Assembly: GCF_035083965.1 (NCBI RefSeq)
Contig: NC_089738.1
Span: forward strand, 10,814,734 to 10,878,733
Direction: 5' to 3'
DNA from: Branchiostoma lanceolatum
Lineage: Eukaryota > Chordata > Leptocardii > Amphioxiformes > Branchiostomatidae
Length of the DNA stretch: 64,000 nt
In this document: piece by piece, positions 1 through 64,000 of the stretch
How positions within the stretch are numbered: position 1 is the first letter of the stretch
Layout of the letters: every line of letters starts with the position of its first letter
The notes under the pieces: generated by a model
Databases searched by the model: none
What the model was told of the DNA's origin: nothing
What the model saw: the letters and a program-made list of their open reading frames with translations, nothing else
Translations under genes and position numbers: made by a program

Positions 1-144
1 AATTTCTCATGAAGCAGCTAACATGAAGAAAGACTACGTAATTGTGTGCCTTGTTCTGACAGAAATTTATACGCTCATACGAAGTAAATGTAAAAGCCCC
101 ATTAAGGTAGATCTCTCTCATTTCTCTTCCATTTTGCCTTCTAG

Positions 145-1679
145 CTAACGCTGCATCACAAACTGGAGGCGGAAGTACCGGAGGGAGCGGTAGCACTGGT
201 GGGATCGGGCCGCTGGACAAGGTGTGCCCGGCGCTGAACGTCCCCACCGGCGGCTTCTCGAACTGCAAAGGGCCGCAGCGCATCGGGGCGACCTGCGGAG
301 TCGGGTGCCTGGGTGCCGTCACTATCGGGGTGGAGTACATCAAGACCACCTGCATGTCGGACATGAAGTGGACGAAGCCAACTGAGTTCACCGCTACCAA
401 GACCAAACTGGGGTGTGCAGGTATGGACGCAAATCAAATCACTTTCATTTTTCTTTGGTTCGTTTGCCGAACAGCTAACGATTCCCGAGCAACCAAAGAC
501 TATCTAACATAAGGTATCTTAACATTTGGGCATGCGCATTAACGAATCTCGCCCTTTCTCGCGAGAAGTGCTCTGAGAACTTTATCCAAAATGGCGACGT
601 GTCCGACAAATTTTGGGATATTTCGCGGGCCTTGAACGTCGCTTTATGGACCAAATAAAGCATCAATTGTACATGGATGTGGTGGATGATTGGCTATCAG
701 GTCTCTCAACCAAAACCACCGCTTTATTGACACGATTCCTCCTTCCCCTCCCCCTTCCCCAGGAGCTCCAGTCATCCCGCCAAACGCCCTGCATGTGCCC
801 GGTGGAACTACTGGTGGCTCCACCGGCGGAGGGCAGGGAGGTACGAGCACGGCCTGTTACAAGGTCAGCGACAAGGGCAAGTCGTACCGCGGGACCCAGG
901 CCAAAACCGCCAAGGACGCGAGCGGGAACCAGTACGACTGTCTGAAGTGGGACTCACCAGAACTGAAGTAAGTCATACACGTATAGGTAGTACTAATCCT
1001 GTTAACTGTATGTTTGTTGTATATTTTGCCTGACCCTAATACCTCTTCCATTATGACCTAAATGAAAAGCGGCCTGCAGACCGACTTGAGCTTCTCATGA
1101 ATAAACGAAGGCTCAAACACTTGGCTATACAGGCCTTTTATTTGGCGCCATGTTGGATTACATTGCTGCTTAATCCAAGTACCCGCCAAAATGGTCGCCT
1201 GGGCTTTCAAATCCAAATATACAGTCTCTACCACTCGAATCAGCTTACAAGCGTTTATGAATTTTCTTGCGTGAGATATCAAACATGATGTGTGGTTTTA
1301 GTATGTTTTGTTTCTGGGTTCGGCTGCAGCATATGTAACAAATATTAACAGATATTACAAGATCTGGTTTGGTCAAAGCATGGTAAAATAATAAGGTAGA
1401 TTTACGTGACAGGACATTGAGATCAGTGTACTAAGCTCCCTGCAATCCAAGTATGTACTTAGTGTACCATCGAAGAATTTTTGATAAAACTCACATATTT
1501 TTTTTCTTTGTCTGTTTAGGTATTACTTCTACAACATCGCCAACTTTCCGAACAACAAGGATGGAATCGGTAAACACAACTACTGCCGTAACCCCGCCCC
1601 TGAACTCGAGCCCTGGTGCTACTACAAGTACCAGAACAAGGTTCAGTTCATGGCCTGTGGGGTGCCGAAATGCCCCTAG
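145..1679 (+). CDS. Secreted sushi-like plus kringle protein, 3' end (three terminal exons)
   Basis: Three exons join in frame: 145-420, 763-967 and 1520-1679 (stop TAG), each bounded by AG and GT. The first encodes a Gly/Ser/Thr-rich linker, then a six-cysteine sushi (CCP)-like module that starts VCPALNVP and has a conserved KW near the fifth cysteine. The second adds another Gly/Thr linker and the first half of a kringle (CYK, later DCLKW). The third completes the kringle with NYCRNP, PWCYY and a terminal CGVPKCP, giving the six cysteines of the family. The kringle is split by an intron just after its second cysteine. Kringles and sushi domains are extracellular binding modules, so the product is probably secreted or cell-surface. 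The protein ends three residues after the last kringle cysteines. The 5' part, including any signal peptide, lies before the window. I do not recognise a named orthologue. Confidence 0.85.
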
Positions 1680-3054
1680 AAAAAGTAAAGTTCACTGAGA
1701 AGTGAATCGCAGGATTTGCTACGAAAGTGAACTTTTTGAAAGAGTCCAAAAAGTTACCACCTTTTTAATCGGATCTTTCAATTTGGAGTGATAAGATTTT
1801 AACAACTACGTTTTGCAGATAATTTCTTATATCCTCAGCAAATATCTAATCTTTGCCATAAATGGGTGGCAATTCCCTTTATAATCAAGTTTATGACAAC
1901 ATGTTATGTACCTACCTCTCCCACTGACCATCAGGGTGCTATGATGATACTTTTGTGAACAGTTGAACGTTCACAGTTTTTTTGTTCATTCTTATTACCA
2001 AAACACTTTTAAGTGATTTTATTGTTAGTGCCTATATTTGGCGACTTCCGAGGCAAATAATGCATAGATCCAGAGAGTTGGCCAAGTATTTTCGGTAATA
2101 GCACAGATATACAATTTACTGCTTGGCCAAAGACCGTCACACACACAGAGACACACACACACACATAAATACATACACACGCACACACACATCTCCAATT
2201 GTCTATGGACACAGACACCTTGCTTTCTGATTATGCTATTATTACATTGTTGACGTTCTAGTGATATATAATCTAGACTTTTAAACGCATAAGTAGCTTG
2301 TAACAGCCTACGGTTTGTTAAGCAGCCCTTCATAGTCAATAGATAACTTATCTTATCTCTCTCTGTAGTTCAAATGAAGAGAAACCAAGCTATGTATAAT
2401 CTAATCGATTTCTATTTCAACTTAACTTTTAGGTTAAGGATACATAAGTTAAAACAATAAAATATTATGCATGCCTCAGTTTTTGAGACTTAGTTTCCTT
2501 TCTTAGTCAATTTGTTTACTTTCTCGTTTGTTGGTGCTTATTCATTCTATCTTATCATAATCAATGTACTATTTGTCCGGAAACTCAAGTCTGCATTGCA
2601 GTCAATTAAATACATGTATCTTTAATTACAGTTCAGATATTCAGTGAATTGCTACTATACATGATGGAAAATATCAAGGTACGCACGTACAATCATAGAT
2701 AGCAGTACACGTGACTGCGATTAGATGAAACTGTAAAAGTATGACGACTTTGTAGTACATATCATACACGACAAAGCAATGCAACATAATAATGACAGAA
2801 ATACCAGATTCTGAATCATTGTACCTTCCGTACTTTATTCATCAATACAACAAAATAGTTGACACGTCGATAAGAATTTTGCAGAATATTTTCATGCATA
2901 ATCTCTACCTCTCCTCTATTTTGCTTGGTATCGTTCACATTAAACGTGTATGCTTACATTTGCCTCCTGTGCCTATGTTTGTGTTGAGCTTTTTTTTCTC
3001 TTCGGGTTTTTTTTCCGTTATCTAATAAAGTGTGCTGGTCAAACAAATGTTTAA
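1680..3054. other. 3' flank of the kringle gene, AT-rich, no gene seen
   Basis: No convincing coding exon. A candidate polyadenylation signal AATAAA lies at 2456-2461, about 780 bases after the kringle stop. The stretch also holds the CA-type microsatellite listed separately. Short ORFs here lack splice context or domain similarity. Confidence 0.4.
2138..2190. repeat. (CA)n-rich microsatellite
   Basis: Imperfect CA dinucleotide run interrupted by GA and ATA units, in the 3' flank of the kringle gene. Confidence 0.9.
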
Positions 3055-3420
3055 AGAGTGGCGTTCTTGTAATAATACTGGACTGTGATCTGCAACAGCG
3101 ACATCTACCGTCCGCTGTATACGTAAGCAGCACAAGCAAGGCTTGCATGAATGGCGAGGGTGACACTTCCCCGGCTACATTAGCTCCCCCTAGCGATCCA
3201 TCTCTTGTAACTACACAGTCCAATGAATGCATTTTAATAGGGTGTTGTTACCAACCATGTTGGGTGGCTAAACCTGAAGAGACCAGGCAGAATCAGGTTT
3301 GAATCTATATATCAGATCTATAGCATATACACATGGTCTGAATGATCCATACAACTTTCCTATAGTTATGACAGAACTAACCACAGACATAAGCACACAA
3401 TGACAATGAAGAAAAACAGC
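3055..3420. repeat. Dispersed repeat, copy 1 (second copy near 13.1-13.5 kb)
   Basis: A core reading TGTGATCTGCAACAGCGAC at 3085 recurs at 13139, followed in both places by the same ordered blocks: an AGCAGCACA segment, a GGCTACATTA segment, a CCCCTAGCGA segment, then GATCCATACAAC and a CACACAATG segment. The copies have diverged by indels and substitutions. Only two copies are in the window, so the family is unidentified. It could be a non-autonomous transposon or a SINE-like element. No open frame or clear terminal repeat is visible. Confidence 0.7.
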
Positions 3421-3673
3421 AATGCAGGTGGCATTGTCTCCCGGGATCCCATCGACGCTGTATCAACAACTGTCGTTTGAGAAAGGCAAAAAAGTCATAT
3501 CGTGTTCAAACATCCGATGGAGACAAGAATACTCAATTTTACACTGCGGAATAGATGGCAGATATGAGGTAAAGTTTGGACAGAATAAAGCAAGGAAGTT
3601 CAATCAATTTGTGAATTGAACCTTTTTTTCTAAAACAAAGGAAGTGATGGAACAAAAGATGCCCTAGAGCTAA

Positions 3674-3722
3674 CTATATATATATAATTATTATTATTAT
3701 TATTATTATATATATATTATTA
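3674..3722. repeat. (TA)n/(ATT)n microsatellite
   Basis: TATATATA followed by about seven ATT units and again TATATATA; simple sequence. Confidence 0.9.
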
Positions 3723-4436
3723 GCCCTAATGTACAATGTAGGTCCCGGGGCAAGCTAGATTCCCCTTCCCTATATACCTTTCCCATTCGGCAGACATGAT
3801 GGGATTAAAACGAGGTCATTGTGGCAAACACTAGACCTATCCTAATTAGCATTTCAACCATCTAGAAAAGTAACCAATGAGGAGGTGGCTGCATGTCCGT
3901 CAACAAATATCTGCATTTCTACGTATTTGTTTTGCATTTCTACCTTTTGAGGGAGGAGGGTGGTATCGGTCAACGATAGGAGCGCGATCTCAGTCAGGCT
4001 GATCATGTATATCAAAGACTGAATCGTCCTGAGGTCCGCCAGTGTCGACAACTGTTACTTCTCTGTGGAAGGTACAATAGAACTGAAGTACTTTCTTGAT
4101 GCAATTATATCAAGACTACAGTCACTTGTCTGTCCACCGTACGTCATATGACCTGGCGATCCTTTGTGGGGGGGGTGAGTTGCAAAACCGGTTTTTGATT
4201 TTTCAGGGTGTGTTGTCATGGTGCTCCAGGCCATCTTATGGTGAATGGACGGCTCCGATTGGTAGTCTCCCAGAGTGACCCATAAAGTAACTGACCTCGC
4301 ACTGAGCAGCGTACCTTCCCTGAACATCCTGAGTTCCGTCAGTATCCACAACTGCTGTCCCTCAGCTCCGACAAGCCGGAATACAGGTAGGTACTTATTC
4401 TGATCTTGCTGTTATTGTTGTTAAAGTTGACCATGG

Positions 4437-5550
4437 ATAGGTTTGATGCGGAAGATTTGTTGTCTACTAGTATTCTCGACTCCATAGGTTGCTGAACAAT
4501 AGGCCTAAGGCAGATGTGCCATTTGTAACTAAATCTATACCAAGTCTTCTGATGAAATATTTCTGCCATTTAGGACAATTTATACTATTTCTTTCAGTCC
4601 TGGTGTGTTATACTGACGGTTATGCTGCTTGACCGATTCAAATTCTGCCGATTCAAATGAAGCAAGATTCTGCTTCAAATGTTGCGTTGTTCCCTCCAGA
4701 AGCGGCCCTCATAATAGGCTATATATTTACGTTTTTTAAAGAACAAATGATATTGAATGAAACTACTGAAACGATGTCATGTTTTAGCTTCTTTCTATCA
4801 AAGTTGCGCTTGACCAATCCATTCCCACGTTTTCAAACGGAATGTGGTTATCATGGCGGTACATTTCATATGAAAATGGAAAATTTAGGTTTTATCGATC
4901 TATATGGGTCACAATGTACATGCTAAACCAATAAATAATTGAAATATGGGTCACAATTGTAGCTCCAGCTATCATCAGCTCCGGTTATTATGGTGGCCTA
5001 CAGCTAGGTCAGTTTAATTTGCCTCCGGCATCGGATGGTCAGTTTCTCAATGGTTAGTTGGAGAGGTAGGTTAAGTCGCCAGTTATGAACACATTTAACT
5101 ACATCGTAGTTTGCTGAATTTTGATACGTCTTAGTTGCCCTCTTTTGCAGCTGGACGCACAGAGGACCCCCTTTTCCCCTGGTAATTACATAGACATGTT
5201 ACTGTGTTAGGGTAATTTCTACCATATTTTTCAGTCCTGGTGTGTTGTAATGTCGGTTATACCGCTAGACCAAGTTAAATCCAGATTCTGTTTCAAAGGT
5301 TTCAAAAATTTAGTTTTTTCTCTAGCTACGTTTTTCTCTCCAGAAGCAGGGCATTTCATACGTCGAACGACGGCCCTTATAGTAGGCCATAGTTGTCTAT
5401 TTGTGTCTATTCTCAACTCCATAGTAGGCTATGGTTGTCTATTTGTTGTCTATTTTCAACTTCGATCATAGTAGACCGTTTCTATTTCTTGTCTATTCTC
5501 AACTCCATAGGTTGCTGAAAAAAATAGGTTGAATAACTTGCCAAAGGCGG
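4437..5550. repeat. Diverged direct duplication, arms about 4.44-4.72 kb and 5.22-5.55 kb
   Basis: Both arms contain TCAGTCCTGGTGTGTT followed by a CGGTTAT block, a GATTCTG(C/T)TTCAAA block, a CTCCAGAAGC block and a GGCCCT-(T/C)-ATA block. CTCCATAGGTTGCTGAA and a nearby GCCAAAGGC/GCCTAAGGC block also occur in both arms, but in shifted order (4480 and 5502). The duplication is therefore direct but rearranged. No transposon signature is visible. Confidence 0.6.
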
Positions 5551-6473
5551 TAAAAAAAATTTTGACGAAAGAGTTCAGTCGGAAGGTGTGTGACTTTTGA
5601 ATTAGAATTTACAGTAGAGCGTTGTCGGGCACCCCCATGCAGGCCCCCCTCAAGGAGGTGTCCGCAAGAGTTGCTATTCAACACAAAATCAATAGTTCTG
5701 ACGCAGAACTAGATATTTGGATCTTACGTCAAGTGTCAAAAGTCGGTTGGGTTGCGTTGGAATATTTATCAGACAATACAGTTGCTTTATATATGAACCG
5801 AATTTTATCAATGTTTGACCCAAGAAAGAGCATTTACTGTTTAAACATTGCATTCTCTCTTCAGTGGACAGGTCCATCTTGTCAAAATGGCGAGGTTGAC
5901 CATGTTTTGTGGAAGAATGTAGTGAATATGTCTATCAAGGCAGTTGTAGGAAGCAAAATATGTTTATTGATTCAAAGTTAGTACAGTTAGAATAATCAAA
6001 CGGAGGAATCACGTGTGCATCCGAAGTTTTCCTAACTTAAATGTAAAAACATCATATTCACCAGTCACGGTAAGACGCGCCTATGTCAGAATCAAATGAC
6101 GTCAGTGCACAAGAAAAAAAATCATTCTTATCTCCGGGGCAATGTCGGCGCAATGTCGTCAGAACTAGTCACAATCTTAATCTAAACAGTCACTTTCTAC
6201 CATTATTCTGTCATGAAACTCGTTCTACTTCGAAATGGGCCTTCCCTACACGGCCTGTTCCGGGAGAGGGGGCGAGCTTCAGCCGCTGTAACAGCTAGTT
6301 TTTCATAGATAAGCTTCCTCATTATTGTCTAGATACCGATTTGGAATATCATATATAAACTTTTAGAATCAACGGTGTCATGCCCAACTGAAAATCTTTT
6401 TTAAGATCTTTTCTATCAGCTGAAGCCGGTCAGTGGGCGTTGGGTAAAGAAAAGTCGGCAGAGCGGGATCAAG

Positions 6474-9400
6474 ATGGCCAACGGCAACACGCCAAGCAAG
6501 GTGATCTTCGTCGTGTTCGGAGTAGTCCTGGGATATACCCTGTCTTTGCTGCAAAACTTCGGCACCACCGTCGATATTCGCCCTACTGTCAGCCGCGATG
6601 TGCCTGTTCGCTCTTCTTTAGACGAGTCTCTTCGGTAAGTAAAATCTCAACAGTACTGTGTTGTGTTGTGTTGTGTGGTGTCAGGCGTGCTGTGCTGTGT
6701 TGTGTTGTGTCACATGTGCTGTGTTGTGTGGTGTCACGTGTGCTGTTTTGTGTTGTGTTGTGCTGTATTGTGTTGTACTGTGTTGTGTTGTGTGCTGTGT
6801 GCTGTTGTGTTGTGCTGTGTTTTAATAATATAGACGGCTGCAGTTGGCCTTCATTAATCATTTTGTTAATTACGTCTTAATTGATATCTTCTTACGTTGT
6901 TAACCACTTTTACATATCGAAGCTAAACTAAACTATTGGCATCTTTGAGTTGGATTGAACAGAAACATTTCTAGCAACTAACGACTTATTGTTTGATGTA
7001 GGCCGCCACAGATACCACTACAGATGTCACAGATACCACTACAGAGGGATGGTAGTGTACCACGACAGGGGGATGATAGTGTACCACTACAGGGGGATGG
7101 TCCACGGAAAATACTTCTGGACTGCGGAGCTAATGTTGCATCTACTGTGCAGGTAAGAGAACGTTTCTTCTTCGAAAAACCGCTTTAGAAAGTCACGGTT
7201 TGGCCACATCTTTGTGATGAGGTAAACATGTTGAAGAAAAAACAAATGTTTCTTTATTCATTAAAGGAGTAAGTGAGAAAAATCATCTCAAATATGTTCT
7301 GTTTCCAAGCAGCCGGCCGAATGTTTCATCGATGAGGTTTAAACATCCTTGGTTTCACCCGTGGTTTTTCAAGATGCATGCTGTCTAAGTGAATAGCTTT
7401 GCTACGACTTCAACTCTCAAGTTACATATGAAAAGAGAGAAAGCGTACAGGAAGAGTCTCCATGGGAAATTAAACATGACTAAAGATATGACTTGTGGAA
7501 ATGTTTAAGTTTCTTTCCTTTTGTACCCTTTTGGGACTTGAATTCAGCACCCTTTGGTACGATGTTTCACATTATACTGTTACATACGCTGCTATCAGAT
7601 TGCCCTACCAGATAAATTACCGTATACAGTGTGTTAATTGTTAATTCAAAACATATAGTTTTGTTACTAAAACATGATCTTGCATCAATGAGTTTCCTCT
7701 AATTTAGAGAATCGCCTAGGACATTATAGAATGTACCATAAATTCTTGGAACAAAAAAAAAACAACGAAGTACTAGTATTCTAGAACTACAGATACTAAA
7801 AATTCAGCGTATATATCTTTGGAGTGATCTTTGTCATAATGTTTAAATCAAGTATCGAGACTTCTATTGCTATGGTCCACACAGTTATTCCGGGAGACAT
7901 ACCCTGATGGTAAGGATTACATCATCCACTCGTTCGAGCTGGACGCGAGGCTGGCGCCCTACTTCGCGTCCTACTCCAACCACGTCCTGCACTGCCCAGT
8001 CGCCGTGGCGGGGGAAGATGGTCAGTCATGCCACTCTTAACACTTGTTTAGGAATGGATGTATCTTCTCCCTACTGCCTAACCCTGTAACCAATACATAT
8101 TTTGTGCCAAGCAGCTACTTCAGTAAGGAGAAGGTTAAGTCTTAGCCTTATAAGCTTGAACATCTGCATGTAATGCTCTGAAGTATACTTTCCTTGTATT
8201 ATCACCTTGTAGTAAGGTGTTCTCCCTTTTTGTGTTATCAATTATTAACTTAATTTTGTGTTGATCTATACGTCTATGTTTAGTTTCACTTATGTGTAGT
8301 TTCATTTTTGAATTGATAATTTCATTATGTAATACAGTGTACTTATTACTCAATTTTGTTTATTTAATTTTTGCTATAATCTTAGTTACCTTGGTGGCCA
8401 ACATATAAGCTTGCAAGCTTTCGGCCCCCCTCGCACATTTGTATTAAGATTTCTTATTGTTTTCACTTGCATCTTTGACAATTAATCAATCAACTCATTT
8501 TTCAAAACGAGGGCTATCATTTACTTTTGTATATTTCTGTGTGATTTTATCAGCCTAGGTGTATAGAACGTTGACATATAGAATAGTTCAAAGTTGAAAC
8601 ATGAAATAAACGCACGAATTTCCTTATCAGGAAATATCACGGCCTACGCCGAGTCTGCCTGGAAACCAGACAAGGGTGCCGTCGCTGGTAAGGACATGCA
8701 GTGGGGAGGGGGGGCCATCTACGCCTCGGAATCAGAGAAGCAGGGCGAAATTCACGGCCGACGATTCGGTGTACGAAACGTCATACCAATGGTGGATCTG
8801 TCCACGTGGATACAAGAAAACACAGGTATGTTTAAAATGACATGTACATATCTAATAGCATGATCATGAAATCGAAATTAGGTTATCATTGTCATTTAAT
8901 CATACAAAACTGCTATCGTCCGTTTACTGCGACAAAGGCTATCACCGATGTTTCCACCTGAGATTTGAAAGCCAGTATAACCCTTGAATTTGATCAGAGG
9001 TTGCAAATACTAGCACATATACATGTTTCAAATACATCTATATGAAGTACTTTGCATGGTTTCACGCTAATCTCAACCACTCTTCTTTTGCCAAGCATTG
9101 GAAGACTACGTCATCTTCAAGCTTGACGTCGAGGGAGCTGAGTACGACATCCTGGACAAGATGGTCAAAGAAGGAACCTTCAAGTGGATAGACAAGTGCG
9201 TGCATTGCTCCTCTATATGGCTTTCACTTAGAGCTAGAGCTTAGTATCTTAGTAACAATTCTTTACATTTGGAACTGCATCATCTCACCATTGTTGCTTT
9301 ACCTTTGGGAATGCATTGTTAGCAGTAACACCTAGTCAGTGCACTGTGAACTAGTCAGTATTGCCCTGATGAAGATGACAGGCAGCTTGTAAAATACTTG

Positions 9401-11947
9401 GTTGTGAATAAAAGAATTTTGCTATTCAACATTTCGAGATGTTACAAATGCATCCAATGGACCCCTTTCCAAAGTCCGGCTCCACTTTGATTCTGCTCTC
9501 GCGAGAGCACAGTCTAGCGCGCGCGTGACTTGATGTAAATGTTAACCATGTAAACATTTACAGGTTTTATGGAGAGTTCCATGACTCGTTCCCTATACCA
9601 GGATGGTCAACACAAAGAAAACAAGATCTTAGGAATACTCTGAAGACCCATGGCATCAGTATGCTGGATTGGGCAGGGGAGTACAAAAGATATGAAGACA
9701 TGGAAGCCATTCACAAGGTTGACGTAAGTACAGCGGGGATGCACATGTAACGCTTTCTGTCCACATCTTTGTTTTGAACTCGTTATCTAATTATAGGATA
9801 CTTGCACATGTATAAACATATAAACAAATGCATAGATTCCAGGCCCTTGGTGCCTGTAGGCTAATTGCAAGCTTAAGGAACACACAGATATGTTAACGGA
9901 AAAGGATAAAAATATATATTGAGACGTACATCACTGGAGATAAGAAGGGGTGTCATAGAAATGGTTCTCTTCATTTTGGCAGTGTTTTACCTAACGTTTG
10001 AGGAGGGAACATCTACAGATGTAAAACTAGTACCGGGGATAATGAAAGTTTAGTGTAAATTTCTGCCCGTAGGCTAATTGCAAGTACATGTTTCGCCATG
10101 CCTTCCAGTTTTGGGAGAAGTGCAATAAATAAGTAAATAAACATGGAGTAGACGGATAATGATAAACAATAAAACATATAACTACTCTAGTCTTAACTAC
10201 TGACGCTAAGTTCTAACTTATTGGGTTCGGCTCTTTTTTCCGAGACAGTGAAAGACGAATGATCCCACTTTTTCTGTAATATGTGGGTTTTGTGATGTTA
10301 AGAGGTGAGTAGTTTTCTTATCGTCTGAAAACGTGGAGAAATTAGGGTGAAAAATGGCGGCCTCTTTAAACAGCTAATGAAGATAATGAAGATCACCTAC
10401 TGTCGGTTGTTATAGATCCCAGCTGGTACCCCTGGAGCTGCTGGCGTGGCCTACTCCAGCTGTTCTCCCGGTAGTCCTGCCCGCCTGGCCCTGACGGTTC
10501 AGGTCGGGATGAACAGGAAGGCGGCCCACAAGCTGGTGGAGACAATCCGGGCGCACCCCAGCAACATGCCGGTCACGCTCTTCGTCTACGGGGACTTCGT
10601 GCAGGACTCCCCGGACCTGATCACCAAGTGGGCCGACAGATATACGATAGGAATACGGGAGGTTCGTTGTCTTCCTTTGAGTGCGACTAGTAATTTCCAT
10701 GTAGAGCTTCCAACAGACTGTATGTACAGTATGCATTCTTTAGTACGAAGAAAAGACATTTCTTATGAAGATCACTTCCATCAGTAGTCTACAGAATCAT
10801 TAGAAAAGTACATAATGTCAAAAACAGCAGGGCTCACCATTTGAAATAAAAACAATTCTACAGCGGATGTCGCTTGAAGACAGAAGGAAAATGGCCTGTC
10901 TGTGCATGAAGTACAAAATTACTGGTGGACGTACCTACGACGTACCCGAGCCCATACTACACCTCTTCTTTCTTACACAAGCTCTCCATCACTATAAAAA
11001 TCAAGACAAAGACCGGAAGTTCTGCTGCAGTACCAAGGTCACAGAGCACCAGACTATACTTTCACTACCAAATAGACGCCACAATTATAAGACACCATAT
11101 TTCAATTTTGGAGACACAACTATCAAAAAGCTAGTTCAGCTGTAAGGACTTTTTCCCGTGAACATTTCACATGTTACAGTACGTCGAAGGGCGGTTATAC
11201 CAATGTTAGTACCATCATTAATTGTTTTTAAATCTCCCCCATAGAATGCGCCCTTTCCAGCAGACCACTGGGTCCTACAGAACGCCGATGTAATGAGGAT
11301 GAGTCTGATATCGGCCGTGCAGCGGATGAAGGAAGTGGGGGTGCGGCCTGCCTATTACTATCCGGATGGCCTGTCGCAACGGGTTCAGGATACAGCAAAG
11401 AGCAGAGGACTGAGGCTCATTCAGCCGACAACCAAGTTCCCTCCAAACCTTGGTAAGCCGCTTATTTGTCCATCATCTTCTAATTTTACACAGAAAACAT
11501 AAGAAACACAACTTAACATATCATAACACAACTTGAAATAACGTAACGTAAAATGATAAGAATATATTTGATAAGAAATTTTCCAGAATTGAAAATAAAA
11601 CCAAATCACGCAAGAAAACATAAATTTTGGTCGTCAGAGTTAGGTCAAACTTTAGCCGATTCTTAACCTTATTCTTCTCAATATCTTTCTCTGAATCTGA
11701 AATCTAAGTCCAAGATTTGATCCTTATTTCAGGTACGTTGTTGAGGGAGGATAACTACTATCGGTTCAGAGATGTGGAGAGGACACCTAAGGCGCTCCGG
11801 ATCCTGTATGAACGCATCTCGAAAGGAGGGATCCTTAGTCTGGACACTGACCACCCAGACAGCTACATGATCTCAGCTTTCCTCATGGACTACCTGTACG
11901 AAAACTCCGGCTTTCAACTTGTCAATGTGAACGACTGTTTGAAGTGA
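6474..11947 (+). CDS. FkbM-type methyltransferase fused to a NodB-like deacetylase domain, type II membrane protein
   Basis: Nine exons join in frame to 523 residues: 6474-6634, 7002-7152, 7885-8020, 8631-8825, 9096-9195, 9564-9723, 10416-10661, 11245-11452, 11733-11947. All junctions are GT-AG. The ATG has a good context (AAGATGG). Residues 10-26 form a hydrophobic signal anchor, suggesting a Golgi/ER lumenal enzyme. A Pro/Gln-rich stem follows (about 55-88). Residues 91-300 match FkbM methyltransferases: LLDCGANV (92-99, SAM loop), SFEL (120-123) and FKLDVEGAEYDIL (222-234). Residues 325-523 resemble the NodB/polysaccharide deacetylase fold (LALTV strand, VTLFVYGDF, AYYYPDG, then SLDTDHPDS and a final NVNDCL). 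The usual Asp-Asp catalytic motif after the first strand and the HxxxH metal site are not seen, so this half may be inactive or binding-only. Candidate substrates are glycans; this is inference. The 3' UTR ends near an AATAAA at 12484. Confidence 0.88.
6654..6822. repeat. TGTGT/TGCTG minisatellite in intron 1 of the FkbM-NodB gene
   Basis: About 170 bases of imperfect TGTGT and TGCTGTG units directly after the exon 1 splice donor. The G/T bias is confined to one strand. Confidence 0.85.
9290..9430 (+). repeat. Possible retroelement 3' tail inside intron 5
   Basis: The segment CCCTGATGAAGATGACAGGC followed by TTGGTTGTGAATAAAAG resembles 3' tails of invertebrate retroelements, where a CCTGATGAAG block precedes an AATAAA-type end. 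There is no second copy in the window, so this is pattern recognition only. Confidence 0.35.
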
Positions 11948-12483
11948 TAGAGACGTTTTCCGAAAAGCACGCACAATATTTTATATTTATTCGATGGACT
12001 ACAGATGATATTGTGTTTGGGGTTGAAGATTCCCTCAGTTGTTTCGGTATAGATCTGTGTCATTGTTAGTCTTAGAGGTATGATTATCGTTTTGGCAGTA
12101 AGAGGTCAATCAGTCCTAATCTCTCCTGCATGAAAGTAGATATTCGTGATAGAAGCCCTCTAGTTGACGATTTTGACATTATTTCCCTCACGAGTGAGTT
12201 TCGAAGGGTAAGGGGCTTAGCAAAGCTGACTGGGGGGCGTCATAATGTAAAAGAATAATATAGTCAAATTCATTACAACACGACCGTCGTAAGAACTGTA
12301 AAGTGATAGTCATTAGAAACTGTGAAACTGTTTTCCTGACGCATGGCCTCAAAAAGTGTTTTCAAGCATGTGAAGCAACACTTCTCTTAGAGAACAATAG
12401 CCCTTATTGATAGACTGACAACAGTTAAGGGTCTTTAAACTAGTAGTCTTTGTGTATACCTATTTTATGTAGAAAACTCGTGA

Positions 12484-12489
12484 AATAAA
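12484..12489 (+). other. Polyadenylation signal of the FkbM-NodB gene
   Basis: AATAAA lies 537 bases after the stop codon, followed about 25-45 bases later by a G/T-rich stretch (GTGCGGAGTTTTTTTTG). Confidence 0.6.
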
Positions 12490-13094
12490 AATCAAAAAGT
12501 TTTGCCACTAACAAACTTTGTGCGGAGTTTTTTTTGTTGCTTTGGACTAACCACTCGCTTGCTAACCTCTAAAATTGTGAACATTCGGGAGTCGTGTATC
12601 TATCAACGCCAAGCGGAAAGAAGGGAGACGTTAAAAATCGCGGCCACCACTAGCTAGGCCCCCGACCGAAAGCTCTGTTTGGAGAATACTATGATACCAT
12701 GGTGGTAAATGACGGGAATTTCATATTTGCGGCGTTTGGAATTTAATTAGAGGTGGGTGAACATCATCAAGCAAATCAGGACCTCATTTGCATGATCAAT
12801 GAAAAGAACTACTCTTTCACTCTTGACAACTTGTGTTATTTGGTAGAAAATATCATTAACTTATATAATTTATGCAAATGTCTTATTTGCATAATCAGAT
12901 ATATATATACATCGAGAGAGAGAGAGAGATAGAGAGAAGTAATGGATGGATCGTCATGATATTTGATAGGTGAGAAGCGGTTGCCAAAACGAAGGTCATG
13001 TTCGAAAATGCTTTACCTGGCGGTTTATTACGGCACTGCAGCGGGCTGTTTATGAATGTGCGTTGGTATGGTTCTGCGTGTTATTGGGTGACTG
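12490..13094. other. Intergenic, no gene seen
   Basis: Contains a short GA run near 12915-12937 and AT-rich sequence with repeated ATTTGCAT segments. No coding signal recognised. Confidence 0.4.
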
Positions 13095-13495
13095 GGTTGG
13101 GGTCGCGAAAAGGAAGGTCAAGCTGGTCAGTACTTGATTGTGATCTGCAACAGCGACATCTACCGTCTGTTACAAGCAGCACAGGCAAGGCGCTTACGGT
13201 TGACAATTCCCTGGCTACATTACCTTCCCCTAGCGACCCATTTCTTGTGACTACCACAGCCCAATGTTGGGTAGTTAAGCCTGAAGGGGCCAAGTAATGG
13301 GTCTATATATATTAGTATCATATTAGTGCCTCTGAATTCTAAGTATACACATAACGTCCTCAAATCTTTTAAACCGGAATTCCATGCATGAGAACTCAGA
13401 AACGGTCTGAGACATATTGTAATTAATGATCCATACAACATTTCTTTAATGACAGAACAACCCATGGCCAAAGCATAACACACAATGTCAATGAC
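13095..13495. repeat. Dispersed repeat, copy 2 (partner at 3.05-3.42 kb)
   Basis: Shares the ordered blocks of the copy at 3055-3420, and carries about 90 extra bases between the GTCTATATATAT segment and the GATCCATACAAC segment. It has the same orientation as copy 1. Confidence 0.7.
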
Positions 13496-13735
13496 GATCC
13501 TTAAGTTATCATAAAACCATTTCTATATCTACTAATTATAATGATAGTCTTGCAATTGCTGTTTACATATCAACGACATTTAACTATCTATGTGCATCAT
13601 AATTCACAACAACTAGGTTATGAAACGGGCAATAGTTATGCCATGTACTGACGTCAGAATATTCAACGGACGGTATACTTATGTCTTTGATACAAATAAT
13701 ACAGTACAATGCGTCATACGTGGTAAAACACGGTG

Positions 13736-14749
13736 CTAGTAGGTAGAGCCTTTCAATCTCATGACTATATCATCCAGCCTACGCCGCTTTTTCGGGGGAA
13801 GTCTCACAGACACAGTGCCGCCGCCATCTTGTTTGACGTCACGTGTGACGTTGTCTCGGTGGTCTTGTTGCTGTTGAGTCCTCTCCGTGGATGATGAGGA
13901 ATCGTGGTGTGAATGAACTTGAGAAGCACCAGTACATTTTTCATGCCACATTTTTTCGGCATTGCGAATCACTTGACTGACAGGATCCGGAGCTTGTCGT
14001 TTTGTTCTGACTTTTTTGTCCACGTATGTCGCGTATTGTTCCTCGTTTTTCCGACTCACCATGGAACACTTGTTCTTCCTGCCTGTATTCTGCTGTGACT
14101 GTGTATGGTGGAAACGTTCCTGGGCCTTGTAAAGAGCGTGTAGTGCTCCCGTAACGGGTTGGTGTGTTTTGTCGTCATGGTTATAGATGTACGCTGATGA
14201 ATGCTTATCTCCGTTCTGGCTCTGATATGGAAGGCCGTGTGCTGACGTATAGAAGGCATTTTGGGGTGTTTCTCCGGTGTTTTCTCCACTCACATGATAG
14301 ATCGAAGGTTTGACCACGTCAAAGCCCCACCCTCTTGCACCGTGTGCGAAGAAAGCAAAATTCCCCTGTAGGGTGGGCTCATGGTTGGTGTCGAAGGCGG
14401 GTCCTCTCTTGGCACCGGCAGACATCCTGTCAAACTCTTCCACCGTGATGGACCTGGTTTCCACGATGGTTGGTAGAACTTCGGGGTGCCTCCATCGGTC
14501 GAGATCTGCACCGTTGCAACCGAAGTCAGAACGTGCCATAGATAATATCTCTGGCGAGAAGGCAGTCGGTTGGCAACTCCACCCCTCTGGTGAGAAGGCA
14601 GTCTGTTGCCAACTCAAATTATCCTTGCCATATTGCTCCGTGATGCAGCTAGGAGGATGGCAACCGCATCTAGAATAATCCGGTAGCTCTGGTTGGCCAT
14701 CTTGTCGGAAGCCAGGACCGAACTTATTAGACACCCTCTGGGCAAACAT
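13736..14749 (-). CDS. Novel family gene D: RSIT-EEFDRM protein, 337 aa, intronless
   Basis: Open frame of 337 codons without introns. Residues 94-109 carry the family signature (TIVETRSITVEEFDRM), shared with genes A, B and C in this window. The C-terminus (about 318-331, PPKKRRRLDDIVMRL) matches the basic tail of A and B: a nuclear localisation-type cluster leading into a short amphipathic helix. Unlike A and B, it has no PxDLS/T motif that I can find. The middle is rich in Gln, His, Ser and Lys and is probably disordered. A small internal duplication gives QTAFSPEG and PTAFSPEI (residues 49-68). A CRE-like TGACGTCA lies 62 bases upstream of the ATG. Gene D is transcribed opposite to A, B and C. 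An alternative downstream start is Met71, which would keep the signature. Function unknown; nuclear localisation is inference. Confidence 0.8.
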   Translation of the reverse strand: MFAQRVSNKFGPGFRQDGQPELPDYSRCGCHPPSCITEQYGKDNLSWQQTAFSPEGWSCQPTAFSPEILSMARSDFGCNGADLDRWRHPEVLPTIVETRSITVEEFDRMSAGAKRGPAFDTNHEPTLQGNFAFFAHGARGWGFDVVKPSIYHVSGENTGETPQNAFYTSAHGLPYQSQNGDKHSSAYIYNHDDKTHQPVTGALHALYKAQERFHHTQSQQNTGRKNKCSMVSRKNEEQYATYVDKKVRTKRQAPDPVSQVIRNAEKMWHEKCTGASQVHSHHDSSSSTERTQQQQDHRDNVTRDVKQDGGGTVSVRLPPKKRRRLDDIVMRLKGSTY

Positions 14750-14810
14750 GGCGATCAGACAAGTGTGCGTCTGGTCTGGAGACTGCGGCGTTGGAAGTCA
14801 GACTGCGGGT

Positions 14811-14818
14811 TGACGTCA
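14811..14818. promoter_or_regulatory. CRE palindrome upstream of gene D
   Basis: Perfect TGACGTCA, 62 bases upstream of the gene D start codon. This is the CREB/ATF consensus. Occupancy is not shown by sequence alone. Confidence 0.45.
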
Positions 14819-14829
14819 ATCACAGAATT

Positions 14830-17340
14830 AAGAGGTCAAAGGTGACAGCTGCTGCAACGGGAATGAAGTAATACCAGCTCCTAACCTCAAGGTCGATCTG
14901 AAAGACATACGAGTAGTTCCAATCGTTTATTACTTTGCCTGGAATGTATGTAATGACGCAGGTCCACAACAACATCTAATGAGTGGTCATGCTCTATTAT
15001 TCCAGATAACATTCCAGATTCGTGTTAGTTACTAAAAAAAACAAGAACAGTTCACTACGTCAATAAAGTATAGCTCATTATTGTCTTTTTTTCTTTTATC
15101 AGTACCCTCATGTCAGTCATGAATAACAGCTTTAGAAGGAAGGCACTGATTCGACGAAAATCAATAAATGAGGCGGAAGGAATTTAAGTGAGAGGCCACG
15201 CCATGGACGCTGTCTGAATTCCCGTGTCTGTGTAAACACTCAGATACACTAGTATCTTGATCGATTTAATGATAGTTGAGTGACAATGGTGTTGAATAAT
15301 GTTAGTTTTGCTGAATTCATTTTTCTAAACATCATGTCTATCAGAAATGATAACCCAAAAATTTAAGATACCTTTTAAAAAGTTGCGTGATGCATGCAAA
15401 TTGTACTAATTCGTGGATTTGCTAGACTTACGAATGCCTACTTAGACCTGCAGGTGCCGGACGGTAAGGCAGATGGTGGTGTTATACAGGCTTTTCATTT
15501 GACGTCACTTGCGCCATATTGGACTACAGTGTACGTAGGTCCATAAACCACGTACACTGCTATACCTAACCAAATACCCACCAACATGGTCCCATGGGAT
15601 TCAAATCATAATTACTATGACGTCAATGAAAAGCTTGTATACGACCAGTGAAATGATATTATCAAAAACAGACGTGTGGAAGTCCGATGTTCCAGATAAG
15701 AATTCTTCCACGTGACATTTTCCTCATTTACCAAAGAGCAGATTTGATTAGATTTTCTAGATACGTTTAATCAAAGTATGATGGACAAGAAGAAAGAAAA
15801 TTAACTCTTGGAAGTATTTTACAGCAAACACCTGCATAAATAATTATAGTTGAATTAAACATGGTGGAACTGCTAAGTCATTTTGGTGAAACAAATAGTT
15901 CACTTGTTTGCAGGCCGAAGGTCAAAAACTGATTGCAGCTGTGAAATACTAAGCCTTGTAACTTTGTAAATCATACACTTAGCATGTCGTAGATTCGTTT
16001 GTATGCAGTGTGTAGCTCAAAGACTCGGCCAGATATTTCAGATAAAGCTGTAAAGGATAGAAAAGACATAGCATTAGAGTTTCTCACCATCGACTCTTCC
16101 ACCTCGGTCAGTCATGTCTCCAGGATGCCGTGATCCTGTAACCTTTGGCCTGCGATGGACAAGAACCGGTTCTAACTGCCCTGGAGCGGTTTTATAACAA
16201 ACTACGAGGACAAGACAACTTGTTGATTGTTATGCAAATAATCCAGAACAAATGTTATCATGTCCACAGACAGTAATTGAATATTAGAAGTGAAGATGAC
16301 TACTTGGCATAAATTCACTATCCCATATTCCGATTACCATTGATATCTACGTGTGGTCATGAGCAATGTTGTAAAAGAAGGTAGCGTAGGAATTCTAACC
16401 GACTCCCAGTTATCGTTCTCCTCCTTACATTAAACAACAACAACAAGTAGAATTAAACGTAAGTGTCCAAGTCATATTTCAGAGGAGCAACTTACCCCGA
16501 TGCACTGTTTACCTTTTACCACGCGGTGTTACGTGAACTGTGTACTAACTAAATTAACAAGGTTGCGTCGTGTAAACACAGAGAGACAAAGGTCACTATG
16601 GCGGTAGTTCTTTAAAAACAGGTTATGTTGGCTGTTGAGTCGTTGGACAAGTCGCGTTATGTCGAATGAAATAATGCCTGTGTGTGATGATGAATAATTT
16701 TCAGCAAATAACGCTAGTACCAACAGTTAAGTTTCATATTCCATATAAAACCTTATCAAACGTTTTAACATTTCTGTTACTTTGAAGCTCAACGCACACG
16801 ACTATTTTGCCTTCATCAGATATTCTGACCCACTCATGTTTGACACGTGACTTTCTGGAAACGTGACGTCATAGGCGGGTCAAAGGTACCCGGAAGCCTG
16901 TACCGTCTGCCGTCCCGGTTAATGATTATTTGGCGGGCTCTGATGTAGATAATCCTTTCCACATTCGTTCAGTTCTTAGCTTGCATATAGTTACATCATT
17001 TATTGTCTAATTATCCTTATCTATCGTTGTATAAGGAGAGGCTGCATAAGTTCATGTGGCACTCGGAACAATTAGCGCTGCATTATTAGTATTTCAGTCC
17101 TTTCTCTATTATGTAAGAATCTTTGGTAACACAAAATCTGTTCTGGAAGGAAAACTACGTCTATATCACATCTGTTCAAGCAAAAAGATTAATTAATTTT
17201 CTCTACTGCACGGTTTCATGGAACTAGCTACTGCAAAGAAATACGAAGGTTTTGTATTTCACCATGAAAAGCCTGTACTAATTGACGTTTTACAGTAAAG
17301 ATTAACATTTAATCAATGTCATGGGTTGTCAGTAATACCC
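14830..17340. other. Upstream flank of gene D, no gene seen
   Basis: About 2.5 kb without a supportable exon. TGACGTCA-type sites recur at about 15499 and 16864. The interval is AT-rich and short ORFs have no motif. A 5' untranslated exon of gene D could lie here but cannot be placed. Confidence 0.35.
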
Positions 17341-17347
17341 CAAATAA

Positions 17348-17528
17348 TGCTACGGTCCCATCTCCAAAGCGGGACCCGGTCGGGCAGCTTGTGGAAACGA
17401 CAAATATGATACAAAGCGTAAAATAATAATTACTCCTACCCACATATTGTGTTTTTTCTTGATATGCATTTTTTTCGTTTTCGCAAACAGCCCGGCCGGG
17501 TCCCGGATTGGAAGAGGGGCCGTAGCAT
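17348..17528. mobile_element. Foldback (MITE-like) element with 38-bp imperfect inverted repeats
   Basis: The left arm beginning TGCTACGGTCCCATCTCC and continuing through GGGACCCGGTCGGGC is an imperfect reverse complement of the right arm GCCCGGCCGGGTCCCGG through GGGGCCGTAGCA. The arms enclose about 105 AT-rich bases. The element has no coding capacity. GC-rich arms with an AT-rich loop fit a non-autonomous DNA transposon or a strong hairpin. No clear target-site duplication was identified. Confidence 0.65.
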
Positions 17529-18199
17529 AAAAGCGCATGTGGCATTAGTCACTCCAGGCACTAGTGCATCACTTAGAGTAGGCCGCATCTGCTCCTGGCT
17601 TAACGCTAGGTAGCAGCTGTGTTTTACACCAAGGCCATTTAAATGTTGCCAACTCGCAGCTTTGACAAAAGTAGATAAGCCAGACCTTTGCATTTTGGAT
17701 TTCGTGAGCTTATCACCTCGATTACAGTTTATTTGTTTATATGTTCGTTTGATTTTGCATACCTCGTAAACAATTTTTGTGGCGCCCTTTTTTCAAGTCT
17801 TAATCAATTAAGTATGGGTTTCAATGGGATGATTGACAAAGATCAAAGATCCATTTTTGACCTAAAGCAAGTGGAAAATACAGTTACTAAGGCTATAAGT
17901 TGACAAACAAGTATCCACAAACACATTGCAAAGCTAATTTTTAAGCTCAACCCAAGGTTTCTTAAGAGCCGCCAAGTTTAAGTTTGTCCAGTAGTTGTTC
18001 GCGATATATAATATGCTACACCTGGCTGTAATTAATCTGAAGGGTATACTTGGGGGGTTACCAAAATATTGATGCTGTATAATGCAACTGCTGACTAGTC
18101 TAGGTACAATGCCATGTTGCCAATACAATTACGTTCTTGGATTCAGAAAATTATACATGTATTATTGGACGAATCAGAACACTCTCCTCTGGTCTTGTG

Positions 18200-18690
18200 T
18201 ATTTTATACTTAAATAAAATAATAACTTTATTGCACAACGATTGTACAAGGTACAAAGTATAGCATTCACTGGTACATAGATAACATTCTATTAGGCTAA
18301 CCAATCTATCTAATACAATATTATGTAGTAGTCTATCTTATACAATATGGTGAAGAAGTCTATCTTATACAATATGGTGTAGTAGTATGGGATGACAATG
18401 GGATTTTACATTCATTGGAGGAGTTTCTTACGTCTAGACATTCTTTGATATATTTCCCAATGTATACCATGCATGGGTTGTCACATGTCATTATGTACTT
18501 AAATTTGCTGTTCAAGTCCATTGAGAGTCCATTTGCTGTTCAAGTCCATTTGCTGTTCAAGTCCTGGTTAATCCGACGATAGCATTGAGTATAGTGAATT
18601 ACGTATATCGAAATATTTGGGACAAAAGTGATATTCGTCTTCAACTACCTCTGGACAAAATGGGCAAACCCTCTGGTTGATAGGATGTTT
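18200..18690 (-). mobile_element. 3' fragment of a CR1/Jockey-type LINE
   Basis: Read on the minus strand, 18690-18580 translates in part to QRVCPFCPEVVEDEYHF then CPKYFDIRN, the Cys/His-containing C-terminal segment typical of CR1/Jockey-type reverse transcriptase ORFs. The 3' UTR follows, ending in TGTACAATCGTTGTGCAATAAAG and a TTATT-type tail at 18200-18225. Only the last few hundred bases remain and the frame is broken, so it is a 5'-truncated, inactive copy. It abuts a SINE of the same orientation. Confidence 0.65.
18300..18390. repeat. Three tandem units of about 29 bp
   Basis: CTATCTTATACAATATGGTG-type units repeat three times inside the 3' UTR part of the LINE fragment. A further short direct repeat built on TTTGCTGTTCAAGTCC lies at 18507-18563. 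Confidence 0.75.
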
Positions 18691-19018
18691 TTACTTAAAA
18701 GTACAAGCTGCACATCCCAACGAATTTGTTTGGTCCACTTACACCGGGAAGGACCCCTATAGCTGGCTCTACTCTTTTCGATTCTTTTACTCAAGGCGTG
18801 GCTCTCCTCAAACACGGGACCTCAAGTTTACGTCCTATCCGAAGGACGTCCCTAACCAGAGCAAGGTACTCATTTTAACCTGTTTGAAGTGAGGAAATTC
18901 GTGCGCGTAAAGTGCCTTTCCCAATTGCAAGTGCACACGTACTACAACGTTAATATGACAAGTCATGGGCCTCAGGATTCGGGATCAAACACCCTGCCAT
19001 TACACCACCGCGACGCCA
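18690..19018 (-). mobile_element. tRNA-derived SINE copy
   Basis: On the minus strand the element starts near 19018 with a tRNA-like promoter: a TGGTGTAATGGCAGGG A-box region and a GATCCCGAATCC B-box region. A SINE body block GGGAAAGGCACTTTAC and a CCTCACTTCAAACAGG block follow. The same body order is found in the copy at 27.4-27.7 kb. A palindromic GACGTCCTTCGGATAGGACG segment lies further downstream. The body matches a SINE type I associate with amphioxus genomes; that recollection is unverified. It is not a functional tRNA gene. Confidence 0.6.
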
Positions 19019-19139
19019 CTATTGCTAAGAGTGTAATGGATACGTCTTTTGAATTTCAGCAGAGTGTAGCCTTCTTTCAATATTTGAGTACCACCCTGGA
19101 TAGTTTCCAACAGAGGATATCGATGGTGGCTATCTACTA

Positions 19140-20094
19140 GTAACCTACTCACGTATCCAGTTCATCGTACCCATAGGTTATTCTTAGAACTGACTATAAT
19201 GAGATCCTGCACGGTTTCGTGGAACTAGCTACACGTTTCCGGTATATCGTGTGTGATTGATTACAGTGAACTTCTCCAAATGGCTTTCTCAACTTGAACA
19301 CTTCCTAGAAATCTGGCCTCATAGTGACACCTGCTGGGAAAACGCAAAACTACACAGGCGTTCCCTTTTAACGGACAGGATGTGCGGTTTATGGCACAAG
19401 ACAAAGGATGATGGGTGTTGCGTGTTTCACCGTGCGTGCTTCTCCTAGAAGTTTAATACTAGCTTCGCCCTCGGGATGCCAACAAACTCCTCCGGTGGGC
19501 GGAGCAGTGCTAAAACCACTAAGTCATACAGTTCCCGGGTCATTTCTATTACAAGTTTAATACTAGCTTGAACTTGGGTCACTGTGAAGGTTTGCTTTTG
19601 TGCCGCGGGAATTCACTGGTAGCTGCCTACTTTCTTCACTCTGGGGACCCGGTTGTTTTCTGTACGGCTGGTCATGGTAAGAAGCGTTGTTTCTTTTTTT
19701 GTAAGAATTATACAAACGTAGCATTATGTTATATGTAGCTCGATAGCGTTTTACTCGTAGTGCTTGATACAGCATTGTTTATGTAGCATTTTTCTGTGAA
19801 TCGCGGGTGTACATATCTGGCGAGAACTATACCGTCTAGTGGTAAGTAATTTTCTATTCTAAAGCTGGCTTTCCTCATTTGAGGTCATTTGAGTAATTAG
19901 TTTCTCTGAAATTTGATCGTTTCGTTTATTTTTGTTCAAAGTTTGATGCTGTTTTTGCTCCGCTTTGTGTTGATTTGGTCACTGCCACAACAACTGCGCT
20001 TGGTATGTGTCATGTTTATATTAATGCTGCTGTCTGGAATACGTGACAAATCGTTTTGTTGTCGTCGTGAACCTGGTGAATTATAGACACCAGT
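19140..20094. other. Intergenic, no gene seen
   Basis: No exon supported. The segment AAGTTTAATACTAGCTT occurs at 19449 and again at 19553, flanking about 100 bases. Confidence 0.35.
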
Positions 20095-22596
20095 TTTTGT
20101 CAAAAGCTAGCTTCGCGAAAGTTTCGTAGAAAGACCGGATGTGAGGTTACCGTGCGTGACGTCACTTGACCTTTATCCCGAGATGAAGAGGCTATCTACA
20201 CTCAACGCAAAAGGTTCGGAAACTTGGACTTGATCAGTCATAATCCCTTTCTTACTCTATGAATTGGATTTTATCATATATCATAAATTCATTCATATAT
20301 AATTGGAAAGCCTATTCATTGCTCTTTGCAACGATACCCCCTTGCTATGGTTCATGGGTAGGAAAGAGAACCAGGACTACTTTCGTGAGTACATCAGTCA
20401 CGAAAAATGATCATATGTTCGTTGTTTTCGGGTCCAATATGCTATTGGCCGGCCGACTCTGGCTTACTATTCACTCTATTCTCTATTTGGTCAATTTCTA
20501 CAATTTTTTTCAGCGATCCGCGAAGCCTGGTAGAGGCGAGCAAAAGCTTACCACTAAACTGTACCGTGTAGCTGCAACTGTGGAATTGTAAGCGTAATAG
20601 CAATGTTTAACACCAGCATTTCATTTTCCCACTCTGGCACCAGAAGTCTTAAGTCATTAACCTTTCTGCCTTCCTTCGTCAAACATACCGTTCTGGCCCA
20701 CTCAAGTGCTAGAAAAATACACACACCTGTCGGTGTAATAACCTTACTAGGAAATAGGCATTCAGTGTAATAACCTTACTAGGAAATAGGCATTCAGTGT
20801 AATAACCTTACTAGGGAATGGGCATACATAATGGCGAACCTTACAGTCTGTGCCTATGTGGGGGTTGTTGCTTGGGAGTGTAAACGTGTGCGAACGTGAT
20901 GGTTGAGTAACATCTATAGCTTTGTTTAGTTTAGGTTTCTCTTTGCAATTGAAAGAACGTGCATGCAGGGCGTTTCTACATTTTTGTACGTCCTACGTAC
21001 CTGTATACAGACATGAAGCCAAATTTCCACCCCGCCAGACTAGTTTTGCTTCGTCGGTTAGTGCGTGTGTATCCTATAAATTAGAGTGGGGGTTGGGGTA
21101 TGGGCACAGCAGGACCCACATAGGGCGAGGATAGGTTCTACGGGGTTAGGGCTAGGCCTATAGGTTTAGCCTCTACATGCAGCGTGACCCCCGTCCCACC
21201 ACCCGCATAGACGTCTGCTTGAAAAATTACCACGCCCACGAGAGTGATGCACTTCTCTCATTTCATTCATAATGGAAGCACCCGAGTATTTCTGAGCCAA
21301 ATCGGCAGTGGCAGAAATTTGGCTTGACACTGAGACCACTACCTGCTACAAACATGTGCAAACAGTGTAATCGTCGTGGTAATCAACGACTACGTCCCCC
21401 TCTCCCTCTCTCTTTCTGAATAGTGGCATAGATTATTCATTATTTTGTCAAGCGTTGTGCAGGCCAAACCTAAATCATGTTTATTATGTCGTGACGCAAT
21501 CTATGTACCTCGTCACCATGCCAAACAAAACATGGCGGATTAGCACTGAGTCAAAACACTCCATGATGACGTAAATGACTGTCTCGCCCCCACTTCCGGC
21601 ATAGTGGTCACAAGACGCGTCTTGTTGCCCGGTCGGTCATTTTGAGATTGTAACTTTATAAATTCAACATCCTCGACAGAGTCTACATTTCCAGAAAGTC
21701 GTGGATTTCCGTGGAAATACGTCGGATGGACAGTTCTTCGAAGCCAGATTGGGTAAGCTTTGTGGGGAAAATATTCCATCCTTTTTTATGATAACTTAGG
21801 GGGCGTTCTACTTCTAGTATGTTCACGCCAGTATAAGTTTCGTATTGACATGTTTGGCTTAGCTATTAGCAAGGAGCTTTAGTTTCCTTGCTATAAGTAA
21901 CGTTTAAGGGAAAGACTTGTTTTCAACTTTGACCCACGTTTGTGCAGTCTGGCTATCGAACCGATAAAAACGTTGTACTCGGCTGTAAACTTTACTTATG
22001 AGACAAAAATGTAAATACGCAACTCATACGCTCGGACTTGCATATAGGCACGAATGTGAAATCGGTGTGGAAAGTCCGCCGATATAGAACGTTAAGTAAT
22101 CATGATTCATGATTTATCGGTATCTAGTTAAATCATAAGAAAGACATTGCTGCCATGCCATTGTGACTCGGGAGTTTGTGATGCACAAGCGTTACCGTCA
22201 CGCTGAGATCATTCAATACACAGAAATACCGTTCGACCATAACCTCCTTGGTTCGACCTAGCTGTCAATTTAACTATGGGTTGGGAAGAAGTACATTGTA
22301 TGGGCTAAGGCATATCGCGAAGGGCCAACAAAGGTTTTGGTAGAGCGTCACAAAATGACAAGTCAACGGTTAAAACTTTCCCTGAATAATGGGTCAAATC
22401 TAAAGTTTCTTGCATTTATGTTGCGCTATGTGTAGCGACTTTCCGGTTCAGAATTTTCCAAGTGTCACCATGATTGTTTCTTGTCAAAAGCCTTTATGAG
22501 AGTTTCTCGGAAGACCGGGTATGAGGATATCATGCGTGACGTCACGTGAACGTTGACCTGAGGTGAAGCTGGGTAACTTGAACTTGATCAATCATA
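20095..22596. repeat. Direct repeat pair, arms 20095-20245 and 22477-22596
   Basis: Both arms contain GTCAAAAGC, then GAAAGACC/GGAAGACC, GTGAGG/ATGAGG, a perfect GCGTGACGTCAC block (TGACGTCA at 20157 and 22537), a GA(G/T)GAAG block and CTTGGACTTGATCA/CTTGAACTTGATCA. The arms are diverged but collinear. The sequence between them (20246-22476) holds no gene I can support. Confidence 0.6.
20732..20818. repeat. Three tandem units of about 33 bp
   Basis: GTGTAATAACCTTACTAGG followed by AAATAGGCATTCA is repeated three times, the third copy slightly degenerate. Confidence 0.85.
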
Positions 22597-22752
22597 CGAT
22601 GGGTTGGGAAGAAGCACGTTAATATCAACTGAGGCACATTGCGTACGAAGTGCCAACAAAAGGTTTGGTCGAGCGTCACACAATGACTCAACAGTTAAAA
22701 CTTTCCCTGTCAGTTAAACAGGTCAAATCTACAGTTTCTTGAACTTACGTAC
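22257..22752. repeat. Diverged tandem duplication, period about 320 bp
   Basis: ATGGGTTGGGAAGAAG is followed in each copy by a GCCAACAAA block, a (T/A)GAGCGTCAC block, a GTTAAAACTTTCCCTG block and GGTCAAATCTA-AGTTTCTTG. Copies begin near 22275 and 22600. No coding potential. Confidence 0.65.
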
Positions 22753-23512
22753 CAACTTCCGAGGGGAAAACGCCGCGCTATGCCATGCGGATAGCGATTT
22801 TCTGGTTCTGATTCTCCATATATATAACATGCACTATGGGGTCATGTTGGGACAACACGATATTTGCATTCACACCACGCGCTTTGGAGAACACTCTTGG
22901 CCCCTTGTCACGAGCTGACTGCACGGTCGTGCGGCTGTCACACCCAGTGATCATCAGGCTATCGTCAAGCCCAATAGTCCGTCAGCCAGGAATGTTTGTG
23001 GTGTAAATACAAGAAGTTGTGTGGAGATAAGGGCTCCTTCCTGTACCAAGCAAAGGTTCTGGTACTAGTGGATTGATTTTAAGAGATTCAAGATTCGTGT
23101 GTGACACCATGCATATTGTATACTGCGGGCAATAGTCAGAGGTGCTGCGTGGTTTGTGGGTCGTCGTAAACGGTATGATATATATAAGTGGCTGTTGCAA
23201 CATCCGATTCGCAAAGTTATATCCCGCCAACCGGGTTTCAATTGTAGGCTGCACACCCTCGAACATGTACACCACTCGATTTTTAGAGATCGGCCGATGT
23301 TCGCAGGTCCGACCAAGGTCTTTATAACCTCCTTGGTCCGACCAAGCCCCATCTTATGTGTTAGGATAGATTTCGTAATAAGCTCGACCCTCTGTCAATT
23401 CTAAAGTCTGGAGACCTTCTTTTGAACAACAAATACGACCGAAACTCGTCTATTGTGTGACAGCGATATAAAGACAACTGCTAACTAGTGTAAAGGTAGC
23501 CATTGTTCAAAA
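22753..23512. other. Intergenic, no gene seen
   Basis: Several overlapping ORFs of 60-100 codons occur on both strands, but none has splice context or a recognisable motif. Nothing else identified. Confidence 0.35.
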
Positions 23513-23592
23513 CAGGTACAGGTACAGGTACAGGTACAGGTTCAAAACAGGTACAGGTACAGGTACAGTATGGTTCAAAACAGGTACAGGTG
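23513..23592. repeat. (ACAGGT)n minisatellite
   Basis: Hexamer ACAGGT runs separated by TTCAAA/TATGGTTCAAA spacers, giving three clusters. Confidence 0.85.
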
Positions 23593-23776
23593 AAACGCCT
23601 GTGTACGTCATTAGTGATTATTAAAAGCACTCAAGAGGTAATTGATTTTGCAGTCGTTTTTATGACTTGGTGATTTATCTCACAGCCTATTGTCACCAGT
23701 TATAACGTTTGAGACTCGTTTAGAAGGACCATTCCGAAACCAAAGGAAACCAGTCTATCTCTACGATACGTCTAAA

Positions 23777-23984
23777 CTAGTCTCTACCAGATTTACTACG
23801 CTGGCTAAAGGGAGAACAATTTGCCAGGGGAGGTTGGCTACCAAAGGGTTTGAGCGGTCTTTTTTTCCGAGGGCCAAGGGGGAAATATAAACCTTCCCGT
23901 GGTCTCACTCTCCTGGTTAATTATTCCTTTTTTTTGTCGAATTCTGTGATCCGTGCCCTTGTAGGAAGGCCTAGTGGAGGCTAG
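23777..23984 (-). mobile_element. MITE-like element, copy 1 (inverted partner at 56.7 kb)
   Basis: It is bounded by imperfect terminal inverted repeats: CTAGTCTCTACCAG at the left and CTAGTGGAGGCTAG at the right. Its reverse complement is collinear with 56662-56840, sharing a GCCTCCAC(T/C)AGGCC start, a GAATTCGACA/GAATTCGGCA block, GGGAATAATTA-type, ACCACGG/TCCACGG, a CTGGCAA block and an ATTCTCCCT(T/A)TAGCC block. Short, non-coding, with inverted ends: a non-autonomous DNA transposon is the best fit. Confidence 0.6.
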
Positions 23985-24164
23985 TAATAACACCGACTAG
24001 GCTTTAAATTCGCATCGTCTGCTTCCTTTTCGTTTTGTTACAAAGACGGCGTCTATGACCTTTGCCAAGAGATTATGTTTCCGGGGCTGTGTATCTTCTG
24101 CCTGTTTGTTTGTGAACAGCTTTAGCTCGTATGTTTTTTTTTTTTTAAAACTCGTTCTAACAAT

Positions 24165-24400
24165 GCATTGTTCCGTTTTGTTGTGTTGTGTTCTTTTCTT
24201 CTTTGTTCCTCCTAGTCACCCTGTACACATACATCACATCTAATACAAACAACACGACTGAAAGAAATGTGTGGGCCCAACAATCTGTTTCCTTTCTATG
24301 TCGGCGTCCTTTTTGAACACAACAAAGCTATTTTCCATTTTGTTATGTTCTTCGTTTCTCATTTGTTCTTCATAGTCACCCTGTACTTTACATGTAATAA
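24165..24400. repeat. Direct repeat of a TGTT..TCACCCTGTAC block
   Basis: A segment built on TTTTGTT(G/A)TGTT followed by TTTGTTC-TC-TAGTCACCCTGTAC occurs near 24175-24230 and again near 24335-24390. Short and diverged. Confidence 0.6.
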
Positions 24401-25010
24401 AACAGTATTTGAACAATATCAAAACAAATTTGTGGAATTCCAAGGGGCTCCACACTAGTAAAGCGTGCACTTGCTATACAGACAGTACTAGTAGCGAAGT
24501 TGATCGCGTTTTACACACAGAATACAAAGAGTTCTGGGCCAAAAACATCGCTGTCATTCTTTCCTTCAAATTAGCATTTTTTTTTTTTTTCTGGAGGGCA
24601 CGTCCGTTAAACGTACCAAACCTTTGTTCACTTTTACCGCAAGTGATCGGCAATTTTCTACGGTCGGGTTGCTTTCCTGTTGACTTCCTTTGGCTACGTG
24701 ACCAAAATGCAAAATTGCCTCAACGGTATGATTTTGATCATGATGAGAGGAGAAAACATTGCTACCCTTTTATCTTTGTTGTCACATGACGACTGCATGA
24801 AATCCGTCCTTGTAGTTCGTGAAAGTTAGAAATACAAGGCGTTGGTATTGTTGTCTGCGTACGAAATGGTCAGGAGGTCATTGTGTGCTCTTCCGTATAC
24901 GTACGTTATCGTTAATCACAATGATCACCATATTTGAATAGAGGTAGTAATCCGTGTGGGATTGACGCTATCGCTTGTGCTCAGGGTTTATGAACGAAGA
25001 ACAGATGCCG
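24401..25010. other. Intergenic, no gene seen
   Basis: A poly-T tract lies near 24577-24591. The 126-codon ORF at 24409-24789 has no motif and is not convincing. Confidence 0.35.
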
Positions 25011-25350
25011 GGCCCTTGACTTGTCAGGCCATTTGAGTATGCCCCATTGCGTCACGAGGCTGTTGGCCCCGCCCATGAATGCTGGTCTGCCACGTTGACA
25101 TGTTTGTAGAAGACTCATTAGGTGCCTACAGTCCGCCGGGTAAACACGAACAGACCGTTTCCTTCGCTTCTAGATTCTAGATCATTCTACTATTTCTAGA
25201 GCTGGGCAGTAATCCGTAGGAGTATCAAAGGTAGGATTATGCAACTTAAAACCTGCATCCTGAAACAAAGAATTTTGTAGCACATCCTGTTTGGAATCAA
25301 TGGCGGGGTATGAAGTATATTTTGCAGACTAATACCAGGGTTTGATTTTG

Positions 25351-25364
25351 CCGGAAGCCATCTT
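25351..25364 (+). promoter_or_regulatory. ETS/YY1-type core promoter candidate of gene A1
   Basis: CCGGAAGCCATCTT combines an ETS core (CCGGAAG) with a YY1-type GCCATCTT, a common TATA-less initiator arrangement. It is kept in unit 2 at 33085-33098 with one change. It lies about 390 bases upstream of the A1 ATG. A 5' untranslated intron between them is possible: in A2 a GTATGG donor occurs at 33127. Confidence 0.4.
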
Positions 25365-25749
25365 GAGCAAAGGCACGACAGCTACACTGTAGATAAGGGA
25401 TTTTAGTGTGAGAAAGTTTCCTGCTTTGTTCTCAGTGCACTATCGTTTTAAGCAATGTCATAGCTGTTCTACAAATGGTTTAATTGTGTCTGTTAACTTT
25501 ATTGTCCACCTATATGTAGACGAACTATTAAAGAAATCTACGATGTGGATTTTATTACTACGTAGTGTTTGTTTATAGCGACGAGAGGGATTAGGCTTTA
25601 ACCCATGAAGTCTTTTGTTTCCGTAGTTTTCGCACGCAGCCCAAAGTAGAGAGAAGGGGAGGACGTGGACGGCTTCCGCGGTTGTGTTGCTGCCGATATG
25701 CTCGTCCACTTCAATGGGGAAGCGGCCTTCCGTGATCCTGCCAACAACC

Positions 25750-27015
25750 ATGGCCTCTAAAAATGGCAACGGGCAGCGTTCCGAAGAACTGAGAAGACGG
25801 CTGTGCAAACCGATCGGTTCTTCCGTGAAAGGAGCTCGTAGCAGTACACATGAGAAGCTGCAACAGCAGTCGTTCCTGTCACCCACCATTGTCGACGCCA
25901 GATCCATAACGCCGGAGGAATTCAACAAGATGGCGGCTGTCGCCACCGGCAAAGTGACAAAAGGCAGCGACGTGTCTTCGCCACAACAGTGCGAATTTCT
26001 CCAGGCGGGACAGGTATTTCTCACCCAGAATAACATGAATACTGGCTTTGCGTTTGCTAGCTCAGCTCCATTCCTCACGAGCCATGTTCAACGCTACGAA
26101 AACCATCCACCGGAGGCCATTCAACAATCCCTGGCTTCACTGAAGAAGGGTCTTGTTGAGTACCTCTCTAGGGCGAAAGCTGCAAAGGAGAAAGGTCTCA
26201 CAGAGACAGAGAGATCTAACGTTTCCGAGACTGCAACAAAGCCCTTAGCCCAGAAACCTTGGCGAGGGAAGCCATTTGGCTGTTCAACCAAAGGTACAGC
26301 TGTGCCCGCAGCCACAATTAAACCTCTACCATCAACGGCGAGAAACGACGACGTAGTTAAATACCATGTCGTATCAAAACCACAACCACATCCCGGCCCC
26401 CGCACAATTCACAAAGTGCCTAACGCTGAACTGCCGGAGATAAAGCCAATTGATCTGTCACAGGCAGGTACATACAACAGCTCAGACAACCAAGCATCAC
26501 TCAAAGAGGAAATCAACGACCTGAAAGAAAAGATTGTCGAAACTGAGAAAGATCTTCAGAAGATTGGAAACAGGAAAAACGACGGTTTAGTTTCTGAGAC
26601 GACTGCTTTCTCACAACAAGAAGAACCGATTGATCTGACGGTTAGCAAGAAGTCTAGCCATGTTGCATCCGTGCCTTCTTCTGCAACACAACTCCACAAC
26701 AAACGGAAAGATTGCTCAGACAACATCATGGAGGGAAAGAGAAGCCTGCGTGCCTCGACCAAAACCAACACCTTAGCAACCAGGAACAGCTTCCTCCAAG
26801 ATAAGAACAGGAAACGCAAAAGGAAACCCAGTGTTCCATTCCATCGTTCTGGCGAGTTTGGGAAAGCTTCGGCAAACAACGGTCTTCGAATGATGTCTCG
26901 CAAATCTGGCTGTCCTACTGTAGGAAAACGCGGCCGTCTCGATGAAATGGTCCAAGCTCTATCCAAAAGATTAGATGATGCCTACATTCCCTCGTACGGA
27001 ATCGAACATCGGTAG
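25750..27015 (+). CDS. Novel family gene A1: nuclear CtBP-motif protein, 421 aa, intronless
   Basis: The start is placed at ATG 25750 (ACCATGG, MASKNGNGQ). The sequence upstream aligns with gene A2 but has frame-breaking indels, so it is probably 5' UTR even though the frame stays open to 25684. Residues 46-61 are the family signature (TIVDARSITPEEFNKM). A predicted helix follows (about 107-135). PIDLS at 233-237 and PIDLT at 293-297 fit the CtBP-docking pattern PxDL(S/T). Between them, 250-275 is a Lys/Glu coiled coil (EEINDLKEKIVETEKDL). RKRKRK near 350 and GKRGRLDEMVQALSKRL near the C-terminus are basic, NLS-like and partly helical. The rest is Ser/Thr/Pro/Lys-rich and probably disordered. 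The family is not known to me; a transcriptional co-repressor adaptor is inference. Gene B1 lies 4 kb downstream. Confidence 0.85.
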   Translation: MASKNGNGQRSEELRRRLCKPIGSSVKGARSSTHEKLQQQSFLSPTIVDARSITPEEFNKMAAVATGKVTKGSDVSSPQQCEFLQAGQVFLTQNNMNTGFAFASSAPFLTSHVQRYENHPPEAIQQSLASLKKGLVEYLSRAKAAKEKGLTETERSNVSETATKPLAQKPWRGKPFGCSTKGTAVPAATIKPLPSTARNDDVVKYHVVSKPQPHPGPRTIHKVPNAELPEIKPIDLSQAGTYNSSDNQASLKEEINDLKEKIVETEKDLQKIGNRKNDGLVSETTAFSQQEEPIDLTVSKKSSHVASVPSSATQLHNKRKDCSDNIMEGKRSLRASTKTNTLATRNSFLQDKNRKRKRKPSVPFHRSGEFGKASANNGLRMMSRKSGCPTVGKRGRLDEMVQALSKRLDDAYIPSYGIEHR

Positions 27016-27375
27016 TTTTGGTCATTCTCGTCGTGTATTTAAGTCTATTTATTTACTGCTTTCAGAAATAACAATTTGTAATGCGACTTTTGATAACTTG
27101 ATATGCATATATAATGTCTTGTTGATAACCTAATATGCATACTTAATATTTATAGTAAAGTTTTGATATTTCACCCGTCACGATACCATTAGCGCTTCTG
27201 GTATCGGATGTTTGTTGAGAATTAAACTGCACTTGAAATTTCAACCTATGGTTTGCATTTTGTTCTTTCGCACGTTAGACGAGAACCTTTTTTTTGCCTT
27301 TGGATCATGGCCCGGCATTCATTTTTTTGCATTCATTTTAGCAGCCGCCATGCATCAGATACTGATGCCTGCGAA

Positions 27376-27380
27376 TGATA

Positions 27381-27431
<51 letters not shown>

Positions 27432-27682
27432 AAACAGAGATCCTTAACCTTGATAATGTAGTCCCATAGCTTTTTTGAGGCCGTATGGGCAGTGGGTTGT
27501 TATCCTTGCACCGCCTTTTACCTCCACAACTTAAGTCAGGTACATATTTTTGCACCTGGGTGGAGTGAGGACCGGCGTGAAAAGTGTTTACCGCAAGGGC
27601 ACAACATCGGTGGCGTCAGGTGATTCAACCCGGGACGACTGGGTTCTTGGCCAAACACCCTTCCATTGCGCCACACGACCCC
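27376..27682 (-). mobile_element. tRNA-derived SINE with (AATC)n tail
   Basis: Read on the minus strand from 27682: a tRNA-like head with A-box-like TGGCGCAATGGAAGG and B-box-like GGGTTGAATCACC. A GTGCCCTTGCGGTAAACACT block and CCTCACTCCACCCAGGTGCA follow, and the element ends in a run of about 14 AATC units (GATT on the plus strand, 27376-27432). A polymerase III promoter, a conserved body and a simple-repeat tail together define a SINE. The copy at 18.7-19.0 kb shares the body. It lies within tandem unit 1 but no copy is obvious at the matching place in unit 2, so it probably inserted after the duplication. Confidence 0.68.
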
Positions 27683-30097
27683 ACGAGAACAAGAACATTC
27701 ACCCTTTGCAATAACGGTAGCTTAACTCATGATGAGAAGTAATAGGTGATCATTTTCTATTATTGTGAATCGCTAATTTCCATGCTCCTCTCGAGCAGTG
27801 TGTCTATGGAGGGCTAGAAAACATGAACCTGGTGGTGGGGATCATTAGCATAGACGAGAATGCATGATTATGAAAAATTATCATGATATTTAGTATCCAA
27901 TTCAAAATCAAGAAAGACACTTCATATTATATTGTCGATGGTTCGATTTCCGAAGATATCCAATATAAGATCGTGGAAATGCTGTTCAATATTGACTCAC
28001 AAACCCTTAAAGTTGCTAAAATATGACTATGGTCAGTTTCCAATACTAGTGCTAGCCGTCAAAGTGACTCGATATGTTGTCACCTCGAATTGAAATACAT
28101 ATCAATTTGAGGTTATAGTGCTTGTACGTACAAAGTCCCAATATTGGTGAGTGAATCGCCATGCTCTCAGATCTGCGACAAAGAAAGACAGTCGTTAATC
28201 ACAGTTGATTGCATGTTTAACAACATACATGTATAATGTGACGTTGGAGTTCAATCTGCCTAATGCACAATTCTAAGCACTTAATCACACTTACGACATA
28301 CATATTTCATGAATGTGGCATTTGAAAGGACATATTGTTGTGTTACAGTGGCGTTTTGCACGATCGATTGAAATGTTTGCAACAATACGACATGTGTTGG
28401 TGTTTTATCAGTAATTTCTAATAGATGGTATTTTAATGACACTCGTTCATCGACATTTTTTTAATCTCCGACATATTTAGACGGCATTTGTCTTTGCTAG
28501 CACTGTACACGAATATAAGTAAGTTAATTGGCTCAACAAAGAAAAGGGGTCAATTATTACAATAGATTGCACATACATGGACATGACATGCTTTCGGAAT
28601 CCTAATTTTCCTAATGTCTTTGACAAAAGTCGTGCGATTCGTTACTACATGTACCAGCAACCCATTACCATCTTGTCGTCGTGCTGGATCACCCCCTGAA
28701 ACCATAGTGAATCAGTAGAAAATTTAATTGGTACCCTGGCCTGATGTCGATGAACAAAGCAAGATCCTGGTGACATAGAGATTGGACACGCATCGCTTCC
28801 TTTTGAATCCTAAAACAACAACGTTTGAAGCATGGAAGTCTAATTCTAATTACTGACGACACATTTTATACACATATGCTATATTTTGCCTCTAACTATT
28901 CTAATGTGAGCCAATTTCATAGCTATGTAACTGTCATCACATATCAGTATACCAATTCAAATTTGCATAGGTTTAACGTTCTAGTATGGTCGACAATACT
29001 TACGTCATAATCACGTGAGTGCAAAAATGAAAGTGAGCGGGAGTTTTCTAAACATTTTGACCTGGACGCCGATCATGTTTCGTAAATTGGCCATATCGTA
29101 GTGTCCCTACCTTGAGAGCTGGTTTCCTTGGCTAGGCCCACGCTGCTTGTAAACATGCGATAAACAATCTATGTTATATGGGGTATGTGACATGCTTAAG
29201 ATGCCAATTAGGGAGATGAAATACAACCCCACTCCTTTGTAAGTACGTGACGTCAATGGCTGCCATGGTGACAGACTAAAGACGGTTGATTAACACCAAA
29301 ACAGGTGATTTTCTGGGTAAATGTGTACCCATTATTCTGTCACCAACATTCATAATAAGTAATTACCCCTTTCAGCATTGCAATGTTCATGCGGAACCAT
29401 TTGAATACTTGGAAGAAAAACAGAAACGCGCTTTTAGTGCAATCAGCATTTTTTACGCATCAACGGATTCTTTGCTGATTACCATCTTCGATTATTTCAA
29501 TGAAACCGTAATTAAATACAGTATTTTCATTGACGTCATAGTGAACATAATTTGAACCCAGGCGACCATGTTGGAGTAATGTTTTTAACCATATCCAATC
29601 AATTACTCAGTTGGTCCAGGTTGAAAGCTATAACCTGGAAACTAGAAACATTATCTATGTTTAGAATGCGTAGTTCCTTTGTTTTCTTTTCTCATGCCGA
29701 AACATTAATATTGTTTGACAAAGTTGTCTGGCCCTACTAGTATATGTACTTCTGGTGCAAAGACAAAGGCAGTCACTACTGCAAAAGTTTATCATGGTTG
29801 CCATGAAAAAAAGATCTAGAACAGCAAAGACAACCAAGAAAAGTTAAGGATGATAATGATTATGAAAGTTTTAATACTTTATCACAGTCATTTAATATGT
29901 AGTAACACAATTTCACAGTCCATGACGTAAACGGTTTTTTAACTTTTTGTTCCCCCTTGCTCTTTGGTAACAATGCCTTTACAAAGAAGGTAAATAAATA
30001 ACAACGGAGGTAGCTATGGTGTCTATTAACTCTAGTGGACCTCGAGCTATTTATAGCCTGGCATGACTATGACCAACCGACCGCTCTGGACCGGCTG

Positions 30098-30220
30098 AAA
30101 CCGGTTTGGGCTAGGCTGCCTCGTATAAATAGAGGCCGCCGTTGGGCGATGAAGGATCTGAAACAGCTGCCAACGAACAGGCCATAAGAAATCCTTGTGC
30201 AGATCTGATCCAGCAACAGA
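30098..30220 (+). promoter_or_regulatory. Promoter and 5' untranslated exon candidate of gene B1
   Basis: A Grainyhead/CP2-type palindrome AAACCGGTTT (30098-30107) is followed by TATAAATA (30124-30131) and, after about 90 bases, a splice donor GTGAGT at 30221. The same order and spacing occur upstream of B2 (AAACCGGTTT 37421, TATAAATA 37447, GTGAGT 37545). This predicts a short non-coding first exon starting near 30155, spliced to the coding exon, perhaps at the AG after TTTTTTGCGC (30852). Confidence 0.6.
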
Positions 30221-30741
30221 GTGAGTACATGGGTAAGTATATGTTCAAATGACAAATTAAGTTCATTTGAAACGTTGTAGGATTATTTGTCCCTGATTTG
30301 TGAACATTTAAGAGCCCGCACTTGCCCTGTGTGATCGTTATCTGATATCCCACACTGGGATCACGCCTGTATTTGGAGGCGTCTGATTGCCAAGTCCACT
30401 TCAGTCGCATGAGTGCAAATTTGGATCAAATGGTGACCGCCAACTCTTGACTCCTTTTATGCATGCAAAGTATTTCTGTCCTTGCTTTGTTGCTAGGGGA
30501 CACGACATGTAAGACTCGGAAATATGTAACAGTTACCATTCAACTCGGCTGTGACACAAACATGTTTCTGTAATTATTTTTTCCTGCACTTCATATTATT
30601 ACATATTTGAGGATTTACTTTAAGGAGACAAAGCAATTAGATATCGATGTATACAAAAGTGTCTGTAATTTAAACAAGGGCGTGTACAGAATATGAGGTA
30701 GTAGGTGCATTCGTGTTGTAACATGTACCTTTGTTTCCGCA

Positions 30742-30830
30742 TGAGTCACTTCCTCCAGAATGGTTTCATGGTGATTGTGCAATTACATCACGAAGTTGCG
30801 CAATCGCTTATGTGGCAATACCTTATATGG
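30742..30830 (+). promoter_or_regulatory. AP-1/ETS, C/EBP and CArG cluster upstream of gene B1
   Basis: TGAGTCA (30742-30748, perfect AP-1) is followed directly by an ETS core (CTTCCT), then by the C/EBP palindrome TTGCGCAA (30796-30803) and the serum response element CCTTATATGG (30821-30830, perfect CArG box). All are preserved at matching positions upstream of B2. The cluster is 206-294 bases before the ATG, either as a proximal promoter or as an intronic enhancer downstream of the TATA box at 30124. This combination is typical of growth-factor or stress-inducible genes. Confidence 0.6.
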
Positions 30831-31035
30831 GCCTCTCTTCTTTTTTGCGCAGAAAAGAATTTGGCAGCAACCCCGGAGGCCAGATCTGCGGTGCCCTTTC
30901 TCCTGAAATCACATCGCTTATAATCCTGAGGAACGAACCCCGTTGTGAATAGAAAACTGTGAAGATTGGGGGTGAAAGCTGGTCAACGGTAAAATAAAGA
31001 CAGCAGAGGCAACAGGCTGAAGGAATCAGACCAAA

Positions 31036-31893
31036 ATGGCGGACAGCTTACCAACTATCTCGGACATCAAGTCCATCAGTCAGGAGGAGTTCGACAGGAT
31101 GTCAGGGTCAGCACCTCAACCGGGCAGTCCTGACAGCACCGCCGCCAGAGTCAGCGTCGTGACACGTTCACTACCCACAGGTGTAACCCCAAACACCTTC
31201 ATCACATCAGGTGATACGTATTACAGGAAAGCACTTCTCAACTTCCTCGTAAAGGCGTCCAATGGACTCATCAGCGTCCACAGTACAAAACCTCCAACGA
31301 CAAACGCTGACATTCAAGGAAAACCAGAATTTCCTCGGTCGCATTTTGGGATACGTCTATCGAATGTGTTTTCGAGGGATCTTACACAGAGAGCAAGCGG
31401 CACAACCAACATGGGAGAGCAGACTACAAAACATTCCTTTGTAGCAACTGGACGTGGGGGCGTTTATGCCCTGGGATACCGTCTTCCAAGGTCCGGCCCA
31501 GTCCCTCGTACTGATAAAATCAACACCCTGAAGAGGAAGCTTCAAGAATCACAAGAGGCGATATGCACCTTGAAGAAGCTGAAACAGGAAGGCATGATGT
31601 GGAGTGATAATGATGACCATCCGGTTGATCTAACGGTCACCGGGAAGGTGGGCCGGGGTGTCCATACATTCCGGCCACATCCGGTTGGTCTTAATGAGTC
31701 ATCAACTACATCAGCCAAGTCACCAGATTCCCATCCTATGACGAAGGATGTCAGCAGGTCAACTCGTGACGCTCAGTCACAGGAAGCCAAGAACTCTTCC
31801 AAGCAGAATCCAGTTGTGAAGAAGAGACGGAGACTTTCGGAGATAGTAAACAGTTTGGCGAGTAAAAAAAATGACCATGAGAACTGGCCATGA
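31036..31893 (+). CDS. Novel family gene B1: nuclear CtBP-motif protein, 285 aa, intronless
   Basis: The start ATG is in good context (AAAATGG) and the reading begins MADSLPTISD. Residues 7-22 carry the signature (TISDIKSISQEEFDRM). A predicted helix follows near 57-75 (YYRKALLNFLVKA). A Lys/Glu coiled coil (KINTLKRKLQESQEAI) sits at about 162-177, then an acidic DNDDH stretch and PVDLT at 196-200. A second copy of that module, 60 bases later, reads PVGLN and has lost the CtBP consensus. The C-terminus (VVKKRRRLSEIVNSL) is the basic tail shared with A and D. The layout of signature, helix, coiled coil, PxDLT and basic tail is the same as in gene A, so A and B are probably ancient paralogues. 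Function is unknown; a nuclear, CtBP-recruiting role is inference. Confidence 0.85.
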   Translation: MADSLPTISDIKSISQEEFDRMSGSAPQPGSPDSTAARVSVVTRSLPTGVTPNTFITSGDTYYRKALLNFLVKASNGLISVHSTKPPTTNADIQGKPEFPRSHFGIRLSNVFSRDLTQRASGTTNMGEQTTKHSFVATGRGGVYALGYRLPRSGPVPRTDKINTLKRKLQESQEAICTLKKLKQEGMMWSDNDDHPVDLTVTGKVGRGVHTFRPHPVGLNESSTTSAKSPDSHPMTKDVSRSTRDAQSQEAKNSSKQNPVVKKRRRLSEIVNSLASKKNDHENWP

Positions 31894-32567
31894 GAGGGGG
31901 CTATGTTTTAGAGCTTCCGGAATCTTTATCAAACAAATTCTTTTGATAGAACCAGAGACTTTCTATATGCAGTAGATTGATAATCACGGATATTAGATTT
32001 AACAGGAGGGAATGGATCACTGACAAATTAACCAAAGGTTGATCGCACAGAAATATAACTCAGCGTCATACTCTTTTTCTCAGACCAAGACCTCCTATAA
32101 GAACAATGATGACAACAGACTATCGTCGTCGTAAGATCTTGTATGTTTAGTTAGAGTCAATTCCAAGTCATCAAGAGCTAGAGGGTTTTCAGATATCTGT
32201 GACAAGTTTGAACTATATTAGATTAAAAAATATTTCAGTCAAAATAGTTCTGAATTGTTCAAACAATCATTTGATTAATTAGAATAAAAGTATAAAAACT
32301 CAATGTAAGACTAAACATGGGAGCTAACGGGGAAAAGGTGCTCTCTGTTTGTTCCAATGAACATATATATTCTCCAACCGCAGTGGAGACAGACTTTTTT
32401 TTTTATTCAGCCTTATTGTACACCCACTGAAATTTTAGACCGATGGCCTTGGGACTCGGCTGTAGCCGACTACTTGACAGGCATAAGGAACTGCGCCAAA
32501 TGAAATATATAATTCATATAGCTGGTTCTGGTTCGCAGTTAGAGGCCAAGATATATATATTGGTGTA

Positions 32568-32568
32568 T

Positions 32569-32640
<72 letters not shown>

Positions 32641-32665
32641 ACACACACAGACACACACACACACA
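32568..32665. repeat. (CA)n microsatellite at the end of unit 1
   Basis: About 98 bases of nearly pure CA on the plus strand. The matching place at the end of unit 2 holds (TG)n instead. Confidence 0.95.
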
Positions 32666-33084
32666 TACATTGGACCACCGAATCAATAAATCGGTACTTT
32701 CATACAATTTTGAAACTGTCTAAGCACGTAAGCAAATAAAGGGAAACGCTAACTAGCTAGCTTTCTGGCGTGAGGCACCCATGACCTTTCAGGCCAATTT
32801 AGTATGTCCTATTACGTCACGCCGGTTTTGGCCACACCCAATGAATGCTAGCCTGCCACGTTGACATGTTTGTAGAAGACTCATTAGGTGCCTACAGTCC
32901 ACCGGGTAAACACGAACAGACCTTGCCCTCAAATTGCTCCTAGAGTAGTAATCGGTAGGAGGACGGTAGGACACACAAGCGAAAACCTGCATCCCGAAAC
33001 AAGAGATTTTGTGGCACATCCTGTTTGGAATCCAGGGTTGGGTATTAGGTGTATTTTGCAGACTAATACCAGGGATTGGTTTTT

Positions 33085-33098
33085 CCGGAAGCCATTTT
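33085..33098 (+). promoter_or_regulatory. ETS/YY1-type core promoter candidate of gene A2
   Basis: CCGGAAGCCATTTT is the counterpart of 25351-25364. The YY1-type half has one substitution. It lies 390 bases upstream of the A2 ATG, the same spacing as in A1, and is followed by a possible splice donor (CAG then GTATGG at 33127). Confidence 0.4.
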
Positions 33099-33487
33099 CA
33101 ACTGAGGCACGACAGCTACAGTGCAGGTATGGGATTTTAATGTTTCGTTTTCTCAGCAAACTACAATGTTTTATGCAATATGTCGTGGTTGTTTGCACAT
33201 CGGATACAACTATATTGGTGACCATTAGTGTCCACCTATATGTCGATTGATTTGAAAATCTGCATACAATCTGGATTTTAGTGTAACGTATTGTTTGTTT
33301 TGTAAGCACCGTGGGAACGTCGGCTTGCATTCATGAAGTCCTTTGTTTCCGTAGTTGTCTACGTCTCACGCAGCCGGCCCAGAGTAGGGAGCAGGGAAGG
33401 ACTTGGGCGGCTTCCGCGGTTGTGTTGCTGCCGATACGCTCTTCCACTTCAATGGAGAAGCTGCCTTCCGTGATCCTGCCAACAACC

Positions 33488-34876
33488 ATGGCCTCTAAAA
33501 ATGGCAACGGGCAGCGTTCCGAAGAACTGAGAAGACGGCTGTGCAAACCGATCGGTTCTTCCGTGAAAGGGGCTTGTAGCAGTGCACATGAGAAGCTGCA
33601 ACAGCAGTCGTTCCTGTCACCCACCATTGTCGACGCCAGATCCATAACGCCGGAGGAATTCAACAAGATGGCGGCTGTCGCCGCCGGCAAAGTGACAAAA
33701 GGTTCACAACAACGCGAATTTCTCCAGGCGGGACAGGTATTTCTCACCCAGAATGATATGAATACTGGATCAGCTTTTCCTCCTCTCCTCACAAGCAATG
33801 TCACGAACTATCAAAAAGATTCCCCGGAGTCCATTCAAAAATCCATGGCTTCCCTGTGGAATGGTTTGGTTGAGTACCTCTCTAGAGTGAAAGATGCAAA
33901 GGAGAAAGGTCTCACGGAGACAGAGAGATCTAAAGTTCCTGCAGATACAGTTCTAGTATCGCAGCCCATGGCCTATAGTGGGAAGATGCGAGGAAAACCA
34001 TTTGGATGTTCAACCAAAGGTGCAGCTGTGCCCTCAGCCACAATTAAACCCCTACCATCAACGGCGAGAAACGACGACGTAGTTAAATACCATGTCGTAA
34101 CAAAACCACAACCAAATCCCGGTCCCCGCACCATTCACAAGGTGCCTAACGCTGAACTGCCGGAAATAAAGCCAATTGATCTGTCACAGGCAGGTACATA
34201 CAACTGCTCAGACAACCAAGCATCACTCAAAGAGGATATCAACAACCTGAAAGAAAAGATTGTCGAAACTGAGAAAGATCTTCAGAAGATTGGACATGGG
34301 AAAGACGACGGTTTAGTTTCTTACACAATTGACTTCTCACAGCAACTCGAACCGATCGATCTGACGGTTAGCAAGAAGCCTAATAACGACGTTGCACCCG
34401 TGCCTTCTCCTACAACAGACCTCCACAACATCGGGAAAGATTGCTCAGACAACATTACGGAGGGAAAGAGAAGCCTGCGTGCCTCGACCAAAACCAACAC
34501 CTTAGCAACCAGGAACAGCTTCCTCCAAGATAAGAACAGGAAACGCAAAAAGAAACCAAGTTTTGGAAAGTCTGGGAAAGCTTCGGCCATCAACGTCCTT
34601 CCGGGGAAGTCTGATGGTCAGATTATTTTTCCAGATTCTCGTTCTACACCAGAGCAGATGGCGACAACAAGAGTGCCTATCCACAAGAACACTACACACA
34701 TTGAAGATAAAGGTATCTCCAGCAGGAAAAGAGAGAACGACGGGTCCATGTATTCTTCTGACAAATATGACTGCCCTACTGTAGGAAAACGTGGCCGTCT
34801 CGATGAAATGGTGCAAGCTCTATCTAAAAGACTCGGCGATGCCCACTATCCCTGGTACGGAATCGACTATCGGTAG
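33488..34876 (+). CDS. Novel family gene A2: nuclear CtBP-motif protein, 462 aa, intronless
   Basis: Tandem paralogue of A1. The start is ATG 33488 (ACCATGG). The frame stays open upstream to 33311, but this part is not conserved in frame with A1. The family signature is identical to that of A1 (TIVDARSITPEEFNKM, residues 46-61). PIDLS lies at 229-233 and PIDLT at 289-293, with the coiled coil between them. Indels relative to A1 keep the frame. A2 lacks the DVSS and nearby residues after the signature, and has about 45 extra residues before the C-terminal GKRGRLDEMVQALSKRL tail (the PEQMATTRVPIHKN region). The pattern of frame-preserving change supports a functional protein. Predicted mostly disordered and nuclear; role inferred as for A1. 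Confidence 0.85.
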   Translation: MASKNGNGQRSEELRRRLCKPIGSSVKGACSSAHEKLQQQSFLSPTIVDARSITPEEFNKMAAVAAGKVTKGSQQREFLQAGQVFLTQNDMNTGSAFPPLLTSNVTNYQKDSPESIQKSMASLWNGLVEYLSRVKDAKEKGLTETERSKVPADTVLVSQPMAYSGKMRGKPFGCSTKGAAVPSATIKPLPSTARNDDVVKYHVVTKPQPNPGPRTIHKVPNAELPEIKPIDLSQAGTYNCSDNQASLKEDINNLKEKIVETEKDLQKIGHGKDDGLVSYTIDFSQQLEPIDLTVSKKPNNDVAPVPSPTTDLHNIGKDCSDNITEGKRSLRASTKTNTLATRNSFLQDKNRKRKKKPSFGKSGKASAINVLPGKSDGQIIFPDSRSTPEQMATTRVPIHKNTTHIEDKGISSRKRENDGSMYSSDKYDCPTVGKRGRLDEMVQALSKRLGDAHYPWYGIDYR

Positions 34877-37420
34877 TATCGGTCAAACTCGTCTTAACAC
34901 TTTGTATGACTGTTAGGAAACTAAAATACATAAGCCCCGCTTAAAACATATGTATAGAAAAGTTTTATTTTCTATCTTTCATGATATCATAACCGTTAGT
35001 GGTATTAGATGTTTGCTAAGAATTTAACTGCACTTTAAATGTTAAGCTTTTGGCTTTGCACTTTGCTCTTTTGCATGTTGCCTCATAGTCGGACAACTGA
35101 AGGGATCCAAATGAAAAAGGGGAAAATACTTTTCAAGCTATTCAGTAACCCCCAAAGACGCTAAAATATACTGGCAATTTTCAATACTAGCCTTCGAAGT
35201 AGCTCAATGGGTAATATGTCAATTTGCATTGTAAAACCTATTGATTTCAATTTACCGATATAGTTACAAAACCTATCTGAGTAAATCGACATGCTATCAG
35301 ATGTTCAACAACGTAAGGCAGCCAGTGATGACACTTGATTGCAGGGTAAACAACATATGGTACGTTGGAGTCCAATCTGCCTAATGCACCGTCGTCATCA
35401 CTTAATCACACTTAAGACATACATAATTGATGAATATGCCATTGAGAGGACCTATTGTTACAGTTACATTTTACATGATTCAAATATTTGCAACAATACT
35501 ACATTATTTGTTGTTATTTCTATCAGCATCTCGTCCTACTTCATCAATCCGTAAAATAATTCTAAATCTATTCTTTTAACTTAAATAGTGCCCACGCTTG
35601 ATGTCGCTGAGCAAACCAAGATCCTGGTGAGGTTTACAGATTTTCCTAAAAATATCAACGTTAGGCATTGGTTGGACGCATGGAATTCTAATTCCTAGTC
35701 AATAGAAAACTTATACTGACAGCATATTTCATACAAATTTGCTATATTGACACTAATTACTAGTGGAGATTCGTAAGTCAAGTTAATTAGTGTGTAACTG
35801 TAATCATATATCAATCTACAACTTTAGATTTACCTAGGTTTAACCTTCCAACATGGCGGACAATACTTACGCCATAGTCACGTGAGTGCGAACATCCGAC
35901 CAGTAAAAGGGGAACATTTCTTTACAATTTTGACCAGGACGCCGATCACGTTTTGTAAATCCGTCATATTGTGTTGTGACTATCTTCAGAGCTGGTTTCC
36001 TTGTCTATGCACAAACTGCTTGTCAATATGCGACGGACAATTTATATGTGGCATGTGTACGATTTCCAATTGGGGAGCTCCGAATATGAAATACAGCACC
36101 ACAACGTTGTAAGTACATGACGTCAATAGTTGCCATGACGACAGACTAAAGACCGTTGATTAACACTGGCTGAATTCAACAGGTGATTTTCACGGTAAAA
36201 GTGAGAACTAGTAACGATAGCTATCATTCTGCCATCAACAGTCATAACACGCAACTTCATTTAGAAGTGAAATGTGGAAAATACAACTTATTCAGAAGAA
36301 GAGAAACACGCTTGTAGTTGAAATACCACTACAGTTGGCTGATTACTGTTTTCGTTATTTTCATGAAACCATCATCATACATAATTACTGTATTAATCAT
36401 TCCAAATGAATTGTTCAGTTGACAGGTGTTGAAAGCTATCAACTGGAAAAGACAAATGGTCATGTTTGTAATGTGTGGTTTGTGTTTTCTCGCTACCTCC
36501 CATTCCTCTCAGGCTAGCTATAGGGAAACAGAAATCCGACGGTCTTTTTTTAAGCTGCATGTGAGAAAATATGCATAGATATGAGGTATTGTGGTTAATT
36601 ACGTAAGGTAGATTCTACTTAAGTTTTATAGGACCAGATAAAACAGACTGCCAAACGGTACAGCTCTTCAGTGTATCTTGTGGACTCTGAAACGTCCAGA
36701 ATGGCATACCAACGGACACAATATTACTACAAAATTCTCTACGCCTATATACTGCGCAGTGTGTAAATATGACCTCTTATGATTTATGCATGTTGTCCCT
36801 ACTTAAAGCTCTACCAATTACACGATTTTTTTAATATCAAATGCAGGTACTAGTATTATTAGTTCTGTGCCATTGTTGTCTAGCAGTAATGGTGCGCGGT
36901 CAGGAGGTTTTTGTTTCTATATTTTAAACAAGTCTATGGACAGATGCATGTCGGCAACCATACACAGAAAAGAGCAGTTCTTACCTCCTGTTCTGTTACA
37001 AAACATCTATATACTGTACGTCCAAAAGGAGTGACTGTCAAGGGAAGCATGTTAGAGTGGAACCTTCAATGATAAAGTTGTCTGGCCTATTGCTTCTTGA
37101 ATGTGCAAAGACAAAGGCAGCCACTACTGCAGTGCAGACTATCGTGGTTGCAATGAAAATGGGAGTAGCAAAGACAATGAAGAAGCTTAAGGGATGATAA
37201 TCATGATGAAAGTTTTAAAATTCTATCAAAGTCGTGAAATATGCAGTATCATAATTTCACATTCCATGACGTAAACGGTTCTTGTTACCTGTTGCTCTTT
37301 GTCTGTTAAGAATGTATTTACTCTAAACAAACAACAATGCTCTACATGTAGCTATGGTGTCTGTCAACGAGCTATTTATAGCCTTGCGTAATTGTATGAC
37401 CAACCACTCTGGACCGGCTA

Positions 37421-37544
37421 AAACCGGTTTGGGCTGCCCCGTATATTATAAATAGATGCCTTCCTGGGGTGATGACGAATTTAAAACAGCTGCCAGCGAG
37501 CAGATCTGGACAGAGATTATTCTGCAGAACCGATCCGGCATACG
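37421..37544 (+). promoter_or_regulatory. Promoter and 5' untranslated exon candidate of gene B2
   Basis: AAACCGGTTT (37421-37430), TATAAATA (37447-37454) and a GTGAGT splice donor at 37545 repeat the arrangement upstream of B1. A CTATTTATAGCC block before them is also shared. Confidence 0.6.
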
Positions 37545-38077
37545 GTGAGTAAATGGGTTAGGTATATATTCAATAGACATAAATCAAATCCAACGGAAAC
37601 GTTTTCCGTCATTTGTCCCTGTTTTGTGTACACTAAAGGCTCGCGCTTGTCCTGTGAGGTCGTTATCTGATATCCCACACTGGGATTACGCTTTTATTTG
37701 GAGGCGTCTGTTTGCCAAGTCCACTTCAGTCACATGAGTACAAATTTGGATCAAATGGCGACCGACAACTCTTGACTCCTTTTATGCATGCAAAGTATGC
37801 TTCAGCTTGTTGTTACGCACGATATGTAAGCTTGGCCTAATGTGTTTTATAAAACTTCCTTGGTTTTATTTAACATTGAACTCCGGCGACACAAACAATG
37901 TTTGTATAAATTCGTTATGCACCTTATACATAATTGATTGTTAACTCAAAGGACACGAAGCATTTAGGTACCGTGCTGTTTAAGACAATTGTCAGTAAAC
38001 AAGGGCGTGTATCGTATAAAATGAGGTAGTGGGTGTATTCCTGTTGTAACATGTACCTTAATTAGCTTGTTTCCGCA

Positions 38078-38166
38078 TGAGTCACTTCCTCTATAATGGT
38101 TTCATGGTGATTATGCAATTCCATCACGTAGTTGCGCAATCGTGTCTGTGGCAATACCTTATATGG
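38078..38166 (+). promoter_or_regulatory. AP-1/ETS, C/EBP and CArG cluster upstream of gene B2
   Basis: TGAGTCA (38078-38084) with the adjacent CTTCCT, TTGCGCAA (38132-38139) and CCTTATATGG (38157-38166) are unchanged relative to B1, although the surrounding sequence differs by many substitutions. Confidence 0.6.
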
Positions 38167-38385
38167 GCCTCTTTCTTTTATGCAGCGTCACAGAAAAGAA
38201 TTTGGCAGCAACCCTGGAGGCTGCGGTGCCCTTTCTCCTGAAATCACACCAATCGTAATCCGGACGATATCCTGTAAACGATCCCCGTTGTGAAGAGAAA
38301 ACCACCTGGATTGGGGGTAAAAGCTGTACGACGACATTGCAGAGTCAGCAGAGGCTACAAGCTGAAAGGAACTAAGTAGGCCGAA

Positions 38386-39309
38386 ATGGCGAACAGTCTA
38401 CCAACTATCTCGGACATCAAGTCCATCAGTCAGGAGGAGTTCGACAGGATGTCAGGGTCAGCAACTCAACCGGGCAGTCCTGACAACACGGCCGCCAGTG
38501 TCAGCGTCGTGACACGTTCACTACCCACAGGTGTAACCCCAAACACGTCCATCACGTCAGGTGATACGTATTACAGGAAAGCATTGCTTAACTACCTCGT
38601 GAATGCGTCTAACGGCCTCATCAACATCTACAGTGCTAAAGCTTCAGCAACAAACACTGGAATTCAAGGAAGACCAACTTTTCCTCGGCCACATTTTGGG
38701 GTGCGTCCATCGAACATGTTTTCGAGAGATCTTACACAAAGCACGATCAGCACAATCCACATTGGAGAGCAGACTAGAAAACAATCTTTCATTACAACTG
38801 GACGTAGTAATTACCCAAATGTGGGTGTCCATGGCCGAGGATACCGTCCTCAAAGGTCCGACCCACTCCCTCGGACTGATAAGATCAACACCCTGAAGAG
38901 GAAGCTTCGAGAATCACAAGAAGCGATATGCACTTTGAAGAAGCTGAAACAGGAAGGCGTGATGTGGAGTGATGATGATGACCATCCGGTTGATCTAACC
39001 GTCACCGGAAATGTTGGCCACGGTGTCCATACATTCAGTCCATATCCGGTTGATCTATCAGTCACCGGGAAGGTGGGCCACGGTGTCCATAGAGTCGGAC
39101 CACTTCCGGTTGGTGTTGTTGAAGTCACATCAGCCAAGTCACCAGATTCCCATCATGTGACGAGGGATGTCAGGAGGTCAACCCGTGACGCTCTTCCGTT
39201 GAAGCAGCATCCAGCTGTGAAGAAGAGACGTGGGCTCTCGGAGATTGTAAATAGCTTAACGAGTCAAAAACTTGGCCATGAGAGCTCTATAAATGGGATT
39301 ATACTTTAG
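38386..39309 (+). CDS. Novel family gene B2: nuclear protein with two CtBP motifs, 307 aa, intronless
   Basis: Tandem paralogue of B1 with the same signature (TISDIKSISQEEFDRM, residues 7-22), helix, coiled coil (KINTLKRKLRESQEAI) and basic tail (AVKKRRGLSEIVNSL). The CtBP-motif region differs: a 60-base module occurs three times, giving PVDLT at 201-205, PVDLS at 221-225 and a degenerate PVGVV at 241. B1 has only two modules and one intact motif. Two closely spaced docking motifs could raise affinity for a CtBP dimer; this is inference. The start ATG context (GAAATGG) is good. Confidence 0.85.
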   Translation: MANSLPTISDIKSISQEEFDRMSGSATQPGSPDNTAASVSVVTRSLPTGVTPNTSITSGDTYYRKALLNYLVNASNGLINIYSAKASATNTGIQGRPTFPRPHFGVRPSNMFSRDLTQSTISTIHIGEQTRKQSFITTGRSNYPNVGVHGRGYRPQRSDPLPRTDKINTLKRKLRESQEAICTLKKLKQEGVMWSDDDDHPVDLTVTGNVGHGVHTFSPYPVDLSVTGKVGHGVHRVGPLPVGVVEVTSAKSPDSHHVTRDVRRSTRDALPLKQHPAVKKRRGLSEIVNSLTSQKLGHESSINGIIL

Positions 39310-40330
39310 GGCTTCAAACAACATGTTCTGGTAGAACTGTAGACTTATTCTTATCCAATGGCCTTGGTATTTCCGGGTGTGTAGGTTAGGAGGAAACGGG
39401 TCCTTACAAATTGACAAGGTTAGCTCCTGATATGAGTTAATCGCACACAACTATCCCACAGGACGTTAGCTTCTTTTTTAAGACCAAGACCTCCGTTATG
39501 CAGAATAATGACAATAATATTCATTGTAGGATATTGATGTTTATTTGCTTTTAGACTCATTTTTTTACAGTATATTGTGAACTACGTAATTATATTCAAA
39601 AGTCGTTTTAGTCATATTTATAACGACTTGGACACTTCTAGGTAGCTAGTTTCACATTTGTTTGTCTGCCAATTCTACTAAATTTCCAAATTTCCAATAC
39701 ATTACTAAGGATAAGTAAGCTGACTATCATTGATGTCATACCTTGTAGTTTTGTGACTATTTTTGTACGTTTGATATGAATGCTAACGTAATGAGAGCCA
39801 ATAAAGCGAGTAATGGCCAAGCTACAGTGTAATCTATCGCAAGTTATATTGCCCCTAATATTCAACACTTAGGTCGCTCGACATCAGTGTACACAGTTCA
39901 TTATTGGTGGTTATTCTTAACTGTTTTGATGCATGGTTACATGAAAATGTTTGATCAGACTGATGTATTTAAGCTTAAGGTTAGTCATCAAATATATCAG
40001 AATAGCTTATTTCATATTGGGGGAATGATACAATGTAACACAACGTTATCAGGTAGTACTTTTAGACTATAAACCCATGGAAAATAAGTCCCTTTCACAG
40101 CAAAAAAATCAATACATGGCGTGAAAATATCTTTAAAAATATCTAAAATGTATAAAGATCGAACTATCATTGAAGAATTTCATGTACCAGCACAATTCAA
40201 AGTCCAAATACCTCTTATGTCAAGACCAATTTTGTCACAGCCAAACGCAAGTAGACATGGGGTAGTCCCACATTCTAAAGTCACCACTAAATACGCCGGG
40301 TCCCATCTGCAGGATCTCTATTAGTTGAGG
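39310..40330. other. 3' flank of gene B2, no gene seen
   Basis: AT-rich sequence with no supportable exon. Parts align with the 3' flank of B1 (31.9-32.4 kb). Short ORFs are not convincing. Confidence 0.35.
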
Positions 40331-40518
40331 AATACTCACTCCATTTTTCGTTTCAGCCTAGCAGTATATTCATCATTCGGCCGAGCATGTCCGCCCACTG
40401 AAATGTTACACCGATGGCCTTGGAGCCTGGCGTCAGTTGTAGGCAACTGCGCCAAATTAAGTCTGGTGCTATTTATGTATATATCTGGTTCGGTGTCAGA
40501 TGCCAAGGAGAACGGACT

Positions 40519-40520
<2 letters not shown>

Positions 40521-40559
<39 letters not shown>

Positions 40560-40570
40560 GTGTGTGTGTT
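40521..40570. repeat. (TG)n microsatellite at the end of unit 2
   Basis: About 48 bases of TG on the plus strand with one GCG interruption, in the place that carries (CA)n in unit 1. Confidence 0.95.
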
Positions 40571-40985
40571 AGTATATAAATGTATATGTTGCCCCATATA
40601 CACCAGGACACAATATGGCAGCTCGTTAGTTCATGTATATTTTTTTATAAATCTTGCAATGACAAATTTAGAGTCTATGGGTAGTTTATTAATATACCAA
40701 ATAGCGATTGGGCACCGAATGAAGTTTGGGATACCAGTACATTAGTGTAATTATGTCTGGCCTAAGCAAAGAGAAACTCTAACTACCTTCTTGGTGAGGC
40801 ACCCATGTCTCAGCATTTTGATATTGCTTATTTGTATAGACTATGCACGCTTTTATGATTACTACCATTTGCTATCTAAGTGACGCCAAGCACTTTCAAC
40901 AATCACATACATTTCACAACTAATATAACGAAGCGGTATCGAAACGCCAAACGGTGGCACCAATAAAGACTAGCTTAAGAATATC

Positions 40986-43900
40986 CTACGGAGTTACGCT
41001 AAACGGGATCTGCTCGGGAAGAAGGTAGGTGTAGGGCTGCTCTTCTGGCTTCTCCGTCTTTTCTCGCATCACCTAGCAACGGGAAGAGATAGGTTTGACA
41101 AAATTGATATCCTAGGAATCATATGGCATATTTTCGTCACAAAAGGTGATCGTACAACATCAATCTAAAACATGACTTCAGAAGGTACATTCAGTCGGAC
41201 AGTTTCTTTTTTTTACATTTCAAAAACTACTGCCAATTGCACTATCTACAGACCAGAACAGGCCAATTGAAACTTTTACTGAAGATAACTGCAAAAAGTC
41301 TTGGTCGTTCCTTAAAAGTCAGTTAGTAGCTTCATCATACAAATGAAACCGTTGGCGTGCACTTAAACACAAATGATAACTGTACCTGTGTGTACTCTAC
41401 TTGTGTAGCATCATCGTCCTCCTCGTAGAACATGTTGACGGTGAACTCCTGTCCTTCGTACTCCCCACTCCTCTCGTTCCGCAGCCTCATGCTGTTGGAG
41501 ATCTGCCGCAATGCTTCCTGGAACTTCAGCACAGCTGCCTGAGCCTTGTCGTCTGTGAAGTGACAATCTCGGTACTCCCCGATGAAGGCCTGGAATCAAT
41601 GTCAGTAAAATTTGAATATCGAAAACGTCATGAACATATCATAGTGTTGATCATAAGTGCGTTGTGTTTTTAATTTCCTTGTTGGTTGATGCAGATGGAT
41701 ATGCATATCATATGACATCGGATGATTTGAAAAAAAATCCGTTACTCGTTGAAGTACCCAAGACATTGGACTTGCCTCGTCTTCGGGAAGTTTCGACATC
41801 TCTAAAGCGAAGTCTATTTGTTTCCTGGCGACGACTTTGTCTGGAAGAGCCGCCATGATGTCTCCAAACGTAGCCTTGGTCAGATTCTTGAAGTCCTTTT
41901 CCTCGTCTAGGTACGTCCCGCGGATCTTCTTCAAGAGATCTGGCTCGCCAGGCGTTGCCACCACGAACCCCTCCTCATCGATGATTTGTTCCTTCTCTGC
42001 CTCCTTCTTGCTCTTCTCTTTTTCGGTCTCCTCTTCTCTGTCGGCCTGCCTGGCAAACCCGTATTGTCTGGAAGACGACAAAATAACATGTAATTGTTGT
42101 TCTTTGTTCTCTCTAGATACTAAAAAGACGCATTCTTTTTACAATGACAAAACTGGTCATGTATCAATGACGTAATCTGGTTTGAGATCACAAGATTCGT
42201 ACCTGAGAGCGAGAGGCATGTTGGGAACGCAGGTGGCTAGGTCACGCATCCCAGCAGTCAGTGCGCGGTTCTGAACGGAGCAGGTGAAGATGACGATAGT
42301 CACCACGTCCACCAACTCTTTAACGGTGTACAGAACCTTGGGAACTCCTGTGGTAAGTGGAGAAAATCACGAATATATTTTGTTATCAACTCGTATCTAT
42401 ACGTTTAATCCTGGTTTACCTCCATCGTAACGATACTTGTTCAAAAAGATCAAGAAAGTTATGGGAAAGTCCTACAAGTAATACTATAATAACCTTGTAA
42501 ATACTGCACTTATATTTCCCGAAAGTGCAATTTCCGAATATCAAGCATGTAATTCTTTGGCATAGGAATTCTAGATTTGATGCAACACAAAGAATAGACT
42601 TTTAAGATAGAAGTGGCATGGTACAACTGTTTCAATACTATACCTTTGTCTCCTTGCGACTCGCGCATGAACCCGTTGTTTCGGACGTCCCTGATCCAGT
42701 TTTGCAGCTCCTTGTCTGATGTGACAAAAGTGTTGTTTTTGTAGTAGAGCCGGAGGGTTTCTTCAACGAACCTCTCAATGGCCTTCCACAGCCGGAAACC
42801 ATCATCCCGGTAGAAATATCCTGAAGATGCAACAGTAATATCCTGTTAAGCAACATTTTCCTTTCTATTAAGTCATCTATGATTTATAAGTACTGTTATT
42901 GTGACGTTCTCGATTGCAAACCTTGCACTATGTTTCTATATGTACACATTATACTGTCCCACAAAGGGCATGAGCATTGTTTGAATTCTCACCCGGTTGG
43001 TAAACTTACTACTGGACCCGCACAAGTATGAGTCGAAAAATATTTCTCGTCAGTAAAAGTTGGAAAGGACAATTAAGTATTATCATGATTCTCTGACCTG
43101 GAAGCTTGGAGGGATCGTCAATCCCTCTGTCTGCCATCATGGCGGGGAAGTGCAGGTTTCTCAGGTGGAACTCCCGGAACCCTGTAGCGATCAGGTGCTT
43201 CCTGCCGCTGGCTGACAGGGAGTAGATCTCGTCCAGAACGGACCCGTCACCGGTTACCAGGTCGCGAAGTCGGACCTTGCTGGCCAGAACTCGACGAAGG
43301 TGTGGCGCGAGTAGCTTGTGGACCGGATGTGGCGAAGGCAACTTCCGGAAGAGGGCCACGGCGAAGGCCTCCATGAGCAGGTGGGAGTGTAGGTAGAGGG
43401 AGATGTTGAGATGAATCTGTGCGTCCGAGTTGCGGAGGAAGAGCTTTGCCAGCATCCATTCGTACTCTCCGTCATCTGGAGTCCATATTGGATTGTCGGG
43501 ACCAGGACCCTGGTACAGCTGCAATGGAAAGCACATAGGCACGTCAGACACTTTGCACATTAGGACTAACTGGAAAATATAAGATCATGCTTCTGGTTAT
43601 TTCAACGAATCAAAGCAGATTGGGGAAACGTTGTTACCTGAATGGCCACGGGGACGAAGTGCCCCTTGCTGTTGACGTGGAAGAGTGCTATGGGCGCCGC
43701 GTGATAGAACACCTCTGCCCCGACAACGTTTGGACTCAGACCCTTCATTAAGGAACAGTCGACGTAGTACATGTGTCCAGCCTGACCAAGAGAAAAGCAC
43801 TGTTATTAAGATATCTTGACTCAAAGGATATGAGAATTAAAGGGGAGAGGTCTATGATTGAGAACCTGCAATGAAGATCTCCATTGCAGATCAATAGATT

Positions 43901-46900
43901 GAACTACATTGAACTTACTGCAATTTCTTGGCGCAAACTCCACCCTCTGTCCTTTGCGAGTATCTCCTTCAGTCGCCCTGCCGTCATCGGGAACTTCGGT
44001 GGAACCTGGTCGAACCGCCGGATGGCCAGTGGATGGACGCCGTTCAGAAACTGTCGTCCGAACTCCTCGTCTGTCTTCCAGTTCTTGATGGACGCCGGTA
44101 CCTCCTTTACTGCAGACTCCATCAGTTGTTCGTAATCCCCCAGACTCTTAGCGATCTTGGATGCGAAAATGCTTCCTGCGCCCTTTTGAATTCGGAACTC
44201 TGACAGTCTCTCGCTGTCGCGCCGGACGTCGTGTGGAAGTCTGGTCAAGTCGAGACCTCCGGGAAAGGCCGGTTCGCCGTGAGACCATTTGTAGCTGTCG
44301 TAGCCTTGCCACAACTCCATCTGGCGGTGGAGCGCCTCAAGGTCTCCCTTCGCTCCGTCGTTTAAAGAAACTGCCAAGCAATACACCGAGATATAAGACA
44401 TAGAAAATGAACATGCAACAACGGCCGTCAAAGTGTTAAGTTTTGCATGAAGCATAAACACAAAAGCAGAACATCACGCACTACGTTCCCGTGTACAAAG
44501 AAAGGGGTGCTGACTACATACCTGCTCCTCTCCTGAGAGTAAGGCGCTTCCCCAGCCATCGATATCCAGGGAACTCGAACTTCAACCCTCTTTGAACGTC
44601 ATGGACCTGCACGTTCTCGATGAAGTAGTCGCTGTTGTCGTCATCTTTAACCTTCTCGATTGACACCAGCACGACTTCGCCGACGTCGAAGGCCTCTACC
44701 TCAAGAGATTGCTTTCTTCCTGCAGCGATGCTGTTCCCGATGCCTTGTCCTATCTGGATAGGTTCCGTCCGCGTCCAAGGCCCGGTCAGACTGACCAGAA
44801 TCCCCTTATTGCTCCCTACAATATGGCGGACTGTGACTTCTACTTTGTACTTCAGGTAGTCGTAGTCGGCTGGGCCGTTTTGAAGGGCAGGATTTTTTAG
44901 GAGAGATGGCTTGTACACGGTCTGAACTGCAGCAACAACCTTGGCCAAACTGTTGTAGTCGTAGATTGATGTCGGCTCTTCGAAGCTCAGCGACTGCGGC
45001 AGGTTGGCGATGTTGAATGTCGTCCTCTTCTTGGTGGCGTCTGAGAGGAGTGTGGTGATTGATACCACGGCCAGGTCTGCCCAGACGTGCAGCATCGGAC
45101 TCCAGATCCTACAGGTACAGAGATGTTGTGAGTCATTTTTACAGCATTTTCAATGTAGTATTATAGTATTTGCATCATGGAACGCAGTGGATTTAGATAA
45201 TATTGCGGTAAAGGCGCGGTCACATTCGTCGCACAACTTACGCACGATCGCAAACTACTAGTGAAAAGACATTCGTGGGATAGCCGTGCATGTATCGTAC
45301 AAAATGCTATCTTATTACCAAAAACGATGTCTTATATCCTTGTCGGCGGTTGGTTCTGTCACAGCCTTCTTGAAAAACCTACTACATCAAATCGATCAAC
45401 GACCTACGACGAATGTGACCGCGCCCAAAGATTACATTAAACATCGTCTCATTGCCAGAGTGTGAGTCACGTATATATGGTTACCTGTACGGATTTAACG
45501 TGTTGAATGTGTCTCCGTCCTTCCATTCATGGATCTGGATCTGCAGACGATAGCGGATGGGCGTCCACCTCAGTCTGTTGACATACTCCTGCCGGAGGTA
45601 GTCCTTCGGCCTGGTCTCATCCGGATGCCTGCCCAATTCCCTGCAAAAAAATCATATTATATCAGATATGTTATGATTCAACACAATAGATAGATAGATT
45701 ATATAAACCAAAAAGAAATTGCAAATAAACTATTAGATAGTCTAAAGCTCCTTACAAGTTCCGCCAAGTTGAATAGTTTGCTTTGTGTTCTTTTGTTAAT
45801 TAAAAAAGATAATTACCTTGTACGATACTTTTTCCCCTTCTCTTGAACGACTTTGCGGTTTATGATTGGTTATTATCAAATCATATTCAGTATTTGTTCT
45901 CAAAGATAGATGAGGAAGAATAACCGTTAACGCATAAAATAGTAATATCTACGATGATGTACGTACCACACCCTCTCCTGATCTTCCGGATGTAGAAGTC
46001 CGGATTCCGTCTGCTGCTCGTCGGGAATCAGCCGGAATTTGGCATACCGGAGTGCACCATCCTTGGCCTCGAACTTTATGGGTAACCGGCTGTAGTAGTT
46101 CAAGTTGCTGTAGGAGGTTGGGGACCGACGCACTGAGTCTACCAAACAGTAATAACTGAAAGTTGTAGAAACAGACAGGTGTTGATTCATATGCAAGTTA
46201 TTACGATTTCCAACACTCATTGTTCTGAAAGACTATATAACATCACAGAATGAAATGCAGCAATATTAGGCACCATTAGCGTATGATGACAATGACTGTC
46301 AAATGTCGCTCAGAGGATATCACACTTACTTCATGGGGAACTTGAAACACCATTCTTTAAGAGCATCTGGACCTCGACGTTTGGCGCTCAGAAAGTCCTC
46401 GAATGATGGGATGTCCCAGTAGGGAGACATGGTTCCCGTGTGCAGGATGAGATCAAGCTGGCTCGGACCGTCTATGTCCTCAAACTTCAGCTCAGCTCCT
46501 CTCATATCCACAGCTGTAAGAAAGAACAGGTTGTAAATTCTAATACAGACGCTCTATGGGACCTAATTTGGAAGGAAGAAAGGAAGGAAGGAAGGAAGGA
46601 AGGAGGGAGGGAGGGAGGGAGGGAGGGAGGGAGGGAGGGAGGGAGGGAGGGAGGGAGGGAGGGAGGGAGGGAGGGAGGGAGGGAGGGAGGGAGGGAGGGA
46701 GGGAGGGAGGGAGGGAGGGAGGGAGGGAGGGAGGAAGGAAGGAAGGAAGGAAGGAAGGAAGGAAGGAAGGAAGGAAGGAAGGAAGGAAGGAAGGAAGGAA
46801 GGAAGGAAGGAAGGAGTGAGTGGCGTACCTGCATCGTCATCTGACGAAGTATTGGTGTGCTGGAGGCGGACTTGGAAGACCCGGCCAGGTTTGAAGAAGT

Positions 46901-47778
46901 TGTTGTGTGGGACAGCTGGATTGGGGATTACCACCGCATACCCTGCACTGGCCACTCCGGTATTGTCGAATAACCTTTGACCTTTCAGGGCGGCAGCCCT
47001 AGCCGCCATCTTGAATTTTTCAATTCTCGCGCTCAAAATTAGCTTGGACGTCGACGTGGTTTTGGGCACCTGTAATATGTCGGTTTCCTACAAGTAGAAA
47101 ATAGAACAAATTTTGTTATTTTGTGCAGCCAGTCTGCCAGAGTATTTCTCGCTATTTCTGAATCATCATTATGGATTTAATACAGTCATAGATTTAATGA
47201 CATTTCACAATTGTGTTTACTTGATGTACATTTTCAATCGGCACTCCATTGCAATCATACATAGGCGAAAGGATCAAATAATCACAAGTGTGACGTCTAT
47301 CCTACAGTGCGTATTCATCATCGGTAGCAAACCTTCGACTGCTGCTGCTTCTTCTCCCTGAAGGCATCCTGTCCCAACTGGTCTGTTAGGATTTTCCAAC
47401 TTGAGTTGGTCCCTGAGTTGGAAAGAGCGATTCTTGGTTAAGCTTTGCCATATGTGATTATAGTAATGTCTAAACCAATATATGACATGCCATGTTATTA
47501 CGTCACAATATCTTATGTTATGTTGATGCTATGCTATGCTATGCTATGCTATGCTATGCTATGCTATGTTATGTTATGTTATGTTATGTTATGTAATGTT
47601 ATGTTATGTCAAGGAGGCTAGAAATGTTACGTTATGTTATGTTATGTTATGTTATGTTATGTTATGTTATGTTATGTTATGTTATGTTGCGTTACGTTAC
47701 GTTGCAAACTGAATTAAGGTAATCGTAAAAAAACTCACATTGCTGCCCCCTCCTCTCGCATTCCCACTGGGAAGTCAT
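40986..47778 (-). CDS. Catalase-like (AOS-type) / PLAT / lipoxygenase fusion with lost iron ligands, about 1138 aa
   Basis: Fifteen coding exons join in frame on the minus strand: 47778-47739, 47412-47333, 47087-46829, 46513-46330, 46155-45967, 45640-45485, 45108-44522, 44370-43919, 43781-43638, 43518-43098, 42820-42644, 42347-42203, 42067-41776, 41589-41386, 41072-40986. Residues 60-370 resemble the catalase-fold allene oxide synthase domain (GRVFQVRLQHTN, MRGAELKFED, YYSRLPIKF). Residues 388-500 are a PLAT domain ending in FPGYRWLGKR. The remainder is a lipoxygenase fold (LRNSDAQIH, MEAFAVALFRKLP, HPVHKLLAPHLRR, LLPEQIP). The order matches the coral AOS-lipoxygenase fusion. However, of the five iron ligands only His733 remains: Leu738, Asn923, Thr927 and the terminal Pro1138 stand where His, His, Asn and Ile are expected. 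A 65-residue Glu/Lys-rich insert occupies 946-1010. Intron 13 uses a GC donor. Catalysis as a dioxygenase is unlikely; a binding or regulatory role is inference. Confidence 0.88.
46573..46815. repeat. (GGAA)n-(GGGA)n-(GGAA)n homopurine microsatellite
   Basis: About 240 bases of pure purine on the plus strand: GGAA units, then about 35 GGGA units, then GGAA units again. It lies in intron 3 of the lipoxygenase-like gene, 14 bases from a splice donor (46828). Long open frames across it are artefacts of the repeat. Confidence 0.97.
47524..47705. repeat. (ATGCT)n / (ATGTT)n pentanucleotide arrays
   Basis: ATGCT units pass into ATGTT units, are interrupted by a unique segment (AAGGAGGCTAGAAATG), and resume as ATGTT and then ACGTT. 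They lie in intron 1 of the lipoxygenase-like gene. Confidence 0.95.
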
Positions 47779-48900
47779 GACAACTGTCTGTAACATAGAA
47801 AAGGCCATTTCATGACGACCATTCTAATCCTGAACATAGGCTTTTGTTCTCTTTTCTGTTTTTTTGCAGTGACCAGTTAGACCAAGGAGAACAAATGTTG
47901 TGTTCCGTTTACCGACCATAGCTAAAACCTGCCGAACCTAGCATTTTTTTCTTCTTCCACAAGCAAAGGACATAGAATTATCTAATTTTCAATCTGAGTG
48001 ATGCAAGAAAAGAAAATGCCAAGTCATCTTTCAAATTTCCTATACTTCCTGTGTTTCACACTCTGTTAACAGATTAAGGTTTTGAACAGTTGATATAAGA
48101 ATATGCATAGTAAACACTGTACTTCTTTGTTCAGTTTACTGCAGTATTAGATACACTTGTGCATGTACAATCGGTCATATCATAGATGATTTACTTCTTT
48201 CACGGCCTATTCAAGTAATTAGCAAAAAGTCGAAAACAAAAGTCAAACATTTCGAAATCAAGTCAGTGAGATGTAGCCAATTTTAAGAAAGTATCAGACA
48301 TATTGTTTTCCGTGCCTTGAATATTTCAAATATTCCACGAAAATCAATATTGGGAAAATTTAGAAAGTCTTAACGGGTTTCTTATTGATAATAACAAAGA
48401 AGTAAAAGCCTTTGCAAAATAATGGCAATGACAACATCGCACTCACTTGGAATGGACTCTACTGCACGTAACAAAGAATAGTATTTTGGCCAGTGTACAT
48501 GTTAGAAATGAAATCATGTGTAGAGCTATACTGAATCATTCAGGCGGGAAGAAAATGAAGGGCGAATCTCTTATCTTGTCACAAAGTTCATCATGTGTGG
48601 CCTTGATCATTGTATGGCTACTTGTGGTCATGCCACTGCAAAACAACCTACAAACAGTACCACGAGACCTGGATTAAAATGGCCAAGGACACAATTTCAA
48701 CGTCCCTTTGTGTGCTGGTGAGCAGCAGACAAATTATCTCTCTTTCAAGGTTATCTTTCGTGGGCCTCTCTTGGGAATTGCGCATACGTGAGCTGAGCCT
48801 TATATAACTTGAAGGTCTAACAAGGGTTACATATACATACTTTTATAGGGTGTTAGAAAAAGCACACACTCAAATCACTCCGTTATATAATGTGACATAT
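47779..48900. other. 5' flank of the lipoxygenase-like gene
   Basis: On the minus strand a TTACAG acceptor ends at 47788, just upstream of the ATG, so the gene probably has an upstream untranslated exon in this stretch or beyond. It cannot be placed. No other coding signal. Confidence 0.4.
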
Positions 48901-48910
48901 AGTATGTTGC

Positions 48911-49219
48911 TTGGCAACGCCACAAAGAATACCTCAGAGGAAAAGTAAAGCACACACGGTTGACAGCCAAAATACTATAGCTTCTCTGATCCCTCTGTCA
49001 CATACTAAAGTCATTGACCCTTCCACGCCTTATCAAGGTAGAGACACACTTCGAGCACGCACGTTGACGAACGCGCGCCACATTTCTGACAAAGAGTACA
49101 GCTCTGTGTCCGCTAGATCAAAAACATCAACTCTTGATTCACAAAGTAGCATCTACTTTAGGTGCAAAACACAAACTGTCTGTTTGGTAGAAATCACATC
49201 TACTCAGATAATTTACTAG
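48911..49219 (+). pseudogene. Candidate degenerate family member E (signature relic)
   Basis: An open frame without an ATG start contains, at 49061-49114, TLTNARHISDKEYSSVSA. This lines up with the family signature of D (TIVETRSITVEEFDRMSA) at the first residue, the Arg, the Ile, the Glu and the final SA, and with the NAR/DAR core of gene A. The frame is preceded by a stop at 48893 with no good splice acceptor. It ends at 49219 with no basic tail and no PxDLS/T motif. It lies on the same strand as A, B and C and between them. It is best read as a truncated, decayed copy or an isolated exon. Chance similarity cannot be excluded. Confidence 0.3.
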
Positions 49220-49259
49220 TAGATCTTATAACAATACATCGACGGATAGCCTTCAGCCA

Positions 49260-49565
49260 TCCACGTATTCTAGGATTTCAAAGGAGCTGACTCCTGCAAG
49301 GCTAGATCTTTATCTTAAGCCTTTAATGGTTCTAGTCTAAGCTTACTTCAAGACGTTTTTCTCGCGAACTCTTTGTGTGCTTTCACGTTTTTATCAGAGA
49401 ACGATTTCCCCGCACCGTTCCCCAGTGGAATGCCCTGCCTGGCAAGGTTGTGACGGCTCCCATAGTTGAGTCATTCCGTGCCAGGCTGAAGGCCTGCCCG
49501 CCCTAGCCCGGGACCTGAACTCCCCCTAATGAGGCCATAAGGGGATAACAATGATGATGATTCTT
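49260..49565 (+). mobile_element. 3' end of a CR1/Jockey-type LINE
   Basis: The frame ending at TAG 49504-49506 reads RFPRTVPQWNALPGKVV, then a VESFRARLKACPP end. This is the conserved C-terminal segment of many CR1/Jockey-type reverse transcriptase ORFs (FPRT-x-WN-LP). A short 3' UTR follows and ends in an AATGATGATGATT tail. Everything upstream is missing, as expected for 5'-truncated retroposition. Confidence 0.7.
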
Positions 49566-49711
49566 GCACCATCATAGTAATCAGTGCTTGCCGCGCACAA
49601 ATGAACTTTTAGTCTGACTAAATATCGCGCTCCTATCGGCCCGCTGGACAGGCCCTAGTTTCAAGGATGGGGTCAATAACCCCGGTCAGAGAGATTGTGT
49701 AAGCACAGGCT

Positions 49712-50175
49712 AAGATGAACTGACTCATTTTCTTTTTTTAGCGGATGTGGCATTTGTTTTTATTTCCATCAATTTGTCTATACGTACGTCATCAAAAATC
49801 AAATCAACAGGTGTCTACGACAGTTTGTCTGCATATACGTCATCAAAAAAATGTCATCATCAGTTGTATCACCATTTCCGGTACATAACGTGCATTTCCG
49901 GTGCATAACGTGAAACGTTGGTCAAATAAAATGTGACATTATGTCAGGAGAGCATGCTGTTAAATATAGGACAACAAGCATCAGGTATACCTCTCTAAAT
50001 GCGCAGATGAACTGGTTAGCGGACGTGTCTTTTGTTTTTATTTACGTCAGCTTGTCTACATGTACGTCATCAGGTGTACAACGTAGCACCATTTTCGGTA
50101 CATGACGTGCATTGACGAAAAGTTGGTCAAATGACATGTGCCATTATATCAACAGAGCAGATATAGGATCAGAAC
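49712..50175. repeat. Diverged tandem duplication rich in TACGTCATCA sites
   Basis: Copy 1 (about 49712-49985) and copy 2 (about 50003-50175) share AGATGAACTG, GCGGA(T/C)GTG, TTTGTTTTTATTT, TACGTCATCA, TTTTCGGTACAT/TTTCCGGTACAT and AAC/GACGTGCATT blocks. TACGTCATCA-type ATF/CREB-like sites occur at 49785, 49838 and 50074. No coding potential. Confidence 0.65.
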
Positions 50176-52402
50176 TATCTCTCTGACCATTGACAAACAC
50201 AGCTACGTATACAGATGACATAGAGAGGTATAAAATCATGTATGCTTCAAGCACAAACAGGGTTACGCCAAATGGCAGTTACTCATCAAGCAGGGACAGG
50301 GTTGTTTTGACAAAAGAGCAACCAAGGAAATCTTATTCTTCATGCTCCCTCGCAGACAAATCATTCAGTAATATGTCCATACAGATTGGACATACCTTCT
50401 ACAAGCGTGTGACTATGTCCAAACAAAGGACGAGTTGTCTAGGTTTCTTGTTTTCTAGAAAGGTTGGCTAGTTTTCTGGCTCTTGATATCTCGTGCCAAG
50501 CCACCCCCCCCCACCCCCCCTTAGCGGAAGAATGTTCTGTACTAACCGTAGTTGTCGTTTAAAACACCTGTTCATTGCTTTTGAAATTGATGAAAACTGT
50601 ACAGGACGTAGCTCTTCAACTTCACTTATACTGAATCTGTCACGATATAGTGGCAAACAAATGTAAAGATATATCTGTATCGTTTTTCGTAAAGACCTCA
50701 TGTGGAAATAACCATACCGACTACAGCTTCAAAAATAGGTCAAAAACTTGTTGTCTGATACGGCAACATTTCGTTTACTTAGGTTTTCGTTTAACTCGTC
50801 TTTCCGTTGAACTGGAAATGTACAACTATTTGTATGAAAGTGTTTGTCTTACCTTGTTGGCAGTTCTTCAATGTTGTGGTGAGCCGAGGGGAGAGAGTTT
50901 GTCCGCCGTGGCACGGGGATCAGCGCATAATGTCCTACTGCATCACCTGTCCTTCTCAAACATTTCTCAAAGAAGGGCAATTATCATTGGCGCGGCTTGT
51001 GTCTCCTGAGGGGTTTTACAGTATCATTAAATCACGGATTTTATGCATGATGTAACAGTTTTATACATGCTAAGAAAACGTTTATGTATCGTTAATTCGT
51101 AGCTTTATATATAGCCATGAGTTAACAATGTATCGGCAATTCTTGGCTAGGACTCGCATACACGAATCCCCATTGGGACCCTTATGCAAATTAACCTGTC
51201 CACCTACTATTGCTACCTAAAATTGCTCGTCTTTAAGAGATCGGAAAGATATGTCGTGCGAAGGTAAGGGCCATTCCATTCAGAAAACGGGGAAGGAAAC
51301 TAATGAATTTTTCGTGTAAACTAGAATCAGAGGCAAAAAACGTGAACAAAATGGCGATACGTTATAAGTGAAAGAAAATGAATTGAGTGACCAAAAAAAG
51401 TTTTCTGGACACCATTTTCGTTAATGGTGAACCCTACTGCGCATGACTCAAAGGTCAAGCCTGCCTAGGGGCTGGGAGGGGTGTGACAGGTTACAAGTCG
51501 CCTAAATAGATGTCTCGAAATATTTTATTCAAAATGTGTGGATTGAAAGAAAAATTATTTCAAAAATCAAATAACGGTTGCATGTATGTATGATATGGAT
51601 AGGACTGTATTCATATGTGTAATTTGTAAAATATGTGTAAATCCAGAATATGACTTCTCTTAGACGTGATAAAAATGCCGGGACAAAGAAACTTACACAA
51701 ATGTAATATTTCCTTTCATTAAGACGGTAGATGTTTTTGAATGTTGGCATCGATGCTCATTCGGTGACTTGGAAATCTTTAGTTTTGTTTGTGTAGCTTT
51801 GAAAATGCATAACTTCAGTGAGAAAGTAAAAACGTGCTGAGTGAGTATACTAGGTCAGGATGACCTATAAGAAATACCACACAATGTGTGCAAAAACAAA
51901 TATCCTTGGACCCATTGAAGACGGCCCTGGCATCCCAAAGGGTCTTTTGTTTTGGCTGGAATGTTGTTGTCGGTACTGTGCATTAGTAAAGGAATAATTA
52001 GAAAGGAGGCTAAACCGGTCCAACCACTATAGGCCGCTGTGCACTGAAGCACATACCTTGCGCGTAATCCCCATCTCAACATTAATAGCAAAGTGAACTA
52101 TACTGTTCAGTTAATGCGTAAAATCACGAAATTTGAATTCCATTTGTATATGTTGGTTGAGGGAAACTATTTTCTTGGCATATTTCTGAACAGATAATTT
52201 GCAAATATAGTGTATTTTGTGCACTAGGTAATGGTAATGGAACTAATTTGAAACTCAACCATGCATGCTCCACCCCCTATCTACCCTTCATTCACCTGCC
52301 AGTGCCAAATTGTCAAACAAGACAAATCACATTTTTTTGCTCTGGCAGCTATGCTTGTCCTTTGACCTTTGATGTTGCGGGTTTTTTTCTTTCTCACTAC
52401 AG
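50176..52402. other. Intergenic or intronic, no supported gene
   Basis: An ORF at 50190-50471 starts at TTG and has no motif. The sequence from 50871 (after CTTGTTGGCAG) to 51052 is open and cysteine-containing, and could be an exon of the same unknown gene as 52403-52705, but this is unsupported. A poly-C stretch lies at 50505-50520. Confidence 0.3.
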
Positions 52403-52705
52403 AAAAGTAACACCCACTGCACACCATCCATCCAGATATCCGACATCGCTAAGTTGATACGAGAAAACAGTTGGCTGCCACACGACGATCGTAAATGCCT
52501 GAAACAACTGATAGACTTCATCTTTCGCGAGAGATCATCTCTAACAGTATGGTATGATGCAGAAGTGACCGTCTACGGAAAACAGATGGAAGGAGTTACA
52601 TTTACATCGGGAGACAAGAGCAACAAGTATGTAGCTCATCTTCATGACGTCCCAGTTCCATCCTCTGTGTCGGCACAAAACGGATGGTGTAGTGAGCAGC
52701 ATTGA
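52403..52705 (+). CDS. Orphan terminal exon, product unknown (100 codons)
   Basis: A strong pyrimidine tract and CACTACAG acceptor end at 52402. From there a frame runs 100 codons to TGA 52703-52705. Its composition is protein-like: it begins KSNTHCTPSIQISDI, then AKLIRENSWLPHDD, then a likely helix (CLKQLIDFIFRER) and a beta-rich segment (LTVWYDAEVTVYGK). No family is recognised. It is written as the last exon of a gene on the plus strand, with unidentified upstream exons. The start phase is unknown. It could instead be a remnant of a retrocopy. Confidence 0.4.
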   Translation, partial: KSNTHCTPSIQISDIAKLIRENSWLPHDDRKCLKQLIDFIFRERSSLTVWYDAEVTVYGKQMEGVTFTSGDKSNKYVAHLHDVPVPSSVSAQNGWCSEQH

Positions 52706-54055
52706 GATGTGATCAAATGGTCCAAACAAAAGGAGGACAGAAAGACATATGACTTGCAATGGACGATATGATAGATATTTGAAATTCGCTGTTTGTATGA
52801 TATGGTTGTAAGAACATTGGTATTACCGTCGGTTAATATGTATTCCTTTGTTGTTGCTTTACACACAGTAAGTAGAGCCCGGAAGACTGTTGTGTGGCTC
52901 CAGAAATTATCAGGGCTGTGACGTGCAGTTCGATGGAATTAGTTTGTTTCTTCAGTTTATCAACTGTTTTGGATATATGATCTTATGAATTTAGCTTATT
53001 AATCGGTGGACTGAAATTGTTATGTATGAACTTATCTCCTGTCCTTTTCTTTTTTTATCTTCACGGACTGTATTAAACTAATCTCTAGTTTGAGTTTGGA
53101 CAATCTTTTGTCACTGTTATGTTGCAACCGCGCCACCTAACGGTTATCTAAAACATTACATGATACCGACACACTTGTTCTCTACTGTTATGCATGGGTG
53201 CCGAAGGGCCGAAGTCAGGTGACTAAAATGTACGCCCACATGATTGGTGGCATATCATGCTTTTAATCTATCACTACGTGTCTCTCATCGTCAGATCCGT
53301 GTACATGCATGGCTAAAACCACAGGTAGGGTGTTATAACGTTATCAAAATTGTACCAAATGTTATCAAAATTGTGCCAAATGTTATCAAAATTGTGCCAA
53401 ATGCTGTTGTCTTAATGTTACTAGAATGATTTCTATACATTATTCTGATATCTTTTAAAAGGTTACGCCAACAACATTTGGTGAGACCTGTCGCACGTCG
53501 CAATCGCATGCCACACACAAAGTGGATATTAATATGTATGTAATACATCTTTATACAATGCTGTGTTGCTGTTTTGTGGCCTAGATATCAATTATTAATG
53601 TTAGTGCTTGACTTTCAGTAACGCCTGCCGTGGTATTCTTTCAGCACTGGTTTATCACCATGCTTATTTATGATTATGTCGTTACAACAAGCGTTATGCC
53701 GATATATGACACAGGATACTATCACCGAATATATATATATTGTGTTTGGGGGAGGGGGGGAGTGTCTTCCGTCAGTAAAAACTGACCATGGGAAAATCCT
53801 AATTCGGAATAATCCTAAAGTATCGGCTGTCTAAACAGTCCTACTAGAATGACAGTCTCTGCCACCTAAGACACATTTGTAATCTGATTCAATTCTGTCA
53901 TCAAACAATTTACAAAGTATGTAATCGCATGAATGCTGTTTATAGTGCTAAAAATCAATGATATTCGTGATCGTTATGAATAATTGAAAAAAATATGTTG
54001 TAGTAAGAATGAAGAGATATAAAGCATGCAATATGTCTTCTTCCTCTAATTGCAG
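52706..54055. other. Intergenic, no gene seen
   Basis: Holds the 22-bp triple repeat listed separately and a TATATATA run near 53731. At 54055 a pyrimidine-rich acceptor (TTCCTCTAATTGCAG) precedes gene C, so its leader may be spliced. Confidence 0.35.
53334..53404. repeat. Three tandem 22-bp units
   Basis: GTTATCAAAATTGTGCCAAAT repeated three times with one substitution in the first. Confidence 0.9.
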
Positions 54056-54097
54056 ATTGCACTTCACGGTTACGAGCAATGTGGGAAGTCGAGTAGC

Positions 54098-55354
54098 ATG
54101 GCAATGGCAGAATCTAAAGACGCGACTGGTCACAATGATCAACAAAGGAGTCAACCCTTCACATCGCGGGAGGAACGTTATCGTTACAAGATGGAAACGT
54201 GGAGACTGTGGTGTCTACATCGAGTTTTACAGGCGCGCCTAGAGGCTCGCGGCTACCCGGATGGAGACGGTACAAGTACAACACCACGTATTGTTGACGT
54301 GAGATCCATAACAGTCGCAGAGTTCGACCGAATGGGTCAGAAAAGTAGCAAGCGCCCCGAGAGAAGCAGAAAACCGACAACATCGCGATCGAGAGCCGCA
54401 AAGCCATCCAAGAAGTGGACCGAATTAATCGAAAAAGCAACGTCACAGCCAGATGGTGCAGAACAACCCAAGAAATGCACCCCAAACGCAAAGTCACCGC
54501 TAGATGGCGCGGAACAACCAGAGAAGTGCACCCCAAACACAACGTTACAGCCACCAAATGGTGCAGAGCAATCCAAGAAATGCACCAAAAGCGCAACGTC
54601 GCCACCAAAGGATGCAGAACAACCCAAGAAGTGCACCAAAAATGCAACGTCACCAACAAAGGGTGCAGAACAACCCAAGAAGTACATCAAAAACGCAACG
54701 CCACCTCCAAAGGGTGCAGATCAGCCCAATAAGTGCACAAAGAATGCAACGTCACCACCAAAGTGTGCAGAACAGCCCAAGAAGTCCACAAAAAACGCAA
54801 AGTTGCCACCAAATGGTGCAGAGCAACCCAAAAAGTGCATAAAGAATGCAGCGTCGCCACCAAATTTAAATGGTGAAGAACAACATAAGAAGTGCACCAA
54901 AGATGTAACGTCATCACCAAGATATGCCGAACCGACCAATAAGCTCATCAAATATGCAACGTTACCGTCACACGGATTCAGACCGTGGATCTGGACGGAG
55001 AATGCAGATGTTGGCAGCACCCGGCCATCCACAAGCAATGCAAGTTGTGTTCGAAACACCGACGAGAAACTGAGAAAACGTACACACGGATCTACCACGC
55101 CAGTCGAAGCCGGATTACCCAAACAGCCAAAATATCACCCAGGACGAAAGGTTGTTGGCAAAACATCGGAATCAAAGACAGTCCTGGCCTCCGTACCGAC
55201 ATCTGCTAGTATCAGCAGTCCGACTGTGGTGACACATGCGGCCAGACAAAAACCAATAGCCCCACAACAGCCAATGCCAGGTGTTCCAACATCTTATCAG
55301 CGATTCTGGCAACCATGGCAAGATCATACGTACTTCGACGCAAATAGAAAATAA
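54098..55354 (+). CDS. Novel family gene C: RSIT-AEFDRM protein with ten 17-residue repeats, 418 aa
   Basis: The start is placed at ATG 54098 (AGCATGG). The frame is open from a splice acceptor at 54055, so an untranslated upstream exon is likely. Residues 64-79 carry the family signature (RIVDVRSITVAEFDRM). Residues 120-292 are about ten tandem 17-residue repeats with consensus GAEQPKKCTKNATSPPK, strongly basic, each usually with one Cys and a (S/T)PPK step. The (S/T)-P-x-K pattern recalls histone H1-like minor-groove-binding and proline-directed kinase sites; this is inference. The tail (293-418) is Ser/Thr/Lys/Pro-rich. Neither the PxDLS/T motif nor the K-K-R-R-R-L tail of A, B and D is present. 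Gene C is therefore a divergent branch in which a repeat array replaces the docking region. Confidence 0.78.
   Translation: MAMAESKDATGHNDQQRSQPFTSREERYRYKMETWRLWCLHRVLQARLEARGYPDGDGTSTTPRIVDVRSITVAEFDRMGQKSSKRPERSRKPTTSRSRAAKPSKKWTELIEKATSQPDGAEQPKKCTPNAKSPLDGAEQPEKCTPNTTLQPPNGAEQSKKCTKSATSPPKDAEQPKKCTKNATSPTKGAEQPKKYIKNATPPPKGADQPNKCTKNATSPPKCAEQPKKSTKNAKLPPNGAEQPKKCIKNAASPPNLNGEEQHKKCTKDVTSSPRYAEPTNKLIKYATLPSHGFRPWIWTENADVGSTRPSTSNASCVRNTDEKLRKRTHGSTTPVEAGLPKQPKYHPGRKVVGKTSESKTVLASVPTSASISSPTVVTHAARQKPIAPQQPMPGVPTSYQRFWQPWQDHTYFDANRK
54455..54972 (+). repeat. Coding 51-bp minisatellite in gene C
   Basis: About ten units of 51 bases, two with small in-frame insertions (unit 2 adds one codon, unit 8 two). 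A unit is a multiple of three, so all frames stay open across the array and generate false ORFs on both strands. Confidence 0.92.
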
Positions 55355-55359
55355 TTTAT

Positions 55360-56660
55360 CTTTATAATCTACTAATAATAAGCTGTAGTAGAGAATCTAC
55401 TATATGGTGTGCTACCTTCTTTCTTCGGCAGTCCGGTATCAGGAGACAATGGCTGCGCCTCTTGAGTGGCTTCTGCTGAGCCTAATGTTACGGTCACAAT
55501 TGGAAAAGGGGGCCCGCCCGGGTAGTTAACGTTTTTTTTTGTCATTTTCTGTCGTGACCCCTATACGTGGCCCCATGAGACACCTTGCGGCTACCGGGCT
55601 ATTTTGGGGCACGGCCGGGCCCCGGGATTTTTTTTTTAATTCAGTGTTAAAATCAACCCGGGACTCGGTAACAAGACGCCGAACGTAATCGTGTGGATAC
55701 CGAGAGGTACCCCCTCCTCCCGTATCCGGCAATACACCTGGATTTGTGGCTTCGGAACCGGTTGGGGCTACATCCGCTACAGTCACCGGTGTAAATGTGG
55801 CCGTAGCATTAGTAGAGGGCTTTGTTGCAAATACTGTATATGCGTTGCGTGCTAACGGCACCACTAGTGCACAGGAAAATTTCTTGCAATCCAGAGCTAG
55901 CAATAATAATTACCTGCCCTGCATGGGCATACGTTAACCCAAGATAACATTGTTCCATCATTATCTATTTATTGATTTGTCCATAATATTTTTATTTTTT
56001 TGGTTGACGTGTGTGATAATGCTCATTATACTGTATCTTTATTAGTTGCCTACAGTAGCTTTTTAGTTGTAACGTTATATAAAATGATTACTGTTCTACT
56101 TAACCCAGTCACTTGTACCATGCACATTTAGACTATGATGTATTTCAATACTAGTGAACGCAGTTATGTACATACGGACGTGTTTGTTTTGTTTTGTTTC
56201 TTGCAATCACCTCCGTAAAAACGGATGTAATGTTTTCAGTCTGTCTGTTTGTTTGTGTTGGCGTGTGTCTGTAGTTGGCCGGGGTCCAAATTTGATCCCG
56301 CAGATTGAGTTGGCCTGGGTCAAATTTGTTCCGAAGCTGAATGTTGCTGTTGATAAAGTCGGGAAACCGAGGATGACATGCGGGAACAGAGCATGTAATG
56401 TGTGAACTGGACATTATATTTTGTCAAGAAATTTACAAAACTGTGAATATTTCATGGAAGTATGGGATCTTCGACTTCTTCTCTTGTATTTTTCCAGATT
56501 GGTAGGACTAAACTTAATTAAGTTGTTATCTAATCTAGATGCCTGGATACTATAAATAAATGTAATTTCTATCCCCTCTTTTGCGAGTTTGTTGTTCTTA
56601 TTCTCTATAACCTGTGGAACACCAAAATAGTGGTATCAGTTTATGTCGTTACAAGAATAC
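55360..56660. other. 3' flank of gene C, no gene seen
   Basis: A GC-rich patch (GGGCCCGCCCGGG near 55510 and GGCCGGGCCCCGGG near 55612) with poly-T runs may be part of an unidentified element. ORFs at 55526-55903 (-) and 55746-55937 (+) overlap antisense, and neither has a recognisable domain. Confidence 0.35.
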
Positions 56661-56661
56661 C

Positions 56662-56840
56662 CTAGCCTCCACCAGGCCCTCCTTCGGGCGCAAGGATCGT
56701 AGAATTCGGCAGAAAAGGGAATAATTAGCCAGTAGAGTCAGTCCACGGTGAAGATCACATTTCGCCCGTGTAGGGGCCTTCAAATAAAACCCTGGCAACT
56801 ATTCTCCCTATAGCCGGCGTAGTTAGTCTGGTAGAGACTA
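56662..56840 (+). mobile_element. MITE-like element, copy 2
   Basis: Collinear with the reverse complement of 23777-23984. The ends are CTAGCCTCCACCAG and CTGGTAGAGACTA, imperfect inverted repeats of each other. Non-coding, about 180 bases. Confidence 0.6.
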
Positions 56841-57458
56841 AGAATATCCTATGTGAAAAATTCACCTGCAAACAGATGCAGTTCTATGTACGGTCAATAG
56901 GGGGCGCCCATCTAGCTAAGGGTTGTGGTCCAGGAGTATTGTTGTTGCATCACGTAGTCACAAAATAAATCATATTAGATTTGCGTCACGCGAAATCGGT
57001 CAATTTTCACTTGACCGAGTTTCTTGAAAGAGATCTTTCCACGTGTCTTAATTCAATAGACTAACAATTAAGAACGTAATTACTTCGAAGGAAAATACAC
57101 CTTTTTCAAACGATATTTCATTAACTAGACGAGCAAGCAATGATCTGGTTTCTCACTAACTGGTTGAGCGATCCTATCGAACAATGATGCTGTCAATCAG
57201 ATTTCGGTATCCATGGCGACGAACATCAAAAACACTGTATACCGACAGCTTGTATATTTCCTCATTTATAATTTTGAGTAATTAGTATTGCTTTTACCGG
57301 TCAATGACAAATGAGACAAAACATCTCCACACCTGAATACGTCATGATTGCGGGCACGTCCAAGAAATCATTTCTATCGAGGATTCCCACCTTAAACGTC
57401 ACTTGGACCTCGGCCAGTGAAACAGCTAGTCACGTTTGACTGTTATGTAAACGCTGGG

Positions 57459-57597
57459 GATAAATACAGTGGCCGTGACTTGTGTAAGGAGAGGGTCTGG
57501 TTTCTGTGGAGACGCGTGCGATCAGACGACATTTTGGGACTGAACGACCGACGTTTGCTAAACCGGAGGGTGCGAAACGGGACGTGTCGGCTGTGAG
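57459..57597 (+). promoter_or_regulatory. Candidate TATA promoter and 5' untranslated exon
   Basis: GATAAATA at 57459-57466 is followed by about 110 GC-rich bases and a good splice donor (GTGAG then GTGAGA at 57598). This is the layout of a short first exon for a gene on the plus strand. No downstream coding exon is visible before the LINE and the satellite, so the target gene is unknown. Confidence 0.3.
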
Positions 57598-58941
57598 GTG
57601 AGAACTGATTTATTATTTCCACTGCAGAGAAGGTTATGTTTTCATTTGTGTGTGTAGAGAGAGAGAGTCTTGGAGTCTGTAAACAAGATGAATTATCTAA
57701 GCCTATGGGGATAAGGGGAAGCATTTGGGGACAGATCTTGTATTGAATCCTGATTTAGGTATTCTTGTTAGCATTTTAGCCTTTGCCAGAAGGAGTCCTG
57801 TGTTGAAAACTTTGTTGTGTTTATGTAGAGGCTTCTGTGTGGGCACTACGCAGTGTTAATGTAAAACGCAGACAAATCGTGATCATTTAGTACGCATGAA
57901 TTTTCTCATTTTGTGGGTAGGTGTTAGGATACAAGAAAACCGTCAATTCGCTAAGGTTTTGTAATTCAAAAACCTTAGCGAGTGCATTTTCTGCCATAAG
58001 TGTTGGAATAGAACAAAACTTAGTCAGCCAGTTCTTATACTGCTTTCCTTTCTATCCATTTCAAATCTTTGTTCTTATCAACCCTATATTCTGTGTATAA
58101 TTGACGTATAGATTTGTTGTACACGCTTCTTCCCATAACTGCAAGTAACAAACAAAGACCTCATTCTGAGGCATTCATCTTTTATGGCGTCCTCTTTTTC
58201 CGCTGATACAAATAGTGTCTATATATTTCAGTCTTATGGAATGGGAATTTTTGCTGCAATGTTTCAAAGAATTTAACTGTAACAGTTACCTATATCTGTA
58301 TAACTACTTAATTACCTCGTGCTAACACATTAGTTCCATACTTGAAATAACCTACCTGATTGGTAAGAGATATTTATACCTGGCCGTATGCTTACTTTTA
58401 TCGATAAGCTTAGCTATCATTTTTACGTCTACGGTGTGAGGTTTAGTTCAAACACGGGACTGATAGCTTAGGATCCAATCGTCAAAATAGGGATACAAAA
58501 AAATATCGATATTCATAAATGCGTGTCTCGTATCATGAATAATAGATTTCTCTTGAAAATTTGCTTATCATGACCCAGCGTGTCGTGAAAAGGTTATGAA
58601 AGTTCAGATAAATGTCACGGAGTGACGAAATGATTCGATCAAAATAAATCCCGAGGTCACAAGAGAGTTGCGAACACAAACGAATGGTTCCATTCTAAAA
58701 TTAAGGGAATGCTAAGCCGTATTTTTCAACGATCTCGCTCAATGCAAGGCCGTAGGGGCCCGCATTGAACTAATTGACGTTATAGTCCATGGGCCGAGCA
58801 GGTTTTTGGTACCAAACAGAGGGACAAAGGGTGACTTAATTTTTTGAAAAGGTTGATTCCTCTACTTTATTATTATGCATGATAACAATGTCAAATGTCC
58901 AGCTTTTTAGGAATTATCACGTGATATGGTGACGTCATTAA
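57598..58941. other. No gene seen
   Basis: AT-rich sequence upstream of the LINE. A short inverted repeat (CGCTAAGGTTTTGTAATTC and AAAAACCTTAGCG, about 57948-57979) forms a small perfect-stem hairpin. Confidence 0.4.
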
Positions 58942-61267
58942 AATGTATCACCTTTTATTGGTGATAATATTAGACGGTTACTTGACATCATAGACATTTA
59001 TGAGGAAGAAAAAAAGCCAGGCCTTATATTTATTTCAGATTTTAGAAAAGCCTTTGATACGGTACGGTGGGATTTTCTTATTAAAGCACTAGAATTTTTT
59101 AATTTTGGTTCAAACTTGATAAGCTGGGTGAAAATTCTATATAATGATATAAATAGTTCTGTCTTGAATAATGGATATTTGTCAAATCCCTTCAAATTAC
59201 ACCGTGGTGTAAGGCAGGGTTGCCCACTCAGCCCGTATTTATTTATTATTGCCATTGAAATGTTAGCCATCAAAATCCGACAGAATCATTACTTGTCTGG
59301 ATTGTCTGTTCATGGAAAAATGTCAAAAATCTCACAATATGCAGATGATACTAACTTCCCCTTTAGTCCACATCTGGCGTCCTTTAATGCTCTTGTAAAA
59401 GACCTTGATAGTTTCTCTAGTATCTCAGGTCTCACACTGAATTTTGATAAATGTAAGATCTTGAGAATAGGAACCTTAAAACATAGTAACTTTAAATTAC
59501 CCACAAATCTCCCTATTCAGTGGATAGATGGAGGTGTGGAGATTTTAGGAATTCATATACCTGTGGATTTGTCCAACATAGTTGATGTTAACTTTAGCCC
59601 ACGTTTGGACAAATTAGATAAACTTTTGTACCCATGGAAAGGAAAAAATTTATCACTATATGGAAAAATAACTATTGTTAATTCTTTATGTGTTCCTCAA
59701 TTTACCTATCTCTTCCAGACCCTCCAAATGCCAGATAAGTCATTTTTTGTACAGTATGAGAAAAAGATTTTTACCTTTATCTGGGGTGGAGGTCCTGAGA
59801 GAGTTAGTAGAAAAACGATTTATAACTCTGTTGTCAATGATGGTTTAAGACTTATTAATCTGTATGCTTATGCTCTTTCCATTAAATCATCCTGGGTACC
59901 AAAGTTATATCTTAATCCTCACTGGTTTGCAGCTTGGCCACTACATACACACCCTTCCCTAGGAACTACTCTATTTCCCTTTTACCAACTCCAATCAGCA
60001 CATGGTTTGAATATAAATCCTTTTCTATTAGAGATCTTGAATGCATGGTATAAGTATCAATATAAACCACCCACTACTTCTGATGAGATCAAGCAACAAA
60101 TCTTATGGATGAATGCAAATATTCTTGTTGAAGGAAAACCTATATTGTATGCTGCCTTTCTAAATAGACATGTGATTTTTTTAAATGATATTTTAAACAA
60201 TGATGGTAGAATAATGTCATATGATGAGTTTTGTTACAAATATGGTCAAGTATGTAATAACTTTACCTACATGCAATTGGTCACTGCAATACCAAAAAGC
60301 TGGAAATTCAAACTAGTAGGAAACTTCTGTAACTATGTATGTAGACCAGAACAACATAATAGTAAATGGTTGACTAGAATTAAGATCAATAGGGATATGT
60401 ATGAGTTTTTTCTCTTATCTGAAAAGCTAATTGATTGTCCACACAATGTACAAATGGCATGGCTGTACCTCTTTGATTCCCCTATACCCTGGAAAATAGT
60501 GTATACGTCTTTGATATATAGTACTATAGACCCTGTGACTAGATATTTCCAATATAGACTTCTCCATAAATTTTTGCCTACTAATCGATTATTATATATT
60601 TGGAAACTAGTAGACAACCCTTTATGCTCCTTCTGTCATCTAGAGGAAGAAACATACATTCATGTCTTCTGGGATTGCCCGCAGTTGATAAGATTTTGGG
60701 ATGATATTAAATCTTGGTTTTATGAGAAAACAGGTCAACTTTTAAACTTAAATGCATTTAATATCATATTTGGAGATTTATCTCGGGGTGTCCCTGTTAT
60801 ATGTAATGTTATAATCCTGTTAGCCAAAACCTATATATACAAAAGGAGAAAGGCTGGTCATTTAAGTTTAAATTCCTTTACCAAATATGTTAACTTTTTT
60901 CAACAAGCAGAATATTTGATTGCAGCAAGAAGGGGAAAACTGGAAAAGCACAGGGGGAAATGGGGGACTTTATGTTTATGTTTACAATAAGTTATTTTCA
61001 GTTGTGTTTCAGTTTATCAAATGACACTATTATCTATGTTTTGATTGAAATCATGTTATTGAATGGATAAAGTTTTCTTTTGTATATGACACTTGTTACT
61101 GGACGGAGAAAGTTTTGTTTTATATGACACTGTTTCTGTATGACAAGTTATTACTGACGTCAATTTGAATATGACCCTTTTTTATGTTACTGAACTACTG
61201 ACTGTGTTGTTTATGTTGTTGGATGGAAAATGAATAAAAAAATTTAAAAAAAAAAAATTTAAAAAAA
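58942..61267 (+). mobile_element. 5'-truncated LINE retrotransposon
   Basis: Begins abruptly inside the reverse transcriptase domain near 58951 and runs through an open frame to 60990. A 3' UTR of about 240 bases ends in an A-rich tail with AATAAA (about 61231-61267). The 5' truncation and A-rich tail are hallmarks of LINE insertion. No target-site duplication was identified with confidence. The architecture (RT then CxxC...H...C) suggests an L1/Tx1-related or similar clade, but the clade is not resolved. Confidence 0.85.
58951..60990 (+). CDS. LINE reverse transcriptase, N-terminally truncated ORF (about 679 codons)
   Basis: The frame is open without interruption from 58942 to TAA 60988-60990. 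It opens in the PFIGDNIRRLLDI segment, upstream of RT motif A (DFRKAFDTV). GVRQGCPLSPYLF follows, then the catalytic motif YADDT, the GLTLNFDKCK segment and a long thumb/connection region. The C-terminal zinc-binding segment is LCSFCHLEEETYIHVFWDC. The endonuclease and ORF1 parts are absent through truncation, so the copy cannot be autonomous. Absence of stops or frameshifts across about 2 kb argues for recent insertion. An internal ATG at 59116 exists but is not the natural start. Confidence 0.85.
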   Translation, partial: PFIGDNIRRLLDIIDIYEEEKKPGLIFISDFRKAFDTVRWDFLIKALEFFNFGSNLISWVKILYNDINSSVLNNGYLSNPFKLHRGVRQGCPLSPYLFIIAIEMLAIKIRQNHYLSGLSVHGKMSKISQYADDTNFPFSPHLASFNALVKDLDSFSSISGLTLNFDKCKILRIGTLKHSNFKLPTNLPIQWIDGGVEILGIHIPVDLSNIVDVNFSPRLDKLDKLLYPWKGKNLSLYGKITIVNSLCVPQFTYLFQTLQMPDKSFFVQYEKKIFTFIWGGGPERVSRKTIYNSVVNDGLRLINLYAYALSIKSSWVPKLYLNPHWFAAWPLHTHPSLGTTLFPFYQLQSAHGLNINPFLLEILNAWYKYQYKPPTTSDEIKQQILWMNANILVEGKPILYAAFLNRHVIFLNDILNNDGRIMSYDEFCYKYGQVCNNFTYMQLVTAIPKSWKFKLVGNFCNYVCRPEQHNSKWLTRIKINRDMYEFFLLSEKLIDCPHNVQMAWLYLFDSPIPWKIVYTSLIYSTIDPVTRYFQYRLLHKFLPTNRLLYIWKLVDNPLCSFCHLEEETYIHVFWDCPQLIRFWDDIKSWFYEKTGQLLNLNAFNIIFGDLSRGVPVICNVIILLAKTYIYKRRKAGHLSLNSFTKYVNFFQQAEYLIAARRGKLEKHRGKWGTLCLCLQ

Positions 61268-61985
61268 TGGTCCTCCATTTTTGGGACTGAATTCAGAGGA
61301 CTGGGACAAAATATCAAACATCAATAATCTTCGGTGAAAATCGGTTTGTAGGCAAAAGATACCACAGGAAGCACGAAATAGTATGTTTTTGGTTGATATT
61401 TTAACTCTATAAGAAGCTATGAGTCTTTGAAGTCCATTTCTGGGGTAATTTTGTGTAAAAAAATGTATTGTTTACTTTCCAAAATCAGGCATTTATTTGG
61501 ACAACCTATGGGGTCTTGTGTAATACATTATGTTAATAGGCCATATCATTTTCTGCATTTTGGGCTTTGAACCAACAAAATCCGTCAAAAATATCAGGAG
61601 TTATAAGGATTTTAAGAATTACACCAAACGGCCATGTTATCGAATCGCCGCAAATATCGCATTGCATCATGGGTAATTTTAAGAGGGTCTATCTGTAATT
61701 ATACCTTGTAGCAAATGACAAAATTTGGGTGGTCCAATTGTAGAAATATGGGTAAGTTTTGGGTTGACTGGTGGTCACCGGTTGAATTGAAACTGTCATT
61801 TTTTTAAAGATGGCGAATTTCGTCCAGAATGCACAATCTTTGGCCTACAGAAACGCCACCTAATTAACATATATTCTACATGCCTGTAACATCTTTATCT
61901 TGACTTGAACAATAATTAGATAAATTTGCATAACCATATGTTTTGATTGATTTCTAACATTGACTTTTACATAAAGCCATTATTC
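61268..61985. other. Spacer between LINE and satellite, no gene seen
   Basis: No coding or structural signal recognised. Confidence 0.4.
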
Positions 61986-61998
61986 AGGAATTCTTAGC

Positions 61999-64000
61999 GC
62001 TTATGAAAATTCATGAATTTTCATGAATATTCATGAATTTTCATGAACGTTCATGAACATTCATGAATGTTGATTGATGTTGTTCATCAATGTTCATGAA
62101 CATTCATGAACGTTCATGAAAATTCATGAATATTCATGAACGTTCATGAACATTGATGAACGTACATGAAAATTCATGAATTTTTGGGGTAATTCATGAA
62201 TATTCATGAACGTTCATGAAAATTCAGGAATATTCATGAACGTTCATGAAAATTCATGAATTTTCATGAACGTTCATGAATATTTATGAATTTTCATGAA
62301 CGTTCATGAATATTCATGAACGTTCATGAACGTTCATGAACATTCCTGAAAATTCACGAACATTCATGAATATTCATGAACGTTCATGAAAATTCATGAA
62401 TTTTCATGAACGTTCATGAATGTTCATGAACGTTCATGAAAATTCAGGAATATTCATGAATTCATGAAAATTCACGAACATTCATGAATGTTCATGAACG
62501 TTCATGAAAATTCAGGAATATTCATGAACGTTCATGAAAATTCATGAATTTTCATGAACGTTCATGAATATTCCTGAATTTTCACGAACATTCATGAATA
62601 TTCATGAACGTTCATAAATATTCATGAATTTTCATGAACGTTCATGAAAATTCATGAACGTTCATGAAAATTCATGAATTTTCATGAACGTTCATGAATT
62701 TTTTCTGAATTTTCATGAACGTTCATGAACATTCATGAACGTTCATGAACGTTCATGAACATTCCTGAAAATTCACGAACATTCATGAATGTTCATGAAC
62801 GTTCATGAAAATTCAGGAATATTCATGAACGTTCATGAAAATTCATGAATTTTCATGAACGTTCATGGATATTCCTGAATTTTCATGAAAATTCATGAAT
62901 TTTCATGAACGTTCATGAAAATTCATGAATGTTCGTGAATTTTCAGGAATGTTCATGAACGTTCATGAAAATTCAGGAATATTCATTAATTTTCATGAAA
63001 TTCAGGAATGTTCATGAAATTCAGGAATATTCATGAACGTTCATGAAAATTCATAAATATTCATGAACATTCATGAATATTCATGAACGTTCATGAACAT
63101 TCATGAACGTTCATGAATATTCATGAATTTTCATGAATGTTCAGGAATGTTCATGAACGTTCATGAAAATTCATGAACGTTCATGAACGTTCATGAACAT
63201 TCCTGAAAATTCACGAACATTCATGAATATTCATGAACGTTCATGAAAATTCATGAATTTTCATGAACGTTCATGAATGTTCATGAACGTTCATGAAAAT
63301 TCAGGAATATTCATGAATTCATGAAAATTCACGAACATTCATGAATGTTCATGAACGTTCATGAAAATTCAGGAATATTCATGAACGTTCATGAAAATTC
63401 ATGAAATTTCATGAACGTTCATGAATATTCCTGAATTTTCACGAACATTCATGAATATTCATGAACGTTCATAAATGTTCATGAATTTTCATGAACGTTC
63501 ATGAAAATTCATGAACGTTCATGAAAATTCATGAATTTTCATGAACGTTCATGAATTTTTTCTGAATTTTCATGAACGTTCATGAACATTCATGAACGTT
63601 CATGAACGTTCATGAACATTCCTGAAAATTCACGAACATTCATAAATGTTCATGAACGTTCATGAAAATTCAGGAATATTCATGAACGTTCATGAAAATT
63701 CATGAATTTTCATGAACGTTCATGGATATTCCTGAATTTTCATGAAAATTCATGAATTTTCATGAACGTTCATGAATATTCATGAATGTTCGTGAATTTT
63801 CAGGAACGTTCATGAACGTTCATGAAAATTCAGGAATATTCATTAATTTTCATGAAATTCAGGAATGTTCATGAAATTCAGGAATATTCATGAACGTTCA
63901 TGAAAATTCATAAATATTCATGAACATTCATGAATATTCATGAACGTTCATGAACATTCATGAACGTTCATGAATATTCATGAATTTTCATGAATGTTCA
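61999..64000. repeat. Satellite of continuous GAAnnTTC inverted repeats (heat-shock-element-like), 857-bp higher-order period
   Basis: The whole stretch is built from the 10-base palindromic unit TTCATGAAnn, where nn is mostly CG, TA, AA, TT, CA or TG. It reads as GAAnnTTCnnGAAnnTTC for about 2 kb, roughly 200 units. This is the alternating nGAAn/nTTCn pentamer pattern bound by heat-shock factor trimers. Rare variants (TTCAGGAA, TTCCTGAA, TTCACGAA) serve as landmarks and recur exactly 857 bases apart: 62444 and 63301, 62697 and 63554, 62864 and 63721. The array is thus organised in higher-order repeats of 857 bases with very high identity. It continues beyond the window. Confidence 0.93.

Follow-up and report, generated by a model that had tools for sequence, protein, structure and literature searches.

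The locus described here raises a single question: what is encoded by six uninterrupted and related open reading frames, of 285-474 amino acids, that lie within one 64,000-nucleotide stretch of DNA (the window)? The frames are D (13736..14749, minus strand, 337 aa) and, on the plus strand, A1 (25714..27015, 433 aa), B1 (31036..31893, 285 aa), A2 (33452..34876, 474 aa, a tandem copy of A1), B2 (38386..39309, 307 aa, a tandem copy of B1) and C (54098..55354, 418 aa). An earlier note on this DNA was inconsistent in its count, stating five intact intronless ORFs and listing six. All six frames are indeed uninterrupted. The description as intronless applies to the reading frames alone; within 300 bases upstream of each of them there are acceptor-like sites. 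ORF C may represent a last exon, since an acceptor-like site lies 42 bases before its ATG and the frame is open in between. A 51-base in-frame tandem repeat (54432..54920, plus strand) is present within the same ORF.

The signature PTIVDxRSITxEEFDRM is common to the six ORFs and is the only element present in all of them. A six-frame scan, using a score built from these six sequences, gave values of 53.8-60.8 in the ORFs, 27.5 at the best other site (49061) and at most 25.0 over five mononucleotide shuffles, which bears out the N-terminal RSIT-x-EEFDRM signature claimed previously. The signature occupies 14402..14479 in D (minus strand, residues 91-116), 25876..25953 in A1 (plus strand, residues 55-80, with a predicted helix at 67-78) and 31036..31113 in B1 (plus strand, residues 1-26, with a predicted helix at 16-23). 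A further, decayed member of the family had also been claimed, and this relic was not found with signature, tail and full-length profiles or with a degenerate scan of the window. The site at 49061 was considered as a relic and rejected, as its frame carries no further resemblance. Translation of the stretches shared between A and B (35250-36420 and 28120-29560) likewise revealed no open frame resembling the family.

The claimed basic tail of the KRRRLDEIV type in A, B and D was confirmed in five of the six ORFs and is absent from C, which retains the signature only. Its sequence is KRGRLDEMV in both A1 and A2, KRRRLSEIV in B1, KRRGLSEIV in B2 and KRRRLDDIV in D. Representative tails are KKRRRLDDIVMRL of D (13739..13795, minus strand), GKRGRLDEMVQAL of A1 (26920..26976, plus strand) and KKRRRLSEIVNSL of B1 (31819..31875, plus strand). 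Runs of the KKRRR type exceed shuffle expectation in A, B and D.

Searches for known families and relatives agreed with the earlier statement that no known family is recognisable, across Pfam, NCBIfam, PDB sequences, IMG/VR, GTDB contigs and paper text. Pfam (E up to 5) and NCBIfam returned only sub-threshold matches for the six ORFs. No PDB sequence matched B1 or the tails of B1 and D, and the six-row profile gave a single non-significant PDB match, a myosin light chain at ITxEEFxxM (E 1.4). Among the viral contigs of IMG/VR, 190 pattern matches were obtained with the six-row alignment, 69 with the A pair and 4 with D, and among GTDB contigs 61 with the six-row alignment; none was confirmed by tblastn. 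These contig searches are uninformative on animals because the collections are viral and prokaryotic. The signature, tail and motif strings had no match in the literature text searched, and no title describing the family appeared among the amphioxus literature matches listed.

A functional lead comes from a short motif in the A and B proteins. P[ILV]DL[ST] occurs twice in A1, once in B1, twice each in A2 and B2, and in neither D nor C. These seven matches compare with approximately 0.007 expected by shuffling, summed over the four A/B proteins (0.087 for the looser PxDL[ST]), a figure to be read knowing that the motif was spotted before it was counted and that several motif types were tried. 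The putative CtBP motifs, all on the plus strand, are PIDLS (26446..26460) and PIDLTVSKK (26626..26652) in A1, PVDLTVTGK (31621..31647) in B1, PIDLS (34172..34186) and PIDLTVSKK (34352..34378) in A2, and PVDLTVT (38986..39006) and PVDLSVTGK (39046..39072) in B2. Each A and B protein has one P[IV]DL[ST] motif just after a coiled coil, and this motif, together with the V after it and, in many cases, a K close by, agrees well with the CtBP consensus and is conserved in all four proteins. The general CtBP motif is given as PxDLS in two reports (PMC6068344, PMC6586819), and a third describes KLF3 contacting CtBP via PVDLT, with recruitment abolished by a change of DL (PMC3874204). The conserved P[IV]DL[ST] motifs point to the corepressor CtBP, which raises the possibility that the four proteins carrying them are gene repressors so far unrecognised. 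Because D and C are without P.DL[ST], the motif is not a defining feature of the family.

Structural models of B1 and A1, which had alignment rows in common, agree on the order of their helices amid low confidence: one in the signature, then a second, a long one and one in the tail. Mean pLDDT was only 48.4 and 46.2, respectively, and the models are mostly unfolded. Helix 2 of B1 is predicted at 31207..31272 (residues 58-79), its coiled-coil helix, the best-scored part of the model, at 31507..31587 (residues 158-184), and the long helix or coiled coil of A1 at 26482..26589 (residues 257-292), all on the plus strand. The products of the six ORFs are probably disordered and nuclear. Given the P[IV]DL[ST] motifs, the basic tails and the mostly unfolded models, the best reading is that of a nuclear CtBP adaptor, whether recruiting or titrating. 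Specifically, we give a probability of about 0.5 to A and B being mostly disordered nuclear adaptors that bring CtBP to the target genes of a partner.

A fast-evolving, lineage-restricted family with another role, such as stress or immune signalling, would explain several of the same observations, with the motif serving another partner or a single subfamily. The absence of the motif from D and C, the fact that no element other than the signature occurs in all six proteins and the high dN/dS (about 0.5) would suit such a family, as would inducible-type sites upstream of the B genes. The B1 block (30742..30830, plus strand) contains an AP-1 match at 30742, TTGCGCAA at 30796 and the CArG match CCTTATATGG at 30821, and the B2 block (38078..38166, plus strand) repeats the arrangement at 38078, 38132 and 38157, so that AP-1, C/EBP and CArG matches precede both genes with identical spacing. 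TTGCGCAA occurs only twice in the window, in these two blocks, and the trio was not found within 800 bases of A, C or D. Inducibility of B1 and B2 through these shared sites is kept as a weak hint only, because equally full conservation was seen in 23 of 1192 random placements of this three-window pattern. Against a role apart from CtBP stands the motif itself, with its closeness to the CtBP consensus in four of four A/B proteins, and we regard such a role as unlikely, though deserving of real weight.

Somewhat less likely again is that A and B are CtBP antagonists, which would occupy the peptide cleft of CtBP and relieve repression. MCRIP1 is reported to compete in this way via its PxDLS motif (PMC6586819); A and B have the same kind of motif and no DNA-binding domain that Pfam detects, and titration would be favoured by the paired motifs of A1, A2 and B2. 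However, the central position of the motif and the further conserved modules of A and B suit bridging, unlike the 97-aa MCRIP1 as described there.

The arrangement of the genes bears on a mobile origin. A tandem A-B unit is present twice on the plus strand, as A1/B1 (25013..31882) and as A2/B2 (32778..39283); homology between the copies is patchy, and matching pieces are 76-85% identical. ORFs of a mobile element, or genes domesticated from one, might be suspected from single-ORF, multi-copy genes in a region that also holds repeats and a non-LTR reverse transcriptase (58942-60990). Such an origin is nevertheless improbable: A and B were duplicated jointly in tandem, the sequences flanking D, C and the A-B unit lack DNA similarity to one another, and Pfam identified no transposase, integrase, reverse transcriptase or gag family in the six ORFs. 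Moreover, of the 68 inverted repeats at 24500-41000, the longest 25 all join one and the same pair of microsatellite-like stretches rather than element ends.

Comparison of the two copies demonstrated that both the A and the B pair evolved as proteins, based on a dN/dS below 1, a lack of stops and fewer changed codons than in neutral simulations. The dN/dS (NG86) is 0.56 for A1/A2 and 0.47 for B1/B2, and all four methods gave values below 1. No stops occur where 5.8 (A) and 3.7 (B) would be expected (P of none 0.003 and 0.017), and the 85 (A) and 71 (B) changed codons are fewer than in any of 2000 neutral simulations. Indels were said to preserve frame, and the frame is indeed kept between copies; in-frame indels make up 5/7 (A) and 3/5 (B) in the coding sequence versus 0/10 and 8/26 upstream. 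Chance or decaying ORFs are accordingly very improbable, even though dN exceeds dS in the first 60 codons of A1/A2 (0.030 versus 0.022) and no AATAAA/ATTAAA was found in the 600 bases that follow A2 and C. The view of a locally expanded protein family thus stands, with its members kept by selection.

Conservation between copies is concentrated in the modules. A1 and A2 share 25/26 residues of the signature, 59/62 of the PIDLS linker, 13/14 of the second motif and 21/24 of the tail, versus 79/120 and 57/84 in the stretches between; B1 and B2 share 25/26 of the signature, 28/29 of the coiled coil and 13/14 of the motif, versus 44/78 and 31/54 between, and their tail is not closely kept (16/23). 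The earlier description of the families as diverged outside signature and tail is incomplete: a predicted second helix, a coiled coil and the P[IV]DLTV motif follow one another in both A and B. Common descent of this middle part is weakly shown because, when the profiles of A and B were compared, the alignment was confined to the signature region (probability 51.7, E 0.00015).

If A and B are CtBP adaptors, their basic tail would direct nuclear entry, the coiled coil would mediate pairing and P[IV]DLSV or P[IV]DLTV would dock in the peptide cleft of CtBP. The signature may form a helix whose start is capped by S/T-x-x-E and across which I and F pack, and this helix, perhaps together with the tail helix, would hold a DNA-binding or chromatin partner, thereby bringing CtBP to the partner's target genes. 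A stimulus acting through AP-1, C/EBP and SRF-type sites could switch on the B genes. D and C, in which the CtBP motif is absent, would share the partner-binding end and might be competitors of A and B. The fullest version of this scheme, a signal-inducible CtBP adaptor family with a new capped-helix docking motif that grew in tandem into mutually tuning, partner-sharing CtBP-proficient (A/B) and CtBP-deficient (C/D) members, is distinctly doubtful. Were the adaptor reading true, a chordate-type genome would hold a set of corepressor adaptors annotated merely as 'hypothetical protein', a label that annotation pipelines leave because the chains are disordered and conservation is limited to short motifs. 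The signature would then represent a new docking motif whose partner can be found, and the split between A/B and C/D would offer a natural test of CtBP-adaptor evolution through gain or loss of a five-residue motif. Reading at the level of motifs can thus yield a testable function for an orphan family.

Several known systems resemble parts of these proteins. Groucho-binding proteins end in WRPW; the WQPW of C, at residue 404 of 418, is non-terminal (0.036 expected in shuffles), and this assignment was not adopted. ITxEEFxxM of the signature is similar to the second helix of an EF-hand, an assignment also rejected given the lack of an acidic calcium loop, of any EF-hand family in Pfam and of a significant PDB match. 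The CoRNR box of NCoR/SMRT (I/LxxII) is resembled by the short tail helix with LxxIV in B1, B2 and D, but the last residue there is V; LxxIV is near chance level in B2, and A has LxxMV. The CoRNR box was not adopted for the tail. RIP140/NRIP1 and LCoR are CtBP-binding adaptors, and RIP140 is reported to be largely disordered; recruitment of these proteins to nuclear receptors depends on LxxLL, whereas the six ORFs contain no LxxLL. To our knowledge, the signature does not occur in RIP140/NRIP1 or LCoR. B1 and B2 hold exactly the PVDLT by which KLF3 (BKLF) contacts CtBP, and A1 and A2 hold PIDLT, but KLF3 is a zinc-finger transcription factor, and no zinc-finger family was among the Pfam matches (to E 5) of the six ORFs. 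MCRIP1 is similar as a small protein that carries a PxDLS motif and lacks a DNA-binding domain; it is reported to have 97 aa, a C-terminal motif and no other domain (PMC6586819), unlike A and B, which have 285-474 aa and in which the motif is central and accompanied by further conserved modules. The six ORFs constitute an undescribed family built on a known principle.

The reading frames that the earlier note had claimed to share a signature were confirmed as six long ORFs with a common N-terminal signature (PTIVDxRSITxEEFDRM), namely D on the minus strand (13736-14749) and A1 (25714-27015), B1 (31036-31893), A2 (33452-34876), B2 (38386-39309) and C (54098-55354) on the plus strand. A signature score, trained on the six ORFs themselves and therefore a test for extra copies rather than for the six, reached 53.8-60.8 in these ORFs, 27.5 at the next site and 25.0 in the best of five shuffles. 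A seventh, decayed copy (relic E) and the note's ORF count were not upheld; the rest of that observation stands. Independently of the signature score, single-sequence comparisons (search space 64 kb, without composition correction) matched A2 to B1 at E ~1e-6 across much of the length; the signature alone linked D with A and B (E 0.002-0.004) and C with D (E 0.001-0.002). Profile comparison of the A pair (A1/A2) with the B pair (B1/B2) aligned the signature region alone (E 0.00015, probability 51.7). The impression that no known family is recognisable was borne out, with no above-cut-off match for the six ORFs in Pfam or NCBIfam. A PDB search gave no significant match for the family queries, no relatives were found in viral or prokaryotic contigs, and the signature, tail and motif strings had no occurrence in the paper text searched. 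The family appears undescribed in Pfam, NCBIfam, the PDB, viral and prokaryotic contigs and the searched literature, a term limited to these sources.

The A and B ORFs encode proteins under moderate constraint; the tests cover these two pairs, D and C being without a close copy. In the dN/dS check that the note proposed, ratios were below 1 by all four methods: the A pair gave 0.56 (NG86), 0.55 (LWL85), 0.66 (YN00) and 0.59 (ML), the B pair 0.47, 0.50, 0.59 and 0.54 in the same order. When identical substitutions were placed neutrally in 2000 runs, the 85 changed codons of A compared with a neutral mean of 120.4 (minimum 104), and the 71 of B with 87.4 (minimum 73). Stops were absent where 5.8 (A, P 0.003) and 3.7 (B, P 0.017) were expected. 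Indel lengths were divisible by three in 5/7 (A) and 3/5 (B) cases within the coding sequences, and in 0/10 and 8/26 upstream; the remaining coding indels sit in close pairs with both frames open. The frame is kept, as claimed.

The best-kept parts between copies are the signature (25/26 in each pair), the A linker containing PIDLS (59/62), the coiled coil (22/26 in A, 28/29 in B), the second A motif (13/14) and the B motif (13/14). Intervening stretches retained 79/120 and 57/84 in A, and 27/31, 44/78 and 31/54 in B; the basic C-terminal tail retained 21/24 in A, yet 16/23 in B. AlphaFold models were low-confidence and largely unfolded (mean pLDDT 48.4 for B1, 46.2 for A1), and the two runs, having alignment rows in common, are not independent. 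Helices were predicted at the signature (B1 16-23, A1 67-78), at a second position (58-79, 133-159), as a long helix (158-184, 257-292) and at the tail (267-280, 409-422), with another four short helices in A1. The charge-hydropathy rule called five of the six ORFs disordered and B2 marginally ordered. By general rules of helix capping, the signature can be read as the opening of a helix, with an I...F staple and a capping box (S/T-x-x-E) whose glutamate at +3 is present in 6/6 ORFs.

Since pieces of 25013-31882 match 32778-39283 (76-85% identity), A and B were duplicated together. Pieces beyond the reading frames are 76-78% identical, and aligned codons 86.0% (A) and 84.1% (B). Identity between A1 25725-26553 and A2 33463-34280 is patchy, at ~97-100% over 25725-25965, 26313-26373 and 26433-26553, as also over 26730-26790, and falls to 60-70% between blocks. 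Because synonymous sites are also low in the first patch (dS 0.022), gene conversion or extra DNA-level constraint is possible there.

Upstream of B1 and B2, matches to AP-1, TTGCGCAA and CArG lie ~300-210 bases before the ATG with identical spacing (54 and 25 bases), and the window has no further copy of TTGCGCAA. Support for a shared block is modest, as 23/1192 placements of the same three-window pattern were equally fully conserved and the upstream alignment is 75% identical. No comparable site set was found within 800 bases of A or C. For D, TGACGTCA lies 69 bases ahead of the ATG, but this word is enriched window-wide. All six starts are preceded by in-frame stops; given acceptor-like sites within 300 bases upstream in 6/6 ORFs, the genes may have 5' untranslated exons, and C could represent the final coding exon of a longer gene.

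The full CRE palindrome TGACGTCA occurs 14 times in 1-64000 against 1.15 expected, above all 100 shuffles, and is the top-ranked palindromic 8-mer in 1-61900. Five sites surround D (13649, 13834, 14811, 15500, 15618); those at 29248 and 36118 are tandem-unit copies, and those at 20157 and 22537 have a common sequence context. Two lie in 15480-15645, where the flanks match in inverted orientation (TTATACAGGCTTTTCATTTGACGTCA on one side, nearly its reverse complement on the other), a pattern spotted by eye that perhaps marks a small hairpin-type mobile element. A 10-base satellite, ATGAATATTC, fills 62003-64000 (~200 copies) and continues past the window end; being largely self-complementary, it accounts for many inverted matches in the self-comparison. 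Also present are multi-exon lipoxygenase gene pieces with a PLAT domain (42510-45095, minus strand), a non-LTR-type reverse transcriptase frame (58942-60990, plus strand; RVT_1 E 7e-23, zf-RVT) and, in C, a 51-base in-frame tandem repeat (54432-54920, 9.4 copies) encoding a 17-residue Lys/Cys/Pro repeat.

P[ILV]DL[ST], a candidate contact for the corepressor CtBP, occurs twice in A1, A2 and B2 and once in B1, with shuffle values of 0.001 (A1), 0.003 (A2), 0.000 (B1) and 0.003 (B2), uncorrected for the motif having been noticed before counting and for the nine motif types tried. One copy lies within ~15 residues after the long helix in A and B; none was found in D or C. KLF3 contacts CtBP through PVDLT (PMC3874204), and the general CtBP motif is PxDLS (PMC6068344, PMC6586819). 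At a probability of about one half, the most likely mechanism is that the signature would hold a partner to which the protein, as a disordered nuclear adaptor, would bring CtBP. Its main rivals are that the proteins titrate CtBP instead of recruiting it, or that their role is unrelated to CtBP. A RIP140- or LCoR-like nuclear-receptor protein is argued against by the missing LxxLL, of which the six ORFs have none.

C carries WQPW close to its C-terminus (55307-55318), resembling the Groucho-binding motif WRPW, though its copy is not terminal.
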